A stretch of 64,000 bases of DNA, from positions 620,001 to 684,000 of the forward strand of contig VWND01000067.1 of NCBI GenBank assembly GCA_009599575.1. The letters run 5' to 3'. Shown here piece by piece: positions 1 to 64,000 of the stretch. Both the position numbers and the translations under genes were made by a program. Below the pieces are notes generated by a model. That model had not been told where the DNA came from. It ran no database searches and saw nothing but the letters and a program-made list of their open reading frames with translations. The DNA is from Blumeriella jaapii (lineage: Eukaryota; Ascomycota; Leotiomycetes; Helotiales; Drepanopezizaceae). Position 1 is the stretch's first letter; each line of letters starts with the position of its first letter.

Positions 1-451
1 GGATTTTTTTAACGTGGATCTTATGTTTCAAATTATTCGCGAAGTAAATAAAAATGTCGTTAAAATACGCCGAGCAGAAATCATTTAAATGCTTTATAAG
101 AATATTATTGATAAAGCGTTGAAATATGGCGGGCCTATTGGTAAAGCCGAACGGAAGGATTTTATATTTATATATGCCGTATCGGATGCGGAAACTGGTC
201 AGTTTTTCAGACTTTTCGGACATCCGGACTCGATTGAATGTTTATTGGATGTCAATTTTCGTAAACACTTTGGCTTTAGTAATTCGCGCCAGCATTTCGT
301 CGATTAAAGGCAAGGGGTAGAAATTCTTTTTCGTAAGATCGTTAAGCTTGCGATAATCGATATACAAGCGCATAGAGCCGTTTGACTTTTTAGTGAATAA
401 GATCGGAGCGGCGAAAAGGGTATTAAAAGGTTTAATAAAATCTTTGTGCAA
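1..451 (-). pseudogene. A1 reverse transcriptase, N-terminal half
   Basis: Copies element RNA into DNA. Clear RT signatures are visible: APILFTKK, a YIDYRKLND segment, FYPLPLIDEML, then after a stop at 239-241 the LPFGFTNRPA block and the catalytic loop at 56-67, which reads YFND instead of YxDD. The first catalytic Asp is Asn, a G-to-A change; A2 carries Asn at the same place. The gene continues off the left edge. Confidence 0.85.
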
Positions 452-625
452 ATTGTCGAAAATATAGCTTTTGACTTTTGTAAGCTGTTTATTCGTAAGG
501 CGTTTGAGTGGTTTTATAAAAAGCGTATTTTCCGTGGCAAAATGTATTTTGTGATTTACACCGAAGCGGCGGAAAGCGAGCTTATCGCTTTTTTGTTTGT
601 AAAACAGTTTTTCGAATTTCGAGTA

Positions 626-1222
626 CTAAATTGGAAAAAGCTTTTTTATAAGAACCACGTTGTCGTTATATTTAGTTTGCAAAGCGTCGGGGACGGAAAT
701 GCTTTTTATTGCCGCGAGCTGTATAACTTTTTCAGACTCGGCGATTTTCGCACGGCGGAAATATTTTTTGTTTATATTATGCACAGAAGCAACAAACGTG
801 CAGTCGCTGGGTGGTGGTAACCCTTTTTTTTTTGCGGCTCGCATTTGCTTTTCGTAACGTGTTTGTAAAGCGCTGAATGCAAAGGCGGAAATACAGCTGA
901 TATTGCAATTGAAAGTAGAAGGGGTAGCAATTGGCCCGGTTGGAAGAACCGGCTTGGTCGGTTCAGAGCTGCTAATAAGAAACTTTTTTATTTTGTTTAA
1001 ACTGCTTTTAAAATCTCGCATAAACGTGGAGGGTCTACCAGCTCCAAAGCCTAAATGGGCCTTTTTAATCGTTATAAGAGTGCTGGCAGAGGTATGCAAA
1101 GCTTTTATTGCGCTGTTTCGTTTGTTTGTATTTTTTTGATGCATGCGATTAAGCATTTTGGGTTTTGTTCGCTGATTAAGATCGACGAACAACTGCTCGT
1201 TGAAATAAGAAATAATAGGCAT
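626..1222 (-). pseudogene. A1 Pol linker between protease and RT
   Basis: A 198-codon open stretch between the retropepsin and RT blocks, collinear with A2 39200-39890 (for example a shared segment around LQTKYNDNV). It is rich in Lys, Ser and Ala and I recognise no catalytic motif. It is open here but broken in A2. I take it as the Pol spacer seen in chromoviruses, with the RT thumb-proximal start after it; function unknown. Confidence 0.6.
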
Positions 1223-1231
1223 ATCGAATGG

Positions 1232-1545
1232 CTATTCTATTTTGTTTTTTCCTTGGCTATACGCTTGCTTCAAGTCGTAGTGCTGTAGAAATTTGCGACT
1301 AATAAAAACGTCGGTAAAGCCCAGGTTTGTAACCAGAAAAGGAAAATTTACGCGACGTCGGTTAATCGTAAAAAAAAAAAAAATAGCAGAAAAAATAGGC
1401 TTTCCCGGTTCGCTATTATAGCCGGTGGGTATAATGGGCTTATGCAGCCGAATGAAATTTATTCCGAAACGTTGAGAAAATTGGTACGCCAAAAGAGTTT
1501 TGATCGTACCGAAAATATTAGCTCCGCCATCGATGTATGCAAGTG
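1232..1545 (-). pseudogene. A1 protease (retropepsin) region
   Basis: Aspartic protease that would cut the Gag-Pol polyprotein. The active-site loop YIDGGANIFG lies near 1510-1540 (catalytic triplet at 1523-1531); the same loop in A2 reads YIDSGANIFG. The change to DGG would be an A-to-G difference, which is not in the RIP direction, so Gly may be ancestral or a separate mutation. Downstream the ORF continues to 1232 with a hydrophobic segment typical of the flap and C-terminal part. It lies between gag and the linker ORF in the normal Ty3/gypsy order. Confidence 0.75.
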
Positions 1546-1680
1546 TTTTAATATATAATTTATTGCGTGCTAGTTTTATAGAAATTAAAAACTGTCGCTC
1601 TTTTATTAGAGAGCGCTGATTAAATTTTAAATCTTTTTATAAATCGAATCCTTTGCTATAGTAAAAGTCTTTGCTACGGC

Positions 1681-3262
1681 TTAAGAGTTTTTTAACAGGT
1701 CGTTTTGCTTTTCGTCGATAGCTATTTCGGCGATTTTGCGACTGAGCTTGGCGTCGGAGCAAACGTTTGCGAAGTGGCCGGGCTTGCCGCAGTTATAATA
1801 AGCGCTAGGGGAACGCGCAGCCAAGCGGAGAGAACCGGGGGTGGCAGGAGCGGCAGCCACACGCTCGTAAAAATCTTTACCAGAGGAAGGAGAAGCCGTG
1901 CGAGCAGAAGGGGCTAGGGAGGTAAAACGCCATAAGGCTTTGAGAATACCGGGAGTACGCCTAGAATCCTGGTTGGCAAAGGCTATAGCAGGGGAAAAAT
2001 GGCTTATACGACGGGCAGAGGCCATTTTCAGCTCGGATATTACGTGACTTTTTATCCGCAACGGCCAAAAACTCGTTTAAAACAATATAATTATTATTTA
2101 TTTTGTATTTTTCCATTCGGAGGTCGTGCTTGAGAATAGGAGTGACTTTTTCGCATATATCTTCGAACCAACGGTTTTTAGCAACTTTGCTAATGATTGC
2201 GTAACGGGTGAATAAAAAACGAAAGTTATTATAAATCTGACCGTTATTTATATAAAGCTTATTATATTGCAATTTAGCAAACTAGACGCGGTTGTAATTA
2301 AAAAAGCGCTGATTAAGGATGCGGAGGACGTTTCGGGCCGACTGGGCTTGGTTATGAAACTCGGGGTTCAGATGCTCCAAAATGATGGTTTTTGCCTTCC
2401 CAATGGTGCATTTGAAATATGCTTTGGCTTGGTTTATGCTTTGTATAAAGTTTTTTGAGTACTTTTTAATAAACAGCTTTATATCTATTTTCCATGCGTT
2501 ATATTTAACTTTTTTTTGATGGTCGTTGAAAGCGTGGCGAGAGTATTTGACTTTGGATGGTTCGACTCGGAGGATAGCTGGGTCGAGGACGGGAAGGTAG
2601 TATTCGGGAATTGGTTGGAGGTCCGCCGTAAGAGCGCGCGAAGCTCGGAGTGGAAGGGAGGCGTCGCGGACGATAGCGGGGGCTGGAGGGCGAGCGGCGG
2701 CGATGGTTTGAGCGATTATCTGGGCGATTTGAAGCTGCTGGGCCGCAGTGAATTCTTCAGCGTTGGCAGATATGCTGGACAGTCGTGGGAGCATTCGTCG
2801 GTTTAGGAATACTGGGGTGTCAGCGTCGTACAACTCGATCTTAGATTCGATAATAGGGCGAAGGGATCCAGCAGCAAATAACTGTGGTTCGGTAGAGAAG
2901 TCGTGGAATAAAAACTCGCTGCCAGAATCGTCGAAAAAGCTTGGAACGAATGGAAATTCGGAAGCGCCAGAGGCAGAAGCAAAGGATGGAGATGCTGACT
3001 CGAAGCCGAATCGTACGGGTTGCGTTTGTTTTCGGATGCCACGTCGACTTATAAGGAAAGCATGGGGTGTTGTAGTATTGAGAAGGGGCGATTCGAGTTG
3101 CAGAGGCAGATCGAATTGATAGGAAAAAACTCCAGCTTTTTTTGGAAACAAAATCAGTAAAAAAGAGTTCTGATCAAGGCACCGATAAATAAACGTCGGT
3201 ACGGGCGGCCTGAAAAAAGTTCGAATTGCAGAAGCAGATCGAGTTTTTAACCGTGGATACAA
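1681..3262 (-). pseudogene. gag: A1 gag (nucleocapsid zinc knuckle), broken
   Basis: Gag of family A, the structural protein that packages the element RNA. It is open from about 3262 to 2282, has one stop near 2279-2281 (probably a former Gln or Trp codon), continues in the same frame to about 2030, then shifts frame to reach 1681. The shift is one base missing relative to A2 (near 38413). A retroviral-type knuckle lies at 1759-1800 and reads Y-x2-C-x4-H-x4-C: the first Cys is Tyr here but Cys in A2, a G-to-A change in the CpA context favoured by RIP. The N-terminal 220 codons are Ser/Phe/Pro rich. No ATG is present at the 5' end of the open stretch, so the true start is unknown. Confidence 0.85.
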
Positions 3263-3296
3263 AGCTTCCTAGCGAAGGTTGTTTGGTTTTTTTTTA

Positions 3297-3556
3297 TATT
3301 ACAGCTAGCTTAAGGGTGATTAGAAAAGTGATATGGATCAAAAGGTACGCATGTAAATTAAAAGAAAAACACCGAGCTAGAATGCTCGGGGTCGCGAACT
3401 TTATGTACAGTGGGTTGCGTTTATGGGTCACGTGATTTAGCGCGAGGCCTAGTGGCCGAGGTGGTCCGTGCCCAAACCTTAATCCAATACCACCAGCATT
3501 CACCACCAGCATCCATACCACTGGCAACCATACCACTGGCAACCAGGATCGTAACA
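3297..3556 (-). repeat. 5' LTR of A1
   Basis: Matches the A2 LTRs on the other strand. In element orientation it starts TGTTACGATCCTG and ends GTAATA (GTAACA in the less mutated copies). It contains a degenerate tandem repeat of about 15 bp (GGTTGCCAGTGGTAT-like) right after the start, and a short hairpin CCGAGC-6 nt-GCTCGG. The flank at 3557 (TAAAG) is C-element sequence. Confidence 0.9.
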
Positions 3557-3763
3557 TAAAGCTTTTTTGGTTTTTGTAACTTTTACCGACGTTTTATTCG
3601 AAACTACGGTATAATTGCAAAGTTTTTGGTTTATTTAATTAAAGCTAACGTTTTTTTTAATTTTATTTTTAAATATTAAAAAAGTTTCGACCTTTTTATA
3701 TTAGCTTTTATTATTACATTAGTTTTATAATATTACAAGCAAAACCTTTTTTGCATATTAAAA

Positions 3764-3954
3764 ATTAACGCTTTCGACGGCGTAATAGCTTTTATGCTTT
3801 CGCAATTCTATAGCGACGATTGGCTTTCAATCGCTTATTTTAGCAAAATCATAGCTTTCGCAAAGCTAAACTACGTCGTATACGATAAAAAAATGCTCGT
3901 AATCGTAAAATTTCTAGGCAATTTTCGTATTGAATTGGTTGGCTTAGTTTATTA
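3764..3954 (+). pseudogene. C1 RNase H region
   Basis: Ribonuclease H removes RNA from the RNA:DNA hybrid. The visible block DGVIAFMLSQFYSDDW followed by the conserved YDKKML segment matches C2 17578-17775 (there DASDGV; the catalytic DAS is NAF here). It ends at a shared stop, TAA, after VGLVY. Compared with C2, this 190 bp shows about 20 differences, all transitions and none in a CpG. Confidence 0.8.
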
Positions 3955-4189
3955 AATCAAAATAATTATTAATTATAAGGCTTTGAAATATTTTATAATT
4001 TTCAAACTTTTAAACGCTCGATAAATACGCTGGGTCGAGCTTTTCGCCGATTACAATTTTTTTATTACGTATAGACCAAGTAAACACAATCTTTTAGCTG
4101 ACGTATTAACACGTCGTACGAGCGAATTCGATCGCCAAAACTTTTTTAAACGCATTTAGCGCCTGCAAACACTTTTTCGAGCCGATCAG

Positions 4190-5790
4190 ATCGATTATCG
4201 CTTTTTGATTAAAAAACTTCGATTTTTTACGGCCTTCGAAACAGCTGTTTTTATCGTTGAAATAGCTGATTTTTTATTCGTACTCCGTGTCGTTGATTAG
4301 CTTTTCTACGCTAATCGCACAGCTAGCAGCCTGATGGCCTTTCGAAAAAAAGCTGTACGAAACGCTACGAAAAAGAACGACGATAATAATACTTCGTTTT
4401 CGTATATATTTGAAAGCGATTTGCTGCTATATTACGGTCGTTTAATAATACTAAACGTCGATCATTTTCGTTTGGCTTTTATACGAAAAATGCACGACCA
4501 GATCTTCACCGCTTATTTTAGCGCTCGCAAAATTACGCAATTGCTTTCGGACTAATATTATTAGCGAGGTATAACAGCCTTCGTAAAATAATATTATCGC
4601 AACTGCTACGCTTATCGAAAGAGTTTTATTTTAAAAAATAAACGCTCCGGCCTTTTTCAGTCTTTTTTTATTTTTAACCATTTTTAAAAACACGTTATAA
4701 TAGACTTTTGCAATTTTAATAAAAATAAATACGGTTACGATAACGTATTCGTAATAATAAATCGCTTTTTTAAACAAGCTATCTCAATTTTTTGCTATAA
4801 GAATATCGACGTTCGAAGCCTCGCCAAATTGTATATATTTCACGTATATAAGTATTTTGGCCTTTTAAAAAGTATTATTAGCGATCGTGGCCTTTAGTAT
4901 TAGTTTACCTTCTGGTCTGAATTAAATAAAATATTCGGTACGCAATTAAAGCTTTCGACAGCCGCTTATTTTAAAACCGATAATCAAACCGAAATTTACA
5001 ATCAATATTTACAAAAACGCTTTCGATTTTTCGTAAATTTTTATTAAAACGATTGGAACGAATTTCTTTTAATAATAAATTTCGCTCAAATAGTTTTTTT
5101 TTACGAAAGTTTAAATAGCTTATTTTTTGAAATTATATACGATTACATTTCTTATATCAATTAAAACTGGAAGTTCGATACTTTTCTCTTTTTCAATCTT
5201 TTATACAAACTAAACGCAAACGAAGCTCGTGCGTACGCTCGCCGCTATTACGACGTTTAAAACCTCGCTAAATCGCATTTTTAATAAATTTACGATAAAA
5301 TAAAAAAAAATGCGAATAAGTCTCGCCGCGCGATCGATTTTAACGTTGGCGATTACGTTTGGCTCGATATACGTTTATTTCCGATCTCTCGGCTTTTTCG
5401 CAAGCTCGACAACTTTACAAACGGCCTTTTTAAAATTATAACCAAAATTTTCGATAACGCTTTTAAATTAAACCTTTTTAATATTATAAACGTACACTTA
5501 GTTTTTCACGCTAATCGACTGCGTAAAACAGCTAACGACGCGCTTTTAGAACAGATTAATCCAGTTTTTAAATTTATTAATATAATTAATAAATTTAAAT
5601 ACAAAGTCGAAAAATTAATCGCTTATCGAATGCAGCGGAAAACCTTTTAGTACAAAGCTTTTTAAATAGGCTTAAATAAAAATCTCACGTAATACTTCGC
5701 GTCTGACTTTATATACGCTTTTCTGAAGATGCGCGACTTTCATTTGACGCATAAAAAGCTTCCCGGTCCTTTTGCAAAACTTATAAATTG
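4190..5790 (+). pseudogene. C1 integrase and chromodomain, decayed
   Basis: Integrase inserts the DNA copy; the chromodomain targets it to heterochromatin. The zinc-binding N-domain is partly open at 4334-4555 (conserved MHDQ...ARK block), the core and GPY-like C-domain lie at about 4640-5600, and a chromodomain-like tail at about 5600-5750. Many stops. At 4622-4640 C1 agrees in length with C5 and shows that C2 has lost 2 bp there. Frame and motif order match C2. Confidence 0.8.
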
Positions 5791-5877
5791 GCTGAAAGCG
5801 TATTCCGAAGATTTGGATTCGTACGATCACTTGGATAGCGACGTGCCAATAAATAAAAGCTCGAAGGCGCGCTTTTT

Positions 5878-5893
5878 TCGGACGGGGGGGTAG
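5878..5893 (+). other. Polypurine tract of C1
   Basis: CGGACGGGGGGGTAG lies directly upstream of the 3' LTR (5894). This is the expected primer site for plus-strand DNA synthesis. The same tract is found in C2 (19700-19714) and, nearly identical, in the Gag-only element G. Confidence 0.75.
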
Positions 5894-6218
5894 TGTGACG
5901 ATTCACTCTGTTGCTACCTCTCGTGTCACTCCAGCAACTACGTATAGCTGCAAGCTCCTTAGCAATTACGTATAGCTGCAAGCTCCTCAGCAACTACGTA
6001 TAACTGCAAGCTCCCTGGTCTCCTAGTAAGTCTCCCCATCAACTGTGGAGACTATTCATGTATATAAAGCTCTCTCCTTTTAGCAACTTCTGCCTTCTGC
6101 AATTATTGATTCTAAGTGAATATTTTTGTTACAGAACCAAAGGCTCGTTTCTCATATCATGTGAACTCGGCGACCAGTTGACTGATCTCCCAGCCTTCCG
6201 ACTGATTAGATCGTCACA
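5894..6218 (+). repeat. 3' LTR of C1, three-unit form
   Basis: Starts TGTGACGATTC and ends GATCGTCACA. It is 325 bp, longer than other C LTRs because a unit of about 28 bp (AGCAACTACGTATAGCTGCA and following) is present three times, against two in C2 and one in C3 to C6. It holds a TATA-like sequence (TATATAAAG) near 6060. Lightly mutated. Confidence 0.9.
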
Positions 6219-6901
6219 ACTACTACTACTATAATTTCCAGAAGTTATCGTTTACGCTTTTGCGTTTTTTTTAATTAATTTTACAAAAGTTTTAATTAAA
6301 CGCTTTTAGCGTTAGATTGCAAAAACAAATAATAAGCGAAATAATTAGCGCTTTGCTTTTTTTTTGTTTTTTTTTTTCGAAAAAAAAACTGTTTTTTAAA
6401 AAAAAAAGCTTTTGAAAAAGGCTGCTTTTTCGCTGATTAAAAAAAAGGTTAAGGTATAATAGCAAAAGCTAAAAAGCTTTGCTGAAAAAAGAATCGTTAA
6501 ACAAAAATCATTTTTCGCGAAATGCGGAAATAGGTTTTTTTACGACCGGTCGATTAATATAATATAATTCGTGAAAAATTCGAGGAAAAAAATAGTTTAC
6601 GCCGTCGCTAGCGTAAAAAGAGAGTTATTAATAATAGCACGATTTAATTAATCGAAAAGCTGGGAAATCAATTAATTGGTCGTCGTATTTATATAATATA
6701 AAAAACGAGCTTTTGATTTTGTAACAAAAATATTTATTTAAAATCAATAATTGCAAAAAGCAAAAATTGCTTAAAAAAAAAAGTTTTATATATATAAATA
6801 ATTTTTACAATTGATAAAAAGACCCATCAGAAGACCAGAAAGCTTGCAGCTACACGTAGTTGCTAAGGTGATACGAGAGGCAAAAAAAGTGAGTCGTCAT
6901 A
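6219..6901 (-). mobile_element. C element fragment C4 (5' LTR, leader, start of gag)
   Basis: Minus-strand 5' end of a C element. Its gag-proximal part begins right at the end of C1, and its 5' LTR lies at 6634-6901, followed by D sequence at 6902. It matches C3 47400-48085 throughout. It retains the leader palindrome CGACCGGTCG (6543-6552) and the short hairpin near 6596-6618. The rest of C4 is expected to the left of C1, outside the window. Confidence 0.85.
6634..6901 (-). repeat. 5' LTR of C4
   Basis: Single-unit form of the C LTR (about 268 bp). The outer end (6800-6901) is lightly mutated, with the CAGCTACACGTAG unit intact, while the inner end is heavily AT-shifted. Confidence 0.85.
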
Positions 6902-7007
6902 ATAAAAACATTAAAAATAAAAATAATATTTAAGAAAAATACGACCGCTTTCGTTTTATTCGATAATAAAGCCGAAATCAATTGCATAAATTAAAAAACG
7001 GCCGAAA
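6902..7007 (+). pseudogene. D2 protease fragment, left of the D1 insertion
   Basis: A 106 bp scrap of family D: the retropepsin block around FDNKAEINC. It is collinear with D1 10100-10210 and D3 49840-49945 and continues at 32100 on the far side of D1. It is bounded on the left by the C4 LTR and on the right by the D1 LTR, so D2 is the host into which both inserted. Confidence 0.85.
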
Positions 7008-7274
7008 TGTAAAACGGTGATACTTTGTATTAATAGGAGTTGGTAGTTTTAGCTATGGTTAAGGCATAGACCTCTCCGAGACCCTCTGCTATTGATTATT
7101 TTCAATAAATATAAGAGCAAAGCATTTCCTTAAATAATATTATAAGCACGCAGCCTAATTTATACTTTCATTTATTTTTCTTTTTCTTTTTTCAGTTTTT
7201 TCTAGGAATCTTTTAGATTATTTTATCCACCGATATATGGTCGTATCAGTTTGGTTTTTTTATTTATTTTTTTA
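7008..7274 (+). repeat. 5' LTR of D1
   Basis: Starts TGTAAAACGG. The outer 100 bp are nearly free of RIP-type changes; the inner end is heavily AT-shifted. It is followed by TTTGGTAATTTACGC, a plausible tRNA primer binding site because it carries the TGG that pairs with a tRNA CCA end. Confidence 0.9.
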
Positions 7275-8045
7275 TTTGGTAATTTACGCAGGGATTTAAA
7301 ACTTCGGTGTTTCGTTTTTATATATTCGCCGATGCATTTTTTAAATTCGCAATTAAAATCGATTTCGATACTTCGCCATTACGGCTTAAAAAATCTTTTA
7401 TATAATATTGTTCGCAGCTATATTATATAAAAGACTTTTAATAGTTTTTTTTATTTTGCGCATAATTATTAAATTACAAAAATATAATACATTTTAAAAA
7501 CGTTTGAAATTACGATTAGGCAATTTTAAACCGTGCGAAATTCAAAGCTCGAAAATCGTTTTTTTGTTTAAAAATAACAAATCGAATATTGGTTCGTACG
7601 CTTCGACCGCTACGCTCGGCTTTTTTAAATTAAATCTTTTTTAGTCAAACGCTTGGCGAAAACTCAACCTTTTAATTTTGCGCTTTATAATTGTAACAAT
7701 TACAATTTGCGGCTTTTTATTAAAAATAATAAAAAGATGGCTGTACGTGTATTAGCTTAAGCTACGGAATATCGAAACCGTAAATTATATAATAATATTA
7801 TATTAATTCAATTAATTTATCAAAAAACAAGTTTTTTAATATATTACTTAAATATTTGGACGCAATTTTATTTTATTTAACTTTTTCAAAAAATACAAAA
7901 ATCTTTTTAATAATTCCTTTATTAAAACCGATTTCTTTTATATTAAAAACCTTTAATTTGCAATTCTAGAAAACACTTATTTATTAATTTAAATCTTATT
8001 AATATTTTTACTAATATTATAAACAACGACGCTTTTCGTTTTTTT
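7275..8045 (+). other. D1 leader and gag upstream region, AT-rich
   Basis: No open frame of note. It holds the candidate primer binding site at its start and a 15 bp perfect inverted repeat (7394-7434). It may contain the decayed N-terminus of Gag, but I cannot show that. Confidence 0.5.
7394..7434. repeat. Inverted repeat, 15 bp arms, in the D1 leader
   Basis: Arms TCTTTTATATAATAT (7394-7408) and its exact complement (7420-7434) flank an 11 nt loop. Possible RNA hairpin in the element leader; the arms are AT-only apart from one base pair. Confidence 0.6.
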
Positions 8046-9310
8046 ATGCGAGGCCGCATACCTTTTTTTGGCTTTTCTGATGCATTTTTATTTAATAGCG
8101 CCAATATTACCGATTTTATCGAAAAATATAAAAAAACTTATAAATATTTCGAAGTTTTTAAGATTAAAATATTCGATAAACTTTTTCGCTATTATAATTC
8201 AACCATTAAAAATATTATTAAATCGATAAATAAATAAAAGGCTATTAAAATTCGAAACTGGCGTAAATTAATTAAAGCTTTAAAATCGAAATTCCGAAAC
8301 TACGATCGCTAGCAAATTCGCGATATTATCGTTTTTTTTAAACAGTTCGTTATAATAATTCGTTAAACTAAAAAACTTAAGGCTTATTATCGTATTTATA
8401 CGAAAGTTTTTAACGTTTTCGTTAATAAAAAGGTCTTAAGCGAAGTTAAGCAGGAAAAATTGTTTTTACTTAGCTTTTTAATTAGCATTCGTAATAAAAT
8501 TATTAAGTATTTTAAGATTAATAAACAAAACTTTGAAACTTTCGATTAATATTTTAAATTTGTGAAATTCGTTTTTAAACAAAACCAAAGCGAACGTATT
8601 ATTAAAACCATAAACCAAAAGAAATCTTTTTTTTTATTTATAAAAAAAACGTGGAAGCTTTAATGCAGGAATATGCCTAGCTATTAAAAATTACCGAAAT
8701 CGCTAAAAAACAGCTAATTATTATATTATTTAATCGTTTCGCAAAATCTATTAGCTTGGAAAAGCTTAATAAAAATATCGAAATTCTCGTATTAAAATTT
8801 ACCGATATTAAGATTTAAAAATTGCAAAGCAAAATCGAAAATTTTATACAATAGCAGAACTTTTTTACGTTAATTCGGATAATAAAAACGATTAAAATAG
8901 CTTTTACAACAATTATTTTTTTTAAAATACGCGAAGCAATTAATTTCGCTAAGCTATCGTAAAAATAATAGCTGCCCAATAGCAATTTTTCCGTGCTAAC
9001 GATCAGAATTAACGAAATATTAATTATAATAACGATTATTAAAAAAGAAAAGAAAATCAACGCGAAAATCAAAATCGCGGTTATTAAAATAATAAAAGTA
9101 ATTATTAAAACAGATTTCGTGGTTTTAAATATGAATTTTGTAATAATAAAAAAATTTACTGCGAAAAATCTTATATTCGTTTTAAATACAAAGTATTTAA
9201 TTTTTATATAAATAATAATATCTGTTATATTAATAAATACAAAACAATTTGCTTCGGCCCGGTAAAAGTAGGAATAAGCCTTTTTAATAAAGCTAAAAAT
9301 CAAAGTTGAT
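8046..9310 (+). pseudogene. gag: D1 gag, decayed
   Basis: The open start (8046-8237) reads like the capsid entry of fungal gypsy Gag: a FFGFSDAF... segment, then NITDFIEKYKK, then after one stop the run NWRKLIKALKSKFRNYD, typical of this family. The frame can be followed with stops to about 8800. Near 9130-9180 a degenerate nucleocapsid knuckle is arguable (Cys and His ligands replaced by Tyr). Hydrophobic minus-strand ORFs over 8815-9303 are antisense shadows. No reliable start codon. Confidence 0.65.
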
Positions 9311-9949
9311 TAAATATTATTCGCTTAAAAATAAAAAGTACGAAATAAAACGATTGCTTGGAAAACAGAAAAAATGCGAAAACGATTTTAATTAATAAAA
9401 AAAAAATTTCAAAAAGCGTATTAATTAAAAAAAAAACGGCTATTTTAAAAATAAATAAAATTCAAATATATAAATAAAAAACAAATATATATATTGCTAA
9501 TGCAATTATCGCATTTGCAAATATTATAGCTATATAATTAAGCCAGCGAATTATAAAAAAGCAAAATGCTTTTGTTTTATTCGCCAAATCAATTAATATA
9601 AAAAAAAACACTAAAATCAAAAAAAAAAAATTTTTAAAATTCGAAAAAAAATCGATAAAACTATCAGAAAATCGTTTATAATAAAAAAAATTAACGACGA
9701 TATAAAAAATATCGATACCGATATTCCGGTTTAAATTATTTAAAAAATACCAGTTTTTAAACGCTTATTATTAATACGAAGCGAAAAATAAATCGATAAA
9801 TATATCAGCTTCGAAGCCGTCGACGAAGCTATTAAAAAAATTATAAAATAAAAAATTAAATTAAAATTTAGCGATTTATTTAATATAAAAAAGAAATTCG
9901 ACAAAATTATTAATAAACAAATTTTTATATTAAAAAAAAACGAAAAAGT

Positions 9950-10819
9950 TGAAATTATTCGAGAAAAAAACGATTTTAAATTAAAGAAAAATCAAAAAGA
10001 AATTTACAACACAGCGGTCAATTTAGCCGAAAAAAAAAATCTTCGGAAAAAATCAGTTTTTTAGCTTTTACTATAAAAACCCAAAAATTAAAACGACGAA
10101 ACTGCTTTTATACGGCTATAAAAGCGTTAAAAATAAAAATAATACTTAAAAAAAGTACGACCGCTTTCGTTTTATTCGATAATAAAACCGAAATTAATTA
10201 TATAAATCAAAAAACAACCGAAATTAATAATATTCCGATTATCACCGATAAACGAATAATTTATACGACCGTTAATAAAAATACTATTAAATTTAATAAA
10301 ATTATACGAAACGTTAAAATCGACGTTAAAAATATTATTATTTATAAAGATTTTTTAATAATAAAAAAATGCTTTTATTTTATTATTTTTAAAATGCTTT
10401 GGATTTTAAAATGTTTCGTCAGTTTTAAATATACCGAGAACGGATAAATAAAAGCTTTTTTTTAAAATTAAAACCGATTTTTTTAAAATTAAATCATCGT
10501 CGCCGGCGATAAAGTTTTTTTAATCGACGTTTTATCGGAAAACGAATAGCCGGCTTTAGCCCCAGGACAAACGCTAAACTATAACAAAACCTGGAAAATA
10601 CTCGGCTAAAAGCATTTACGTTATTAATAGAAATAGCACCGCGAATAAAATTAGCTAATATTAATATTTTTAATTATTAACTCGGAAATAAAAGTTCCGA
10701 AAATTTCGTTTTCGTATTAAACAAACCCGATTTATATATTTTATTTTTTTGTATTAATATTAGCATTTTTTACAAGCGCAAAGCTAATAAAATACAATTC
10801 GTAAATCTTAGTAAATCCG
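9950..10819 (+). pseudogene. D1 protease and PR-RT linker
   Basis: Retropepsin-like block with the loop FDNKTEINY (10178-10186 marks the DNK triplet). The expected D-S-G has become D-N-K through G-to-A changes. It is followed by KMLWILK, which corresponds to the LGMPWL motif of gypsy proteases. The linker holds one 33 bp palindrome-ended insert (10614-10646) in the Pol frame and is interrupted at 10819 by element B; it resumes at 24649. Confidence 0.75.
10614..10646 (+). repeat. 33 bp insert, D linker position (D1)
   Basis: Ends ATTTACG / GCGAAT; equals the D3 copy 50338-50370 apart from RIP-type changes. In the D Pol frame it reads F-T-L-L-I-E-I-A-P-R-I. Confidence 0.7.
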
Positions 10820-11232
10820 TATCAGGAACCAACATCACGTGTATAAATCAGGTGATCCGCCAAGACCTTCTGCCTCCTACCAACCCTCGAATAGCATTTT
10901 CTGCGGATAGGCCGTAAGGGCCGGATAGTATTATAAAAGCTGGAAATAATATTTAGGTAAAATATTCTATAAGAATAATTGCTAAGAAACCAGTTATTAG
11001 AATTATATTAAAAAAAATAAAAAAAGGTCGGGATGGAGGCTGGAAAAGCATACTAAATAAGATTCGCCTGGTTTTTTAGAAAATATTTTTTTCGAAGGCT
11101 TCACCCTTCCTTTTGTACTTATATACGCCTTTTATTAAAAATGTAAAAAATAAAAATTAATCTGACTATTAACCCAATTTTATCTAAGCTTTATTATTTG
11201 AACTAATATTTTCCTGCTTTTTAATTTTTACA
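10820..11232 (+). repeat. 5' LTR of B
   Basis: Starts TATCAGGAACC (TGTCAGGAACC in the solo copy) and ends TTTTTACA. The outer half is lightly mutated and the inner half heavily so; the 3' LTR shows the reverse pattern. Confidence 0.93.
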
Positions 11233-11389
11233 TTTTGATTTTTTTATTCACCGGAACGGCAGTTCGATATTATTAAAACAATTTTTTATTATATTACTAT
11301 ATTTATATTATTATTATCGATATTATAGTTTTTCGCATTCGCAGAAAACAAACATTTCTAGCTACTTAAAAAGACCTAGCATTTTCGGC

Positions 11390-12521
11390 TGCTTAAAAAA
11401 ACCCCGTACCATCGTTTTCCTTAACGTCACCAGCCTTATTAAAGGTCGAAAATACCTTATTATCAGAACGCGACGATTTTCCAACTTTTTTTATCGAAGA
11501 AATTATTAAAAAAAGCCACGCTCAAAACGATTCGAAAAAACCTTTTACCGAAACCCTGATTTATTTAGCTAATAAACGAATCCGCGCCGAACAAAAAAAA
11601 AACGATAAACGTAAAAAAGTAAAAAAAATACGAATTAAAATAAAACAAAAAAAAACTAAAAAAAAAGTTTACGAAATAATCAAAAGATTCGAAAAAACTA
11701 AAAAACGCCGAAACGAACTCCGAAAAAAAATTAAACAATTCCAACGAAAACTCGACGCTTTCGAAAATATCGAAAAAAAAGTTTTTATATTTTTTAACAC
11801 CGTCTCAACTGAAAAAAAACAGAAAATAACCTAAGCCGGCGATTATTATAAAGTATTTTCGAAGCATTACGATAATAATATTTATTAAAAACGATCTAGC
11901 ATCTTTTTTAAATATATTATATTTTTTATAAAAAACACAGCGAATTCGAACCGAAAAGCATCAAAAATAAAAGATTTTCCAATATATCGAAGGAAAAATA
12001 TTAAAAAAGCTTAATTTTTTATTCGGCGTGCAAAGCGAAATTTCCGCCAAAATAAAAAAATAATATTTTATATTAATTAAAAAAAATTAACGCCTATATT
12101 TTAGCTTTCGACGATAAAATAAAAAAAAAGTGAACCGGATACGAACGACGTTTTACGAATATTCGAATTATATAAAACGATTTTAAAAAATAAATATTAA
12201 ATTTTTTAATAAATGCGAAAAATCGAGAAATCGCGGCTTCGAATTTATACGATAAAACAAAGCAAAAAAAACATAAATTAATTAACGATTTCGTTGCTTA
12301 TTTAAATAACTTCGAATAGCAGTTGCAAATAACAAACGATACGATTAAAAAAAAAATGCTTTTCGCAAAACTCCGATCTATTTTTCGAAAAAAAATTATT
12401 AAACGAAGCAATATTACAGCTATAAGCTCGCACGAAAAATTAATATTAATCGCTCGTCGTATCGAAAATACTAATAAAATTATTAACGACGAAACGAAAA
12501 ATAATAAACGACGAAACGAAC

Positions 12522-12554
<33 letters not shown>

Positions 12555-12600
12555 TATATTTACGATTAAAACTTAAAGGCTAAAACAGATATATACCGTT
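11390..12600 (+). pseudogene. gag: B gag, basic and coiled-coil rich
   Basis: A long stretch open apart from scattered stops. Codons 11490-11800 encode a highly charged Lys/Arg/Glu region that looks like a coiled coil. From about 12290 a segment reads DFVAYLNNFE followed by MLFAKLRSIF, which fits the retrotransposon Gag capsid pattern. An A-rich run (12526-12553) gives a poly-Lys tract in one ORF. The knuckle follows at 12765-12806. Confidence 0.7.
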
Positions 12601-12764
12601 TTCGATTCGAAAATACGTTATAAAAAAAAAAACGAAAGCGAAAAAACGATAATTTTAATAAAATTTTTTGGAATTTTAAAATTTCTAACGATTTTTTTTA
12701 CTTTTCGAAATGCAATCGCTGCTAAAAAAAAAAGCATCGCATAGCTAATTATTTAAAAATCGAA

Positions 12765-12806
12765 TATTATAAATATAACAAAAAAAGATATATAATTTTA
12801 AACTGC
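12765..12806 (+). other. B nucleocapsid knuckle, three ligands lost
   Basis: Reads Y-x2-Y-x4-Y-x4-C in place of C-x2-C-x4-H-x4-C. Each Tyr can come from Cys (TGY to TAY) or His (CAY to TAY) by one RIP-type transition. Confidence 0.6.
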
Positions 12807-12899
12807 TCCGAAGCTAATAAATCTAAAAATTCGGGAAAAACTTCCGTTCGATTTTAATTTCGTCGCTGCTAATAAAATCGAACGAAAAAGAAAAGCAGA

Positions 12900-13548
12900 A
12901 AATAATAATTTTAATCGAAATTAAAAAAGCCAAAAGCGAAATTCGTACGAAACGAGCTTTTATCGACTGCGGCGCGGAAAAAAACTGCGTAATTCAAAAG
13001 TTATTAATTAAATATAAATAAAAACCAATTTAAAAACGTATTAATTTATCTACGATTAAAAAAAAAAAAGTAATTATTTACGGCACGCATACGCAATTTA
13101 TTTGCGCTATTAATAATTATAAAATAATTAAAAAAATACAAAACGATTTTATAATTTGTAATATAAATATTCTAAAAATTTTATTTATTTTAGGATTTTT
13201 TTAATTACGAAATATCGATTCCGCTATAAGCTTTCGAATTAAATCGTAGCGATATTTAATCGAACGCTTATAATTTAATTTCGTTATAATCAAACGTTTT
13301 AAAAAAAAATCCAAAAAAAAGCAAGCGTTTTGTATCGTTTTAAAAAAAGCTACTGAAAAACAATATTAATTACCTTTTAAATACGACGACTACGCCGACG
13401 TATTCGACGATACCGCCGCGGTTACTCTAGCTTTTCATCATTTTATAAAACATCGAATAAATTTCGCGGAAAAAAAAAACTTTTTTTTAAAATTAATTTA
13501 CTTTTTGTCGGAATTTAAACTCACCGAATTGCGCGAATATTTCGATTC
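12900..13548 (+). pseudogene. B protease and start of RT
   Basis: Retropepsin loop AFIDCGAEKNC near 12955-12990 (DCG in place of D-S/T-G). The frame runs on through a typical gypsy connector; near 13390 YADVFDDTAAVTLAFHH matches the segment that precedes RT in chromoviruses. It is interrupted by C2 at 13549 inside the duplicated GATTC and resumes at 20014. Confidence 0.75.
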
Positions 13549-13842
13549 TGTGACGATTCACTCTGTTGCCACCTCTCGTGTCACCCCAGCAACTACGTAT
13601 AGCTGCAAGCTTCCCAGCAACTACGTATAGCTGCAAGCTTCCTGGTCTCCTGGTGGGTTTCCCCATCAACTATGGAGACTATCATATATATAAGGCTTTT
13701 TTCCCTTAGCAACCTCTGCCTTCTGCAGTTGTTGATTCTAAATAAATATCTTTGTTACAGAACCAAAGGCTCGTTTTATACTATATGAACACGGCGACCA
13801 GTTGATTGATTTCCCAGCCTTCCGATTAATTAGATCGTTATA
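13549..13842 (+). repeat. 5' LTR of C2, two-unit form
   Basis: TGTGACGA...TCGTTATA, with two copies of the 28 bp unit. A TATA-like TATATATAAGG lies near 13690. Mutations cluster in the inner half. Confidence 0.95.
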
Positions 13843-13934
13843 TTATTAACAACTCTTTTTCTACGCTGGCGACGGCGTAAACTATTTTTTTTCTCGAATT
13901 CTTCACGGGTCACACCAAAATGATCGACCGGTCG
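13843..13934 (+). other. C2 leader with hairpin and self-complementary site
   Basis: Holds a short stem TACGC-8 nt-GCGTA near 13862-13880 and the 10 bp palindrome CGACCGGTCG (13925-13934). Both are conserved in C3, C4 and C6. Their place between the 5' LTR and gag suggests an RNA structure; dimer-initiation or packaging roles are only inferred. Confidence 0.6.
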
Positions 13935-15450
13935 TGAAAAGGCTTATTTTCGCATTTCGCGAAAAATGGCATCTGTTTAACGATTTTCCCCTCAGCAAAG
14001 CTTTTCAGCTTCTGCTACTACATTATAACCTTCTTTTTTTCAATCAGCGAAAAATCAGCCTCCCCCAAAAGCTTTTTCTTTTAAAAAACAGTCCTCCCCC
14101 CGAAAAAAAAAAAACAAAGGAAAAGGCAGAGCGCCAACCATTTCGCCTGCCATCTTTTCCTTGCAGCCTAGCGCTGAAAGCATTCAGTTGAAACTTTTGC
14201 AAAATTAACTGAAAGAAGCGCAAAAGCGTGAACGACAACTTCTGGAGATTATACGACTGCGACAGACCTTTTAATTAGAGCGTTTGATAAAATTTATCGA
14301 ACGTGCTTTTGCTAGTCGCGAATCTGCTGCTTCTTTTCGCAACGTTTTATTTTAATTAACAGACGCTGCAGATTAATTTCCACGCTTTTCGCGAATTCTT
14401 TTTAAATCTTTCCATAACGGCCAAAACTTTAGCGCGCTTTTTAAACGCTATGATTTCTATTTATTTGCTGACTTTCGATTAGCTCGCATAAAGCGCGTTC
14501 CGAATCTTAAGTTTAAGCTAAATGATAGTAAAGATTACAAAGCACGCTATTAGAAAATTAGAGTTTTCGACAACCTCGAATTTTACTACGACTATTTCGC
14601 TGGCGATCGATTTCGCAAGAATTATATATTCGATCAGACCGAAAGCGTGGCAAAAGAGTTTCTGACCCTTCGTATTTTAGACCGCTCCGATTCTACTTTT
14701 TTCGAAGAATTAGTTAAAAAGATCGCCGATTTCCTGGCCGACCCTTCCGACGTTCAGAGGGCCGAAGACGAGTTTAAAATGCTTGCAATAAATACGTACG
14801 ACGACTTTTAGCGCTTTTACCTGCGATTTTCCATTTTCGCAGCGAACGTTTAAATACGGACCGATAAACAGCTTCGGGACGCCCTCCGCGACAAAATACC
14901 AAAGCGTCTACGAGAAAAGTTGCATTTGGAATAGGCGCGTACAACGACTTTTAAAAATTGGCTTACCGCCGTCCGTTAAAAAAAACAAGGTCAGTTGGCT
15001 GAACGAATTTTATACGCGAATCGTTTTTTAACCAAATTTATTATTCATTAAAATGGTAGGTTTTTAACCAAAGCGTACTACGAGTTAAATCGTACGTACG
15101 AAAGTCGTTCTGATGCTCCACAGGCTTTTTTTCAGCCCTCTGTTTTTTCTTCTTCTCCACGCCAGAACGCCCTTCCTGGCGTTTTTCCTTTTCGATCGGA
15201 CCAACGACAACGCTCGTCCTTTATTTTATACCAGAAGGTTCGAGGCCAATCTGCACGACCTTTTACGGGCCGATCCTCGGTTCCATCCAAAGATCTTTTC
15301 AGGCTGGTAGATATAAACGAGATCGAGCCGGCCGAAAATTCGCCTTCTGATAATAATAGTGAAAACGAAAACCTCTTTCCAAACGATTTCCAAAACGCAT
15401 ATAAAGAAGTTGAAGGCTTTCCCGCCAGTCGAAAAAACGCCCAGGCCTAA
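13934..15450 (+). pseudogene. gag: C2 gag
   Basis: The frame used from about 14180 to 15450 contains long conserved-looking capsid sequence (for example FDNLEFYYDYFAGDRFRKN near 14560 and a matrix-like KRERQLLEII start), with about nine stops. An ATG-like ORF at 13934-14191 in another frame may be the original N-terminus. I see no CCHC knuckle. The C-terminal part is acidic (SDNNSENENLF). The start codon is uncertain. Confidence 0.7.
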
Positions 15451-15464
15451 GCAAAGCCTTTTTT

Positions 15465-16320
15465 TTGGGCGTGTTGCGCGATATGCGTTACTTTGACGTT
15501 CGAAAGCTTTTTGATGGCGATTTATTAATAATTCCCGTTATATTTATTAAAAATAGCTTTTCGTACAAAATGAAAGCGCTCGCCGATTTTGGAGCGAACG
15601 GTTATGCGTTGATCGATTCGGCGCTGATTAAATCCTTTTTTTTTTTTTTAAAACCTTTGATTTAATTTTTTCCGGCTTCTTTTCTTATAAAAAGGTATAA
15701 TAAAGCTCGTGGCTATTTAATTATATATTTTACGCTTTTCAATTTTATTATTAATAATCGAATATAATCGTTTTATTTTTTTTTTGATTACTAATTTCGG
15801 AAATTATGGTGTGATTTTAGGAAGAGCTTGGCTGGCCGAACACCAAGTTTTACTAGACTGTAATAAACGCAAGCTTTATTGGCCGAAGTCTTACTTCTCC
15901 ACAGTTTTTTACGCTCGTTGTATTAAAGTTTTTTATTTGCACCCCCGAAAGATTCAATTTCGCTATTAAAACGACGCTATGAGACGTGACAAAAACCTTG
16001 ACCAATTGTGGCAGACTTACGACGCTGTGCGAAGCGCGAAAAGGTCGAATTTTATTCGCGGTGCCAATTTCGATGGCGACGCCAGTGGGATAATACAAGA
16101 AATTACACCACCTTTCCAGGCTGCCGATCCTCCTTCTATTATTTCTTTTCTTTTTTTTTTTTTTTCGTCAGAACAGTTTTCTCGTTTTACGAAAAACAGT
16201 TATATTAAAAACCGAAGAAAAGCTTTCGCCGCGATGGCCTTTCAGCTTAATATAATCGATAATTCAGATAAGCCATCTTTTGAACCTTTTAAACGACCAG
16301 TTCGAAAACGAGTCCCTTAA
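15465..16320 (+). pseudogene. C2 protease and PR-RT linker
   Basis: Retropepsin loop LADFGANGYALID at about 15582-15620 (DFG triplet 15585-15593; Ser to Phe fits TCT to TTT). After a frame break between 15665 and 15784 the flap and hydrophobic VILGRAWLAEHQ motif follow (15784-15969). The linker ORF 15979-16320 contains the 33 bp insert at 16054-16086. Confidence 0.75.
16054..16086 (-). repeat. 33 bp insert, C linker position (C2)
   Basis: Starts ATTCGCGGTGCC and ends GGCGACGCCAGT, i.e. inverted relative to the D copies. In the C Pol frame it reads R-G-A-N-F-D-G-D-A-S, so it preserves the frame on the opposite strand from D. Confidence 0.65.
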
Positions 16321-16619
16321 TTTATTGTTTATCCAATTTCCATTTGCCAGATTATTGTATACGCTTTTAAGCTGATTTCCAAAAAAAAAGCAGTTAAAGT
16401 GTTTTCAATCTTTTTGTACGAGATCGATAAAATACTAGACGATCTTACGTATAATATTTTTTTTAAGACCTAATCTTACAGTTTTTTCGAACGTTTCAGG
16501 ACTAATAAAATATCGATTTCGACTTTTTTAACCAGCTTAGCGGAGCTAATTTCGAATAAATCTTTTTTCGAATCTTTTCCCTCGGAGTACAAAAACTTCG
16601 AACACGTGTTTTCTAAGGC

Positions 16620-17378
16620 CGCCAGTAACGAGCTAGCCCTTTACCGGCCCTACGACCATAAGATCGAGCTTATTATAAATGAGAAAAAGCTGAAATACAC
16701 TTTTTTGTACAAGATGTCGATTCCAAAGCTCGAAATTGTTAAAATTTATTTGTAAGATAATTTTGATAAAAGCTTTATCGAACCTTTTATCGCCGCTGCC
16801 CTAGTGTTTTTCGCTAAAAAACCCGACGGTTTACTACGTTTTTGTATCGATTATCGAGCTTTTAATAATGTTACTCGTAAGAATCGCTACTTCCTCTTTT
16901 TTATCGATAAGATCCTTGCTCGTTTTTCGGAAGCGCGAATTTTTACGAAGCTCGATATTCGTTAAGTTTTTTACAGAATTCGAATGGACCCCGCCAGTAA
17001 AAAACTGACGACGTTTCGTACGCGTTACGGCGCCTATAAGTGCAAGATGCTACCTTTTGGTCTTATTAATAGACCCGCAACTTATCAACGCTATATAAAC
17101 GACGTTTTTTTCGATTATTTGAACGATTTCTGTATTATATACCTGGATGATATTTTTATTTATTCGTCCGATTTTTTGAAACACGCTATACACGTTCGCA
17201 AGATGTTCCAAAGGCTCGCTGACGCTGGATTACAGGCCGATATTCGGAAGTCTAAATTCAACGTTACTCGGACCCGTTATTTAGGCTTTATTATTTTAAT
17301 TAAAAGCTTAGAAGTAGACCCAGAAAAGGTTTCCGTGGTCGCCCATTGGAAGTTTTCTACTATTATAAAAGGTGTATA
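16620..17378 (+). pseudogene. C2 reverse transcriptase
   Basis: All main RT blocks are visible in frame: RPYDHKIEL, FFAKKPDGLLRFCIDYRAFN, a YRIRM segment, LPFGLINRPATYQRYI, and the catalytic YLDD at 17140-17151 followed by IFIYSS. From 16984 to 17376 it is open without a stop; upstream there are two. It ends at a TAG just where A1 interrupts C1 in the other copy. It copies the C RNA; this copy is a pseudogene only because of neighbouring breaks. Confidence 0.9.
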
Positions 17379-17549
17379 GAGCTTTTTTGGTTTTTGTAAC
17401 TTTTACCGACGTTTTATTAGAAACTACGGTATAATTGCAAAGCTTTTGGTTTATTTGACCAAAGCTAACGTTTCTTTTAATTTTATTTCTGAATGTCAGG
17501 AGAGTTTCGACCTTTTTATACTAGCCTTTACTACTGCACCAGTTCTATA

Positions 17550-18020
17550 ATATTATAGGCAAGACCTTTTTTGCATATTGAAAACTGACGCTTCCGACGG
17601 CGTAATGGCTTTTGTGCTTTCGCAATTTTATAGCGACGACTGGCTTCCAGTCGCTTATTTCAGCAAAACTATAGCTTTCGCAAAGCTAAACTACGTCGTA
17701 TACGACAAAAAGATGCTCGCAATCGTAAGATTTCTAAGCAATTTTCGTGCTGAATTAGTTGGTTCAGTTTATTAAATCAAAATAATTATTAATCATAAGG
17801 CCTTGGAGTATTTTATAACCTTTAAACTTTTGAACGTCCGATAGGCACGCTGGGCCGAGCTTTTCGCCGATTACAATTTTCTTATTACGTATAGACCAGA
17901 TAAACACAATTTTCTGGCTGACGTATTAACACGTCGTACGAGCGAATTCGACCGCCAAAATTTCCTTAAACGCATCTAGCGCCTGCAAATCCTTTTTCGA
18001 GCAAATTAAATCGATTACCG
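17550..18020 (+). pseudogene. C2 RNase H
   Basis: Starts at the TDASDGV catalytic motif (about 17581), with an open stretch to 17772, a TAA, and a continuing frame through HKALEYF and the ADVLTRR block typical of gypsy RNase H ends (near 17920-17940). Confidence 0.85.
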
Positions 18021-18024
18021 CCTT

Positions 18025-19115
18025 TTGATTAAAAAACTTCGACCTTCCACGGCCTTCGAAACAGCTGTTTCTATCGTTGAAATAGCTGATTTCTTTTTCG
18101 CATTTCGTATCGTTGACCAGCTTTTCTACGCTAATCGCACAGCTAGCAGCCTGATGGCCCTCCGAAAAAAAGCTGTACGAGACGCTACGAGAGAAAACGA
18201 CGATAATAATATTCCGTCTTCGTATACATTTGAACGCGACTTGCTATTATATTACGGTCGCCTGATAATATCAGACGTCGACCATTTTCGTTTGGCCTTT
18301 GTACGAGAAATGCACGATCAGATTTCCACCGTTCACTTCAGCGCTCGCAAAACTACGCAATTGCTTTCGGATCAATATTATTAGCGAGGTATAACAGCTT
18401 TCGTAAAACAATACTATCGCAACTGCTACGCTTGTCGAAGGAGTTGTTTTAAAAAATAAGCGTCCCGGCCTTTTTTAGCCTTTTCCTGTTTCTGACCACT
18501 TTTGGAAGCACGTTACAATAGACTTTTGCAGTTTTAATAAAAATAAATACGGTTACGATAACGTGTTCGTAGTGATAAATCGTTTTTCCAAGCAGGCTAT
18601 TTCGATCTTTTGCCATAAAAATATCGACGCTCGAAGTCTCGCCAAATTGTATATATTCCATATGTACAGGTATTTTGGCTTTTTAAAAAGTATTATTAGC
18701 GATCGTGGCCCTTAGTATTGGTTTATCTTTTGATTTGAATTAAACAAAATATTCGGTACGCAATTGAAGCTTTCGACAGCCGCTCATTTTGAAACCGACG
18801 GTCAGACCGAAATTTACAACTAATACCTGTAAAAACGCTTTCGATTTTTCGTGAATTTTTATTAAAACGATTGGAGCGAATTTTTTTTAATAATGGATTT
18901 CGCCCAAATGGTTCTTTTTTACGAGAATCTAGATGGCCTTTCACTTTTTGAAATTGTATACGGTTATATTCCCCATACCAATTGGAACTGGAAGCTCGAT
19001 ATTTCCTTCTTCTCCAACCTTTTACATAAGCTAAACGCAAACGAAGCTCGTACGTACGCTCGCCGCCATTACGACGCCTGGAACCTCGCCAAATCGCACC
19101 TTTAACAAGCCTACG
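18025..19115 (+). pseudogene. C2 integrase (zinc and catalytic domains), frameshifted
   Basis: The zinc-binding domain shows two His (MHDQ, VHFS; near 18310-18340) and C-x2-C (CYAC; near 18425). A 2 bp deletion near 18442-18446, seen by comparison with C1 and C5, shifts the frame. The core then shows all three catalytic residues: D at 18521-18523, D at 18701-18703 and E at 18809-18811, with the DD(35)E spacing. Several stops lie in the core, consistent with Trp or Gln codons hit by RIP. Confidence 0.88.
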
Positions 19116-19120
19116 ACAAG

Positions 19121-19560
19121 ATGAAAAAAAGTGCGAATAGGTCTCGCCGCGCGAACGATTTTGACGTTGGCGATTACGTATGGCTCGATATGCGCCTATT
19201 TCCGACCTTCCGGCCTTTCCGCAAGCTCGACAACCCTACAAACGGCCCTTTCAAGGTTGTAGCCAAAATTTTCGACAACGCTTTTAAGCTAGATCTTTTT
19301 AGTATTATAAACGTACACCCAGTTTTTCACGCTAGTCGACTGCGTAAAACAGCTGACGACGCGCTTTCAGGTCAGGTTAATTTAGCTTCTGAACTTATTA
19401 ATATAACTGATGAGCTTGAATACGAAGTCGAAGAATTGATCGCCTGTCGAGTGCAGCGAAAGACCTTTTAGTACAGAGTTTTTTGGGTAGGCTTAGATAA
19501 AGATTTTACGTGGTATCCCGCGTCTGACTTTATGTACGCTTCTCTGAAAGTGCGCGACTT
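19121..19560 (+). pseudogene. C2 integrase C-domain and chromodomain
   Basis: Open 19121-19471: DVGDYVWLDMR, then a GPF-like segment (NGPFKVVAKIFDNAFKLDL) and VHPVFHASRLR. After one stop (TAG, 19469-19471) the chromodomain runs EYEVEELI...YRVFWVGLDKDFTWYPASDF, with the aromatic Trp residues kept. It would bind methylated histone H3 and direct insertion into heterochromatin, which fits the nesting seen here. Confidence 0.85.
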
Positions 19561-19699
19561 CCATTTGGCGCATAAGAAGCTCTCCGGTCCTTCTGTAAAA
19601 CTTATAGACTGGCTGAAGGCGTATTCCGAAGGTTTGGACTCGTACGATCATTTGAATAGCGACGTACTAATAGATAAAAGCTCGAGGGCGCGCTTTTTT

Positions 19700-19714
19700 C
19701 GGACGGGGGGGTAG
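19700..19714 (+). other. Polypurine tract of C2
   Basis: GGACGGGGGGGTAG immediately before the 3' LTR. Confidence 0.8.
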
Positions 19715-20008
19715 TGTGACGATTCATTCTGTTGCCACCTTTCGTGTCACCCCAGCAACTACGTATAGCTGCAAGCTTCCCAGCAACTACGTATAGCTGC
19801 AAGCTCCCTGGTCTCCTGGTGGGTCTCCTTATCAACTATGGAGACTATTATGTATATAAGGCTCTCTCCCTTTAGCAACCTCTGCCTTCTGCAGTTGTTG
19901 ATTCTAAGTGAATATTTTTGTTACAGAACCAAAGGCTCGTTTCATACCATGTGAACACGGCGACCAGTTGACTGATCTCCCAGCCCTCCGACTGATTAGA
20001 TCGTCACA
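19715..20008 (+). repeat. 3' LTR of C2, two-unit form
   Basis: Same length and unit number as the 5' LTR. Its last 100 bp are free of RIP-type changes where the 5' LTR is strongly changed; the first 50 bp show the reverse. Confidence 0.95.
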
Positions 20009-20013
20009 GATTC

Positions 20014-21300
20014 GAGCTTAAAAAAAACTAAATAAAAAAATCTATTAGCTCTGCCGGCGCACCGATAATATTTATACCGAAAAAAAACGGAAGTTTACGA
20101 TTATACGTCGATTATAAAAATCTAAACGCAATTACGATTAAAAATCGAACTTTTTTACTTTTTATAAGCGAAACTTTGGATCGTTTGAAAAAAGCTAAAA
20201 TATTTATCAAACTAGATTTTATTTAAACGTATTACCGCTTTCGAATAAAAAAGAAAAATAAATGGAAAATTGCGTTTCGCATTCGTTACGAACATTTCGA
20301 ATACTGCGTATTATCCTTCGGTCTTTCGAACGCATCAGCAACCTTTTAAGCATATATTAATTAAGCTTTAATCGGTTTAATAAATATTACGTATATAATT
20401 TATTTCGACGATATTTTAATATTTTTCGAAAACTCCGACGATTATATAAACGCGATAAAAAATTTTTTCGAAAAACTTCGTACTAACAAACTTTACGAAA
20501 ATTTAAAAAAATATGCTTTCGACACGAATACGATTGAGTTCCTAGGCTTCGTCGTTATTTTTACAAAAATTAAAATAGATCCAAAAAAAATAAATAATAT
20601 TCGGAAATAGCCTTTTTTTACTACGTGGCGAAATATTTAAATATTTTTGAGTTTTATTAACTTTTATAAACGTTTTATTAAAAATTACGCTAAGCTTTGC
20701 CGATTTATTATAAATTTTCTGAAAAAAATACAACGAAAAAATATCGGGCTTTTTTCGTTTTTTATTCGAAGCGAAAATCGCTTTTTTACTTTTAAAAGAA
20801 AAGTTTTGCCAAACACCGATTTTACGCTATTTCGACCTTCGATTAAAAATCCAAATCGAAACAAACGCTTCGAAATTCGCTATAAACGGAATATTATTTT
20901 AATTATTCGGAAAAAATACGAAAGCACGTTAGCATTCTATCGCATATTATTCGAAAAAGCTTTTTTTTATAAAACAAAAATACGAAATTTACGACGCTAA
21001 GCTAATAGCTATAATTTACGTTTTTAAACAGTAGAGCTAATATTTACGTAGCGCTTCCGACGTTATTATTATACGTATAAATTATTATAATCTAAAATAT
21101 TTTTTTACGAAAAAACGTTTAAACGAACGCTAAGCGAAATGGGCCGACGAGCTAGCTAAATACGATTTTGCAATCGAATATAAAACAAAAGTTTTTAATC
21201 CGGCGAATAGTTTTTCTCGCCGGCCAAATTTAAAAAAAAATTTAAAAAAAAATAACGAACAGCTGTCTACGCTGCATCGTAAGCTAAAACTAGCTTATTT
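20014..21300 (+). pseudogene. B reverse transcriptase and RNase H
   Basis: Continues the B pol gene after C2. RT blocks: [21 protein letters not shown], a YRFRIK segment, [12 protein letters not shown], and the catalytic YFDD at 20401-20412 followed by ILIFFENSDD. RT frame runs to about 20640, and the connection domain (FINFYKRFI) and a decayed RNase H follow to about 21200. Stops are few in RT. Trp to stop in several places (for example the K-stop-P step near 20607). Confidence 0.87.
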
Positions 21301-21759
21301 AAGAAATTTTAAAATGTTTTTCGCAATAAAAACACGCTTAAAATCGGAATATAAACCATTTCGCGCCGATAAATATTCGAAGCTTTTATTAACGAAATCA
21401 AAAAATAAAAAGCAAACGAGAAAAAGCCAAATAAAAAGCTTTTTCGCCGGATTATTTTTTGCTAATATTACTAATTGCAAATAATATATACCACGAAGCG
21501 TAGCCGCTGTATTATTATAGTCCGAAACGGCTAATAACAAGCTAGTAAAACCGATTTATAAAACTATTTTTAAATTGCAAAAATCTGATTTTTTTATATT
21601 ACAAAAAACGTACGAATCGGCTTCGCAAAATAATCGAGCCGGGTCCGAAAAATACTGGCGTATAAGCTAAAATAAATTATTACGTTATAAAAAACGTACG
21701 TATATTTCGAATAAAAGCGTTATTAAAAGCGAAATATTAAAAATTAATTACGACGACCC

Positions 21760-22700
21760 GACCGCCGGCTATTAAAGCTTTCGGCGAACGTTAAAATTGG
21801 TCGAAAAAAATATTTTTGGCCTGGTTTACGAAGCGACGTAAAACGTTACGTTAATACGTATAAAAAATGCCAAAAAAGCAAGCTTAGAAAATACCGACCC
21901 TATAACGAATTAGCCTTTTTTTCGACCCTTACGAAATCTTAAAAAAAAATAACCATAAACTTTATTACGAATCTACTTTTTAGCAAAAAACGAAATCGTA
22001 TTTACGATTTTATATTCGTTATAATAAACCGATATACGAAGCTATCGAAATACATATCGATATAAAAAACGATTTCAATCTTAGATTTAACTGAAATATT
22101 TATATAACACGTTTATAAAAATTTTGGCTGCTTTAAAAAAATTATTACAAACAAAAGATTAGTTTTCATTAATAAATTTTAGTTTTAATAATATTTTATC
22201 TACAAATACGACGTCGATTAAGCACCGCTTTTTATTTTTAAATCAATGGCCAAACGAAACGTTAAAATCAAGTTTTAAAATTTTATTTTCGCACGTATTG
22301 CGATTATCGACAAAACGATTAAGCTACAAAGCTTGTTTTAGCCGAATTTACGTATAATAACTCGATATACGCCTTTACGAATTTTATTTTTTTTCGTATA
22401 TTATACGGCTTTTATTTAAAATTTAATAGCAACGTCGAAAGCGACGTCGTAAAAAAAAAAGTACCGTTAGCGGAAAAACGAATTAAAATATTGCAAAAAA
22501 AAAAAAAAATACTTAATAAAAAATTAAAAAAAGCCAACGCGAATTATAAGAAATTTTACGACGCTAAATATAAAAAAACTAAATTTCAAATAAACGATAA
22601 AATATTATTATCGACCAAAAACCTCCGATAGCTGCGACTTTTTCGAAAGCTTTTAAATAAATATTTAAAACCTTTCAAAATCAAGCGAATTATACACGAG
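21760..22700 (+). pseudogene. B integrase with all three catalytic acids lost
   Basis: Zinc-domain remnant YVNTYKKCQKSK (first Cys of the C-x2-C pair is Tyr). Core: TINFITNL where TIDF is expected (Asn codon 21958-21960), ITNKRL where SDRG is expected (Asn codon 22150-22152) and NGQTKR where DGQTER is expected (Lys codon 22257-22259). All three are single G-to-A outcomes. A one-base indel lies between the last two. The C-domain runs to about 22700. Confidence 0.8.
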
Positions 22701-22834
22701 CACGGCCAAGCTTATTAATTCGAGCTCTTTTTTTAATACCGTATTTACGATATTTTCCACGTTTTCCTATTAAAACCTTGGCAAAATCGAAACGATACCG
22801 AGCCGAAAAATAATATAATAAAATTTTAAAAACC

Positions 22835-22990
22835 CGAAAAATACGAAATCAAATTAATATAAGCTTATAAAAATACAAAAAAAGGCCGATATTATTTGGT
22901 GCGATAAAAAGGTTATTTATCAAGCGAAAATTCGTAAAAGCCAGAAAACCATTTTACGAACGCAAAAAAAATTGTAAAAAAATACTTGAA
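22835..22990 (+). pseudogene. B chromodomain, two Trp lost
   Basis: Reads YEIKLI...GRYYLVR-stop-KGY...ENS-stop-KPENHF, matching the chromodomain pattern YLVKWKGY...TWEP with both Trp codons turned into stops. Confidence 0.78.
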
Positions 22991-24230
22991 AAATACGACA
23001 AATAATAGTAACGGAGCAGTAACGAATACGCGTCGTAAAAGCAAAAAAAAAAAACAAAAACACCTAGAAAATTCCAAAATCGCCGCTAAGCTAATTTATT
23101 TTTATTATTATTCCCTTTCTTATCGTTATCGCTATTTTTTTCAAATTTAAAAGCAGCGGCAAGCTAAAAAAAATTAATACCAAACGAATTCGCAAAATAT
23201 TCGATTTATTTTAATTAAAGTTTTTACGATAACCGTAATCGAATTTTAAATTGCAGCCACGATATTTTCGTGGAAATTTAAAATTTAACCCAACTGGTCA
23301 AAGTAAATCCGAGCGACGTTTTCGAAACGTCGGAAAATACGTTTTATATTAGCGTCGTTAAATAAAAGGGCCGGCGCAGCCAAAGCCTCCAAAACAGCAG
23401 CAATCGCCAAACCGGCAAAAACGGACGCAGCAGCAGCAGCGGCAGCGGCAGCTCGAGCCGCGGCGCGATTCGCACGATCTCCGACTATTATAAAAGCCGA
23501 AGCGTCACCCCTTTTTAAACGATTTATATAAGCGTCGTAAATAATAAAATCGATAAAAGTTTTAGCAAAAGCTTTGGCCTCGGCAGCAAAAGAAAAAAAA
23601 GCGGCAGCGACGATAATAGCATCGAAACGATTTATAAAATCGTTAAAATCCGCGAAAAAAATTTGCGCCTCGATAGCGCGTACGGCAAAAACCTGTAGCT
23701 AATTAAAAGCGAATTCGAATAAAAATCTAGAAAATTTACAAAAAAATATTAAATATGCGAAATTTTACAACGGTTGTATTTTACGCTAAAAAGCTCGAAA
23801 ACGCAAAAAAGCAAAAAATCCGTTATAATACCTTCGCGTAAAATCAAACGGGCGCACCGAAAGCAAATAAAAGTCACAAGCATTTTAAAAGTTCGCGGCG
23901 AACGCGGCGAAAAGCAATTAATTAAAATAAAAAAAAGCTGACGAAAAAATGAAAATAAAAAAAAAAAAAAAAAATTAAGCAAAAAAATAACGGCCATTTT
24001 AAAAAAAAAAACTCTTTCAAACGAAAATGCGAACGCTACCGAAAATAAAAAAAACAAAACAGTAAAACAACCATAATTCACGACCGAAAGCAAACGAAAC
24101 AGCTATAATTCACGATCAAAAGCGAAAGAAACTGCACGTTATTTCGAAGGCGTAACGCACGCCATATACAAAAGCATACGCATAAAAAAATCAATCGCCT
24201 TTAGAAACCAAAGGCCTAAAAAAAAAAAAA
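22990..24230 (+). other. B 3' region: Ala/GCN-repeat island and Lys-rich tail
   Basis: After the chromodomain one frame stays basic (NTRRKSKKKKQ). Near 23370-23480 there is a GC-rich island with a run of GCA/GCG codons giving about nine Ala in a row (the same DNA reads as a Gln-rich run in the next frame). Further on (23750-24150) the plus strand is Lys/Asn rich; the 114-codon hydrophobic ORF on the minus strand there is its antisense shadow. Either a C-terminal Pol extension or an untranslated tail. An A-run at 24218-24230 sits where the polypurine tract should be. Confidence 0.45.
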
Positions 24231-24643
24231 TATCAAAAACCAATATCACGTATATAAATCAGATAATTCGCCAAAACCCTCTGCCTTTTACCAATTTTCG
24301 AATAGCATTTTCTGCGAATAGGCCGTAAAGGCCGGATAATATTATAAAAGCTAAAAATAATATTTAAATAAAACACTTTATAAAAATAATTACTAAAAAA
24401 CCAGTTATTAAAATTATATTAAAAAAAATAAAAAAAGGTCGGGATAAAAGCTGAAAAAGCATACTAAATGAAATTCGCCTGGTTTTCTGGGAAATACTCT
24501 TTTCGAGGGCTCCACCCCTCCTTTTGTACTTATACACGCCTTCTATTAGAAATGTAGAAGGTAAAAATCAGTCTGACTATCAACCCAACCTTATCTGAGC
24601 TCTATTGTCTGAACTAGTGTTTCCCTGCCTTTCAATCCTTACA
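24231..24643 (+). repeat. 3' LTR of B
   Basis: Starts TATCAAAAACC and ends CCTTACA. The left 240 bp are heavily AT-shifted, the right 170 bp almost untouched; opposite to the 5' LTR. Confidence 0.93.
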
Positions 24644-24648
24644 ATCCG

Positions 24649-26384
24649 TTAAAAATATTTCCGAAAAAATAAACGATTAATTCGAAAAAAACGAAGCAAT
24701 AAAACTATTTTAATTAATTATTAGCGAACTCGATGAATTTATTACCGGCCGATTTTTCAATTTATTATTTAGCAGCCGATTTACAAAAAAACGATTTAAT
24801 AATTTAGCAATCGAAATCCAATTTTTATTAAAAAAAAAAAAGTATTATACGAAGTTTTACGTAACCGCGAAAAAGCTATAGCTTTCGATTTTACCGAAAT
24901 AAGCCAATTCAGCTTTAACGTTACGTTTTATATCGATATCAAAATCGTATTTTATAAAGCTTGGCAAAAAGACTTTTTCAGTTTTTAAAACTTTTTAAAA
25001 TAAAATAATCGAAATGCTGAAAAAGCGAATTAAATAAAAAATTTTCGAATTTTACTACGGCTTATATAAAAACAAATAATTTATCGTTGCGAAAAAAAAA
25101 AAAAGCATTTACAAATTTATTATCGTAATCGTCGAAATAAATAAAATAACGATACGAAACGCTAACGTGCTATTTAACGTCGATTAATTTTCAAACGAAT
25201 TCGCAAAATTAATAATCGCTTTTTTTTTCGATTTATTTTCCGGCTACGATTATTTGATATTTAATTTACGATTTCGAAATATAACGGCGATTTAAATTTT
25301 AATCGGTTTATTACGTATAACGAAAATATTTATAAAAGCTATTAATTTAATCGCTTAATTTGTAAAAATCGTATATAAAATCCTTATAATTTATATTTCT
25401 GATATTGCTTTTTTTACGTTAACGACGTTAAAATAAAAAATTTCAAATTATATTATAATAATAAAAATTTTTTTTCTGAAATTCGACGCTACATAATAAA
25501 ATATATTTAAAACATCGACAAAATTATAATTTATTTCGAAAAAGCCAAAGTTATTATTGGCCTTCGATTAAAATTCTGCATGCCCGAAATAAATATCGTT
25601 AGTTATATAATTAATAGCGCTGGCCGCTACTTTTAACGAAAGAAAATTAAAAAAATTTGCGAATAAAAAAGGTATAAAAATATTACCGAAGCCAAAGCTT
25701 TTATTAACGTTGTGATTTATTATCGCAATTGAATTAAAAACTTTTTTCAGAAAGCTGTATTTATTTACGCTATAATAAAAAAAAAATCGATTTCGTTTAG
25801 GGAAAAAAGCAAAGCAAAGTTATAAAAGTTTTTAAAAACGATTTTTTATCGGTTTTATCGCTTATGCGAATCGATTATAACTCAAACGCAAAAAAAATCA
25901 TTTTAATTATCGACGCCAGTATTTTCGGTTGAAAAGCTGTATTATAACAAATCGACGAAAATAAAAAACGATATTTTTTACGATTCGAAAGCGGATTATA
26001 AACTTTCGCAAAAGTACGCTACGATACTATCAATCGAAAATATCGAAGCGCTTTTAAAATAATAAAAAAAATAAAAAACGAATTATACGACGTATATTTT
26101 ATTTTAAAAACAAACGCAAAAATTCTTATCGATTAATTAAATAAAAAAATTAATAATTTATTAAAAGCGCTTATTATTAATTAAATAACTTAAATGCGAT
26201 TTATAAACTTCGAAATCAGGCATATTAAAAAAACAATTAATACAGCGGCAAACGGCTTTTTCAAACGAAAACGTTTTTATTCGTTTGATTTCGCTAAATA
26301 AAACGAATAAAATATCGACGAATAAATCGCTAACGAAATCGACTGTTTCGTTATTTACGCTTTAGATTTTATAAAGCCGAAATT
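24649..26384 (+). pseudogene. D1 reverse transcriptase and RNase H
   Basis: Continues D1 pol after B. Block order: ISEKINDQFEK connector, AFDFTEI, then NKITIRNANVLFNVD, DLFSGYDY, a GLLRITKIFIKA segment, the catalytic FYVNDVKIK (Asn-Asp at 25421-25426), KFCMPEINIVSYI, and later RNase H remnants. These are the signatures of the fungal gypsy group with F-x-D-D-V. The first catalytic Asp appears as Asn (G-to-A). Many stops. Collinear with D2 32690-34420 and D3. Confidence 0.85.
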
Positions 26385-26417
26385 ATTCGCGTTACTATTT
26401 CGGCTGGCATCGCGAAT
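26385..26417 (+). repeat. 33 bp insert, D RNase H-IN linker, first copy (D1)
   Basis: ATTCGCG...CGCGAAT, exactly 33 bp; reads F-A-L-L-F-R-L-A-S-R-I in the Pol frame. Its pair is 30 bp downstream. Confidence 0.75.
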
Positions 26418-26447
26418 AAAAAATATTGATTTTCGGGCCGAAAAAGC

Positions 26448-26480
26448 ATTCGCGTTATTATTTCGGCTGGCACCGCGAAT
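26448..26480 (+). repeat. 33 bp insert, D RNase H-IN linker, second copy (D1)
   Basis: ATTCGCG...CGCGAAT, differs from the first copy at three positions; reads F-A-L-L-F-R-L-A-P-R-M. Confidence 0.75.
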
Positions 26481-26499
26481 GGATTTAATCGAAAACGAT

Positions 26500-27830
26500 C
26501 GGAATAAGCCGATTAACGACGAAAATAAATTTTTAATCGAGAATTACGAAACCGAAAACTTTTATTTAATCGTATATTATTTAATTATTTTATTTAAATT
26601 ATTTAACGTGCTAAATTATTAATTTAAATTATTTAAAAACCAAGCTTTCGATTATATTTTAGCCGATAAAAAGTTATATAAAATAAAAAATAATATATAT
26701 TAAAAACGCTTAATAATAAATAATAAAGCCGATAAGTTTTAAATTATAAAAAAAGTTTACGAAAAAATGTTTTATAAAAAAGCTAAAGCTATTTATTATC
26801 GAATTAAAAACGATTTTTAATAAAAAAAATGCTTCGAAAATTGTAAAGCTTTTGTTAAAAGCTGTATTTTTTGCTAAAAACGAAAGCTTGGCCGAAAAGA
26901 AAATTTATTATATCCGATATAGTTTTTTAAAATCTAAAAGAAAATCAATTTCGACGTTATACGCGTATCGATTACCGACCGCGAATATACGTGCTTTGTA
27001 TTCGTTATCGACGATTTGTTTGGATAATTTGAAAAACTTTTCCGAAACGCTATTTTCGAAGTTATAGCGATTTTTTTTTAAAAAAACGTTGTATATCGAT
27101 ACGATTTGTTTAGCAAATTAAACGTCGATAATAAATTCGAAAACAAAAGCGTTGTCGAAATTTTATAAAAAAATACGGCATTTAGCGTATTTAAATTTTA
27201 ATTTACAATTCGAAAAAGAACGGATTCGTGAAACGAAATTATAAAAATATTTTTAACGGCTTTTTAAAAGTTATTCGAAAAGGCTATAAGCGTTAATCGC
27301 GGAAATTTTCGGAAATGCTTTTTGCTATACGTATATGCATATACGCTTTTATTAAAATAATTTTATTTTTTATTTAATACGGCAGAAACGCTCGATTGCT
27401 TTTGGAAACAAAATGGCTTATATAAAACTTTTATAACGTAATTAAAATAAAAACGAAAACAGACTTATTAATAATAAAATTTAAATAGCTAAATTACCGC
27501 GATATGAATATAAGATAAATTAAATAAAAACAAAATATAAAAAAACGGCTAAAAAAGTCTGGGATAAAATCAAGGTTTTAAAAAAAACGCTAATTAAAAA
27601 AAAATCTGATTTTAATTTACGACGTTTAACGCGTTATTAATAAATCGGCCGATATTAAGCTTAATTATAAATGGCTCGGATTTTACAAAATATACGAGGC
27701 CGAATTAAATAAAAGCTATTATAAACTTACGGAATTCGATAAAACAAAACTGAAAAAAACGTTCGCCGCCAACCGGTTAAAACGATTTTACAAAAAAAAC
27801 CAGTAAATTTATTTTTTAAATTTTAATTTA
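26500..27830 (+). pseudogene. D1 integrase with GPY/F end
   Basis: Zinc-domain remnant (CKAFVKSC), core with NFDV and LNVDN blocks, and the third block NGFVKRNYKN where NG-VERGHK is expected (Glu to Lys). The C-terminal segment matches D2: LNYKWLGFYEVYETELNKSYYKF then FAANRLKQFYKKN, i.e. the GPY/F domain. The last part is acidic (SDDDS-like). Integrates the D copy; dead here. Confidence 0.82.
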
Positions 27831-28571
27831 AATAGCGACTTCGATTTTAGCGAATCCGACGATAATTCCGATCAAAACGATTATATTTAAAAAAAAAAAA
27901 TCTTTTGAAAAAGTTTGAAAACAACCGAACGATAATTCCGCTGCTAAAAATACAGTTTAAATCGTAATTTTATTTATAACCGAAAAGAAAAAAAAATGCA
28001 TACAAAATTGTTTATCAACTGTTTTATTATTTTTGTTATTTATTATTTTCCTTTTTATTATATATTATTTTATTATTTTTGTTTTGTTTTATTTATATAC
28101 AGTTTAATTATTTTATTTTATATATATATTTTTTTTTTAAAACTTTTTTTATATTATTTAAGACATTTATTATACTTTTCTTTGTTTGACTTACTTTTGT
28201 TTATTAAAACAAAAGCTTTGTATAAGTTTGAGCCGCATATTTAATACATTTATATTGCTCGTATATTTTACGAAAACTATTTTTTATGCATTTTATTATT
28301 TGCTATTTTCTGTATTATTTATTTTTTTCGTTGTTTTAAACAAATGCTTATTTAAATAATTATAATTTATTAAAAAAACAGCATGCGAATTTCCGTGATT
28401 TTTAAATACAAATATTTTATAATTTCCGTACTTTTTTTTAATTATTTTTTAACAAATATAATATATTTTTTTAATTAACAAATTTATCGATATTATATCG
28501 TTTCTTTAATAAAGCGTTGTTAAATTTGGCAAATTTATTTTGAATTTATTTTGGAACGGAATTATTATACG
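27830..28571 (+). other. AT-rich spacer between D1 integrase and its 3' module
   Basis: Mostly T-rich sequence. The 82-codon ORF at 27996-28244 is Phe/Ile/Tyr/Leu only and reflects base composition. Collinear in D2 up to 36424. No signal recognised. Confidence 0.5.
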
Positions 28572-31500
28572 CAATTTTTCCGAGTTTCAACAAATATATA
28601 ATGTTGCTATTTCAAATTAACAAACAGCTTTTGTAAAAACATTTATAAAACAATTCGAAATAATAATTGAAAACGTTAATAAATTTTTATTCGATTACGA
28701 AAGCTTTATTAAAACTGAATTCGTTCGCAAAAGCTTTAATTACGATAAGTTTCTGCTGAATTACGATAACGCTTCAAAAGCTTTCGCTGAAGCAAAAAAA
28801 GCTCGAAATAATAAAAAGAAAATAACAGACCGAATTTTGCGCTTTTTGCTAAATTAACAAAAAATAATATTTAAAAATACGTTTTTAGCAATGTTACCGG
28901 TATTATTTTATTTCGGCATTTCGCTCGCTTTTTCGAAACTATTACTTTTATTAAAAAAAAAGTTTGGATATTAAACGCTTATATTTTGAAAACGCAAGCT
29001 TTAAAAATTAATAATTTAAAAATCCGCAAATTTATAAGCTTTTTTACAGCTGTTTGCAAACTGGTCGACGACGTTATATAATCGCTAAAAAAATTTTAAT
29101 CGGCTGCGAAACTTTAAATCTGACTTTTTTTTAAAGCAAAAAATTAAGCGTTGCTAAATGCGAATTTTTTATATTAAAAAAAAAACGATATTATTAATTA
29201 CGACGACGAAAAAAACGAAAAAGCTAATATTATTTTCGTTTAATTCGAAAAAACATACGCGGTAGCAATTAATATTTCTAAAGCAGCTAAAACTATTCGG
29301 CGATTTTTATTTTTAATTATCGAAAACGAATTCGAAAACGAAATTAAAAGCGTAATAGCAAACAATCGTTTATTCGAATATAAAAAACTTATTATATTTA
29401 TAAAAACGATTCCGAAAAAAATAAAAACAAAAAACGTAAAAAAGCGCGCCGATATTTTCGAAACTTTTTTATTCGAAAAAAAAAATCATTCGCGTCGTTA
29501 GCAAAAAAAGCATCGCGAATAAAAACAGCCGAAAATCGACGCCGAGCTATAACTTTTAAACTAATTAATAAAAAACGCGACGATTTTATAAAATCAAATT
29601 TAAAAAATTTCGGCATTTCGAAAAAAAAAATTTAAACGATTTTAAATTTGATTTTTCGAAATTAAATACGCAAATATTAAAAACGCTTGCTGCGTTAAAA
29701 AACGTCGTATTATTATCGCTAATATTTTCAATTTTAATAAAAGCATTTAAAATTTCGATTATTATACGATTCGACCGAAAAAGCTTAAAAAAAAATATCG
29801 AAGTTATCGCGAAAAAAATTATACAAAAAGCATAAAATCAGATTATTTTATTTAAAACTTTCGCTTTCGACGATATTACGATTTAAAAATTTTATTTCGA
29901 TACTTTTATATAAAAACCAAATAAATTCGTCAGCTTTTTTTTTTTTATTCCGAACGAAAACTAAATTAAGCTTTTTTCGAAAAACTGCAAATATAATACG
30001 CCGGAACAGATAAAAAAAACTTTTGAAAACGGTAACCCGTTTTTATTCGAGTTTTTTTTCGTTGAAAAACTTCGATTTTTTAATTTCGTTTTTACGAATA
30101 ACGTTAGTACTAAAAAAAACGGTAAGTTTTGCTATTTTTACATACGCTATTACGCGGCGTATTGCGATTTAATTATAAAAAAAATCGACGTTATCGGCTT
30201 TGCTAATCGATTCGCTGTTATTAAAAATTCGGATTACGACGTATTCGAAATTAATTTTAATAATTAATTTATATTCCGACGAAAAACTGCGAAAACTATT
30301 AAAGCGCGTGCTAAAGTTTATTTAAGCTACGCAAATTTTAAAACAAATTTTAAAACTTTTAGCGCGATTATAAAATTCGACTAAAATAAAAAAAAGTAAA
30401 AGCAACGAATATTTTTAAAAGCCGATTTTTTTGGCTTTTCGACCGAAAGTGTATTTTAAAATCTAATTAAATTAAGCTGCGAATTCGTTAATTACGTAAG
30501 GTTTTACAACGGAAAAAACAAACTATTGCTATATTTTATAAAAAAAAAAAATATATATATATAAGCATTATTTCCGACTGGTTAAAATTCAAAAAGCGCT
30601 TATAGCTTTTTTCGCTAATATATTATACAATTTCAATTAGTAAATTTTTAAAATATATTCCGGCTTTTATTTCGCTGTTTTGATTATTCGGAACCTCGGA
30701 AACTGCTGCTTCGTGGCTTATTTTAACGTTCCGATCGTTTTAAATTTCGCTGGTTCCGATTATATTACAATTACAAAATTCGATATCGCCGATTTTTAAA
30801 AAAAAGGAAAAATCGAAAACCTTATCGACGCCATTTTCGATTACTACGTTCTGCTTGTATTCGCATATAATTCGGAAATAATCGAAGCTTATTTGCAATT
30901 ATATTACGACGCCAAGCTAATTAAAACTATTTAAAAAAGCTTAGCTTTTTCGTATTTTAACGCGTTTAAAATAATAGCTTTAATTATTTCATCGGATTAC
31001 GAAACCGAAAGTTACGAAATAAAAAACGCAATAATTTCTGTCAGCTTTTCGACTAAACAAAAAATATTCGTCAGATTTAAAATTTAAAAAACCGACGGCG
31101 CGATGCTAATTTATTCGAATAATTATACGGCGCAAAAGTACAAAAACTATTTCGAAAACGACGCTTCGATAAACAATCTGATATTGTTTATATTGCGACG
31201 AAAATAATTATAATATTTTCGGTAGTTTCGATTGCAAACGATTATTTCCGAATTATTTCGTAAAATAATTTTTTTTACAGACTTCGAAGCTTTTTCGAAA
31301 GCATTCGTCGGTAAACAGCCGTAATCCGACCTATTAGTTTTACGCGAAGCAAAAGCGTTAATCGGTTTTAATTACGACAAACTAATCGATTACTTTTATA
31401 ATTTTAATATAAAACTTTTTAGCGCCTTTTGCAAAGCGTAAAACTATATACACAAGCTAGAATTTATTATTTACGAAAAAAAGTCGTAGAAAGCTTTCGT

Positions 31501-31725
31501 CGCCGCGACGTTTAATAATATTATCGACGAAAAAGCTATTAAAACGTTCGTAGATCAAAACGATATTTCGACTAACGCTTTATTCAGCCATTTTTAAAAA
31601 AGCGAAATAAATAAAATAATTTATACGATAAGCGAAACGCTACTTTTTTACAAAAGCTAATAGCAAAAAGGCCAAAAACGGGTTAAAAAACTAAAAAAGT
31701 ATAGAATTAAAAAGTTCGGTTTTTA
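28572..31725 (+). pseudogene. D1 unidentified 3' ORF (about 1,050 codons)
   Basis: Between integrase and the 3' LTR, one long decayed reading frame can be followed with many stops and a few shifts. Clear stretches: VNKFLFDYESFIKTEFVRKS near 28678; KKRADIFETFLF near 29440; KTAENRRRAITFKLINKKRD near 29525; a segment 29960-30260 ending GFANRFAVIKNSDYDVFEIN; and 30700-31725, including ISVSFSTKQKIFVRFK and LREAKALIGFNYDKLIDYF. I recognise no domain. The same module abuts the D LTR in two minus-strand copies (54244-57409, 60578-64000), so it belongs to family D. Its place is that of env or an extra ORF. No signal peptide or transmembrane pattern was convincing. Confidence 0.6.
29488..29520 (+). repeat. 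33 bp insert in the D1 3' ORF
   Basis: ATTCGCG...CGCGAAT, 33 bp; reads F-A-S-L-A-K-K-A-S-R-I in the frame of the 3' ORF. Homologues at 56554-56584 and 62889-62921. Confidence 0.72.
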
Positions 31726-31832
31726 ATTAATTAGTTTTTAAATCATATAAAATAAATTAAATTGCATTTATTAAAATTATGTTTTTTTTTAATCGTAGTT
31801 AAAAACGATTACGTATATTATTTAAAACAGAA
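31726..31832 (+). other. D1 3' untranslated stretch
   Basis: AT-rich, ends AAAACAGAA directly before the 3' LTR, the likely polypurine tract. Conserved in D5 and D6. Confidence 0.5.
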
Positions 31833-32099
31833 TGTAAAACGGTAATATTTTATATCAATAAAAATTAGTAGTTTTAGCTATAGTTAAGGCATAAACCCTT
31901 TCGAAATCCTCTGCTATTAACTATTTTCAACAGGTATAAAAGCAAAGCACTTCTTTAGATAGTATTATAAGCACGCAGCCCAATTCATATTTTTATTTAT
32001 TTTTCTTTTCCTTTTTTTAATTTCTTTTAGGGATCCCCTAGACTATTTTACCCACCGATATGTGGCCGTATCAGTCTGGTTTTCCTATCTACTTTTACA
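31833..32099 (+). repeat. 3' LTR of D1
   Basis: 267 bp, starts TGTAAAACGG and ends CTACTTTTACA. Heavily changed at the inner (left) end and nearly clean at the outer end. Confidence 0.93.
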
Positions 32100-32492
32100 G
32101 AAGTTAATAAAATTTTGATTATTACCGATAAACGAATAATTTATATTATCGTTAATAAAACATTATTAAATTTATTAAAGTTATACGAAATATAAAAATC
32201 GACGTTGAAAATATTATTATTTATAAAAACTTTTTAATAATAAAAAAATGCTTTTATTTTATTATTTTTAAAATGCTTTGGATTTTGAAAAATTTCGTTA
32301 ATTTTAAATAGATCGAAAACGGCCAGATAAAAGCTTTTTTCTAAAATTAAAACCGATTTTTTTAAAATCAAATTACCGTCGCCGACGATAAGATTTTTTT
32401 AGTCGACGTTTTATTAAAAAACGAATAGCCGGTTTTGGTTTTAAAACAAACGCTAAACTATAACAAAACTTGAAAAATACTCGGTTAAAAGT

Positions 32493-32525
32493 ATTTACGT
32501 CGTTAATTAAAATAGCTACGCGAAA
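32493..32525 (+). repeat. 33 bp insert, D linker position (D2)
   Basis: Decayed: ends ATTTACG / GCGAAA; same place as in D1 and D3. Confidence 0.55.
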
Positions 32526-34423
32526 AAAAATAATTAATATTAATATTTTTGATTATTAATTCGGAAACGAAAGTTCCGAAAGTTTTTTTTTCGTATTAAA
32601 TAAGTCCGATTTATATATATATATTTTTTTTGTATTAATATTAGCATTTTTTACAAGCGCAAAACTAATAAAATACGATTCGTAATTTTTAATAAATCCG
32701 TTAAAAATATTTCCGAAAAAATAAACGATTAATTCGAAAAAAAGAAAGCGGCAAAATTATTTTATTTAATTACCGGCGAATTCGAAGGATTTATTACCGG
32801 CCGATTTTTCAGTTTATTATTTAGCAGCCGAATTACAAAAAAACGATTTAATAATTTAGCAATCGGAATTTAATTTTTATTAAAAAAAAAAAAAATTTAC
32901 GAAATTTTACGCAATCGAAAAAAAGCTATAGCTTTCGATTTTACCGAAATAAGCTAATTTAGTTTTAACGTTACGTTTATTATCGATATTAAAATCGTAT
33001 TTTACGAAGCTTAGCAAAAAAAAACCTTTTCAGTTTCTAAAACTTTTTAAAATAAAATAATCGAAATATTAAAAAAACGAATTAAGCAAGGGATTTTCGA
33101 ATTTTGCCACGGCCTATATAAAAACAAATGATTTATTATTACGAAAAAAAAAAAGCATTTACAAATTTATTATCGCAATCGTCGAAATAAACAAAATAAC
33201 GATACGAAACGCTTACGTATTATTTAACGTCGATTAATTTTTAAACGAATTCGCAAAACTAACGATCGCTTTTTTTTTCGATTTGTTTTTAAACTACGAT
33301 TATTTAATGCTTAACCTACGATTTCGAAATATAACGGCAATTTAAATTTTAATCGCTTTGCTGCGTATAACGAAAATATTTATAAAAACTATTAATTCAA
33401 TCGCTTAATTTGTAAAAATCGTATATAAAATTTTTATAATTTGTATTTTTGATATTGCTTTTTTTACGTTAACGAAGTCGGAATAAAAAGTTTTAAAATT
33501 ATATTATAATAATAAAAAGATTTTTTTGAAATTCGACGTTATATAATAAAATATATTTAAAACATCGATAAAATTATAATTTGCTTCGAAAAAGCCAAAA
33601 CTATTATTAACTTTCGATTAAAATTTTGCATATCCGAAATAAATATCGTTGGTTATATAATTATCAACGTTAATCGCTATTTTTAACGAAAAAAAAATTA
33701 AAAAAATATGTGAATAAAAAAAGTATAAAAATATTACCGAAACTTAAATTTTTATTAGCGTTGTGATTTATTATCGCAATTAAATTAAATCTTTTTTTAA
33801 AAAGCTGTATTTATTTACGTTATAATAAAAAAAAATCGATTTCGTTAAAAAAAAAAAAAAATTAAAGCTATAAAAATTTTTAAAAACAATTTTTTATCAG
33901 CTTTATCGTTTATACGGATCGATTACAACCCAAACGCAAAAAAAATCATTTTAATTATCGACGCTAATATTTTCGATTAAACAATTATATTATAATGAAT
34001 CGACGAAAATAAAAAACGATATTTTTTACGATTCGAAAACGGTTTATAATTTTCCGCGGAAATACGCTACGATATTATTAAACGAAAATATCGAGGCGTT
34101 TTTTTTAAAAAAAAAAACGAATTATATAACGTATATTTTATTTTAAAAACAAACGCAAAAGTTTTTATCGATTAATTAAATAAAAAAATTAATAATTTAT
34201 CAAAAACATTTGTTATTAATTAAATAGCTTAAATAAGATTTATAAATTTCGAAATCAAGCATATTAAAAAAACGATTAATTTAATTGCAAACGGCTTTTT
34301 CAAATGAAAACGCTTTTATCCGTTTGATTTCGCTAAATAAAACGAATAAAATATCGACGAATAAATCGCTAACAAAATCGGCTATTTCGCTATTTACGAT
34401 TTGAATTTTACAAAGCCGAAATT

Positions 34424-34456
34424 ATTCGCGTTGCTATTTCGGCTGGCACCGCGATT
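34424..34456 (+). repeat. 33 bp insert, D RNase H-IN linker, first copy (D2)
   Basis: ATTCGCG...GCGATT, 33 bp, orthologous to 26385-26417. Confidence 0.65.
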
Positions 34457-34487
34457 AAAAAAATATTAGTTTTTGGGCCGAAAAAGC

Positions 34488-34520
34488 ATTCGCGTTATTA
34501 TTTCGGCTGGCATCGCGAAT
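34488..34520 (+). repeat. 33 bp insert, D RNase H-IN linker, second copy (D2)
   Basis: ATTCGCG...CGCGAAT, 33 bp, orthologous to 26448-26480. Confidence 0.7.
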
Positions 34521-36424
34521 GAATTTAATCGAAAACGATCGGAATAAGCCGATTAACGACGAAAATAAATTTTTAATCGATAATTACGAAACCCAAGATT
34601 TTTATTTAATTATATATTATTTAATTATTTTGTTGAAATTATTTAAAGTATTAAATTTATTAATTTGAAACATTTAAAAATTAAACTTTCGATTATATTT
34701 TAATTAATAAAAAATTGTATAAAATAAAAAATAATATATATTAAAAACGCTGGGTAATAAATAATAAAACCGATAAATTTTAAATTATAAAAAAAGCTTA
34801 CGAAAAAGTGTTTTATAAAAAGGCTAAAGCTATTTATTACCGAACTAAAAACGATTTTTAATAAAAAAATACTTCGAAAATTATAAAGCTTTCGTTAAAA
34901 ATTACAATTTTTATTAAAAATAAAAGCTTGGCCGAAAAAAAAATTTATTATATCCGACGTGATTTTTTAAAGTTTAAAAAAAAGTTAATTTCGATATTAT
35001 ACGCGTATCGATTATCGACCGCGAATATATATGCTTTGTATTCGCTATCGACGATTTATTTAAATAATTTAAAAAGCGATTTTTTCGAAACGCTATTTCC
35101 GAAGTTATAACGATTTTTTTTTAAAAAACGTTGTATATCGATACGGTTTGCTTAGCAAATTAAACGTCGATAATAAATCCGAAAATAAAAGCGTTATCGA
35201 AATTTTTATAAAAAAATACGGCATTTAACGTATTTAAATTTCAATTTATAATTCGAAAAGCAACGGATTCGTTAAACGAAATTATAAAAATATTTTCGAT
35301 GGTTTTTAAAAAGCTATTCGAAAAGGTTATAAACGTTAGTCGCGGAAATTTTCGAAAATGCTTTTTGCTATACGTATATACATATACGCTTTTGTTAAAA
35401 TAATTTCATTTTTTATTTAATACGGCAAAAACGTTCGATTGCTTTTGAAAAAAAAATAGCTTATATAAAAATTTTATAACGTAATTAAAATAAAAACGAA
35501 AGCAAATTTATTAATAATAAAATTTAAATAATTAAATTACCGCGATATAAATATTAAAAAATAATTTTTTAAAAAAAAAGTATAAAAAAGCAACTAAAAA
35601 AGTTTAAAATAAAACAAAAGTTTTAAAAAAAACGTGAATTAAAAAAAAAGATTTGATTTTAATTTACGACGTTTATCGCGCTATTAATAAATCGGCCGAT
35701 ATTAAGCTAAATTATAAATGGCTCGGATTTTACGAAGTATACGAAACCGAATTAAACAAAAGCTATTACAAATTTACGAAATTCGATAAAACGAAATTAA
35801 AAGAAACGTTCGCCGCTAATCGGTTAAAACAATTTTATAAAAAAAACTAATAAATTTATTTTTTAAATTCTGATTTAAATACCGATTTCGATTTTAGCGA
35901 TTCCGACGACGATTCCGACTAAAGCGATTATATTTCTAAAAAAAAAAAACCTTTTAAAAAAATCTGAAAACGACCGGACGATAATCCCGCCGCTAAAAAT
36001 ACGATTTAAATCGTGATTTTATTTATAACCGAAAAAAAAATGCATTTAAAATTGTTTATTAATTGTTTTATTATTTTATTACTTATTGTTTTTCTTTTAT
36101 TATATTTTATTTTATTATTTTTGTTTTGTTTTATTTGTATATAATTTAATTATTTTGTTTTATAAATAAATTTTTTTTTTTTTTTATTTTTTAAAACACT
36201 TATTATACTTTTTTTTTAATTATACTTTTGTTTATTAAAATAAAACCTTTGTATATATTTAAGCCGTATATTTAATATATTTATATTGCTTATACGTTTT
36301 ACGAAAACTATTTTCTATGCATTTTATTATTTACTACTTTTTGCACTGTTTATTTTTTTCGTTGTTTTAAACAAAAGCTTGCTTAAATAATTATAATTTT
36401 TAAAAAAAACAATATACGGATTTT

Positions 36425-37133
36425 TGTTACGATCCTGGCCTGGCTACTGGTAGTTGCTAATAGTAGTTGCCAATAGTATAATTGCCAATAGTATGGTTGC
36501 CAGTAGTATGATTGCTAATAATATTGGATTAAGGTTTGGGCACGGACCATTTCGGCCCTTAGGCCTCGCGCTAAATCACGTAACTTATAAGCGCAATTCA
36601 TTATATATAAAATTCGCGATTCCGAGCATTTTAGCTCGGTGTTTTTTTTTTAATTTATATACGTATCTTTTTGTCAGGAACCAACATCACGTGTATAAGT
36701 CAGGTGATCCGCCAAAACCCTCTGCCTTCTACCAACCCTCGAATAATATTTTTTGCGGATAGGCCGTAGGGGCCGGATAGTACTGTGAAAGCTGAAAATG
36801 ATATTTAAGTAAAACACTTTATAAGAATGATTGCTAAGGAACCAGTTATTAAGGTTATATTAAGAAGAATTAAAAAAAGGTCGGAATAAGGGCTGGAAAA
36901 GCATACTAAATGGGGTTCGCCTGGTTTCCTGGGAAATACTTTTCTCGAGGGCTCCACCCCTCCTTTTGTACTTATACGCGCCTTCTACTAGAGATGTAGA
37001 AGGTAGAGATCAGTCTGACTATCAACCCAACCTTATTTGAGCTCTATTGTCTGAACTAGTGTTTCCCTGCCTTTCAATCCTTACACTTTTAATTTATATT
37101 ATTCTTTTGATTATTTTTATACTAGCTATAATA
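36425..37133 (+). repeat. 5' LTR of A2, split by a solo B LTR
   Basis: Left part 36425-36671, right part from 37086 to 37133 after the inserted LTR. The start carries about six degenerate units of the 15 bp minisatellite. It keeps the CCGAGC...GCTCGG hairpin. Confidence 0.88.
36672..37085 (+). repeat. Solo LTR of family B
   Basis: TGTCAGGAACC...CCTTACA, 414 bp, flanked by a 5 bp duplication CTTTT (36667-36671, 37086-37090). No internal B sequence is present, so it is the scar of LTR-LTR recombination. It is the least mutated B LTR and gives the unmutated TG start. Confidence 0.93.
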
Positions 37134-37159
37134 TAAAAAAAAACCAAATAATTTTCGCT

Positions 37160-38756
37160 AAAAAGCTTTGTATTTACGATTAAAAACTCGATCTGCTTTT
37201 GCAATTCGAATTTTTTTCAGGCCGCCCGTACCGACGTTTATTTATCGGTGCTTTAATCAAAACTTTTTTTATATTAATTTTGTTTTTAAAAAAAACTAAA
37301 AATTTTTTTTTTATTAATTCGATTTGCTTTTGCAATTCGAATCGCTTCTTTTTAATATTATAATATCTTATGCTTTTTTTATAAATCGACGCGGCATCCG
37401 AGAACGAACGCAATTCGTACGATTCGGCTTCGAATCAGCATTTCTATTTTTTGCTTTTGCCTTTAGCGCTTTCGAATTTCCATTCGTTCCAAGTTTTTTC
37501 GACGATTTTAACAGCGAATTTTTATTTTACAACTTTTCTATTAAATTATAATTATCTGCTGAATCTTTTCGCTTTATTATCGAACTTAAAATCGAATTGT
37601 ACGACGCTGATATTTTAATATTTTTAAACCGACGAGTATTTTCAAACCGATTATTTAATATATTTGCCAACGCTAAAAAATTTATTACGGCTAAATAATT
37701 TTAAATCGCTTAGATAATCGCTTAAATCATCGCCGCCGTTCGTTTTCCAGCTTTCGTTAATATCGCTCGCGACGCTTTTTTTCTATTTCGAATTTCGCGC
37801 GCTTTTACGACGAATTTTAAATTAATTCTCGAATATTATTTTTCCGTCTTCGATTTAACCATCTTTCGAATCGAATTATTTAAAATCAAATATTTTTGCT
37901 ACGCTTTCAGCGATTATTAAAAAAAATTAAATATAACGTATAAAAAATAAATATAAAATTGTTTATTAAAAAATATTTAAAAATTTTTATATAAAATATA
38001 AATTAAATCAAAGCATATTTTAAATATATTATTAAAAAAGCAAAAACTATTATTTTAAAACATTTGAACTTCGAATTTCATAATCAAACTTAATCGGCCC
38101 GAAACGTTTTTCGTATTTTTAATCAGCGCTTTTTTAATTATAATCGCGTCCAATCTGCCAAATCGCAATATAATAAGCTTTATATAAATAATAATTAAAT
38201 TTATAATAATTTTTATTTTTTATTTATTCGCTACGCAATTATTAACAAAATTACTAAAAACCGTTAATTTAAAAATATATGCGAAAAATTTATTTTTATT
38301 TTTAAATACGATTTCCGAATAAAAAAGTATAAAATAAATAATAATTATACTGTTTAAAACGAATTTTTGGCCGTTGCGAATAAAAAGTTACGCAATATCC
38401 GAGCTAAAAAAATAGCTTTTGCCCGTCGCATAAGCTATTTTTTTTTGTTATAACTTTTGCCAATTAAGATTTTAAGCGTATTTCCGGTATTTTTAAAGTT
38501 TTTTAACGTTTTATTTTTTTTTAATTTTTTTTGTTCGCATAGCTTTTTTTTTTTTTAGCAAAGATTTTTACGAGCGTATAACTGTTATTTCTGCCATTTC
38601 CGGTTTTTCCCGTTTAGCTGCGCGTTTTTCTAGCGCTTGTTATAATTGCGGCAAGCCCGGCCATTTCGCAAATATTTGCTCCGACGCTAAGCTTAATCGC
38701 AAAATCGCCGAAATAGCTATCGACGAAAAGCAAAACGATTTGTTAAAAAACTTTTA
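37160..38756 (+). pseudogene. gag: A2 gag with intact CCHC knuckle
   Basis: Collinear with A1 gag (for example RFGFESA and FPFVPSFFDD near 37430-37510). Many stops. The knuckle C-x2-C-x4-H-x4-C (CYNCGKPGHFANIC) is complete at 38638-38679, and the following segment to 38756 (NRKIAEIAIDEKQND-like) ends at a TAA. Supplies the ancestral state for the Cys lost in A1. Confidence 0.8.
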
Positions 38757-38889
38757 AGCCGTGGCAAAGATTTTTATTATAATAAAAGATTCGATTTGTA
38801 AAAAGATTGAAAATTTAATCAGCGCTTTTTAATAAAAAAACGATAGTTTTTAGTTTTTATAAAATTAATACGCAATAAATTATATATTA

Positions 38890-39200
38890 AAACATTTGCA
38901 TATATCGATAGCGGAGCTAATATTTTCGGAGCGATTAAAATTTTTTTAACGTATTAATTTTTTTAACGTTTCGAAATAAATTTTATTCGGCTGCATAAGC
39001 TTATTATATCCACCGGTTATAATAGCGAGCCGGAAAAACTTATTTTTTTTGCTATTTTTCTTTTTTTTACGATTAACCGACGTCGTGTAAATTTTTTTTT
39101 TTTAATTATAAACTTAAGTTTTATCGACGTTTTTATTAATCGCAAATTTTTATAATATTACGATTTGAAACAAGCGTACGGCCAAGAAAAAAACAAAATA
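38890..39200 (+). pseudogene. A2 protease region
   Basis: Active-site loop YIDSGANIFGAI with DSG at 38907-38915, then the same flap sequence as A1. Broken downstream by stops. Confidence 0.75.
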
Positions 39201-39890
39201 AAATAGCTATTCGATATGTCCGTTATTTTTTATTTTAACGAGCAATTGTTCGTCGATTTTAATTAACGAAAAAAGCCTAAAATGCTTAGTCGCATATATT
39301 AAAAAAATGCAAACAAACGAAACAGCGCAATAAAAATTTTATATACTTTTGCTAATATTTTTACAACGATTAAAAAAGTTTATTTAAATTTTAAAACTGG
39401 TAAACTTTTTATATTTATACGAAATTTTAAAAGCAATTTATATAAAATAAAAAAGTTTTTTATTAGCAGCTTTAAACCGATTAAGCCGGTTTTTCCAATC
39501 GTGTTAATTACTTTTTTATTTTTAATTGCAATATTAGCTGTATTTCCGCTTTTGCATTCAGCGTTTTACAAATACGTTACGAAAAACGAATACGAGCCGC
39601 GAAAAAAAAAGAATTATTATTATCCAGCGATTGCACGTTTATTGCTTTTATACATAATATAAATAAAAAACGTTTTCGCCGTGCGAAGATCGCCGAGTCT
39701 GAAAAAGTTATATAGCTCGCGGTAATAAAAAGCATTTCCGTTCCCGACGCTTTGCAAGCCAAATATAACGATAACGTAATTTTTATAAAAAAGCTTTTTC
39801 CAGCTTAATATTCGGAATTCGAAAAACTTTTTTATAAACAGAAAAACGATAAGCTCGCTTTCCGCCGTTCCGATATAAATTACAAAATAC
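39200..39890 (+). pseudogene. A2 Pol linker
   Basis: Counterpart of the A1 linker ORF 626-1222; strongly decayed. The minus-strand ORFs here (39577-39892) are antisense shadows. Confidence 0.6.
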
Positions 39891-39899
39891 ATTTTACTA

Positions 39900-40980
39900 C
39901 GGAAAATACGCTTTTTATAAAACCATTTAAACGCTTTACGAATAAACAGCTTATAAAAATCAAAAGTTATATTTTCGATAATTTATACAAAAGCTTTATT
40001 AAATTTTTTAATGCTTTTTTCGCCGCTCCGATTTTATTTATTTAAAAAATCAAACGGTTTTATACGCTTATATATCGATTATCGTAAGTTTAACGATTTT
40101 ACGAAAAAAGATTTTTATTTTTTGCTTTTAACGAAATACTAGCGCGAATTATTAAAGCCAAAGTATTTACGAAAATTAATATTTAATAAGCATTTAATCG
40201 AATCCGGATATTCGAAAAATTTAAAAAACTGATCAGCTTTCGCATCCGATATAATATATACAAATATAAAATCTTTTCGTTCGGTTTTATTAATAAGCTC
40301 GTTATATTTCAACGTTTTATTAATAACATTTTTATAAAATATTTAAATAATTTTTATTCGGCGTATCTTAACGATATTTTTATTTACTCCGCGAATAATT
40401 TAAAATATAAAATTTATATTAAAAAAATCTTATCGATCTTAAAAAAACACAGCCTAAAAGCTGATATTAAAAAATGAGAGTTTAATATTACGAAAACCAA
40501 ATTTTTAAATTTCGTTATTAATATTTAAAATATTAAAATAAATCCGGAAAAAATCGCTATAATTAAAAACTGGCAATATATAACGAATATGCGAAGCGTG
40601 CAAAGTTTTTTAAGCTTTTGCAATTTTTACAAACGTTTTATAGCCGGCTATAATCGTATTTGCCGCCCTTTTACTGCTTTTATAAGCAAAAACGTTTTTT
40701 TCGTATTCGAGAAAAAACAGAAAAACGTATAAAAAATATTACGCAAAACCCTGCTAAATGCTTTTATTTTATATTATTACGATTCTTATAAGCAAACGCG
40801 TCTGAAAACCGACTTTTCTGATAGAGTAATAGCTGACGTATTATCGCAATTATAAAAAAATAATTTTTAATACCCGGTCGGTTTTTTTTTTTTAATTATA
40901 ATCGACGCCGAATTTAATTATTCGATTTACGACAAAAAGCTTTTCGCTATTTTTCGCTTTTTTAAAAATTATAAGCCGAA
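39900..40980 (+). pseudogene. A2 reverse transcriptase and RNase H
   Basis: RT blocks SFGFIN..., then the catalytic loop YLND (40364-40375; first Asp is Asn as in A1) followed by IFIYSANN. The FLNFVINI block and the connector follow to about 40640; RNase H remnant with TDFSDRVIADVLSQL near 40810-40850 and DKKLFAIF near 40930. Confidence 0.8.
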
Positions 40981-41329
40981 GCTGTTAAGCGTTTAAAAAA
41001 ACGTATATATATATATCGATCACCGCGCTTTGAAATATTTTATAATAATTAAAAACTTTTCGGCCCGATAAGCCCGATAAGCCGAGTTTTTCGCCGATTT
41101 TTATTTTATAATTATATACCGGTCGGAAATTATTAATACGTTCGTTGATATTTTTTTTCGCAAAAATCAAAATATTTTTTTATTAAAAACACGATAGCGA
41201 GCAGTTCGAAAACAGCAAATACTTCCAAACGATAAATTAAATTTTCAGATTTTGATAAAAAATAACTGTTAAAAGCATAATCACGCTGGCGCTTATAAAA
41301 ATAGCTTCCGATAAGCACGATAACGATAA

Positions 41330-42700
41330 TATTTTTTCCGAAAAAAACAGCGAAAACGAAAAAAATAAAATACTTATAAAAAAACTCGCAAACTTAATTT
41401 TCGTAATCGCATACGATATATATAATTATACAATTATAAACGATTTGCTGCAAGCTAATAAAAACTTTTTTTTTTCGAAGCGCAACGAATGCAAACCCGT
41501 AATTATAACTTTAATTATTAATTGCGACAAAACAAATTGTTTTTCCAAAGCAAATTAATAATATTTTTAAAACCTTCCGAATTGCGAATTTTTTTAATCC
41601 GATATATCCACGAACAGTTTTGCGTAATATACGCTAAAATAAAAAAAATAAAACTTTTAATCGGTCGCAAATATTATTAAAAAGCTATAAAAGCAAATAT
41701 ATAACAATACGTTTCGAATTATCGTTGCATACGAATAAAAGCTAGGCGCGACAAAACCCCGGGCTTTTTAAAACTTTTATTTATATCCAGCAAGCTTTAT
41801 TAATATTTAACGATAAACTTTACGAAGCCTTTATTAAACGAAAATAATTACGATTTCGCTTTCGTAATAATAAATCGTCTGTTTAAAAAGTTTTTATTAA
41901 TTTTTTGTCATAAAACTATTATAGCGAAAAAACTGGCAGTTTTGTTTTTAATTTATTAAATACGCTATTTCGGCATGCCGAATTTAATTATTTCGGACCG
42001 AAAAGCTTAATTTATTTCGGTTTTTTAACAAAAACTTTGCCGCATATTAAAAACCAAAATCAAATTAATTATTGCGTACAATTTTAATATCGATAAATAA
42101 ACCGAAATAATAAATTAATATATTAAGCAACGCTTTCGCTTTTTTTGCTTTTACTACTAAAACAATTGGAAACGCTTTTTACTTTTAATAAATATTATAC
42201 AATTGATTTTGCCGTATAAATTTTTCGGCAACGTTTTTTTTTTTTAAGTTTTAAATAAATACGAAGCTCGTATATTCTAAAATATAAATAATCTTCGTTT
42301 CTTTCGCTCGGCCACCGAAAAGCTTAACCGCGACGAAGCTTTGCATTTGGCCTTCAGAATTAAAAAGATTATAAAATACGCATAATCGTTTATTGCGCAA
42401 TAATAAACTAAAATAAAACGCTTCGCTAATTTGCATAAACGACCGGTGAATTGAAATATAAGCGACGAAGTATTAGTAAATATTTAAAATTAAAAGCTCG
42501 ATCGATTTTTCCGGAAGCTTTTAAATAAATAATACGGCCTAGTTAAAATCGTCGATAAAATAAAAAAAAATTGAAAGCTTAATTTTTTCGCAAATTGGTT
42601 AATTTATCCAATTTTTTATTTACATTCGCTTCGAAAATATATTAGCAATCTTTTACCTGGCCAACGCCGCCCCGAATCAGCTTTTATTTGATTATTTTCT
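41330..42700 (+). pseudogene. A2 integrase
   Basis: Core shows TINF (Asn codon 41816-41818, expected Asp), ISDRKAQFIS (Asp 41996-41998) and TEIIN (Glu 42104-42106) with DD(35)E spacing between the last two. C-domain to about 42650. Catalytic first Asp lost. Confidence 0.78.
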
Positions 42701-42709
42701 GAATAAACG

Positions 42710-43006
42710 AAATAAAAGATCGAAGGAATAATAAGTTCGAAATTGTATAAAAAAGTATTATAATACCAGGTTAATTAAAAAAGCGCTAATAAAAATTTCG
42801 AATAATATTTTTATTCGGACGCTATAACGGCCTTTTATATTTTTTAAGAATTTTACCGATCGCATCCTATCGCCAAAGGTTTTTTACGAGCGTTTTTCGC
42901 ATGGTTGCAAGCTTACAACGAAAACAAAAAAGATTACACGGAATTAGAAAACGATAAATTTATAATTGCAACTGCGAAGACGCAGTTTTTCGAAGAAGAA
43001 GAATAG
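42710..43006 (+). pseudogene. A2 chromodomain and C-terminal tail
   Basis: A KIEGIISSKLYKKV stretch followed by FYSDAITAFYIF and an EFYRSHPIAKG tail matches the chromodomain end of fungal chromoviruses. It ends at TAG with a purine-rich GAAGAAGAAGAATAG tract directly before the 3' LTR. Confidence 0.65.
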
Positions 43007-43234
43007 TGTTACGATCCTGCCAATAATATAATTGCCGGTGGTATTGGAATAAGATTTGGGCACGGATTATTTCGGCCACTAGGCCTCGCGCTAAATCACG
43101 TGATTCATAAGCGCAATCCACTGTACATAAAGTTCGCGACCCCGAGCATTCTAGCTCGGTGTTTTTCTTTCAATTTATATGCGTACCTTTTGGTCCATAT
43201 CACCCTTTTGATCACCCTCAAGCCAGCTGTAACA
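43007..43234 (+). repeat. 3' LTR of A2, short form
   Basis: 228 bp, TGTTACGATCC...CAGCTGTAACA; only about two minisatellite units. Lightly mutated. Confidence 0.9.
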
Positions 43235-43286
43235 AATAATTGCGACAGTATTATTTTACGAAAGCTGTTATATTTCGCTAATAATA

Positions 43287-43505
43287 TTAGTTTAAAAGCA
43301 ATTGCGTAATTTTACGAACGCTGAAATAAGCGGTAAAAATCTGGTCGTGCATTTTTCGTATAAAAGCCAAACGAAAATAATCGACGTTCAATATTATTAA
43401 GCGACCGTAATATAACAGCAAATCGCGTTTAAATATATACGAAATATTATTATCGTCGTTTCTTTTCGTAGCGTTTTCTATAACTTTCTTTCGAAAAGCT
43501 ATCAA
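43287..43505 (-). pseudogene. C3 integrase zinc-domain fragment
   Basis: 72 open codons equal to C2 18160-18380 (MHDQIFTAYFS, SVRKITQLL). The first part of integrase only. Confidence 0.8.
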
Positions 43506-43509
43506 GCTG

Positions 43510-45300
43510 TTAATTATACGATTAGCGTAAAAAATTTGATTAACGATACGAAATACGAAAGAAAAATCAGCTATTTCAACGATAAAAACAGCTATTTCGA
43601 AAGCCGTGGAAAATCGAAATTTTTTAATTAAAAAGCGGTAATCGATTTAATCGGCTCGAAAAAAAGTTTGCAAACGCTAAATACGTTTAAAAAAGTTTTA
43701 GCGGTCGAATTCGCTCGTACAACGTATTAATGCGTTAGCCAAAAGATTATATTTATTTGATTTGTATATAATAAAAAAATTATAATCGGCGAAAAGCTCG
43801 GCTCAGCGTGCCTGTCGAGCGTTTAAAAGTTTAAAAATTATAAAATATTTCAAAGCTTTATAATTAATAATAATTTTAATCTAATAAACTGAATCAGCTA
43901 GTTCAGTACGAAAATTGCTTAAAAATCTTACGATTGCGAATATTTTTTTGTCGTATACGACGTAGTTAAGCTTTGCGAAAGCTATAGTTTTGCTAAAATA
44001 AGCGATTAAAAGCCAGTCGTCGCTATAGAATTGCGAAAGCATAAAAGCTACTACGCCGTCGAAAGCGTTAATTTTTAATATACAAAAAAAGTCTTGCTTA
44101 TAATATTATAAAATTGATATAATAATAAAAGCTAATATAAAAAAGTCGAAATTATTCTGATATTCAAAAATAAAATTATAAAAAACGTTAGCTTTAATTA
44201 AATAAATTAAAAGCTTTGCAATTATATTATAGTTTCGAATAAAACGTCGGTAAAAATTACAAAAACCAAAAAAGTTTTATACACTTTTTATAATAGTAAA
44301 AAGCTTTTAATAAACGATTACGGAAATTTTTTTAAATTTACTTTTAAGCTTTTAAGAAAAATAATAAAACCTAGATAACGGGTCCGAATAATATTAAATT
44401 TAAATTTTCGAATATCGGCCTGTAATTTAGCGTTAGCGAGCTTTTAAAGCATTTTGCGAACGTATATAACGTGTTTTAATAAATCGGACGAATAAATAAA
44501 AACATTATTCAAATATATAATACAAAAATCGTTTAAATAATCGAAAAACGTCGTTTATATAACGTTGGTAAATTGCGGATTTATTAATAAAGCCAAAAAA
44601 TAGCATTTTGCATTTATAAACGCTGTAACGCGTACGAAACGTCGTCAGTTTTTTATTAGCGGAATTTATTCGAATTTTATAAAAAGCTTAACGAATATCG
44701 AATTTCGTAAAAATTCGCGCTTTCGAAAAACAAGCAAAAATTTTATCGATAAAAGAAGAAAATAGCGATTTTTACGAATAATATTATTAAAAGCTCGATA
44801 ATCGATATAAAAACGTAATAAACCGTCGGGTTTTTTAGCGAAAAGCATTAAAGCAGCGAAAAGAGCGGTGGAAAGTTCGATAAAGCTTTTGTTAAGATTA
44901 TTTTACAGATAAGTTTTAATAATCTCGAGTTTTGAAATCGATATTTTTTACAAAAAAGTATATTTCAGCTTTTTTTATTTATAATAAGCTCGATTTTATA
45001 ATCGTAGGGCCGGTAAAAAGCTAGCTCGTTATTAGCGGCTTTAAAAAACACGTGTTCGAAGTTTTTGTATTCCGAAAAAAAAGATTCGAAAAAAAGTTTA
45101 TTCGAAATTAATTTTGCTAAATTAATTAAAAAGATCGAAATCGATATTTCGTTGGTTTTGAAACGTTCGAAAAAACTGTAAAATTAGGTTTTAAAAAAAG
45201 TATTATACGTGAGGTCGTTTAGTATTTTGTCGATTTCGTACAAAAAAATTAAAAATATTTTAATTACTTTTTTTTTTAAAAAAGTAGCTTAAAAACGTAT
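43510..45300 (-). pseudogene. C3 RNase H and RT
   Basis: Follows C2 16500-18130 in reverse. RT start is partly open at 44666-44848 (FAKKPDGLLRFYIDYRAFN). RNase H block near 43915-44080. Numerous stops. Confidence 0.78.
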
Positions 45301-46210
45301 ATAATAATTTAGCAAATGGAAATTGAATAAGCAATAAATTAAAAGATTCATTTTCGAACTAATCGTTTAAAAATTTAAAAAATAGCTTATTTAAATTATC
45401 GATTATATTAAACTGAAAGGCTATCGCGGCGAAAGTTTTTTTTCGGTTTTTAATATAATTATTTTTCGTAAAACGAGAAAATTGTTTTAACGAAAGGGAA
45501 AAAAAAAAAACGAAATAATAAAAAAAGGATCGGCAGCTTAAAAAAATAGTGTAATTTCTTATATTATTTTATTAGCGTCGCTATCGAAATTGGCACCGCG
45601 AATAAAATTCGACCTTTTCGCGCTTCGCATAACGTCGTAAATCTGCCACAATTAATTAAGGTTTTTGTTACGTTTTACAGCGTCGTTTTAATAGCGAAAT
45701 TAAATTTTTCGGAAATGCAAATAAAAGATTTTAATACAACGAGCGTAAAAAGCTATAAAAGAATAAGATTTCGGCTAATAAAGCTTGCTTTTATTACAGT
45801 TTAATAAAATTTAATATTCGGCTAACCAAGCTTTTTTTAGAATTTTATTATGATTTCCGAAATTAATAATCAAAAAAAAGTAAACGATTGTATTCGATAA
45901 TTAATAATAAAATTAAAAAGCGTAAAATGTATAATTAAATGGCCACGAGTTTTATTATACTTTTTTACAAAAAAAAAAGCCGGAAAAAATTAAATCAAAG
46001 GTTTTAAAAAAAAAAATTCTATCAGCGCCGAATCGATTAACGCATAACCGTTTGCTTTAGAATCGGCGAGCGCTTTTATTTTATACGAAAAATTATTTTT
46101 AATAAATATAACGAAAATTATTAATAAATCGCTATTAAAAAGCTTTCGAACGTTAAAATAACGCATATCGCGTAATACGCTTAAAAAAAAAGTTTTGCTT
46201 AGGCTTAAGC
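45300..46210 (-). pseudogene. C3 protease and linker
   Basis: Collinear with C2 15465-16500; holds the 33 bp insert at 45571-45603 and the retropepsin region near 46030-46110. Confidence 0.7.
45571..45603 (+). repeat. 33 bp insert, C linker position (C3)
   Basis: ATTAGCG...CGCGAAT, 33 bp. On this strand it matches the D copies directly because C3 itself is inverted. Confidence 0.7.
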
Positions 46211-47700
46211 GTTTTTTCGATTAGCGAAAAAGCTTTTAATTTTTTCGTATGCGTTTTAAAAATCGTTTGAAAAAAAGTTTTCGTTTTTATTATTATTATT
46301 AAAAAGCAAATTTTCGGCCGGCTCGACCTCGTTTATATTTATTAGCCTGAAAAAGCTTTTGAATAAAACCGAAGATCGGCCCGTGAAAAGTCGTGCAAAT
46401 TAGCTTTTTTAAACTTTTTAATATAAAATAAAAAACGAACGCTATCGTTGGTCCGATCGAAAAGAAAAAACGCTAAAAAAACGTTCTAGCGTGGAAAAGG
46501 AAAAAAAAATAGCAAAAGGCTGAAAAAAAGCCTATAAAATATTTAAACGATTTTCGTACGTACGATTTGACTCGTAATACGCTTTAATTAAAAATTTACT
46601 ATTTTAATAAATAATAAATTTAATTAAAAAGCGATTCGCGTATAAAATTCGTTTAGCCAACTGACTTTGTTTTTTTTAACGGACGGCGGTAAGCTAATTT
46701 TTGAAAATCGTTGTACGCGCTTATTTCAAATGCAATTTTTCTCGTAAACGCTTTAGTATTTTATCGCGGAAAGCGTTCCGAAGCTGTTTATCAATTCGTA
46801 TTTAAGCGTTCGTTGCGAAAATAAAAAATCGTAGATAAAATCGCCAAAAATCGTCGTGCGTATTTATTACAAGCATTTTAAATTCGTTTTCCGCTTTTTA
46901 AACGTTTGAAAAATCGGTCAGGAAATCGGCGATCTTTTGTATTAATTTTTCGAAAAATATAAAATCGGAACGGTTTAAAATACGCGGAATAAAAAATTTT
47001 TTGCTACGCCTTCGATTTGATCGAATATATAATTTTTGCGAAATCGATCGTTAGCGAAATTATTGTAGTAAAATTCGAAATTATCGAAAAATTTAATCTT
47101 TTAATAGCGTGCTTTATAATTTTTATTATTATTTAGCTTAAATTTAAAATTCGGAACGCGTTTTATACGAATTAATCGAAAATTAGCAAATAAATAAAAA
47201 CTATAGCGTTTAAAAAGCGCGCTAAAGTTTTGGCCGTTATAAAAATTTTTAAAAAAAGTTCGCGAAAAACGTAGAAATTGATTTGCAGCGTTTATTAATT
47301 AAAATAAAACGTTGCGAAAAAAAAAAAAGCAGCAGATTCGCGACTGGCAAAAGCACGTTCGATAAATTCTATTAAACGCTTTAATTAAAAGGTCTGTCGC
47401 AATCGTATAATTTCCAAAAATTATCGCTTACGCTTTTGCGCTTTTTTTTAATTAATTTTGCGAAAATCTTAACTAAACGCTTATAGCGCTAGGCTGCAAA
47501 AAAAAAATGGCAAACGAAATAATTAGCGCTTTGCCTTTTTTTTTTGTTTTTTTTTTTTTTTTTCGAAAAAAAAACTGTTTTTTAAAAAAAAAGCTTTTAG
47601 GAAAAGCTGCTTTTTCGCTGATTAAAAAAAAAGTTGAAATATAGTAGCAGAAGCTGAAAAGCTTTGCTAAAAAAAGAATCGTTGAACAAAAGCTATTTTT
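46210..47700 (-). pseudogene. gag: C3 gag
   Basis: Collinear with C2 gag; no long open stretch. Sequence is AT-shifted but CpG positions are largely kept. Confidence 0.65.
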
Positions 47701-47816
47701 CGCAAAATGCGGAAATAAGCTTTTTTACGACCGGTCGATTATTTTGGTATAACTCGTAAGAAATTCGAAAAAAAAAATTTACGCCGTCGCTAGCGTAAAA
47801 AAAAAGTTATTAATAA
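47700..47816 (-). other. C3 leader with palindrome
   Basis: CGACCGGTCG at 47728-47737 and the TTTACGC-8 nt-GCGTAAA stem near 47779-47800. Confidence 0.6.
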
Positions 47817-48085
47817 TATAACGATTTAATCAGTCGAAAGGCTAAGAAATTAATTAATTAATCGTCGTGTTTATATAATATAAAAAACTAGCTTTTGGTT
47901 TTGTAATAAAAATATTTATTTAAAATTAATAATTGCAAAAAGCAGAGGTCGCTAAGAAAAAAAAGTCTTATATATATAAATAGTTTCTAAAATTGATGGA
48001 AAGACCCACCAGAAGACCAGGAAGCTTGCAGCTACACGTAGTTGCTAGGGTGACACGAGAGGTGGCAAAAGAATGAGTCGTCACA
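47817..48085 (-). repeat. 5' LTR of C3, single-unit form
   Basis: 269 bp; outer end (48000-48085) clean, inner end strongly AT-shifted. Confidence 0.9.
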
Positions 48086-48091
48086 ATTAGC

Positions 48092-49400
48092 GAAATATAA
48101 CAGCTTTCGTAAAATAATATTATCGCAATTATTACGCTTATCGAAAAAATTCTGTTTTAAAAAATAAGCGCTCCGGCCTTTTTCAGCCTTTTTCTGTTTT
48201 TGACTATTTTTAAAAGCATATTATAATAAACTTTTGCAGCTTTAATAAAATCAAATACGATTACGATAACGTATTCGTAATAATAAATCGCTTTTCCAAG
48301 CAAATTATTTCGATCTTTTGCTATAAAAATATCGACGCTCGAAGTTTTATTAAATTATATATATTTTATTTATACAAATATTTTGGCTTTTTGAAAAATA
48401 TTATTAGCGATCGTGGCCTTTAGTATTAGTCTATTTTTTGGTTTAAATTAAACAAAATCCTCGGTACGCAATTAAAGCTTTCGATAGCCGTTTATTTTAA
48501 AACCGGCGATTCAACCGAAATTTACAACTATTATTTGCAAAAACGCTTTCGACTTTTCGTAAACTTTTATTAAAACGATTAAAACGAATTTTTTTTAATA
48601 ATGGATCTCGCTTAAATGTTTTTTTTTACGAAAATTTAAATAGCTTTTTATTTTTTAAAATTATATACGATTACGCTTTTTATATTAATTAAAACTGGAA
48701 GCTCGATATTTTTTTTTATTTTTTTTTTATTACAAATTAAACGCAAACGAAGCTCGTGCGTACGCTCGCCGCTATTACGACGCCTAAAACTTCGCCAAAT
48801 CGCATTTTTAATAAGCCTACGATAAAAAAAAATTGCGAATAAATTTCGCCGCGCGATCGATTTTAATATTAACGATTACGTATAATTCGATATGCGTTTA
48901 TTTCCGATTTTCCGGCCTTTCCGTAAGCTCGACAATTTTACAAACGGCCTTTTTAAAATTATAACCAAAAATTTCGACAACGCTTTTAAGCTAGACCTTT
49001 TTAATATTATAAACGTATATTTAATTTTCTATGCTAATCGATTGCGTAAACAATTAACGACGCGCTTTCAGGTCAGATTAATCCAGCTTTTAAATTTATT
49101 AATATAACTGATAAGCTTAAATACGAAATCGAAAATTTAATCGCTTGTCGAATACAACGGAAAACCTTTTAATACAAAGCTTTTGAAATAAGCTTAAATA
49201 AAACTTTCACGTAATATTCCGCGTCTGATTTTATATATGCTTTTTTAAAAATGCGCGATTTTCATTTGGCTTATGAAAAGCTTTCCGGTCCTTTTGCAAA
49301 ACTTATAAACTGGCTGAAAGCGTATTCCGAAGGTTTGGATTCGTACGATTATTTGGATAGCGACGTATTAATAAATCAAAGCTCGAAAGCGCGCTTCGGA
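48092..49400 (+). pseudogene. C5 integrase and chromodomain
   Basis: Collinear with C2 18385-19710. The frame across 48145-48165 runs uninterrupted from the zinc domain to KNKRSGLFQPF, showing the ancestral frame. C-domain (RLFPIFRPFRKLDN) open at 48892-49107 and post-chromodomain tail open at 49251-49410. Confidence 0.8.
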
Positions 49401-49411
49401 CGGGAGAATAA

Positions 49412-49676
49412 TATAACGACTTACTTTTTTGCCTTTTGTATTACTCCAGCAACTACGCATAATTGCAAGCTCTTTGGTCTTTTGATAAGTTTTTTATTAA
49501 TTATAAAAACTATTTATATATATAAAACATTTTTCTTTTAGCAACCTCTGCTTTTTGCAATTATTAATTTTAAATAAATATTTTTATTACAAAACCAAAG
49601 GCTCGTTTATTATACCATATAAACACGGCGACCAGTTGACTGATTTCCCAGCCCTCCGACTGATTAAATCGTCACA
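49412..49676 (+). repeat. 3' LTR of C5, single-unit form
   Basis: Starts TATAACGAC, ends CGTCACA; 265 bp. Outer end clean (CCAGTTGACTGATTTCCCAG), inner end changed. Confidence 0.9.
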
Positions 49677-50780
49677 AAATTATTCGAAAAAAAAACATTT
49701 TGAATTGGAAAAAAATCAGAAAAAAATTTATAATATCGCAATCAATTTAGCCGACGAGAAAAAATCTTCGGAAAAAGTCAGTTTTTTGGCTTTTATTATA
49801 AAAACCCAAAAATCGAAACGACGAAACTGTTTTTACACGATTATAAAAGTATTAAAAATAAAAATAATGCTTAAGAAAAATACGACCGCTTTCGTTTTAT
49901 TCGATAATAAAGCCGAAATTAATTGTATAAACCAAAAAACAACCGAAGCTAATAGGATTCCGATTATTATCGCTAAATAAATAATTTATATTATCATTAA
50001 TAGAAATATTATTAAATTTGATAAAATTATACGAAATATAAAAATCGACGTTGAAAATATAATTATTTATAAAAAAATTTAATAATAAAAAAATGCTTTT
50101 ATTTTATTATTTTTAAAATGCTTTGGATTTTAGAAAATTTCTTTAGTTTCAAATATACCGAAAACGATTAAATAAAAGCTTTTTTTTAAAACTGAAATCG
50201 ATTTTTCGAAAATCAAATTATCGTCGCCGGCGATAAAATCTTTTTAATCGACGTTTTATCGGAAAACGAATAATCGGCTTTGGTTTTAAAACAAATGTTA
50301 AGCTATAATAAAACCTGAAAAATATTTAATTAAAAGCATTCGCGTCGCTAATGGAAATGGCTACGCGAATAAAAATAATTAATATTAACATTTTAATTAT
50401 TAGCTTGGAAACGAAAACTGCGAAATTTTCGTTTTCGTATTAAATAAACCCGGTTTATATATGTTATTTTTTTTTATTAATATTAACATTTTTTATAAAC
50501 GCAAAACCAATAAAATACGATTCGTGAATTTTAGTAAATTCGTTAAAAATATTTTCGAAAAAATAAACGATTAGTTCGAAAAAAACGAAGCAGCAACACC
50601 ATTTTAATTAATTATTAGCGAATTCGAAAAATTTATTACCGGCCGATTTTCCAGCTTATTATTTAAAAGCCGATTAATAAAAAAAACGATTTAATAATTT
50701 AGCAATCGAAATTTAATTTTTATTAAAAAAAAAAAGGTTTTATACGAGATTTTACGCAACCGAAAATAAACTATAGCTTT
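49677..50780 (+). pseudogene. D3 protease and linker
   Basis: Open 49677-49977 within a longer ORF: KNQKKIYNIAINLADEKK, KAEINCINQKTTEANRIPIII. The retropepsin triplet is DNK as in D1. Then KMLWILENF and the linker with the best 33 bp insert (50338-50370), the KNIFEKIND connector and the start of the RT leader, up to the GCTTT duplicated by G. Confidence 0.8.
50338..50370 (+). repeat. 33 bp insert, D linker position (D3)
   Basis: Cleanest copy: ATTCGCGTCGCTA - 8 nt - GGCTACGCGAAT. Reads F-A-S-L-M-E-M-A-T-R-I in the Pol frame. Confidence 0.75.
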
Positions 50781-50945
50781 TGTGACGAACCTCATATATT
50801 TCCCTTAAGATACAGACGAAAAGCTGAAAGGAAGGAAGCTCCCAAGGCGAACTATATACACTGTAGAACCCCCTGGCCCTGGCGCTACGCCAGAACTGTA
50901 ACGGAAGATTGAATAGCCGAAAGCCGAAATGGCCGGGCCGTTACA
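50781..50945 (-). repeat. 3' LTR of G
   Basis: On the plus strand TGTGACGAACC...CCGTTACA. Nearly clean at its outer (left) end. Confidence 0.93.
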
Positions 50946-50966
50946 CTACCCCCCCCTCCGAAAAAA
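50946..50966 (-). other. Polypurine tract of G
   Basis: Minus strand reads TTTTTTCGGAGGGGGGGTAG directly before the LTR, almost the same as the C tract. Confidence 0.75.
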
Positions 50967-51095
50967 GCTGGCCTCTCAGCTGTACAGAAAATACCGAAGG
51001 TTCGGCATACCGAAATAAAATAAACGAACGAACGATTGCAATTGCAATTAAAAAATAAAAAAGTGTAAAATAAAAAAAAACCACTACTAAAACTC

Positions 51096-52247
51096 CTACT
51101 CTGAACCGTCCGAAAACTCCTCTGCCAATGCGGCTTCGATTTCAGCCTTATCTTCGTCGCCGTACAAACCGATTGCAGCTATTTGCTCTCGTTTCAAAAC
51201 GTCGCGAAGTATAGCGGATTTGAATTTGCAGCCCGTAATCCAATGATTTGTACCGCCGCATTTAGTACAACAGCCTGTGCGACGCCAGTCTTTTTTTTGA
51301 GCCATTAATAAATAAAAAGCCTTAGGTAGAACTGGGTATTTCTGATCTAAAGTCAAAGTTTCGTTTTTATTAATTGCATCTGAAACTTCGATTGCATTAA
51401 ATTTATTAATGCGTTCGAGCTCTTTTCGTTTCTCGATTTGCGTAATATTCATAAGGTCGCTAGCGTCGTATATCAGCCGGCGGGTCGGCGTATTCGTACG
51501 CATACCGACCATCCTAGGAGGGGGATTGCGAAATGCGTTGCGAGAAGTGCTGGGGCCGGACTGGCCCGAAAAAAAAGTGCCGAAATTAAAAAGGCCGAAA
51601 TTAGCTGATCGGGAACCCGAATCAACTAAACGTTGTAAAAATGCAACGTATGCGATCCAAATAGTAGAAAAGTTTATATAGCCCCGGAATAGCTTTTTTA
51701 CCGAATCGGCTAAACCGTTTCGAAATGCGACGATTTTAGCTACGTTATCCTAATCAATACGATTTTCGTACAACAAACGCTGAAAAGTCGTAATATAAAC
51801 TTGCAAAAAGCTGGAATCTTGTTTGCACGCTAATAATCGGTCTTCTGCCTCCTGAATCTTATTCGGGTTATCGTATACTCGGCGCAATTTTTCGAATAAA
51901 ATATAATAACTCTAAAATTGATATAATTCGGCCGAAAAAAGCAAAAGTAAAATTAGCGATTAGCAATTGTTTTCGAGATTTGCAAAAACGTAATAAAATT
52001 AAGCGGTAGCGTTGCCGATTAATTGGCCGTCGACTCGTAATTTGGCTTTAATTAAAAAGTACCATATATTCTATTTGGCTCTACCAAACTTAACAAATTC
52101 GGGTAAACACGGCCTGAGCCGACGATTTTCGGTTAAATCGTCGATTCGTATATCGAAGTTTTCAAGCTGCTGCTCGAGTTTTAAAATGCGTTGCTGCATT
52201 TGTAGTTAAATAGAATTAGCAGAGCCTTCAAAAAGTGGTATAAACAT
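51096..52247 (-). pseudogene. gag: G gag with CCHC knuckle (383 codons)
   Basis: A single frame from an ATG at 52247 to TAA at 51096 with five internal stops that fit Gln or Trp codons hit by RIP; the last 138 codons (51512-51096) are open. The N-terminal part has a coiled-coil-like segment (MQQRILKLEQQLENFD), the middle resembles a capsid domain (LFEKLRRVYDNPNKIQEAE), and the knuckle CTKCGGTNHWITGC lies at 51228-51269. The C-terminus is acidic (EIEAALAEEFSDGSE). No protease motif follows. Codes for an RNA-packaging protein; would act in particles with enzymes supplied in trans. Confidence 0.85.
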
Positions 52248-52697
52248 AGCTATAACGTAGCTAGTCTAGAAACGAATAAATATCGAATAAACAAAGGGGA
52301 AGTTGGCGCTGTAATAGCTGTCGGGGGTGCTTTTGGGTCGGAAGCACCAAATTATCGGTAGGAATAGTCGTATTGAAGTATTATAAAACGGTGTACGCTA
52401 GTATAGCGGTAGGGTACGAAAAGGTGCAATAATCGTAGTAATAGAAATAGGTAAATGGCGCAATTGATCGGAAGCGCCTGAAACAATAAATTTCGGAAGG
52501 TGTAGAATGGTGCCAAAGGTCGGATACACCGGAAACGATATAATGGCGAGAGTTGTAGTCGATAAAAAAGCAATAACCAATAATTAATAATCAATAATTA
52601 CTAAATCAATAAGCTAATAATCAATAAATCAATATCAATAAAGTCAATAATCAATAATCAATAATACGACGTCATTACGAACGAAAGGTCTGTATAG
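52248..52697 (-). other. G leader with degenerate tandem repeats
   Basis: No ORF. Near 52570-52665 there is a run of ATCAATA/AATAATC units. Near 52325-52560 GC-richer stretches recur with the core GGTCGGAAGCACC (also ATCGGAAGCGCC and GTCGGATACACC), about 80-110 bp apart. Confidence 0.55.
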
Positions 52698-52862
52698 TGT
52701 AACGAACCTTATATATTTCCTTTAAGATACAAACGAAAAGCTGAAAGGAAGGAAGCTCTCAGGGCGAACTATATATACTGTAAAACTCCCTGGCCCTGGC
52801 GCTACGCCAGAACTGTAACGGAAGACTGAATAGCCGAAAGACGAAATAGCCGGGCCGTTACA
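52698..52862 (-). repeat. 5' LTR of G
   Basis: 165 bp, TGTAACGAACC...CCGTTACA on the plus strand; changes concentrate at the inner (left) end. Confidence 0.93.
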
Positions 52863-53270
52863 GCTTTCGATTTCACCGAAATAAATTAATTCAGCTTTAA
52901 CGTTACGTTTTATATCGATATCAAAACCGTATTTTTACGAAGATTAGCAAAAAAAAACCTTTTTAATTTCTAAAACTTTTTAGAATAAAATAATCGAAAT
53001 GCTAAAAAAACGAATTAAGCAAAAAATTTTCGAATTTTGCCACGATTTATATAAAAACAAATAGTTTATCGTTGCGAAAAAAAAAATTTATTTACAAATT
53101 TATTATCGCAATCGTCGAAATAAACAGAATAACGATACGAAACGCTAACGTGCCATTTAACGTCGATTAATTTCCAAACGATTTCGTAAAAATAACGATC
53201 GTTTTTTTTTTTCGATTTATTTTCAGATTACGATTATTTAATAATTAATTAACGATTTCGAAATATAATT
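52863..53270 (+). pseudogene. D3 RT fragment
   Basis: Resumes D3 after G: AFDFTEI, then the NNRITIRNANVPF block. Cut by the C6 LTR at 53271. Confidence 0.82.
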
Positions 53271-53714
53271 TGTAACGACTTATTCTTTTGCCACCTTTCG
53301 TGTCACCCCAGCAATTGCGTGTAGCTGCAAGCTCTTTGGTCTTTTGGTGGGTTTTTTATTAACTATGGAAATTATTAATATATATAAAGCTTTTTTTTTT
53401 GCAATCTTTGCTTTTTGCAATTGTTGATTTTAAATAAAAATTTTTGTTACAGAACCAAAAGCTTGTTTTTTATATTATATAAATACGGCGACTAATTGAT
53501 TAATCTCCTAGCTTTTCGATTAATTAAATCGTTATATTATTAATAATTTTTTTTTTACGCTGGCGACGGCGTAAATTATTTTTCTTTTCGAATTTTTTAC
53601 GAGTTATACTAAAATGATCGACCGGTCGTAAAAAAGCTTATTTCCGCGTTTCGGGAAAACGGCTTTTGTTTAACGATTTTTTTTTCAGCAGAGCTTTTCA
53701 GCTTTTGCTATTAT
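53271..53714 (+). mobile_element. C element fragment C6 (5' LTR and leader)
   Basis: 5' LTR 53271-53536 (single-unit form, starts TGTAACGACTT), then leader with hairpin near 53559-53578 and palindrome CGACCGGTCG (53619-53628). It is cut at 53714 by a minus-strand D LTR. Confidence 0.88.
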
Positions 53715-53965
53715 TGTAAAAGTAAGTAGGAAAACCAGACTGATACGGCCATATATCGGTGGGTAAAATAGTCTAGGAAATTCCTAGAAAAAAAAAAAAA
53801 AAAAAAAAGAAAAATAAATAAAAATATAAATTAAACTGCGTGCTTATAATACTATTTAAAAAAAATGCTTTGTTTTTATACCTGTTAAAATAGTTAATAG
53901 CAAAAAGTCTCGAAGGAATTTATTCCTCGATTATAATTAAAATTATTAAATTTTATTAATACAAA
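53715..53965 (-). repeat. D LTR a, truncated by 16 bp
   Basis: Starts TGTAAAAGTAAG and stops at ACAAA, lacking the last 16 bp of the 267 bp LTR. It is followed by TGTAAAAGTAG (53966-53976), an extra copy of the LTR start, and then by a second LTR in the same direction. Confidence 0.85.
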
Positions 53966-53976
53966 TGTAAAAGTAG

Positions 53977-54243
53977 TATAAAAGTAGGTAGGAGAACCAG
54001 ACTGATACGGCCATATGTCGGTGGGTAAAATAATCTAGGGAATCCCTAGAAAAAACTGAAGAAAAAAAAAGAAAAATAAATAAAGGTATAAATTGAATTG
54101 CGTATTTATGATACTATTTAAAAGGATGCTTTGCTTTTATACCTGTTGAAAGTAGTTAATAGCAAAAGGTTTCGGAAAAGTCCATGCCTCGACCATAGCT
54201 AAAACTACCAACTTTTATTAATACAAAATATTACCGTTTTATA
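53977..54243 (-). repeat. D LTR b (3' LTR of D5)
   Basis: Full 267 bp LTR; on the plus strand TATAAAAGTAGG...CGTTTTATA. It directly precedes the D 3' module on this strand. Confidence 0.9.
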
Positions 54244-57200
54244 TTTTGTTCCAAATAATATACGTAATCGTTTTTAATTACGATCAAAAAAAAATATAAT
54301 TTTAATAAATGCAATTTAATTTATTTTATATAATTTAAAAACCAATTAATTAAAAACCGAACTTTTTAGTTTTATATTTTTTCGGTTTTTTAATTCGTTT
54401 TTGGCCTTTTTTCTGTTGGCTTTTATGGAAAAATAGCGTTTCGCTTATCGTTTAAATTATTTTGTTTATTTTGCTTTTTTAAAAAATAATTCGATAAAAT
54501 ATCAGTCGAAATATCGTTTAAATTTACGAACGTTTTAATAATTTTTTCGTCGATAATATTATTAAATATCGCCGCGACGGATGCTTTCTACGACTTTTCT
54601 TCGTAAATAATGATTTTTAATTTTTAAACGTAATTTTACGCTTTGCAAAAAGCGCTGAAAAATCTTGTATTAAAATCGTAAAAATAATCGATTAGTTCGT
54701 CGTAATTAAAATCGATTAACGCTTTTGCTTCGCGTAAAACTGATAGATCGGATTACGATTGTTTATCGACGAATGCTTTTAAAAAGGCTCCGAAGCTTAT
54801 AAAAAAAATTATTTTTACGAAATAATTCGGAAATAATCGTTTGCAATCGAAACTATCGAAAATATTATAATTATTTTCGTCGCAAAACAAATAATATCAG
54901 ATTATTTATCGGAGCGTCGTTTTCGAAATAATTTTTATATTTTTGCGCCGTATAATTATTCGAATAAATTAGTATTGCGCCGTCGGTTTTTTGGGTTTTA
55001 AATCTGACGAAATTCTTTTGCTTAGTCGAAAAACTAATAAAATTATTTTATTTTTTATTTCGTAGCTTTCGGTTTCGTAGTCCGATAAAATAGCTAAGGC
55101 TATTGCTTTAAACGCGCTGAAATACAAAAAAGCTAAATTTTTTTAAATGATTTTAATTAGCTTAGCGTCGTGGTGTAATTGCAAATAAGCTTCGATTATT
55201 TCCGAATTATATGCGAATACAAGCAAAACGTAATAATCGAAAATAGCGTCGGTAAAATCTTCGATTTTTGTTTTTTTTAAAAATCGGCGATATCGAATTT
55301 TATTATTGTAATACGATCGGAATCAGCGAAATCTAAAGCGATCGAAACGTTAAAATATGTTACGAAGCAGCAGTTTCTAAGATTTCGAATAATTAAAACA
55401 GCGAAATAAAAGCCGGAAAGTATTTTAAAAGCTTGCTAAATGAAATTGTATAATATATTAGCGAAAAAAGCTATAAGCGCTTTTTAAATTTTAATTAATC
55501 GGAAATAATATTTATATATAATTTTTTTTTTTTTATGAAATACAGCAATAATTTGTTTTTTCCGTTGTACGACTTTACGTAATTAACGAATTCGCAATTT
55601 AATTCGAATAAATTCTAAAATATATTTTCGGTCGAAAAGCCAGAAAAGTCGGCTTTTAAAAATACTCGTTGCTTCCATTTTTTTACGTTTTAATCGAATT
55701 TTATAATCGTGCTGAAAGCTTTAAAATCTGTTTTAAAATTTGCGTAGCTTAAATAAGTTTTAATACGCGTTTTAATAAATTTCGCAGTTTTTCGTCGAAA
55801 TATAAACTAATTATTAAAATCAATTTCGAATACGTCGTAATTCGAATTTCTGATAACAGCGAATCGATTAGCGAAGCCGATAACGTTAATTTTTTTTATA
55901 ATTAAATCGCAGTATATTATATAATAACGTACGTAAAAATAGCAGAATTTGCCGTTTTTTTTAGCGTTAACGTTATTCGTAAAAACGAAATTAAAAAATC
56001 GGAGTTTTTTAGCGAAAAAAAGCTCGAGTAAAAACGGGTCAACGTTTTTAAAAGTTTTTTTTATTTGCTTTAACGTATTATATTTGTAATTTTCCGAAAA
56101 AAGCTTATTTTAATTTTCGTTCGAAGCCAAAAAAAAAAGCTAACGGATTTATTTGATTTTTATATAAAAGTATCGAAATAAAACTTTTAAATCGTATCGT
56201 CGTCGAAAGCGAAAGTTTTAAGCAAAATAATTTGATTTTGTATTTTTTATATAATTTTTTCCGCGATAATTTCGATATTTTTTTCCAAGCTTTTTCGGTC
56301 GAATCGTATAATAATCGAGATTTTAAATATTTTTATTAAAATCTAAAATATTAACGATAATAATACGACGTTTTTAAACGCAGCAAGCGTTTTTAATATT
56401 TGCGTATTTAATTTCGAAAAATTAAATTTAAAATCGTTTAAATTTTTTTTTTTCGAAATGCCGCGGTTTTTTAAATTTGATTTTGTAAAATCGTCGCGTC
56501 TTTTGTTAATTAGCTTAAAAGCTATAATTCGGCGTCGATTTCCGGCTGTTTTTATTCGCGGTGCCTTTTGCTAACGACGCGAATAATTTTTTTTTCGAAC
56601 AAAAAAAATTTCGAAAATATCGGCGCGTTTTTTTACGTTTTTTGTTTTTATTTTTTACGGAATCGTTTTTATAAATATAATAAATTTTTTGTATTCGAAT
56701 AAGCGATTATTTATTATTACGCTTTTAATTTCGTTTTCGGATTCGTTTTCGATAATTAAAAATAAAAGTCGTCGAATTGTTTTAGCTGCTTTAAAAATAT
56801 TAATTGCTACCGCGTATATTTTCTCGAATTAAACGAAGATAATATTAGCTTTTTCGTTTTTTTCGTCGTCGTAAATTTGAAATATTGGAATAGGATCGTT
56901 TTTTTTTTTCGATATAAAAATGCCGCATTTAGCGACGCTTAATTTTTTGTTTTAAAAAAAAATCAGATTTAGAGTTTCGCAGCCGATTAAAATTTCTTTT
57001 AACGATTGCATAGCGTCGTCGATTAATTTGCAAACAATTATAAAAAAGCATGTGAATCTGCGAGCTTTTGGATTATTAGCTTTTAGAATTTGCGTTTTAA
57101 AAATATAAGCGTTTAATATTCAGATTTTTTTTTTGTAAAAATAATAATTTCGAAAAAGCGAGCGAAATGCCGGAATAAAATAATACCGATGATTTTGCTA

Positions 57201-57409
57201 AAAACATATTTTTAAATATCTTTTTTTCGTTGATTTAATAAAAAGCGCAAAATTCGGTTTGTTATTTTTTTTTTGTTATTTCGAGCTTTTTTTGCTCCGG
57301 CGAAAGCTTTTAAAACGTTATCGTAATTTAGCAGAAATTTATTATAATCAAAGCTTTTGCGAACGAATTTAGCTTTAATAAAATTTTCGTAATCGAATAA
57401 AAATTTGTT
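54244..57409 (-). pseudogene. D5 unidentified 3' ORF module
   Basis: Minus-strand copy of the D1 3' module (28672-31832). Collinear over its full length, including the 33 bp insert (here 31 bp, 56554-56584). Truncated at its N-terminal end near 57409, where sequence leading to element F begins. No additional domain becomes visible in this copy. Confidence 0.65.
56554..56584 (-). repeat. 33 bp insert in the D5 3' ORF (31 bp)
   Basis: ATTCGCGGTGCC...CGACGCGAAT; 2 bp shorter than its homologues, so out of frame here. Confidence 0.65.
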
Positions 57410-57427
57410 GCTAAATTAAGTGTCACG

Positions 57428-57610
57428 TGTTGCTCACATGACTGGTTGCCAAGACGACTAGTTCCCGAGTACCGTGCACGCCCCATAAGGGCGCATACCA
57501 TACCTAGAATACTACTACAAGTCAACCAACCCTATCGTATATGCATTTATTGCTTCTTCTGCCTACTAACTAATCAAGATACTAGCAATAAATTATAAGC
57601 CCCGGCAACA
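57428..57610 (+). repeat. Candidate 5' LTR of F
   Basis: TGTTGC at the start and GCAACA at the end, a 6 bp perfect inverted pair typical of copia LTR ends (TGTTG...CAACA). 183 bp. The sequence from 57421 (TGTCACG) could instead be the start; no second copy is in the window to decide. Confidence 0.5.
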
Positions 57611-57707
57611 AGTTTATTACATTTATCTTCGATATTCCGATTTCAGCGTATACGCGTAAGAAATAATCGAACTTTCGGCGCGAATAATCACGTCGAAAAC
57701 CGTCAAA

Positions 57708-58073
57708 ATGGCAGGCAACGCTAAAAAGCGCTTTGCTGCTGAAACTGCAAATGCAGCTAATAAAAAAGCTTTATTTTTTAGAAAAGCTGTAATTAAGGCG
57801 AATACTGCTTTAATTTTATTAAAAAGAACGATAGCAAAAAAGTCAGATAAGATAGCAAAAACCAATTCTGCCGGACTTTTATTTACTTCTGCTGCTGTAA
57901 CCTTTTTTAAATTATTTCCTTTTTTACTTTCCGATCTGCGATTTCAACTGGATAGTTCGGTGCGAACAATACTAAATATAAACATATTAGCAAAAGACTC
58001 CGATATTAACGAAAAAAAACAACCTTTTCTTACCCTATTAAAAAACGCTTCCAATTTCCTCGATCGCATTTAA
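57708..58073 (+). pseudogene. gag: F gag, N-terminal ORF
   Basis: 121 open codons from ATG (MAGNAKKRFAAETANAANKK...). Basic and Ala-rich at the start, then a hydrophobic stretch (LLFTSAAVTFFKLFPFLL). About 100 bp after the candidate LTR, as expected for gag. Decayed frames follow to 59210. Confidence 0.55.
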
Positions 58074-59079
58074 AAAGAAGGAGAAAACTCGCGTAACAGA
58101 TTTTTTATATTTTCGGAAATCGACGTTGATTATTTGAATATTCGAAAATCACAAACATCGAATTTCTTTTTTTAAAAATCACAAGACCTTGAGTTAAATT
58201 ACGATCAAGATTTTAAAAAAGATCTTTCCGAAAATTTTTTTTCATCTGGAAAATTATTTCCTTTTTTATTAAAACCTTTCGAATTTGCGCGCCCGCGCAA
58301 AATAGCTATAATTTTTATAAATTTTTTTAAAATTACAAAGCTAAAAAGCGCTGATAATTATTAATTATAAAAGGATAAGATTATATTTATCGCAAATACA
58401 AATCATTTGGCCAAGTTTTTGGATCCAAAGTCGAGGTTATATACTTCGGCTAAAATAAACGAATAAAATAAAAACCATTTCGCTGCTATATTTAAGATAT
58501 AGCAGGATTGGAATTCCGGTGATTTTTAAATGAAATTTATGATATTTGCGAATTGTAAGCCTGGCCTAAAAAAATATATTATTAGAAAAAAAACTGTTTT
58601 TAATATATAAAAGTTTTTATAATAATAATATAAGGATTTTGGAACAGTTCTGAAATACAACGCAATTTAAAACTACGTTATTATTAATTACGACGATTAC
58701 TTTTTATTCGAAAAGTTTATTCAAGCTTTCCGACTTTCTGTTACGAAGCTAAAAGCTTTAAATATCGCTCCATTTGTATAATAGAACTCAGTTATGTTTA
58801 TTGCCGTATATTTAGAAAAGTACGCTATATAGGCCGAACGCTAACGAATTTTACTTCGAACTTTTAAATTAAAATCTAAGATTATTTTTGAGAGTTTAAT
58901 TGAAAATATTATAAATAAAACTCGTACGAGCGAATTTATTAAAATTAACAATAATTAAGCCTTATATGGTAACAAGTTTAATTCTGCTATTAATAAAAAT
59001 AAAAGCGGAGGAAATAACTAAAATAACAACGCTAACGCTAATAAAAAAAATAATAATAACAAAGCAAAAAAAGACAATT

Positions 59080-59210
59080 CCAAGCCACTTTACGCTATTG
59101 CATGCAAATACTACAAGCAAAAAAAGCCTTGGCATAAGCATAACGATTGCTTCAAGATTAACAAAAAAAAGCGAAAGGCTTAGGAGAAGCGTATAAAAAA
59201 GAAATATACT
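59080..59210 (+). pseudogene. F nucleocapsid knuckle region
   Basis: Reads C-x2-Y-x6-H-x4-C at 59103-59150 (ACKYYKQKKPWHKHNDCFK), fitting the knuckle of fungal copia Gag with the second Cys changed to Tyr (TGC to TAC). A Lys-rich tail follows (KINKKKRKA). Confidence 0.6.
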
Positions 59211-59369
59211 GCTTTTAAAAAAACGTTAAAGAAAAAGTCTTTTGACGACGATAAAAAAAAAAGTGTTCGGTGGACTAATAGTTTTTATTAAATTGCCTCC
59301 TGACGTTATTACCTTTGAAAACATATCTTTCATAATATACACGGATTTTACTTTTTATTCGCTACAATT

Positions 59370-59410
59370 ATCAATTTATTATATTTGATTCGGGAAATTC
59401 GTTTTTTTCC
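59370..59410 (+). pseudogene. Possible F protease start
   Basis: FIIFDSGNS with DSG at 59387-59395, the expected place and motif for a copia protease. Only about 12 codons fit before the sequence changes character; weak. Confidence 0.35.
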
Positions 59411-60310
59411 GAATCTCGAAGAATCAGCTCGAAAGCTCGTCGCGTTCGCCGTGCAGCTTGCGAAATAATTTTTTTCGTTTTTTTTCGGTCGTCCGACGAT
59501 TACGACCACGACCACGACGAATTATATATTCGTTTTATAAACGCAATCTTACCGTTTTAATTGAATTTGCATTTCAAAAAAAAAAAGCAGACGAATATTT
59601 TTAACATTCGCTTTTTTTTTTCGTTTTAAAATACGAAGCGCGAATATTTATTATTGCAACGTCGGCTATTATCAGCCAGCTCGACGAAGCAAACCGACAG
59701 TTTTAAATACGCCGTAAAATATAAATACAATTCGCAATCGCTGCCGATAGCGTCGTAAATTAGCAGAAAAAACCCGAAGCGCGATAATACGCCGAAAAGC
59801 TTGCAAAAGGCCTTATTTCTTTTTTGTAAATCCGCGCTTTTATTACTTTTTTCGCCGCTTCGCTAAATAGCATCGATTTTTTTTTTTTTGCTAAATTAAT
59901 TATTTAAGCAAACCGAGTTTTACGAAAAGTTTTAAAAACTTTAACAAATTTCGAAAAATTAAAATCGATTATCGTTAAAAAGCTATAATAATAAACGCGT
60001 CCGTTTATCAGCGGAATCTTACGCGTTTTTTTAAATTCGTTTATCGAAAACCAATTAGCAAAAGTTCGACAAAATTATCGCTTTTTAATTACGTCGGCGA
60101 AAAGCATTTTGCTAAACAAATTTAACACTTTTGTTTTTAAATAAAAAATCGCGAAGTTTATACCGAGCTTAACGAAAAACGCGATTAAAAATCTAACGCT
60201 TACGAAAATAAGCTAAGCTTTTTATTTAATCGATTTAAAAACCAAAATTTTTTTTATTATTTAAAAAAACGTCGAAGTTTTTCGCAAAATACTCGGAGCT
60301 ATCGTCGTAC
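59400..60310 (+). other. Unassigned region H
   Basis: No match seen to families A to G. Decayed but protein-like plus-strand frames: DDYDHDHDELYIRFINA near 59495, KSFKNFNKFRKIKIDYR near 59925 and NREVYTELNEK near 60150, each broken by stops. CpG-rich against an AT background, like other mutated elements here. Probably part of another retrotransposon (gag-like), cut on the right by D6. Confidence 0.4.
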
Positions 60311-60577
60311 TATAAAAGTAGGTAGGAAAACCAGACTAATACGGCCATATGTCGGTGGGTAAGATAGTCTAGGGAATCCCTAGAAAAGACTGAAAAAAGG
60401 AAAAAAAAAATGAATAAAAATATAAATTAAACTGCGTACCTATAATACTATCTAAAAGAGTGTTTTGCTTTTATATCTGTTAAAAGTAATTAATAGCAGG
60501 GGGTCTCGGAAGAATTTATGCTTCGATCATAGCTAAAACTACCAGCTTTTATTAATACAAAGTATTATCGTTTTATA
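60311..60577 (-). repeat. 3' LTR of D6
   Basis: 267 bp, on the plus strand TATAAAAGTAGG...CGTTTTATA. Lightly mutated toward its outer (left) end. Confidence 0.92.
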
Positions 60578-63500
60578 TTCTGTCCTAAATAATATACGTA
60601 ATCGTTTTTAACTACGACCAAAAAAAGATATAATTTTAATAAATATAATCTAGTTTATTTTATATAATTTAAAAACCAATTATTTAAAAACCGAACTTTT
60701 TAGCTTTTATATTCCTTTAGTTTTCTAATTCGTTTTTGATCTTTTCGCTGTTGGCTTCTGCGAAAAAATAGCGTTTCGCTTATCGTTTAAATCATTTTGT
60801 TTATTCTGCTTTTTTAAAAAATGGCTCGATAAAATATCAGTCGAAATATCGTTTAAATTTACGAACGTTCTGATCGCTTTTTCGTCGATAATATTATTAA
60901 ACGTCGCCGCGACGAATGCTTTTTACGATTTTTCTCCGTAGATAATAAATTCCAGCTTCTGAACGTAGTTTTACGTTTTGTAAAAAACGTTAAAAAGTCT
61001 TATATTAAAATTATAAAAATAATCGACTAGTTCGTTGTAATTAAAACCGATTAACGCTTTTGCTTCGCGTAAAACTAATAGGTCGGATTACGGTTGTTTA
61101 TCGACGAATACTTTTAAAAAAGCTTCGAAACCTATAAAAAAAATTATTCTACGGAATAGTTCGGAAATAATCGTTTGCAATCGAAACCATCGAAAATGCT
61201 ATGATTGCTTTCGTCGCAGTACAAACAATATTAAATAATTTATCGAAGCGTCGTTTTCGAAATAGTTTTATACTTTTGCGTCGTATAATTATTCGAATAA
61301 ATTAGCATCGCGCCGTCGGTTTTTTAAATTTTAAATCTGACGAAAACCTTTTGCTTAGTCGAAAAGCTGACAGAAATTATTTTATTTTTTATTTCGTAAT
61401 TTTCGATTTCGTAATCCGATGAAATAACCGAGGCCATTGCTTTAGACGCGCTGAAATATAAAAAAGCTAAGCTTTTTTAAATAATTTTAATTAACTTAGC
61501 GTCGTAATATAATTGCAAATAAGCTTCGATTATTTCCGAATTATATGCGAATGCAAGCAGAACGTAATAATCGAAAATAGCGTCGGTAAAGTTTTCGATC
61601 TTTTCCTTTTTTTAAAAATCGGCGATATCGAATTTTGTAACTGTAATACGGTCGGAGCCAGCAAAACCTAAAGCGATCGGAACGTTAAAATATGCTACGA
61701 AGCGGCAGTTTCCAAAGTTCCGAATAATCAAAGCAGCGAAATAAAAGCCGGAATGCATTTTAAAAACTTATTAAATAAAATTATAAAGCATATTAGCGAA
61801 AAAAGCTATAAGCGCTTTTTAAGTTTTAATTAATCGGAAATAATATTTATATATAGCTACTTTTTTTTTATAAAATACAATAATAACTTGTTTTTTTCGT
61901 TATAAAATTCTACGTAATTAACGAATTCGCAGTTTAATTTAAATAAATTTTAAAATATTTTTTCGGTCGAAAAACCAAAAAAGTCGGCTTTTAGAAATAT
62001 TCGTTGCTTTTATTTTTTTACGTTTTAATCGAGCTTTATAATCGCGCTAAAAACTTTAGGATCTGCTTTAAAATTTGCGTAGCCCAAATAAGCTTTAATA
62101 CGCGTTTAAATAATTTTCGCAGTTTTTCGTCGAAATATAAATTAATTATTAAAATTAATTTCGAATACGTCGTAGTCCGAATTTTTAATAATAGCGAATC
62201 GATTAGCAAAATCGATAACGTTAATTTTTTTTATAATTAAATCGTAATACGCCGCGTAATAGCGTATATAAAAATAGCAGAATTTGCCGTTTTTTTTAAC
62301 GTTAACGTTATTCGTAAAAACGAAATTAAAAAATCGGAGTTTTTTAACGAAAAAAAATTCGAATAAAAACGGATTACCGTTTTTAAAAGTTTTTTTTATT
62401 TATTTTAGCGTATTATATTTGCAATTTTCCGAAAAAAATTTAATTTAGTTTTCGTTCGAAGCAAAAAAAAAAAGCTAACGGATTTATTTGGTTTTTATAT
62501 AAAAATATCGAAGTAAAATTTCTGAATCGTTTCGTCGTCGAAAGCGAAAGTTTTAAGCAAAATAATTTAATTTTATATTTTTTATATAATTTTTTTCGCG
62601 ATAATTTCGATATTTTTTTTCAGGCTTTTTCGATCGAATCGTATAATAATCGAAATCTTAAACGCTTTTATTAAAATCTAAAATATTAACGATAATAATA
62701 CGACGTTTTTAAACGTAGCAAACGTTTTTAATATTTGCGTATTTAATTTCGAAAAATCAGATTTAAAATCGTTTAAATCTTTTTTTTTCGGAATGCCGGC
62801 GTTTTTTAAATTTGATTTCGTAAAATCGTCGCGTTTTTTATTAATTAATTTAAAGCTTGTAATTCGGCGTCGATTTCCGGCTGTTTTTATTCGCGGTGCT
62901 TTTTTTGCTAGCGACGTAAATGGTTTTTTTTTTCAAACAAAAAAAGTTTCGAAAATATCGGCGCGCTTTTTTGCGTTTTTTGTTTTTATTTTTTCCGAAA
63001 TCGTTTTTATAAATATAATAGATTTTTTATATTCGAATAATCGATTGTTTGCCGTTACGCTTTTAATTTCGTTTTCGAATTCGTTTTCGATAATTAAAAA
63101 TAAAAATCGCCGAATTATTTTAACTGTTTTAAAAGTATTAATTATTATTGCGTATATTTTTTCGAATTAAACGAGAATAATATTAGCTTTTTCGTTTTTT
63201 TCGTCGTTGTAAATTTGAAATATCGGAATGGCGTCGTTTTTTTTTTTCGATATAAAAATGCCGTATTTGGCGACGCTTAGTTTTTTATTTTAAAAAAAAA
63301 TCAGATTTAAAATTTCGCAGCCGATTAAAACTTTTTTTAACGATTGCATAACGTCGTCGATCAGTTTGCAAACCGCTGTAAAAAAGCTTGTAAATCTGCG
63401 GGCTTTTAAATTATTAGCTTTTAAAATTTGCGTTTTAAAAATATAAGCGTTTAATATCCAAATTCTTTTTTTAATAAAAGTAATAATTTCGAAAAAGCGA

Positions 63501-63860
63501 GCGAAATGCCGAAATAAAATAACACCGGTAATTTTATTAAAAACGTATTTTTAAATATCTTTTTTTCGTTGATTTAATAAAAAGCGCAATATCCGATTTT
63601 TTTTTTTTTTTTTATTATTTCGAGCTTTTTTTGCTTCGGCGAAAGCTTTTAAAACGTTATCGTAATTCAGCAGAAATTTATCGTAATTAAAACTTTTGCG
63701 AATAAACTCAGCTTTAACGAATTTTTCGTAATCGAATAAAAATTCGTTAACGTTTTTAATTATTATATCGAATTGTTTTATAAATGTTTTTACGAAAGTT
63801 GTTTATTAATTTAAAATAGCGGCGTTGTATACTTGCTTAAATTCGAAAAAGTTGCGTATA
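60578..63860 (-). pseudogene. D6 unidentified 3' ORF module
   Basis: Third copy of the D 3' module; includes its N-terminal end, so it is the best partner for aligning D1. The plus-strand ORFs at 62004 and 62793 are antisense shadows. Same 33 bp insert at 62889-62921. Confidence 0.65.
62889..62921 (-). repeat. 33 bp insert in the D6 3' ORF
   Basis: ATTCGCGGTGC...GCGACGTAAAT, 33 bp, orthologous to 29488-29520. Confidence 0.65.
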
Positions 63861-64000
63861 ATAATTCCGTTTTAAAATAAATTAAAAATAAATTTAACAG
63901 ATTTAACAACGCCTTATTTAAAAAACGATATAATATCGATAAGTTTATTAATTAAAAAAAGTATATTATATTTGTTAAAAAGTAATTGAAAAAAAGTACG
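63861..64000 (-). other. D6 spacer upstream of its 3' module
   Basis: AT-rich, matches D1 28420-28570. No further signal. Confidence 0.5.

Follow-up and report, generated by a model that had tools for sequence, protein, structure and literature searches.

A 33-bp palindromic DNA segment recurring in two LTR-retrotransposon families of Blumeriella jaapii

Segments in the reading frames of families D and C

The window analysed here is a stretch of 64,000 nt of Blumeriella jaapii (GCA_009599575.1, contig VWND01000067.1, positions 620,001 to 684,000, forward strand), and all within-species counts come from this one genome (47.4 Mb). A related segment of 33 bp, in one case 31 bp, is present at all twelve places named in a preliminary description of this DNA. 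They represent five element positions, four of them in LTR-retrotransposon family D: site B in the PR-RT linker, sites A1 and A2 in the RNase H-IN linker, offset by 63 bp, and site C in the 3' ORF. The fifth belongs to another family, C, and lies in its PR-RT linker; the segment is inverted there relative to D. The twelve copies are:

10614..10646, + strand: D site B (PR-RT linker), decayed, two end mismatches
16054..16086, - strand: family C (element on + strand), PR-RT linker, inverted segment, right end CGCCAGT
26385..26417, + strand: D site A1 (RNase H-IN linker), exact ends
26448..26480, + strand: D site A2, 63 bp after A1, exact ends
29488..29520, + strand: D site C (3' ORF), 3.04 kb after A2, exact ends
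32493..32525, + strand: D site B, decayed, three end mismatches
34424..34456, + strand: D site A1, right end CGCGATT, flank gap 34
34488..34520, + strand: D site A2, exact ends
45571..45603, + strand: family C (element on - strand), inverted segment, one end mismatch
50338..50370, + strand: D site B, exact ends
56554..56584, - strand: D site C, 31-bp version with shorter core
62889..62921, - strand: D site C, two end mismatches

The five positions agree with those assigned before, as far as the domains can be named: Pfam searches with ten pieces gave a strong RT match in family C and weak, below-cut-off protease and RNase H signals, and the four segment-carrying pieces matched no Pfam entry. 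The ends ATTCGCG and CGCGAAT, initially ascribed to all copies, are exact in five of the twelve at 33 bp and in one more at 31 bp, but the other six carry one to three end mismatches. Inversion in family C holds as well, but well-preserved copies there read ACTCGCG...CGCCAGT, so that their palindromic ends are inexact.

The frame is kept, as proposed, by an open frame through the segment at all five sites. The D sites share one orientation and frame, and their column summaries encode in the Pol frame the expected peptide, F-A-x-[LP]-x3-A-P-R-[VI], whose P and V often read S and I in decayed copies. The same peptide is found at all D sites, but not in family C, where the Pol frame crosses the inverted, likewise open segment as TRGANFDGDAS. 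ARAGORN in its bacterial setting detected no tRNA genes in the window; a tRNA primer was weighed as a putative source of TGGCACC. A pattern scan of the window also returned 28-bp matches, which lie in what we take, from its motif, to be the D integrase region and look unrelated to the 33-bp segment.

Abundance, confinement and constant length

The pattern ATTCGCG-N19-CGCGAAT has 1083 matches in the 47.4-Mb genome and none in the reversed-pattern control. Other spacings between the same ends gave 6 matches for 0-18 (control 1) and 5 for 20-49 (control 2), and five of these 11 are the segment itself, longer or shorter by one or two bases. Exact-end matches of 27-40 bp were absent from five third-order Markov versions of the window.

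As far as read, the exact-form matches are copies of the four D sites. For the initial 2.99 Mb of contig C1, 53 places were listed, each of them at one of these sites. A looser pattern gave 1008 matches, of which 975 have one of three D cores, with flanks read for a minority. In the places read, none lay in a host gene. Pattern searches, which strongly diverged copies would escape, showed no segment outside families C and D: with an exclusion pattern (position 15 = R), the middle of every one of the 16 matches could be read as a mutated D-site core; a pattern for well-preserved ends found four places in the genome, all of them D sites; and the well-preserved form with up to two mismatches gave 123 matches, whose middles were of D or C-family kinds among the 100 listed. 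Single arms occurred at chance level in the window and twelve 10-kb loci (at threshold 11, 8 outside flank-anchored copies vs 5 in a single Markov run); of these 8, five come from the two copies in the window whose length or end is altered. One pattern each, searched in bacterial and archaeal genomes and in IMG/VR, gave 0 matches.

The segment is exactly 33 bp long in each of 127 flank-anchored copies. Empty sites differing by 33 bp, which the preliminary description had named as support for mobility, were not found among flank-anchored copies, where no flank pair lay closer than 30 bp and most loci had been chosen for holding the segment; mobility is therefore undemonstrated by that measure. 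Inspection by eye of five flank sets, with the same bias in the choice of loci, revealed no target-site duplication. At one locus (L086) a single unit stands in place of A1-A2, which is explained by ordinary recombination or an older single-unit state. The PR-RT linkers of C-family homologues range from 22 to 426 residues by a rough pattern (37 of 40 measured), and this linker thus appears tolerant of length.

Relation of the sites at the DNA level

In the best-preserved copies, 13-bp arms, ACTCGCGTCGCCA...TGGCACCGCGAGT, flank a 7-bp core whose sequence depends on the site. When A1, B, C and the C-family site are compared, variation affects 4 of 26 columns in the arms vs 7 of 7 in the core (p 8e-5), and with transversions only the counts are 2 of 26 vs 4 of 7 (p 0.01). 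This contrast displays the conserved-stem, variable-loop trait of mobile hairpin elements (GC clusters, DHE). Folding of five copies gave z values of -3.0 and -3.35 for two and between -1.1 and -1.8 for three. The lox and FRT sites are likewise built of conserved inverted arms around a variable core, and by analogy the 13-7-13 arrangement might represent a recombinase-type site bound by a putative protein. The arm/core contrast agrees with this idea, but the single unit in L086 can be accounted for without a recombinase, and we regard such a site as very improbable.

Within the D-site columns, C/T variation affects 1 of 46 C followed by G vs 68 of 86 C in other contexts. The ATTCGCG/CGCGAAT ends are thus partly a product of C-to-T decay, which they survive because CpG is spared.

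A connection between the families is seen at site B, whose 44-base column summary aligns with the opposite strand of a C-family locus (L081) at a local score of 53 (1000 shuffles: maximum 29, mean 19.0, sd 2.2), with 33 of 36 columns matching and two one-base gaps. Against the same locus, site C scores 44 (shuffle maximum 29), A2 33 (28) and A1 34, barely above its shuffle maximum of 33. In ungapped comparison each of the four D sites beats its 1000 shuffles by one match only, and A1 finds its best match on the strand opposite to that matched best by A2, B and C. An accidental resemblance in AT-rich DNA, made sharper by mutation that spares CpG, could draw on the resistance of CGCG to this mutation, on the partly palindromic C-family ends and on one decayed 33-bp B copy (L087), which at a score of 27 against L081 stays within its shuffles (maximum 30). 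For the D sites it is contradicted by the reversed-pattern, Markov and shuffle controls, and we consider it the least credible explanation, extremely improbable as a whole.

A peptide motif alone does not explain the relation between the sites, which exists at the DNA level, because the C-family counterpart of the D PR-RT site is on the opposite strand, where the frame encodes another peptide. All five sites share the codons GCG, GCA, CCG and CGA, and four of them also share CCA. A conserved Pol peptide in homologous elements, the case named beforehand as speaking against an insert, was not encountered: neither the C-family nor the D peptide occurs in the 120 listed homologues (the best 120 of 303 matches, many covering RT with the linker outside), and the D RNase H-IN ORF had no homologue among 242 candidates.

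Selection could nevertheless have maintained a module within D that was duplicated inside this family and once captured by C. It might be an RNA hairpin or a linker peptide occurring repeatedly, for instance as a site for protease processing at the PR/RT and RNase H/IN junctions. The location at or near domain junctions, as far as the weak domain signals indicate, and the single D frame and orientation, encoding K-[AP]-F-A-x-[PL]-x3-A-P-R-V in the column summaries, would fit such a module. However, synonymous changes are absent from the A, A, P and R codons that the sites have in common, although their cores differ completely, the sense peptide in C is TRGANFDGDAS, and no junction is known at the 3' ORF site, all of which make this explanation distinctly doubtful. 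Similarity among the D sites extends beyond 33 bp, with 4-7 of 12 columns on the right side vs 2-5 of 12 farther out; together with the common orientation and frame, this also fits internal duplication or peptide selection.

Origin of the segment and known palindromic elements

A mobile palindromic element, RPE- or MITE-like, could have been inserted into the retrotransposons by a transposase acting in trans and have since become extinct, with frame-neutral linker insertions surviving. The inverted arms, near-fixed length, two orientations and two host families are in keeping with this, as are the 5-6 of 6 frames open across the segment in the column summaries, but such openness is not unusual (11-49% of shuffles). 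No copy was seen outside the two families with patterns that strongly diverged copies would escape, and neither an empty site in the biased sample nor, by eye, a target duplication was found. MITEs are short elements with inverted-repeat ends, but the 33-bp segment is shorter, and neither target-site duplication nor dispersal was seen. We consider a mobile element rather unlikely.

RPEs are described as palindromic repeats of 100-150 bp within ORFs of unrelated host genes, which keep the frame and whose position is shared by the orthologues compared (PMC3767692, PMC10969869). Fixed sites alone are thus no argument against a mobile element, since the rickettsial orthologues compared there share RPE sites, too (PMC3767692). 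The segment resembles RPEs in being palindromic within ORFs at fixed sites with the frame kept, but differs in its 33 bp and in being seen only in two retrotransposon families (53/53 listed C1 places, 975/1008 by core and 4 well-preserved places are D; strongly diverged copies fall outside the patterns). The parallel drawn in the preliminary description thus extends to a DNA-level palindrome in two families, both orientations and two reading frames, but not to genome-wide spread, which was not seen.

The mobile GC clusters of yeast mitochondria, including those in VAR1, are described as palindromes of 30-80 bp, some inside a protein gene, numbering about 120 per strain at positions mostly differing between strains (PMC4464245). 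Short palindromes inside a protein gene are common to both, whereas the segment is nuclear and its sites are fixed. Repetitive or double hairpin-forming mitochondrial elements of Allomyces and sponges also combine conserved stems with variable loops, but are organellar and mostly outside protein genes; for Allomyces an RNA-intermediate route was suggested, as flanking duplications are lacking (PMC2800124). A literature search, judged by title and abstract start, found no fitting account.

The explanation that we favour, tentatively, is that palindromic DNA was micro-copied between retrotransposon genomes, perhaps via template switching, and then passively amplified. The starting unit would have been a short DNA palindrome with 13-bp arms and a 7-bp core, able to form a hairpin, which would have been copied, as DNA or cDNA, into linkers in the ORFs of elements ancestral to families C and D, in at least three events in D (B, A and C) and one, inverted, in C; the A1/A2 pair probably arose by a local 63-bp duplication. 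It would then have multiplied only through transposition of its host retrotransposons, and decayed alongside them through C-to-T mutation with CpG spared. Hairpin-provoked template switching during reverse transcription would be the likeliest route, as it would confine the segment to retroelements, permit either strand and need no transposase. Since the data contain no empty site, we infer the origin of the sites by insertion, as well as how many events took place and by which route. The segment has the look of a passenger long carried by these retrotransposons rather than of a jumping element with proven mobility. That it represents a nuclear protein-coding palindrome which spreads exclusively from one retrotransposon genome to another while these exist as RNA or cDNA, its arms conserved and its core renewed at each move, seems unlikely.

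CpG-sparing decay, as a warning, can sharpen apparent motif ends beyond the original. Palindromes in protein genes are described from Rickettsia and organelles. A nuclear example restricted to the polyproteins of retrotransposons would illustrate how a short piece of DNA passes between retroelements, and how the linkers of polyproteins become longer.

Occurrence of the segment in the window and in the genome

All 12 near-palindromic segments that the preliminary description had placed in the window were found at their positions. Its statement that they share exact ATTCGCG and CGCGAAT ends holds for six of them, five at 33 bp and one at 31 bp; the other six show one to three end mismatches. In the assembly containing the window (47.4 Mb, 91 contigs), the pattern ATTCGCG-N19-CGCGAAT has 1083 matches, as against 0 for the reversed-pattern control. 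Spacings of 0-18 between the same ends gave 6 matches (control 1) and spacings of 20-49 gave 5 (control 2); five of these 11 are the segment itself, lengthened or shortened by one or two bases. The GC content of the window is 29.5%; that of eight 10-kb stretches of contig C1, picked from areas without listed segment matches, is 47-55% in seven and 38% in one. The host has a branched-chain dehydrogenase E2 gene with 80% identity to its counterpart in Drepanopeziza brunnea, the first hit with a name among the 120 listed of 7145, which places it in the fungal order Helotiales or close to it.

Segment sites in two retrotransposon families

On the 3.09-Mb contig C1, 53 exact-pattern places were listed, reaching as far as 2.99 Mb. 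They were all fetched, and 53 of 53 fall into four sites of the LTR-retrotransposon family D: 16 into A1 and 19 into A2, both in the linker between RNase H and integrase (IN), 7 into B, in the linker between protease (PR) and reverse transcriptase (RT), and 11 into site C, in the 3' ORF. A decay-tolerant pattern gave 1008 matches, assigned to sites by their core, with flanks read for a minority: 681 carry the A core, 93 the B core, 201 the core of site C, and 33 were assigned none. The plan of D in the fetched loci is B, 1945-1947 bp, A1, 63 bp, A2, 3.03-3.07 kb, C. The pieces between these sites give weak signals for protease and RNase H (E 0.014-0.023, below the cut-off), in agreement with a domain order PR-B-RT-RNase H-A-IN-3' ORF, in which the RT and integrase of D are assigned by sequence motifs only. 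One D copy (L086, C91:469500-469790) has a single palindromic unit instead of A1 and A2 and is 63 bp shorter; it may preserve an earlier state or have come about by recombination.

The fifth site is the PR-RT linker of a second LTR-retrotransposon family, family C. This family is large (676 candidates, 40 of which were scored); in one copy an open frame of 550 residues overlaps another of at least 445, and the RT of one window copy gives a strong Pfam match (2.3e-20). Copies at L048, L049, L050, L053 and L057, on different contigs, are identical over the linker stretch compared, which suggests recent activity.

Other palindromes were also noticed. A 38-bp imperfect palindrome (TTTTATTCG...CGAATAAAA) at window 26275-26312, 72 bp before A1, is matched by a second D copy at 34314-34351, and a 48-bp palindrome (ATTTCGAAAA...TTTTCGAAAT) occurs in two copies of the D 3' ORF, at window 29615-29662 and 56411-56459. 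A GCGATARTATCGCGAATTTGCTAGCGATCG-like stretch, partly palindromic itself, recurs in another repeat.

Positions of the GCGATARTATCGCGAATTTGCTAGCGATCG-like stretch in the window and in fetched loci
Window, 8316
L006, 9436
L008, 8369
L009, 8007
L010, 8979
L013, 3066

Relation between the families in DNA and in peptide

The best-preserved D copies approximate ACTCGCGTCGCCA-7-TGGCACCGCGAGT; those of family C, when read in the D orientation, have the form ACTGGCGTCGCCATCGAAATTGGCACCGCGAGT. The D arms pair save at two adjacent positions, and the C-family arms have one further unpaired position. Across A1, B, site C and family C, in one set of summary sequences with sites treated as independent, 4 of 26 arm columns vary and all 7 core columns do, the cores reading TYTCGGC (A), ATCGARA (B), GCARRAA (site C, with variants) and TCGAAAT (family C). 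C-to-T change spares CpG in the D sites: C columns vary in 1 of 46 cases before G versus 68 of 86 in other contexts, a pattern that resembles repeat-induced point mutation. This sparing explains why CGCG persists at either end of decayed copies, whose ends now seem more uniform than they originally were.

Over 36 columns, the column summary of site B aligns with the opposite strand of the C-family locus (score 53, as against at most 29 in shuffles), extending six bases beyond the 33 bp; a single real B copy (33 bp) scores 27, below its shuffle maximum of 30, and A1 scores 34, barely over 33. In ungapped comparisons with family C each of the four D sites surpasses its shuffles by a single match, A1 on the other strand. 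Real, non-summary strings of well-preserved copies back this relation, and BLAST within the window matches a C-family copy to a D site-C copy (E 0.002).

The segment could also be a selected module of D, all four of whose sites read FAx[PL]-x3-APRV in the column summaries. Against this reading, the Pol frame of family C encodes another peptide through the segment, TRGANFDGDAS; this frame was chosen by fewest stops (42 in 2961 codons, versus 84 in 2982 and 173 in 2968 for the two remaining sense frames) and the 550-residue open frame. A Pol peptide conserved in other species, which the preliminary description had considered, did not appear: of the 303 hits to the C-family piece, the 120 homologues that were listed, many of them covering RT only, contain neither the C-family nor the D peptide, and homology search found no homologue of the D linker.

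Empty sites and the origin of the segment

With flanks alone as query and arms not required, exactly 33 bp lie between them in 27 A1, 29 A2, 19 B, 30 site C and 22 C-family copies (L048 and L081, the same copy, counted once); eight more pairings span 30-39 bp, with no pairing below that range. At E 0.01 there was thus no empty site, in a sample biased towards segment-holding loci: D loci were fetched for holding the segment at some site, the C-family copies make up 20 of the 40 matches listed for a query including it, and only the window and further sites inside fetched loci were unselected. When E values up to 10 were allowed, several places showed pairings at -10 to 19 bp, with 18 bp at site B the most frequent; we took these as noise because none came back at E 0.01. 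The first named relative, from Diplocarpon coronariae, has a shorter linker at the segment's place; since linker length varies widely (22-426 residues in 37 of 40 C-family homologues, by a rough pattern), this is not a clean empty site.

The mobility proposed earlier by analogy with Rickettsia palindromic elements (RPEs) is unproven. The segment may also derive from a transposed, now extinct element: the lack of empty sites, in this biased sample, speaks against it, but fixed sites alone are compatible with an RPE-like past, because rickettsial orthologues of a gene with an RPE-type insert have one at the same locus, according to PMC3767692. Within D, the sites share frame and orientation, and similarity continues past the 33 bp (on the right 4-7 of 12 columns, against 2-5 of 12 farther out; on the left 2-7 of 10, against 1-5 of 10), which argues against independent random insertions and for duplication inside D.

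The nearest described elements are RPEs, yeast mitochondrial GC clusters and the hairpin elements known from mitochondria of sponges and fungi; the search, with most subscription papers outside its reach, found no nuclear fungal counterpart. Since the segment shows no visible flanking duplication, has a hairpin shape and occurs on both strands and, as far as loci were read, in two retroelement families only, copying during reverse transcription would fit better than a nuclear transposase.
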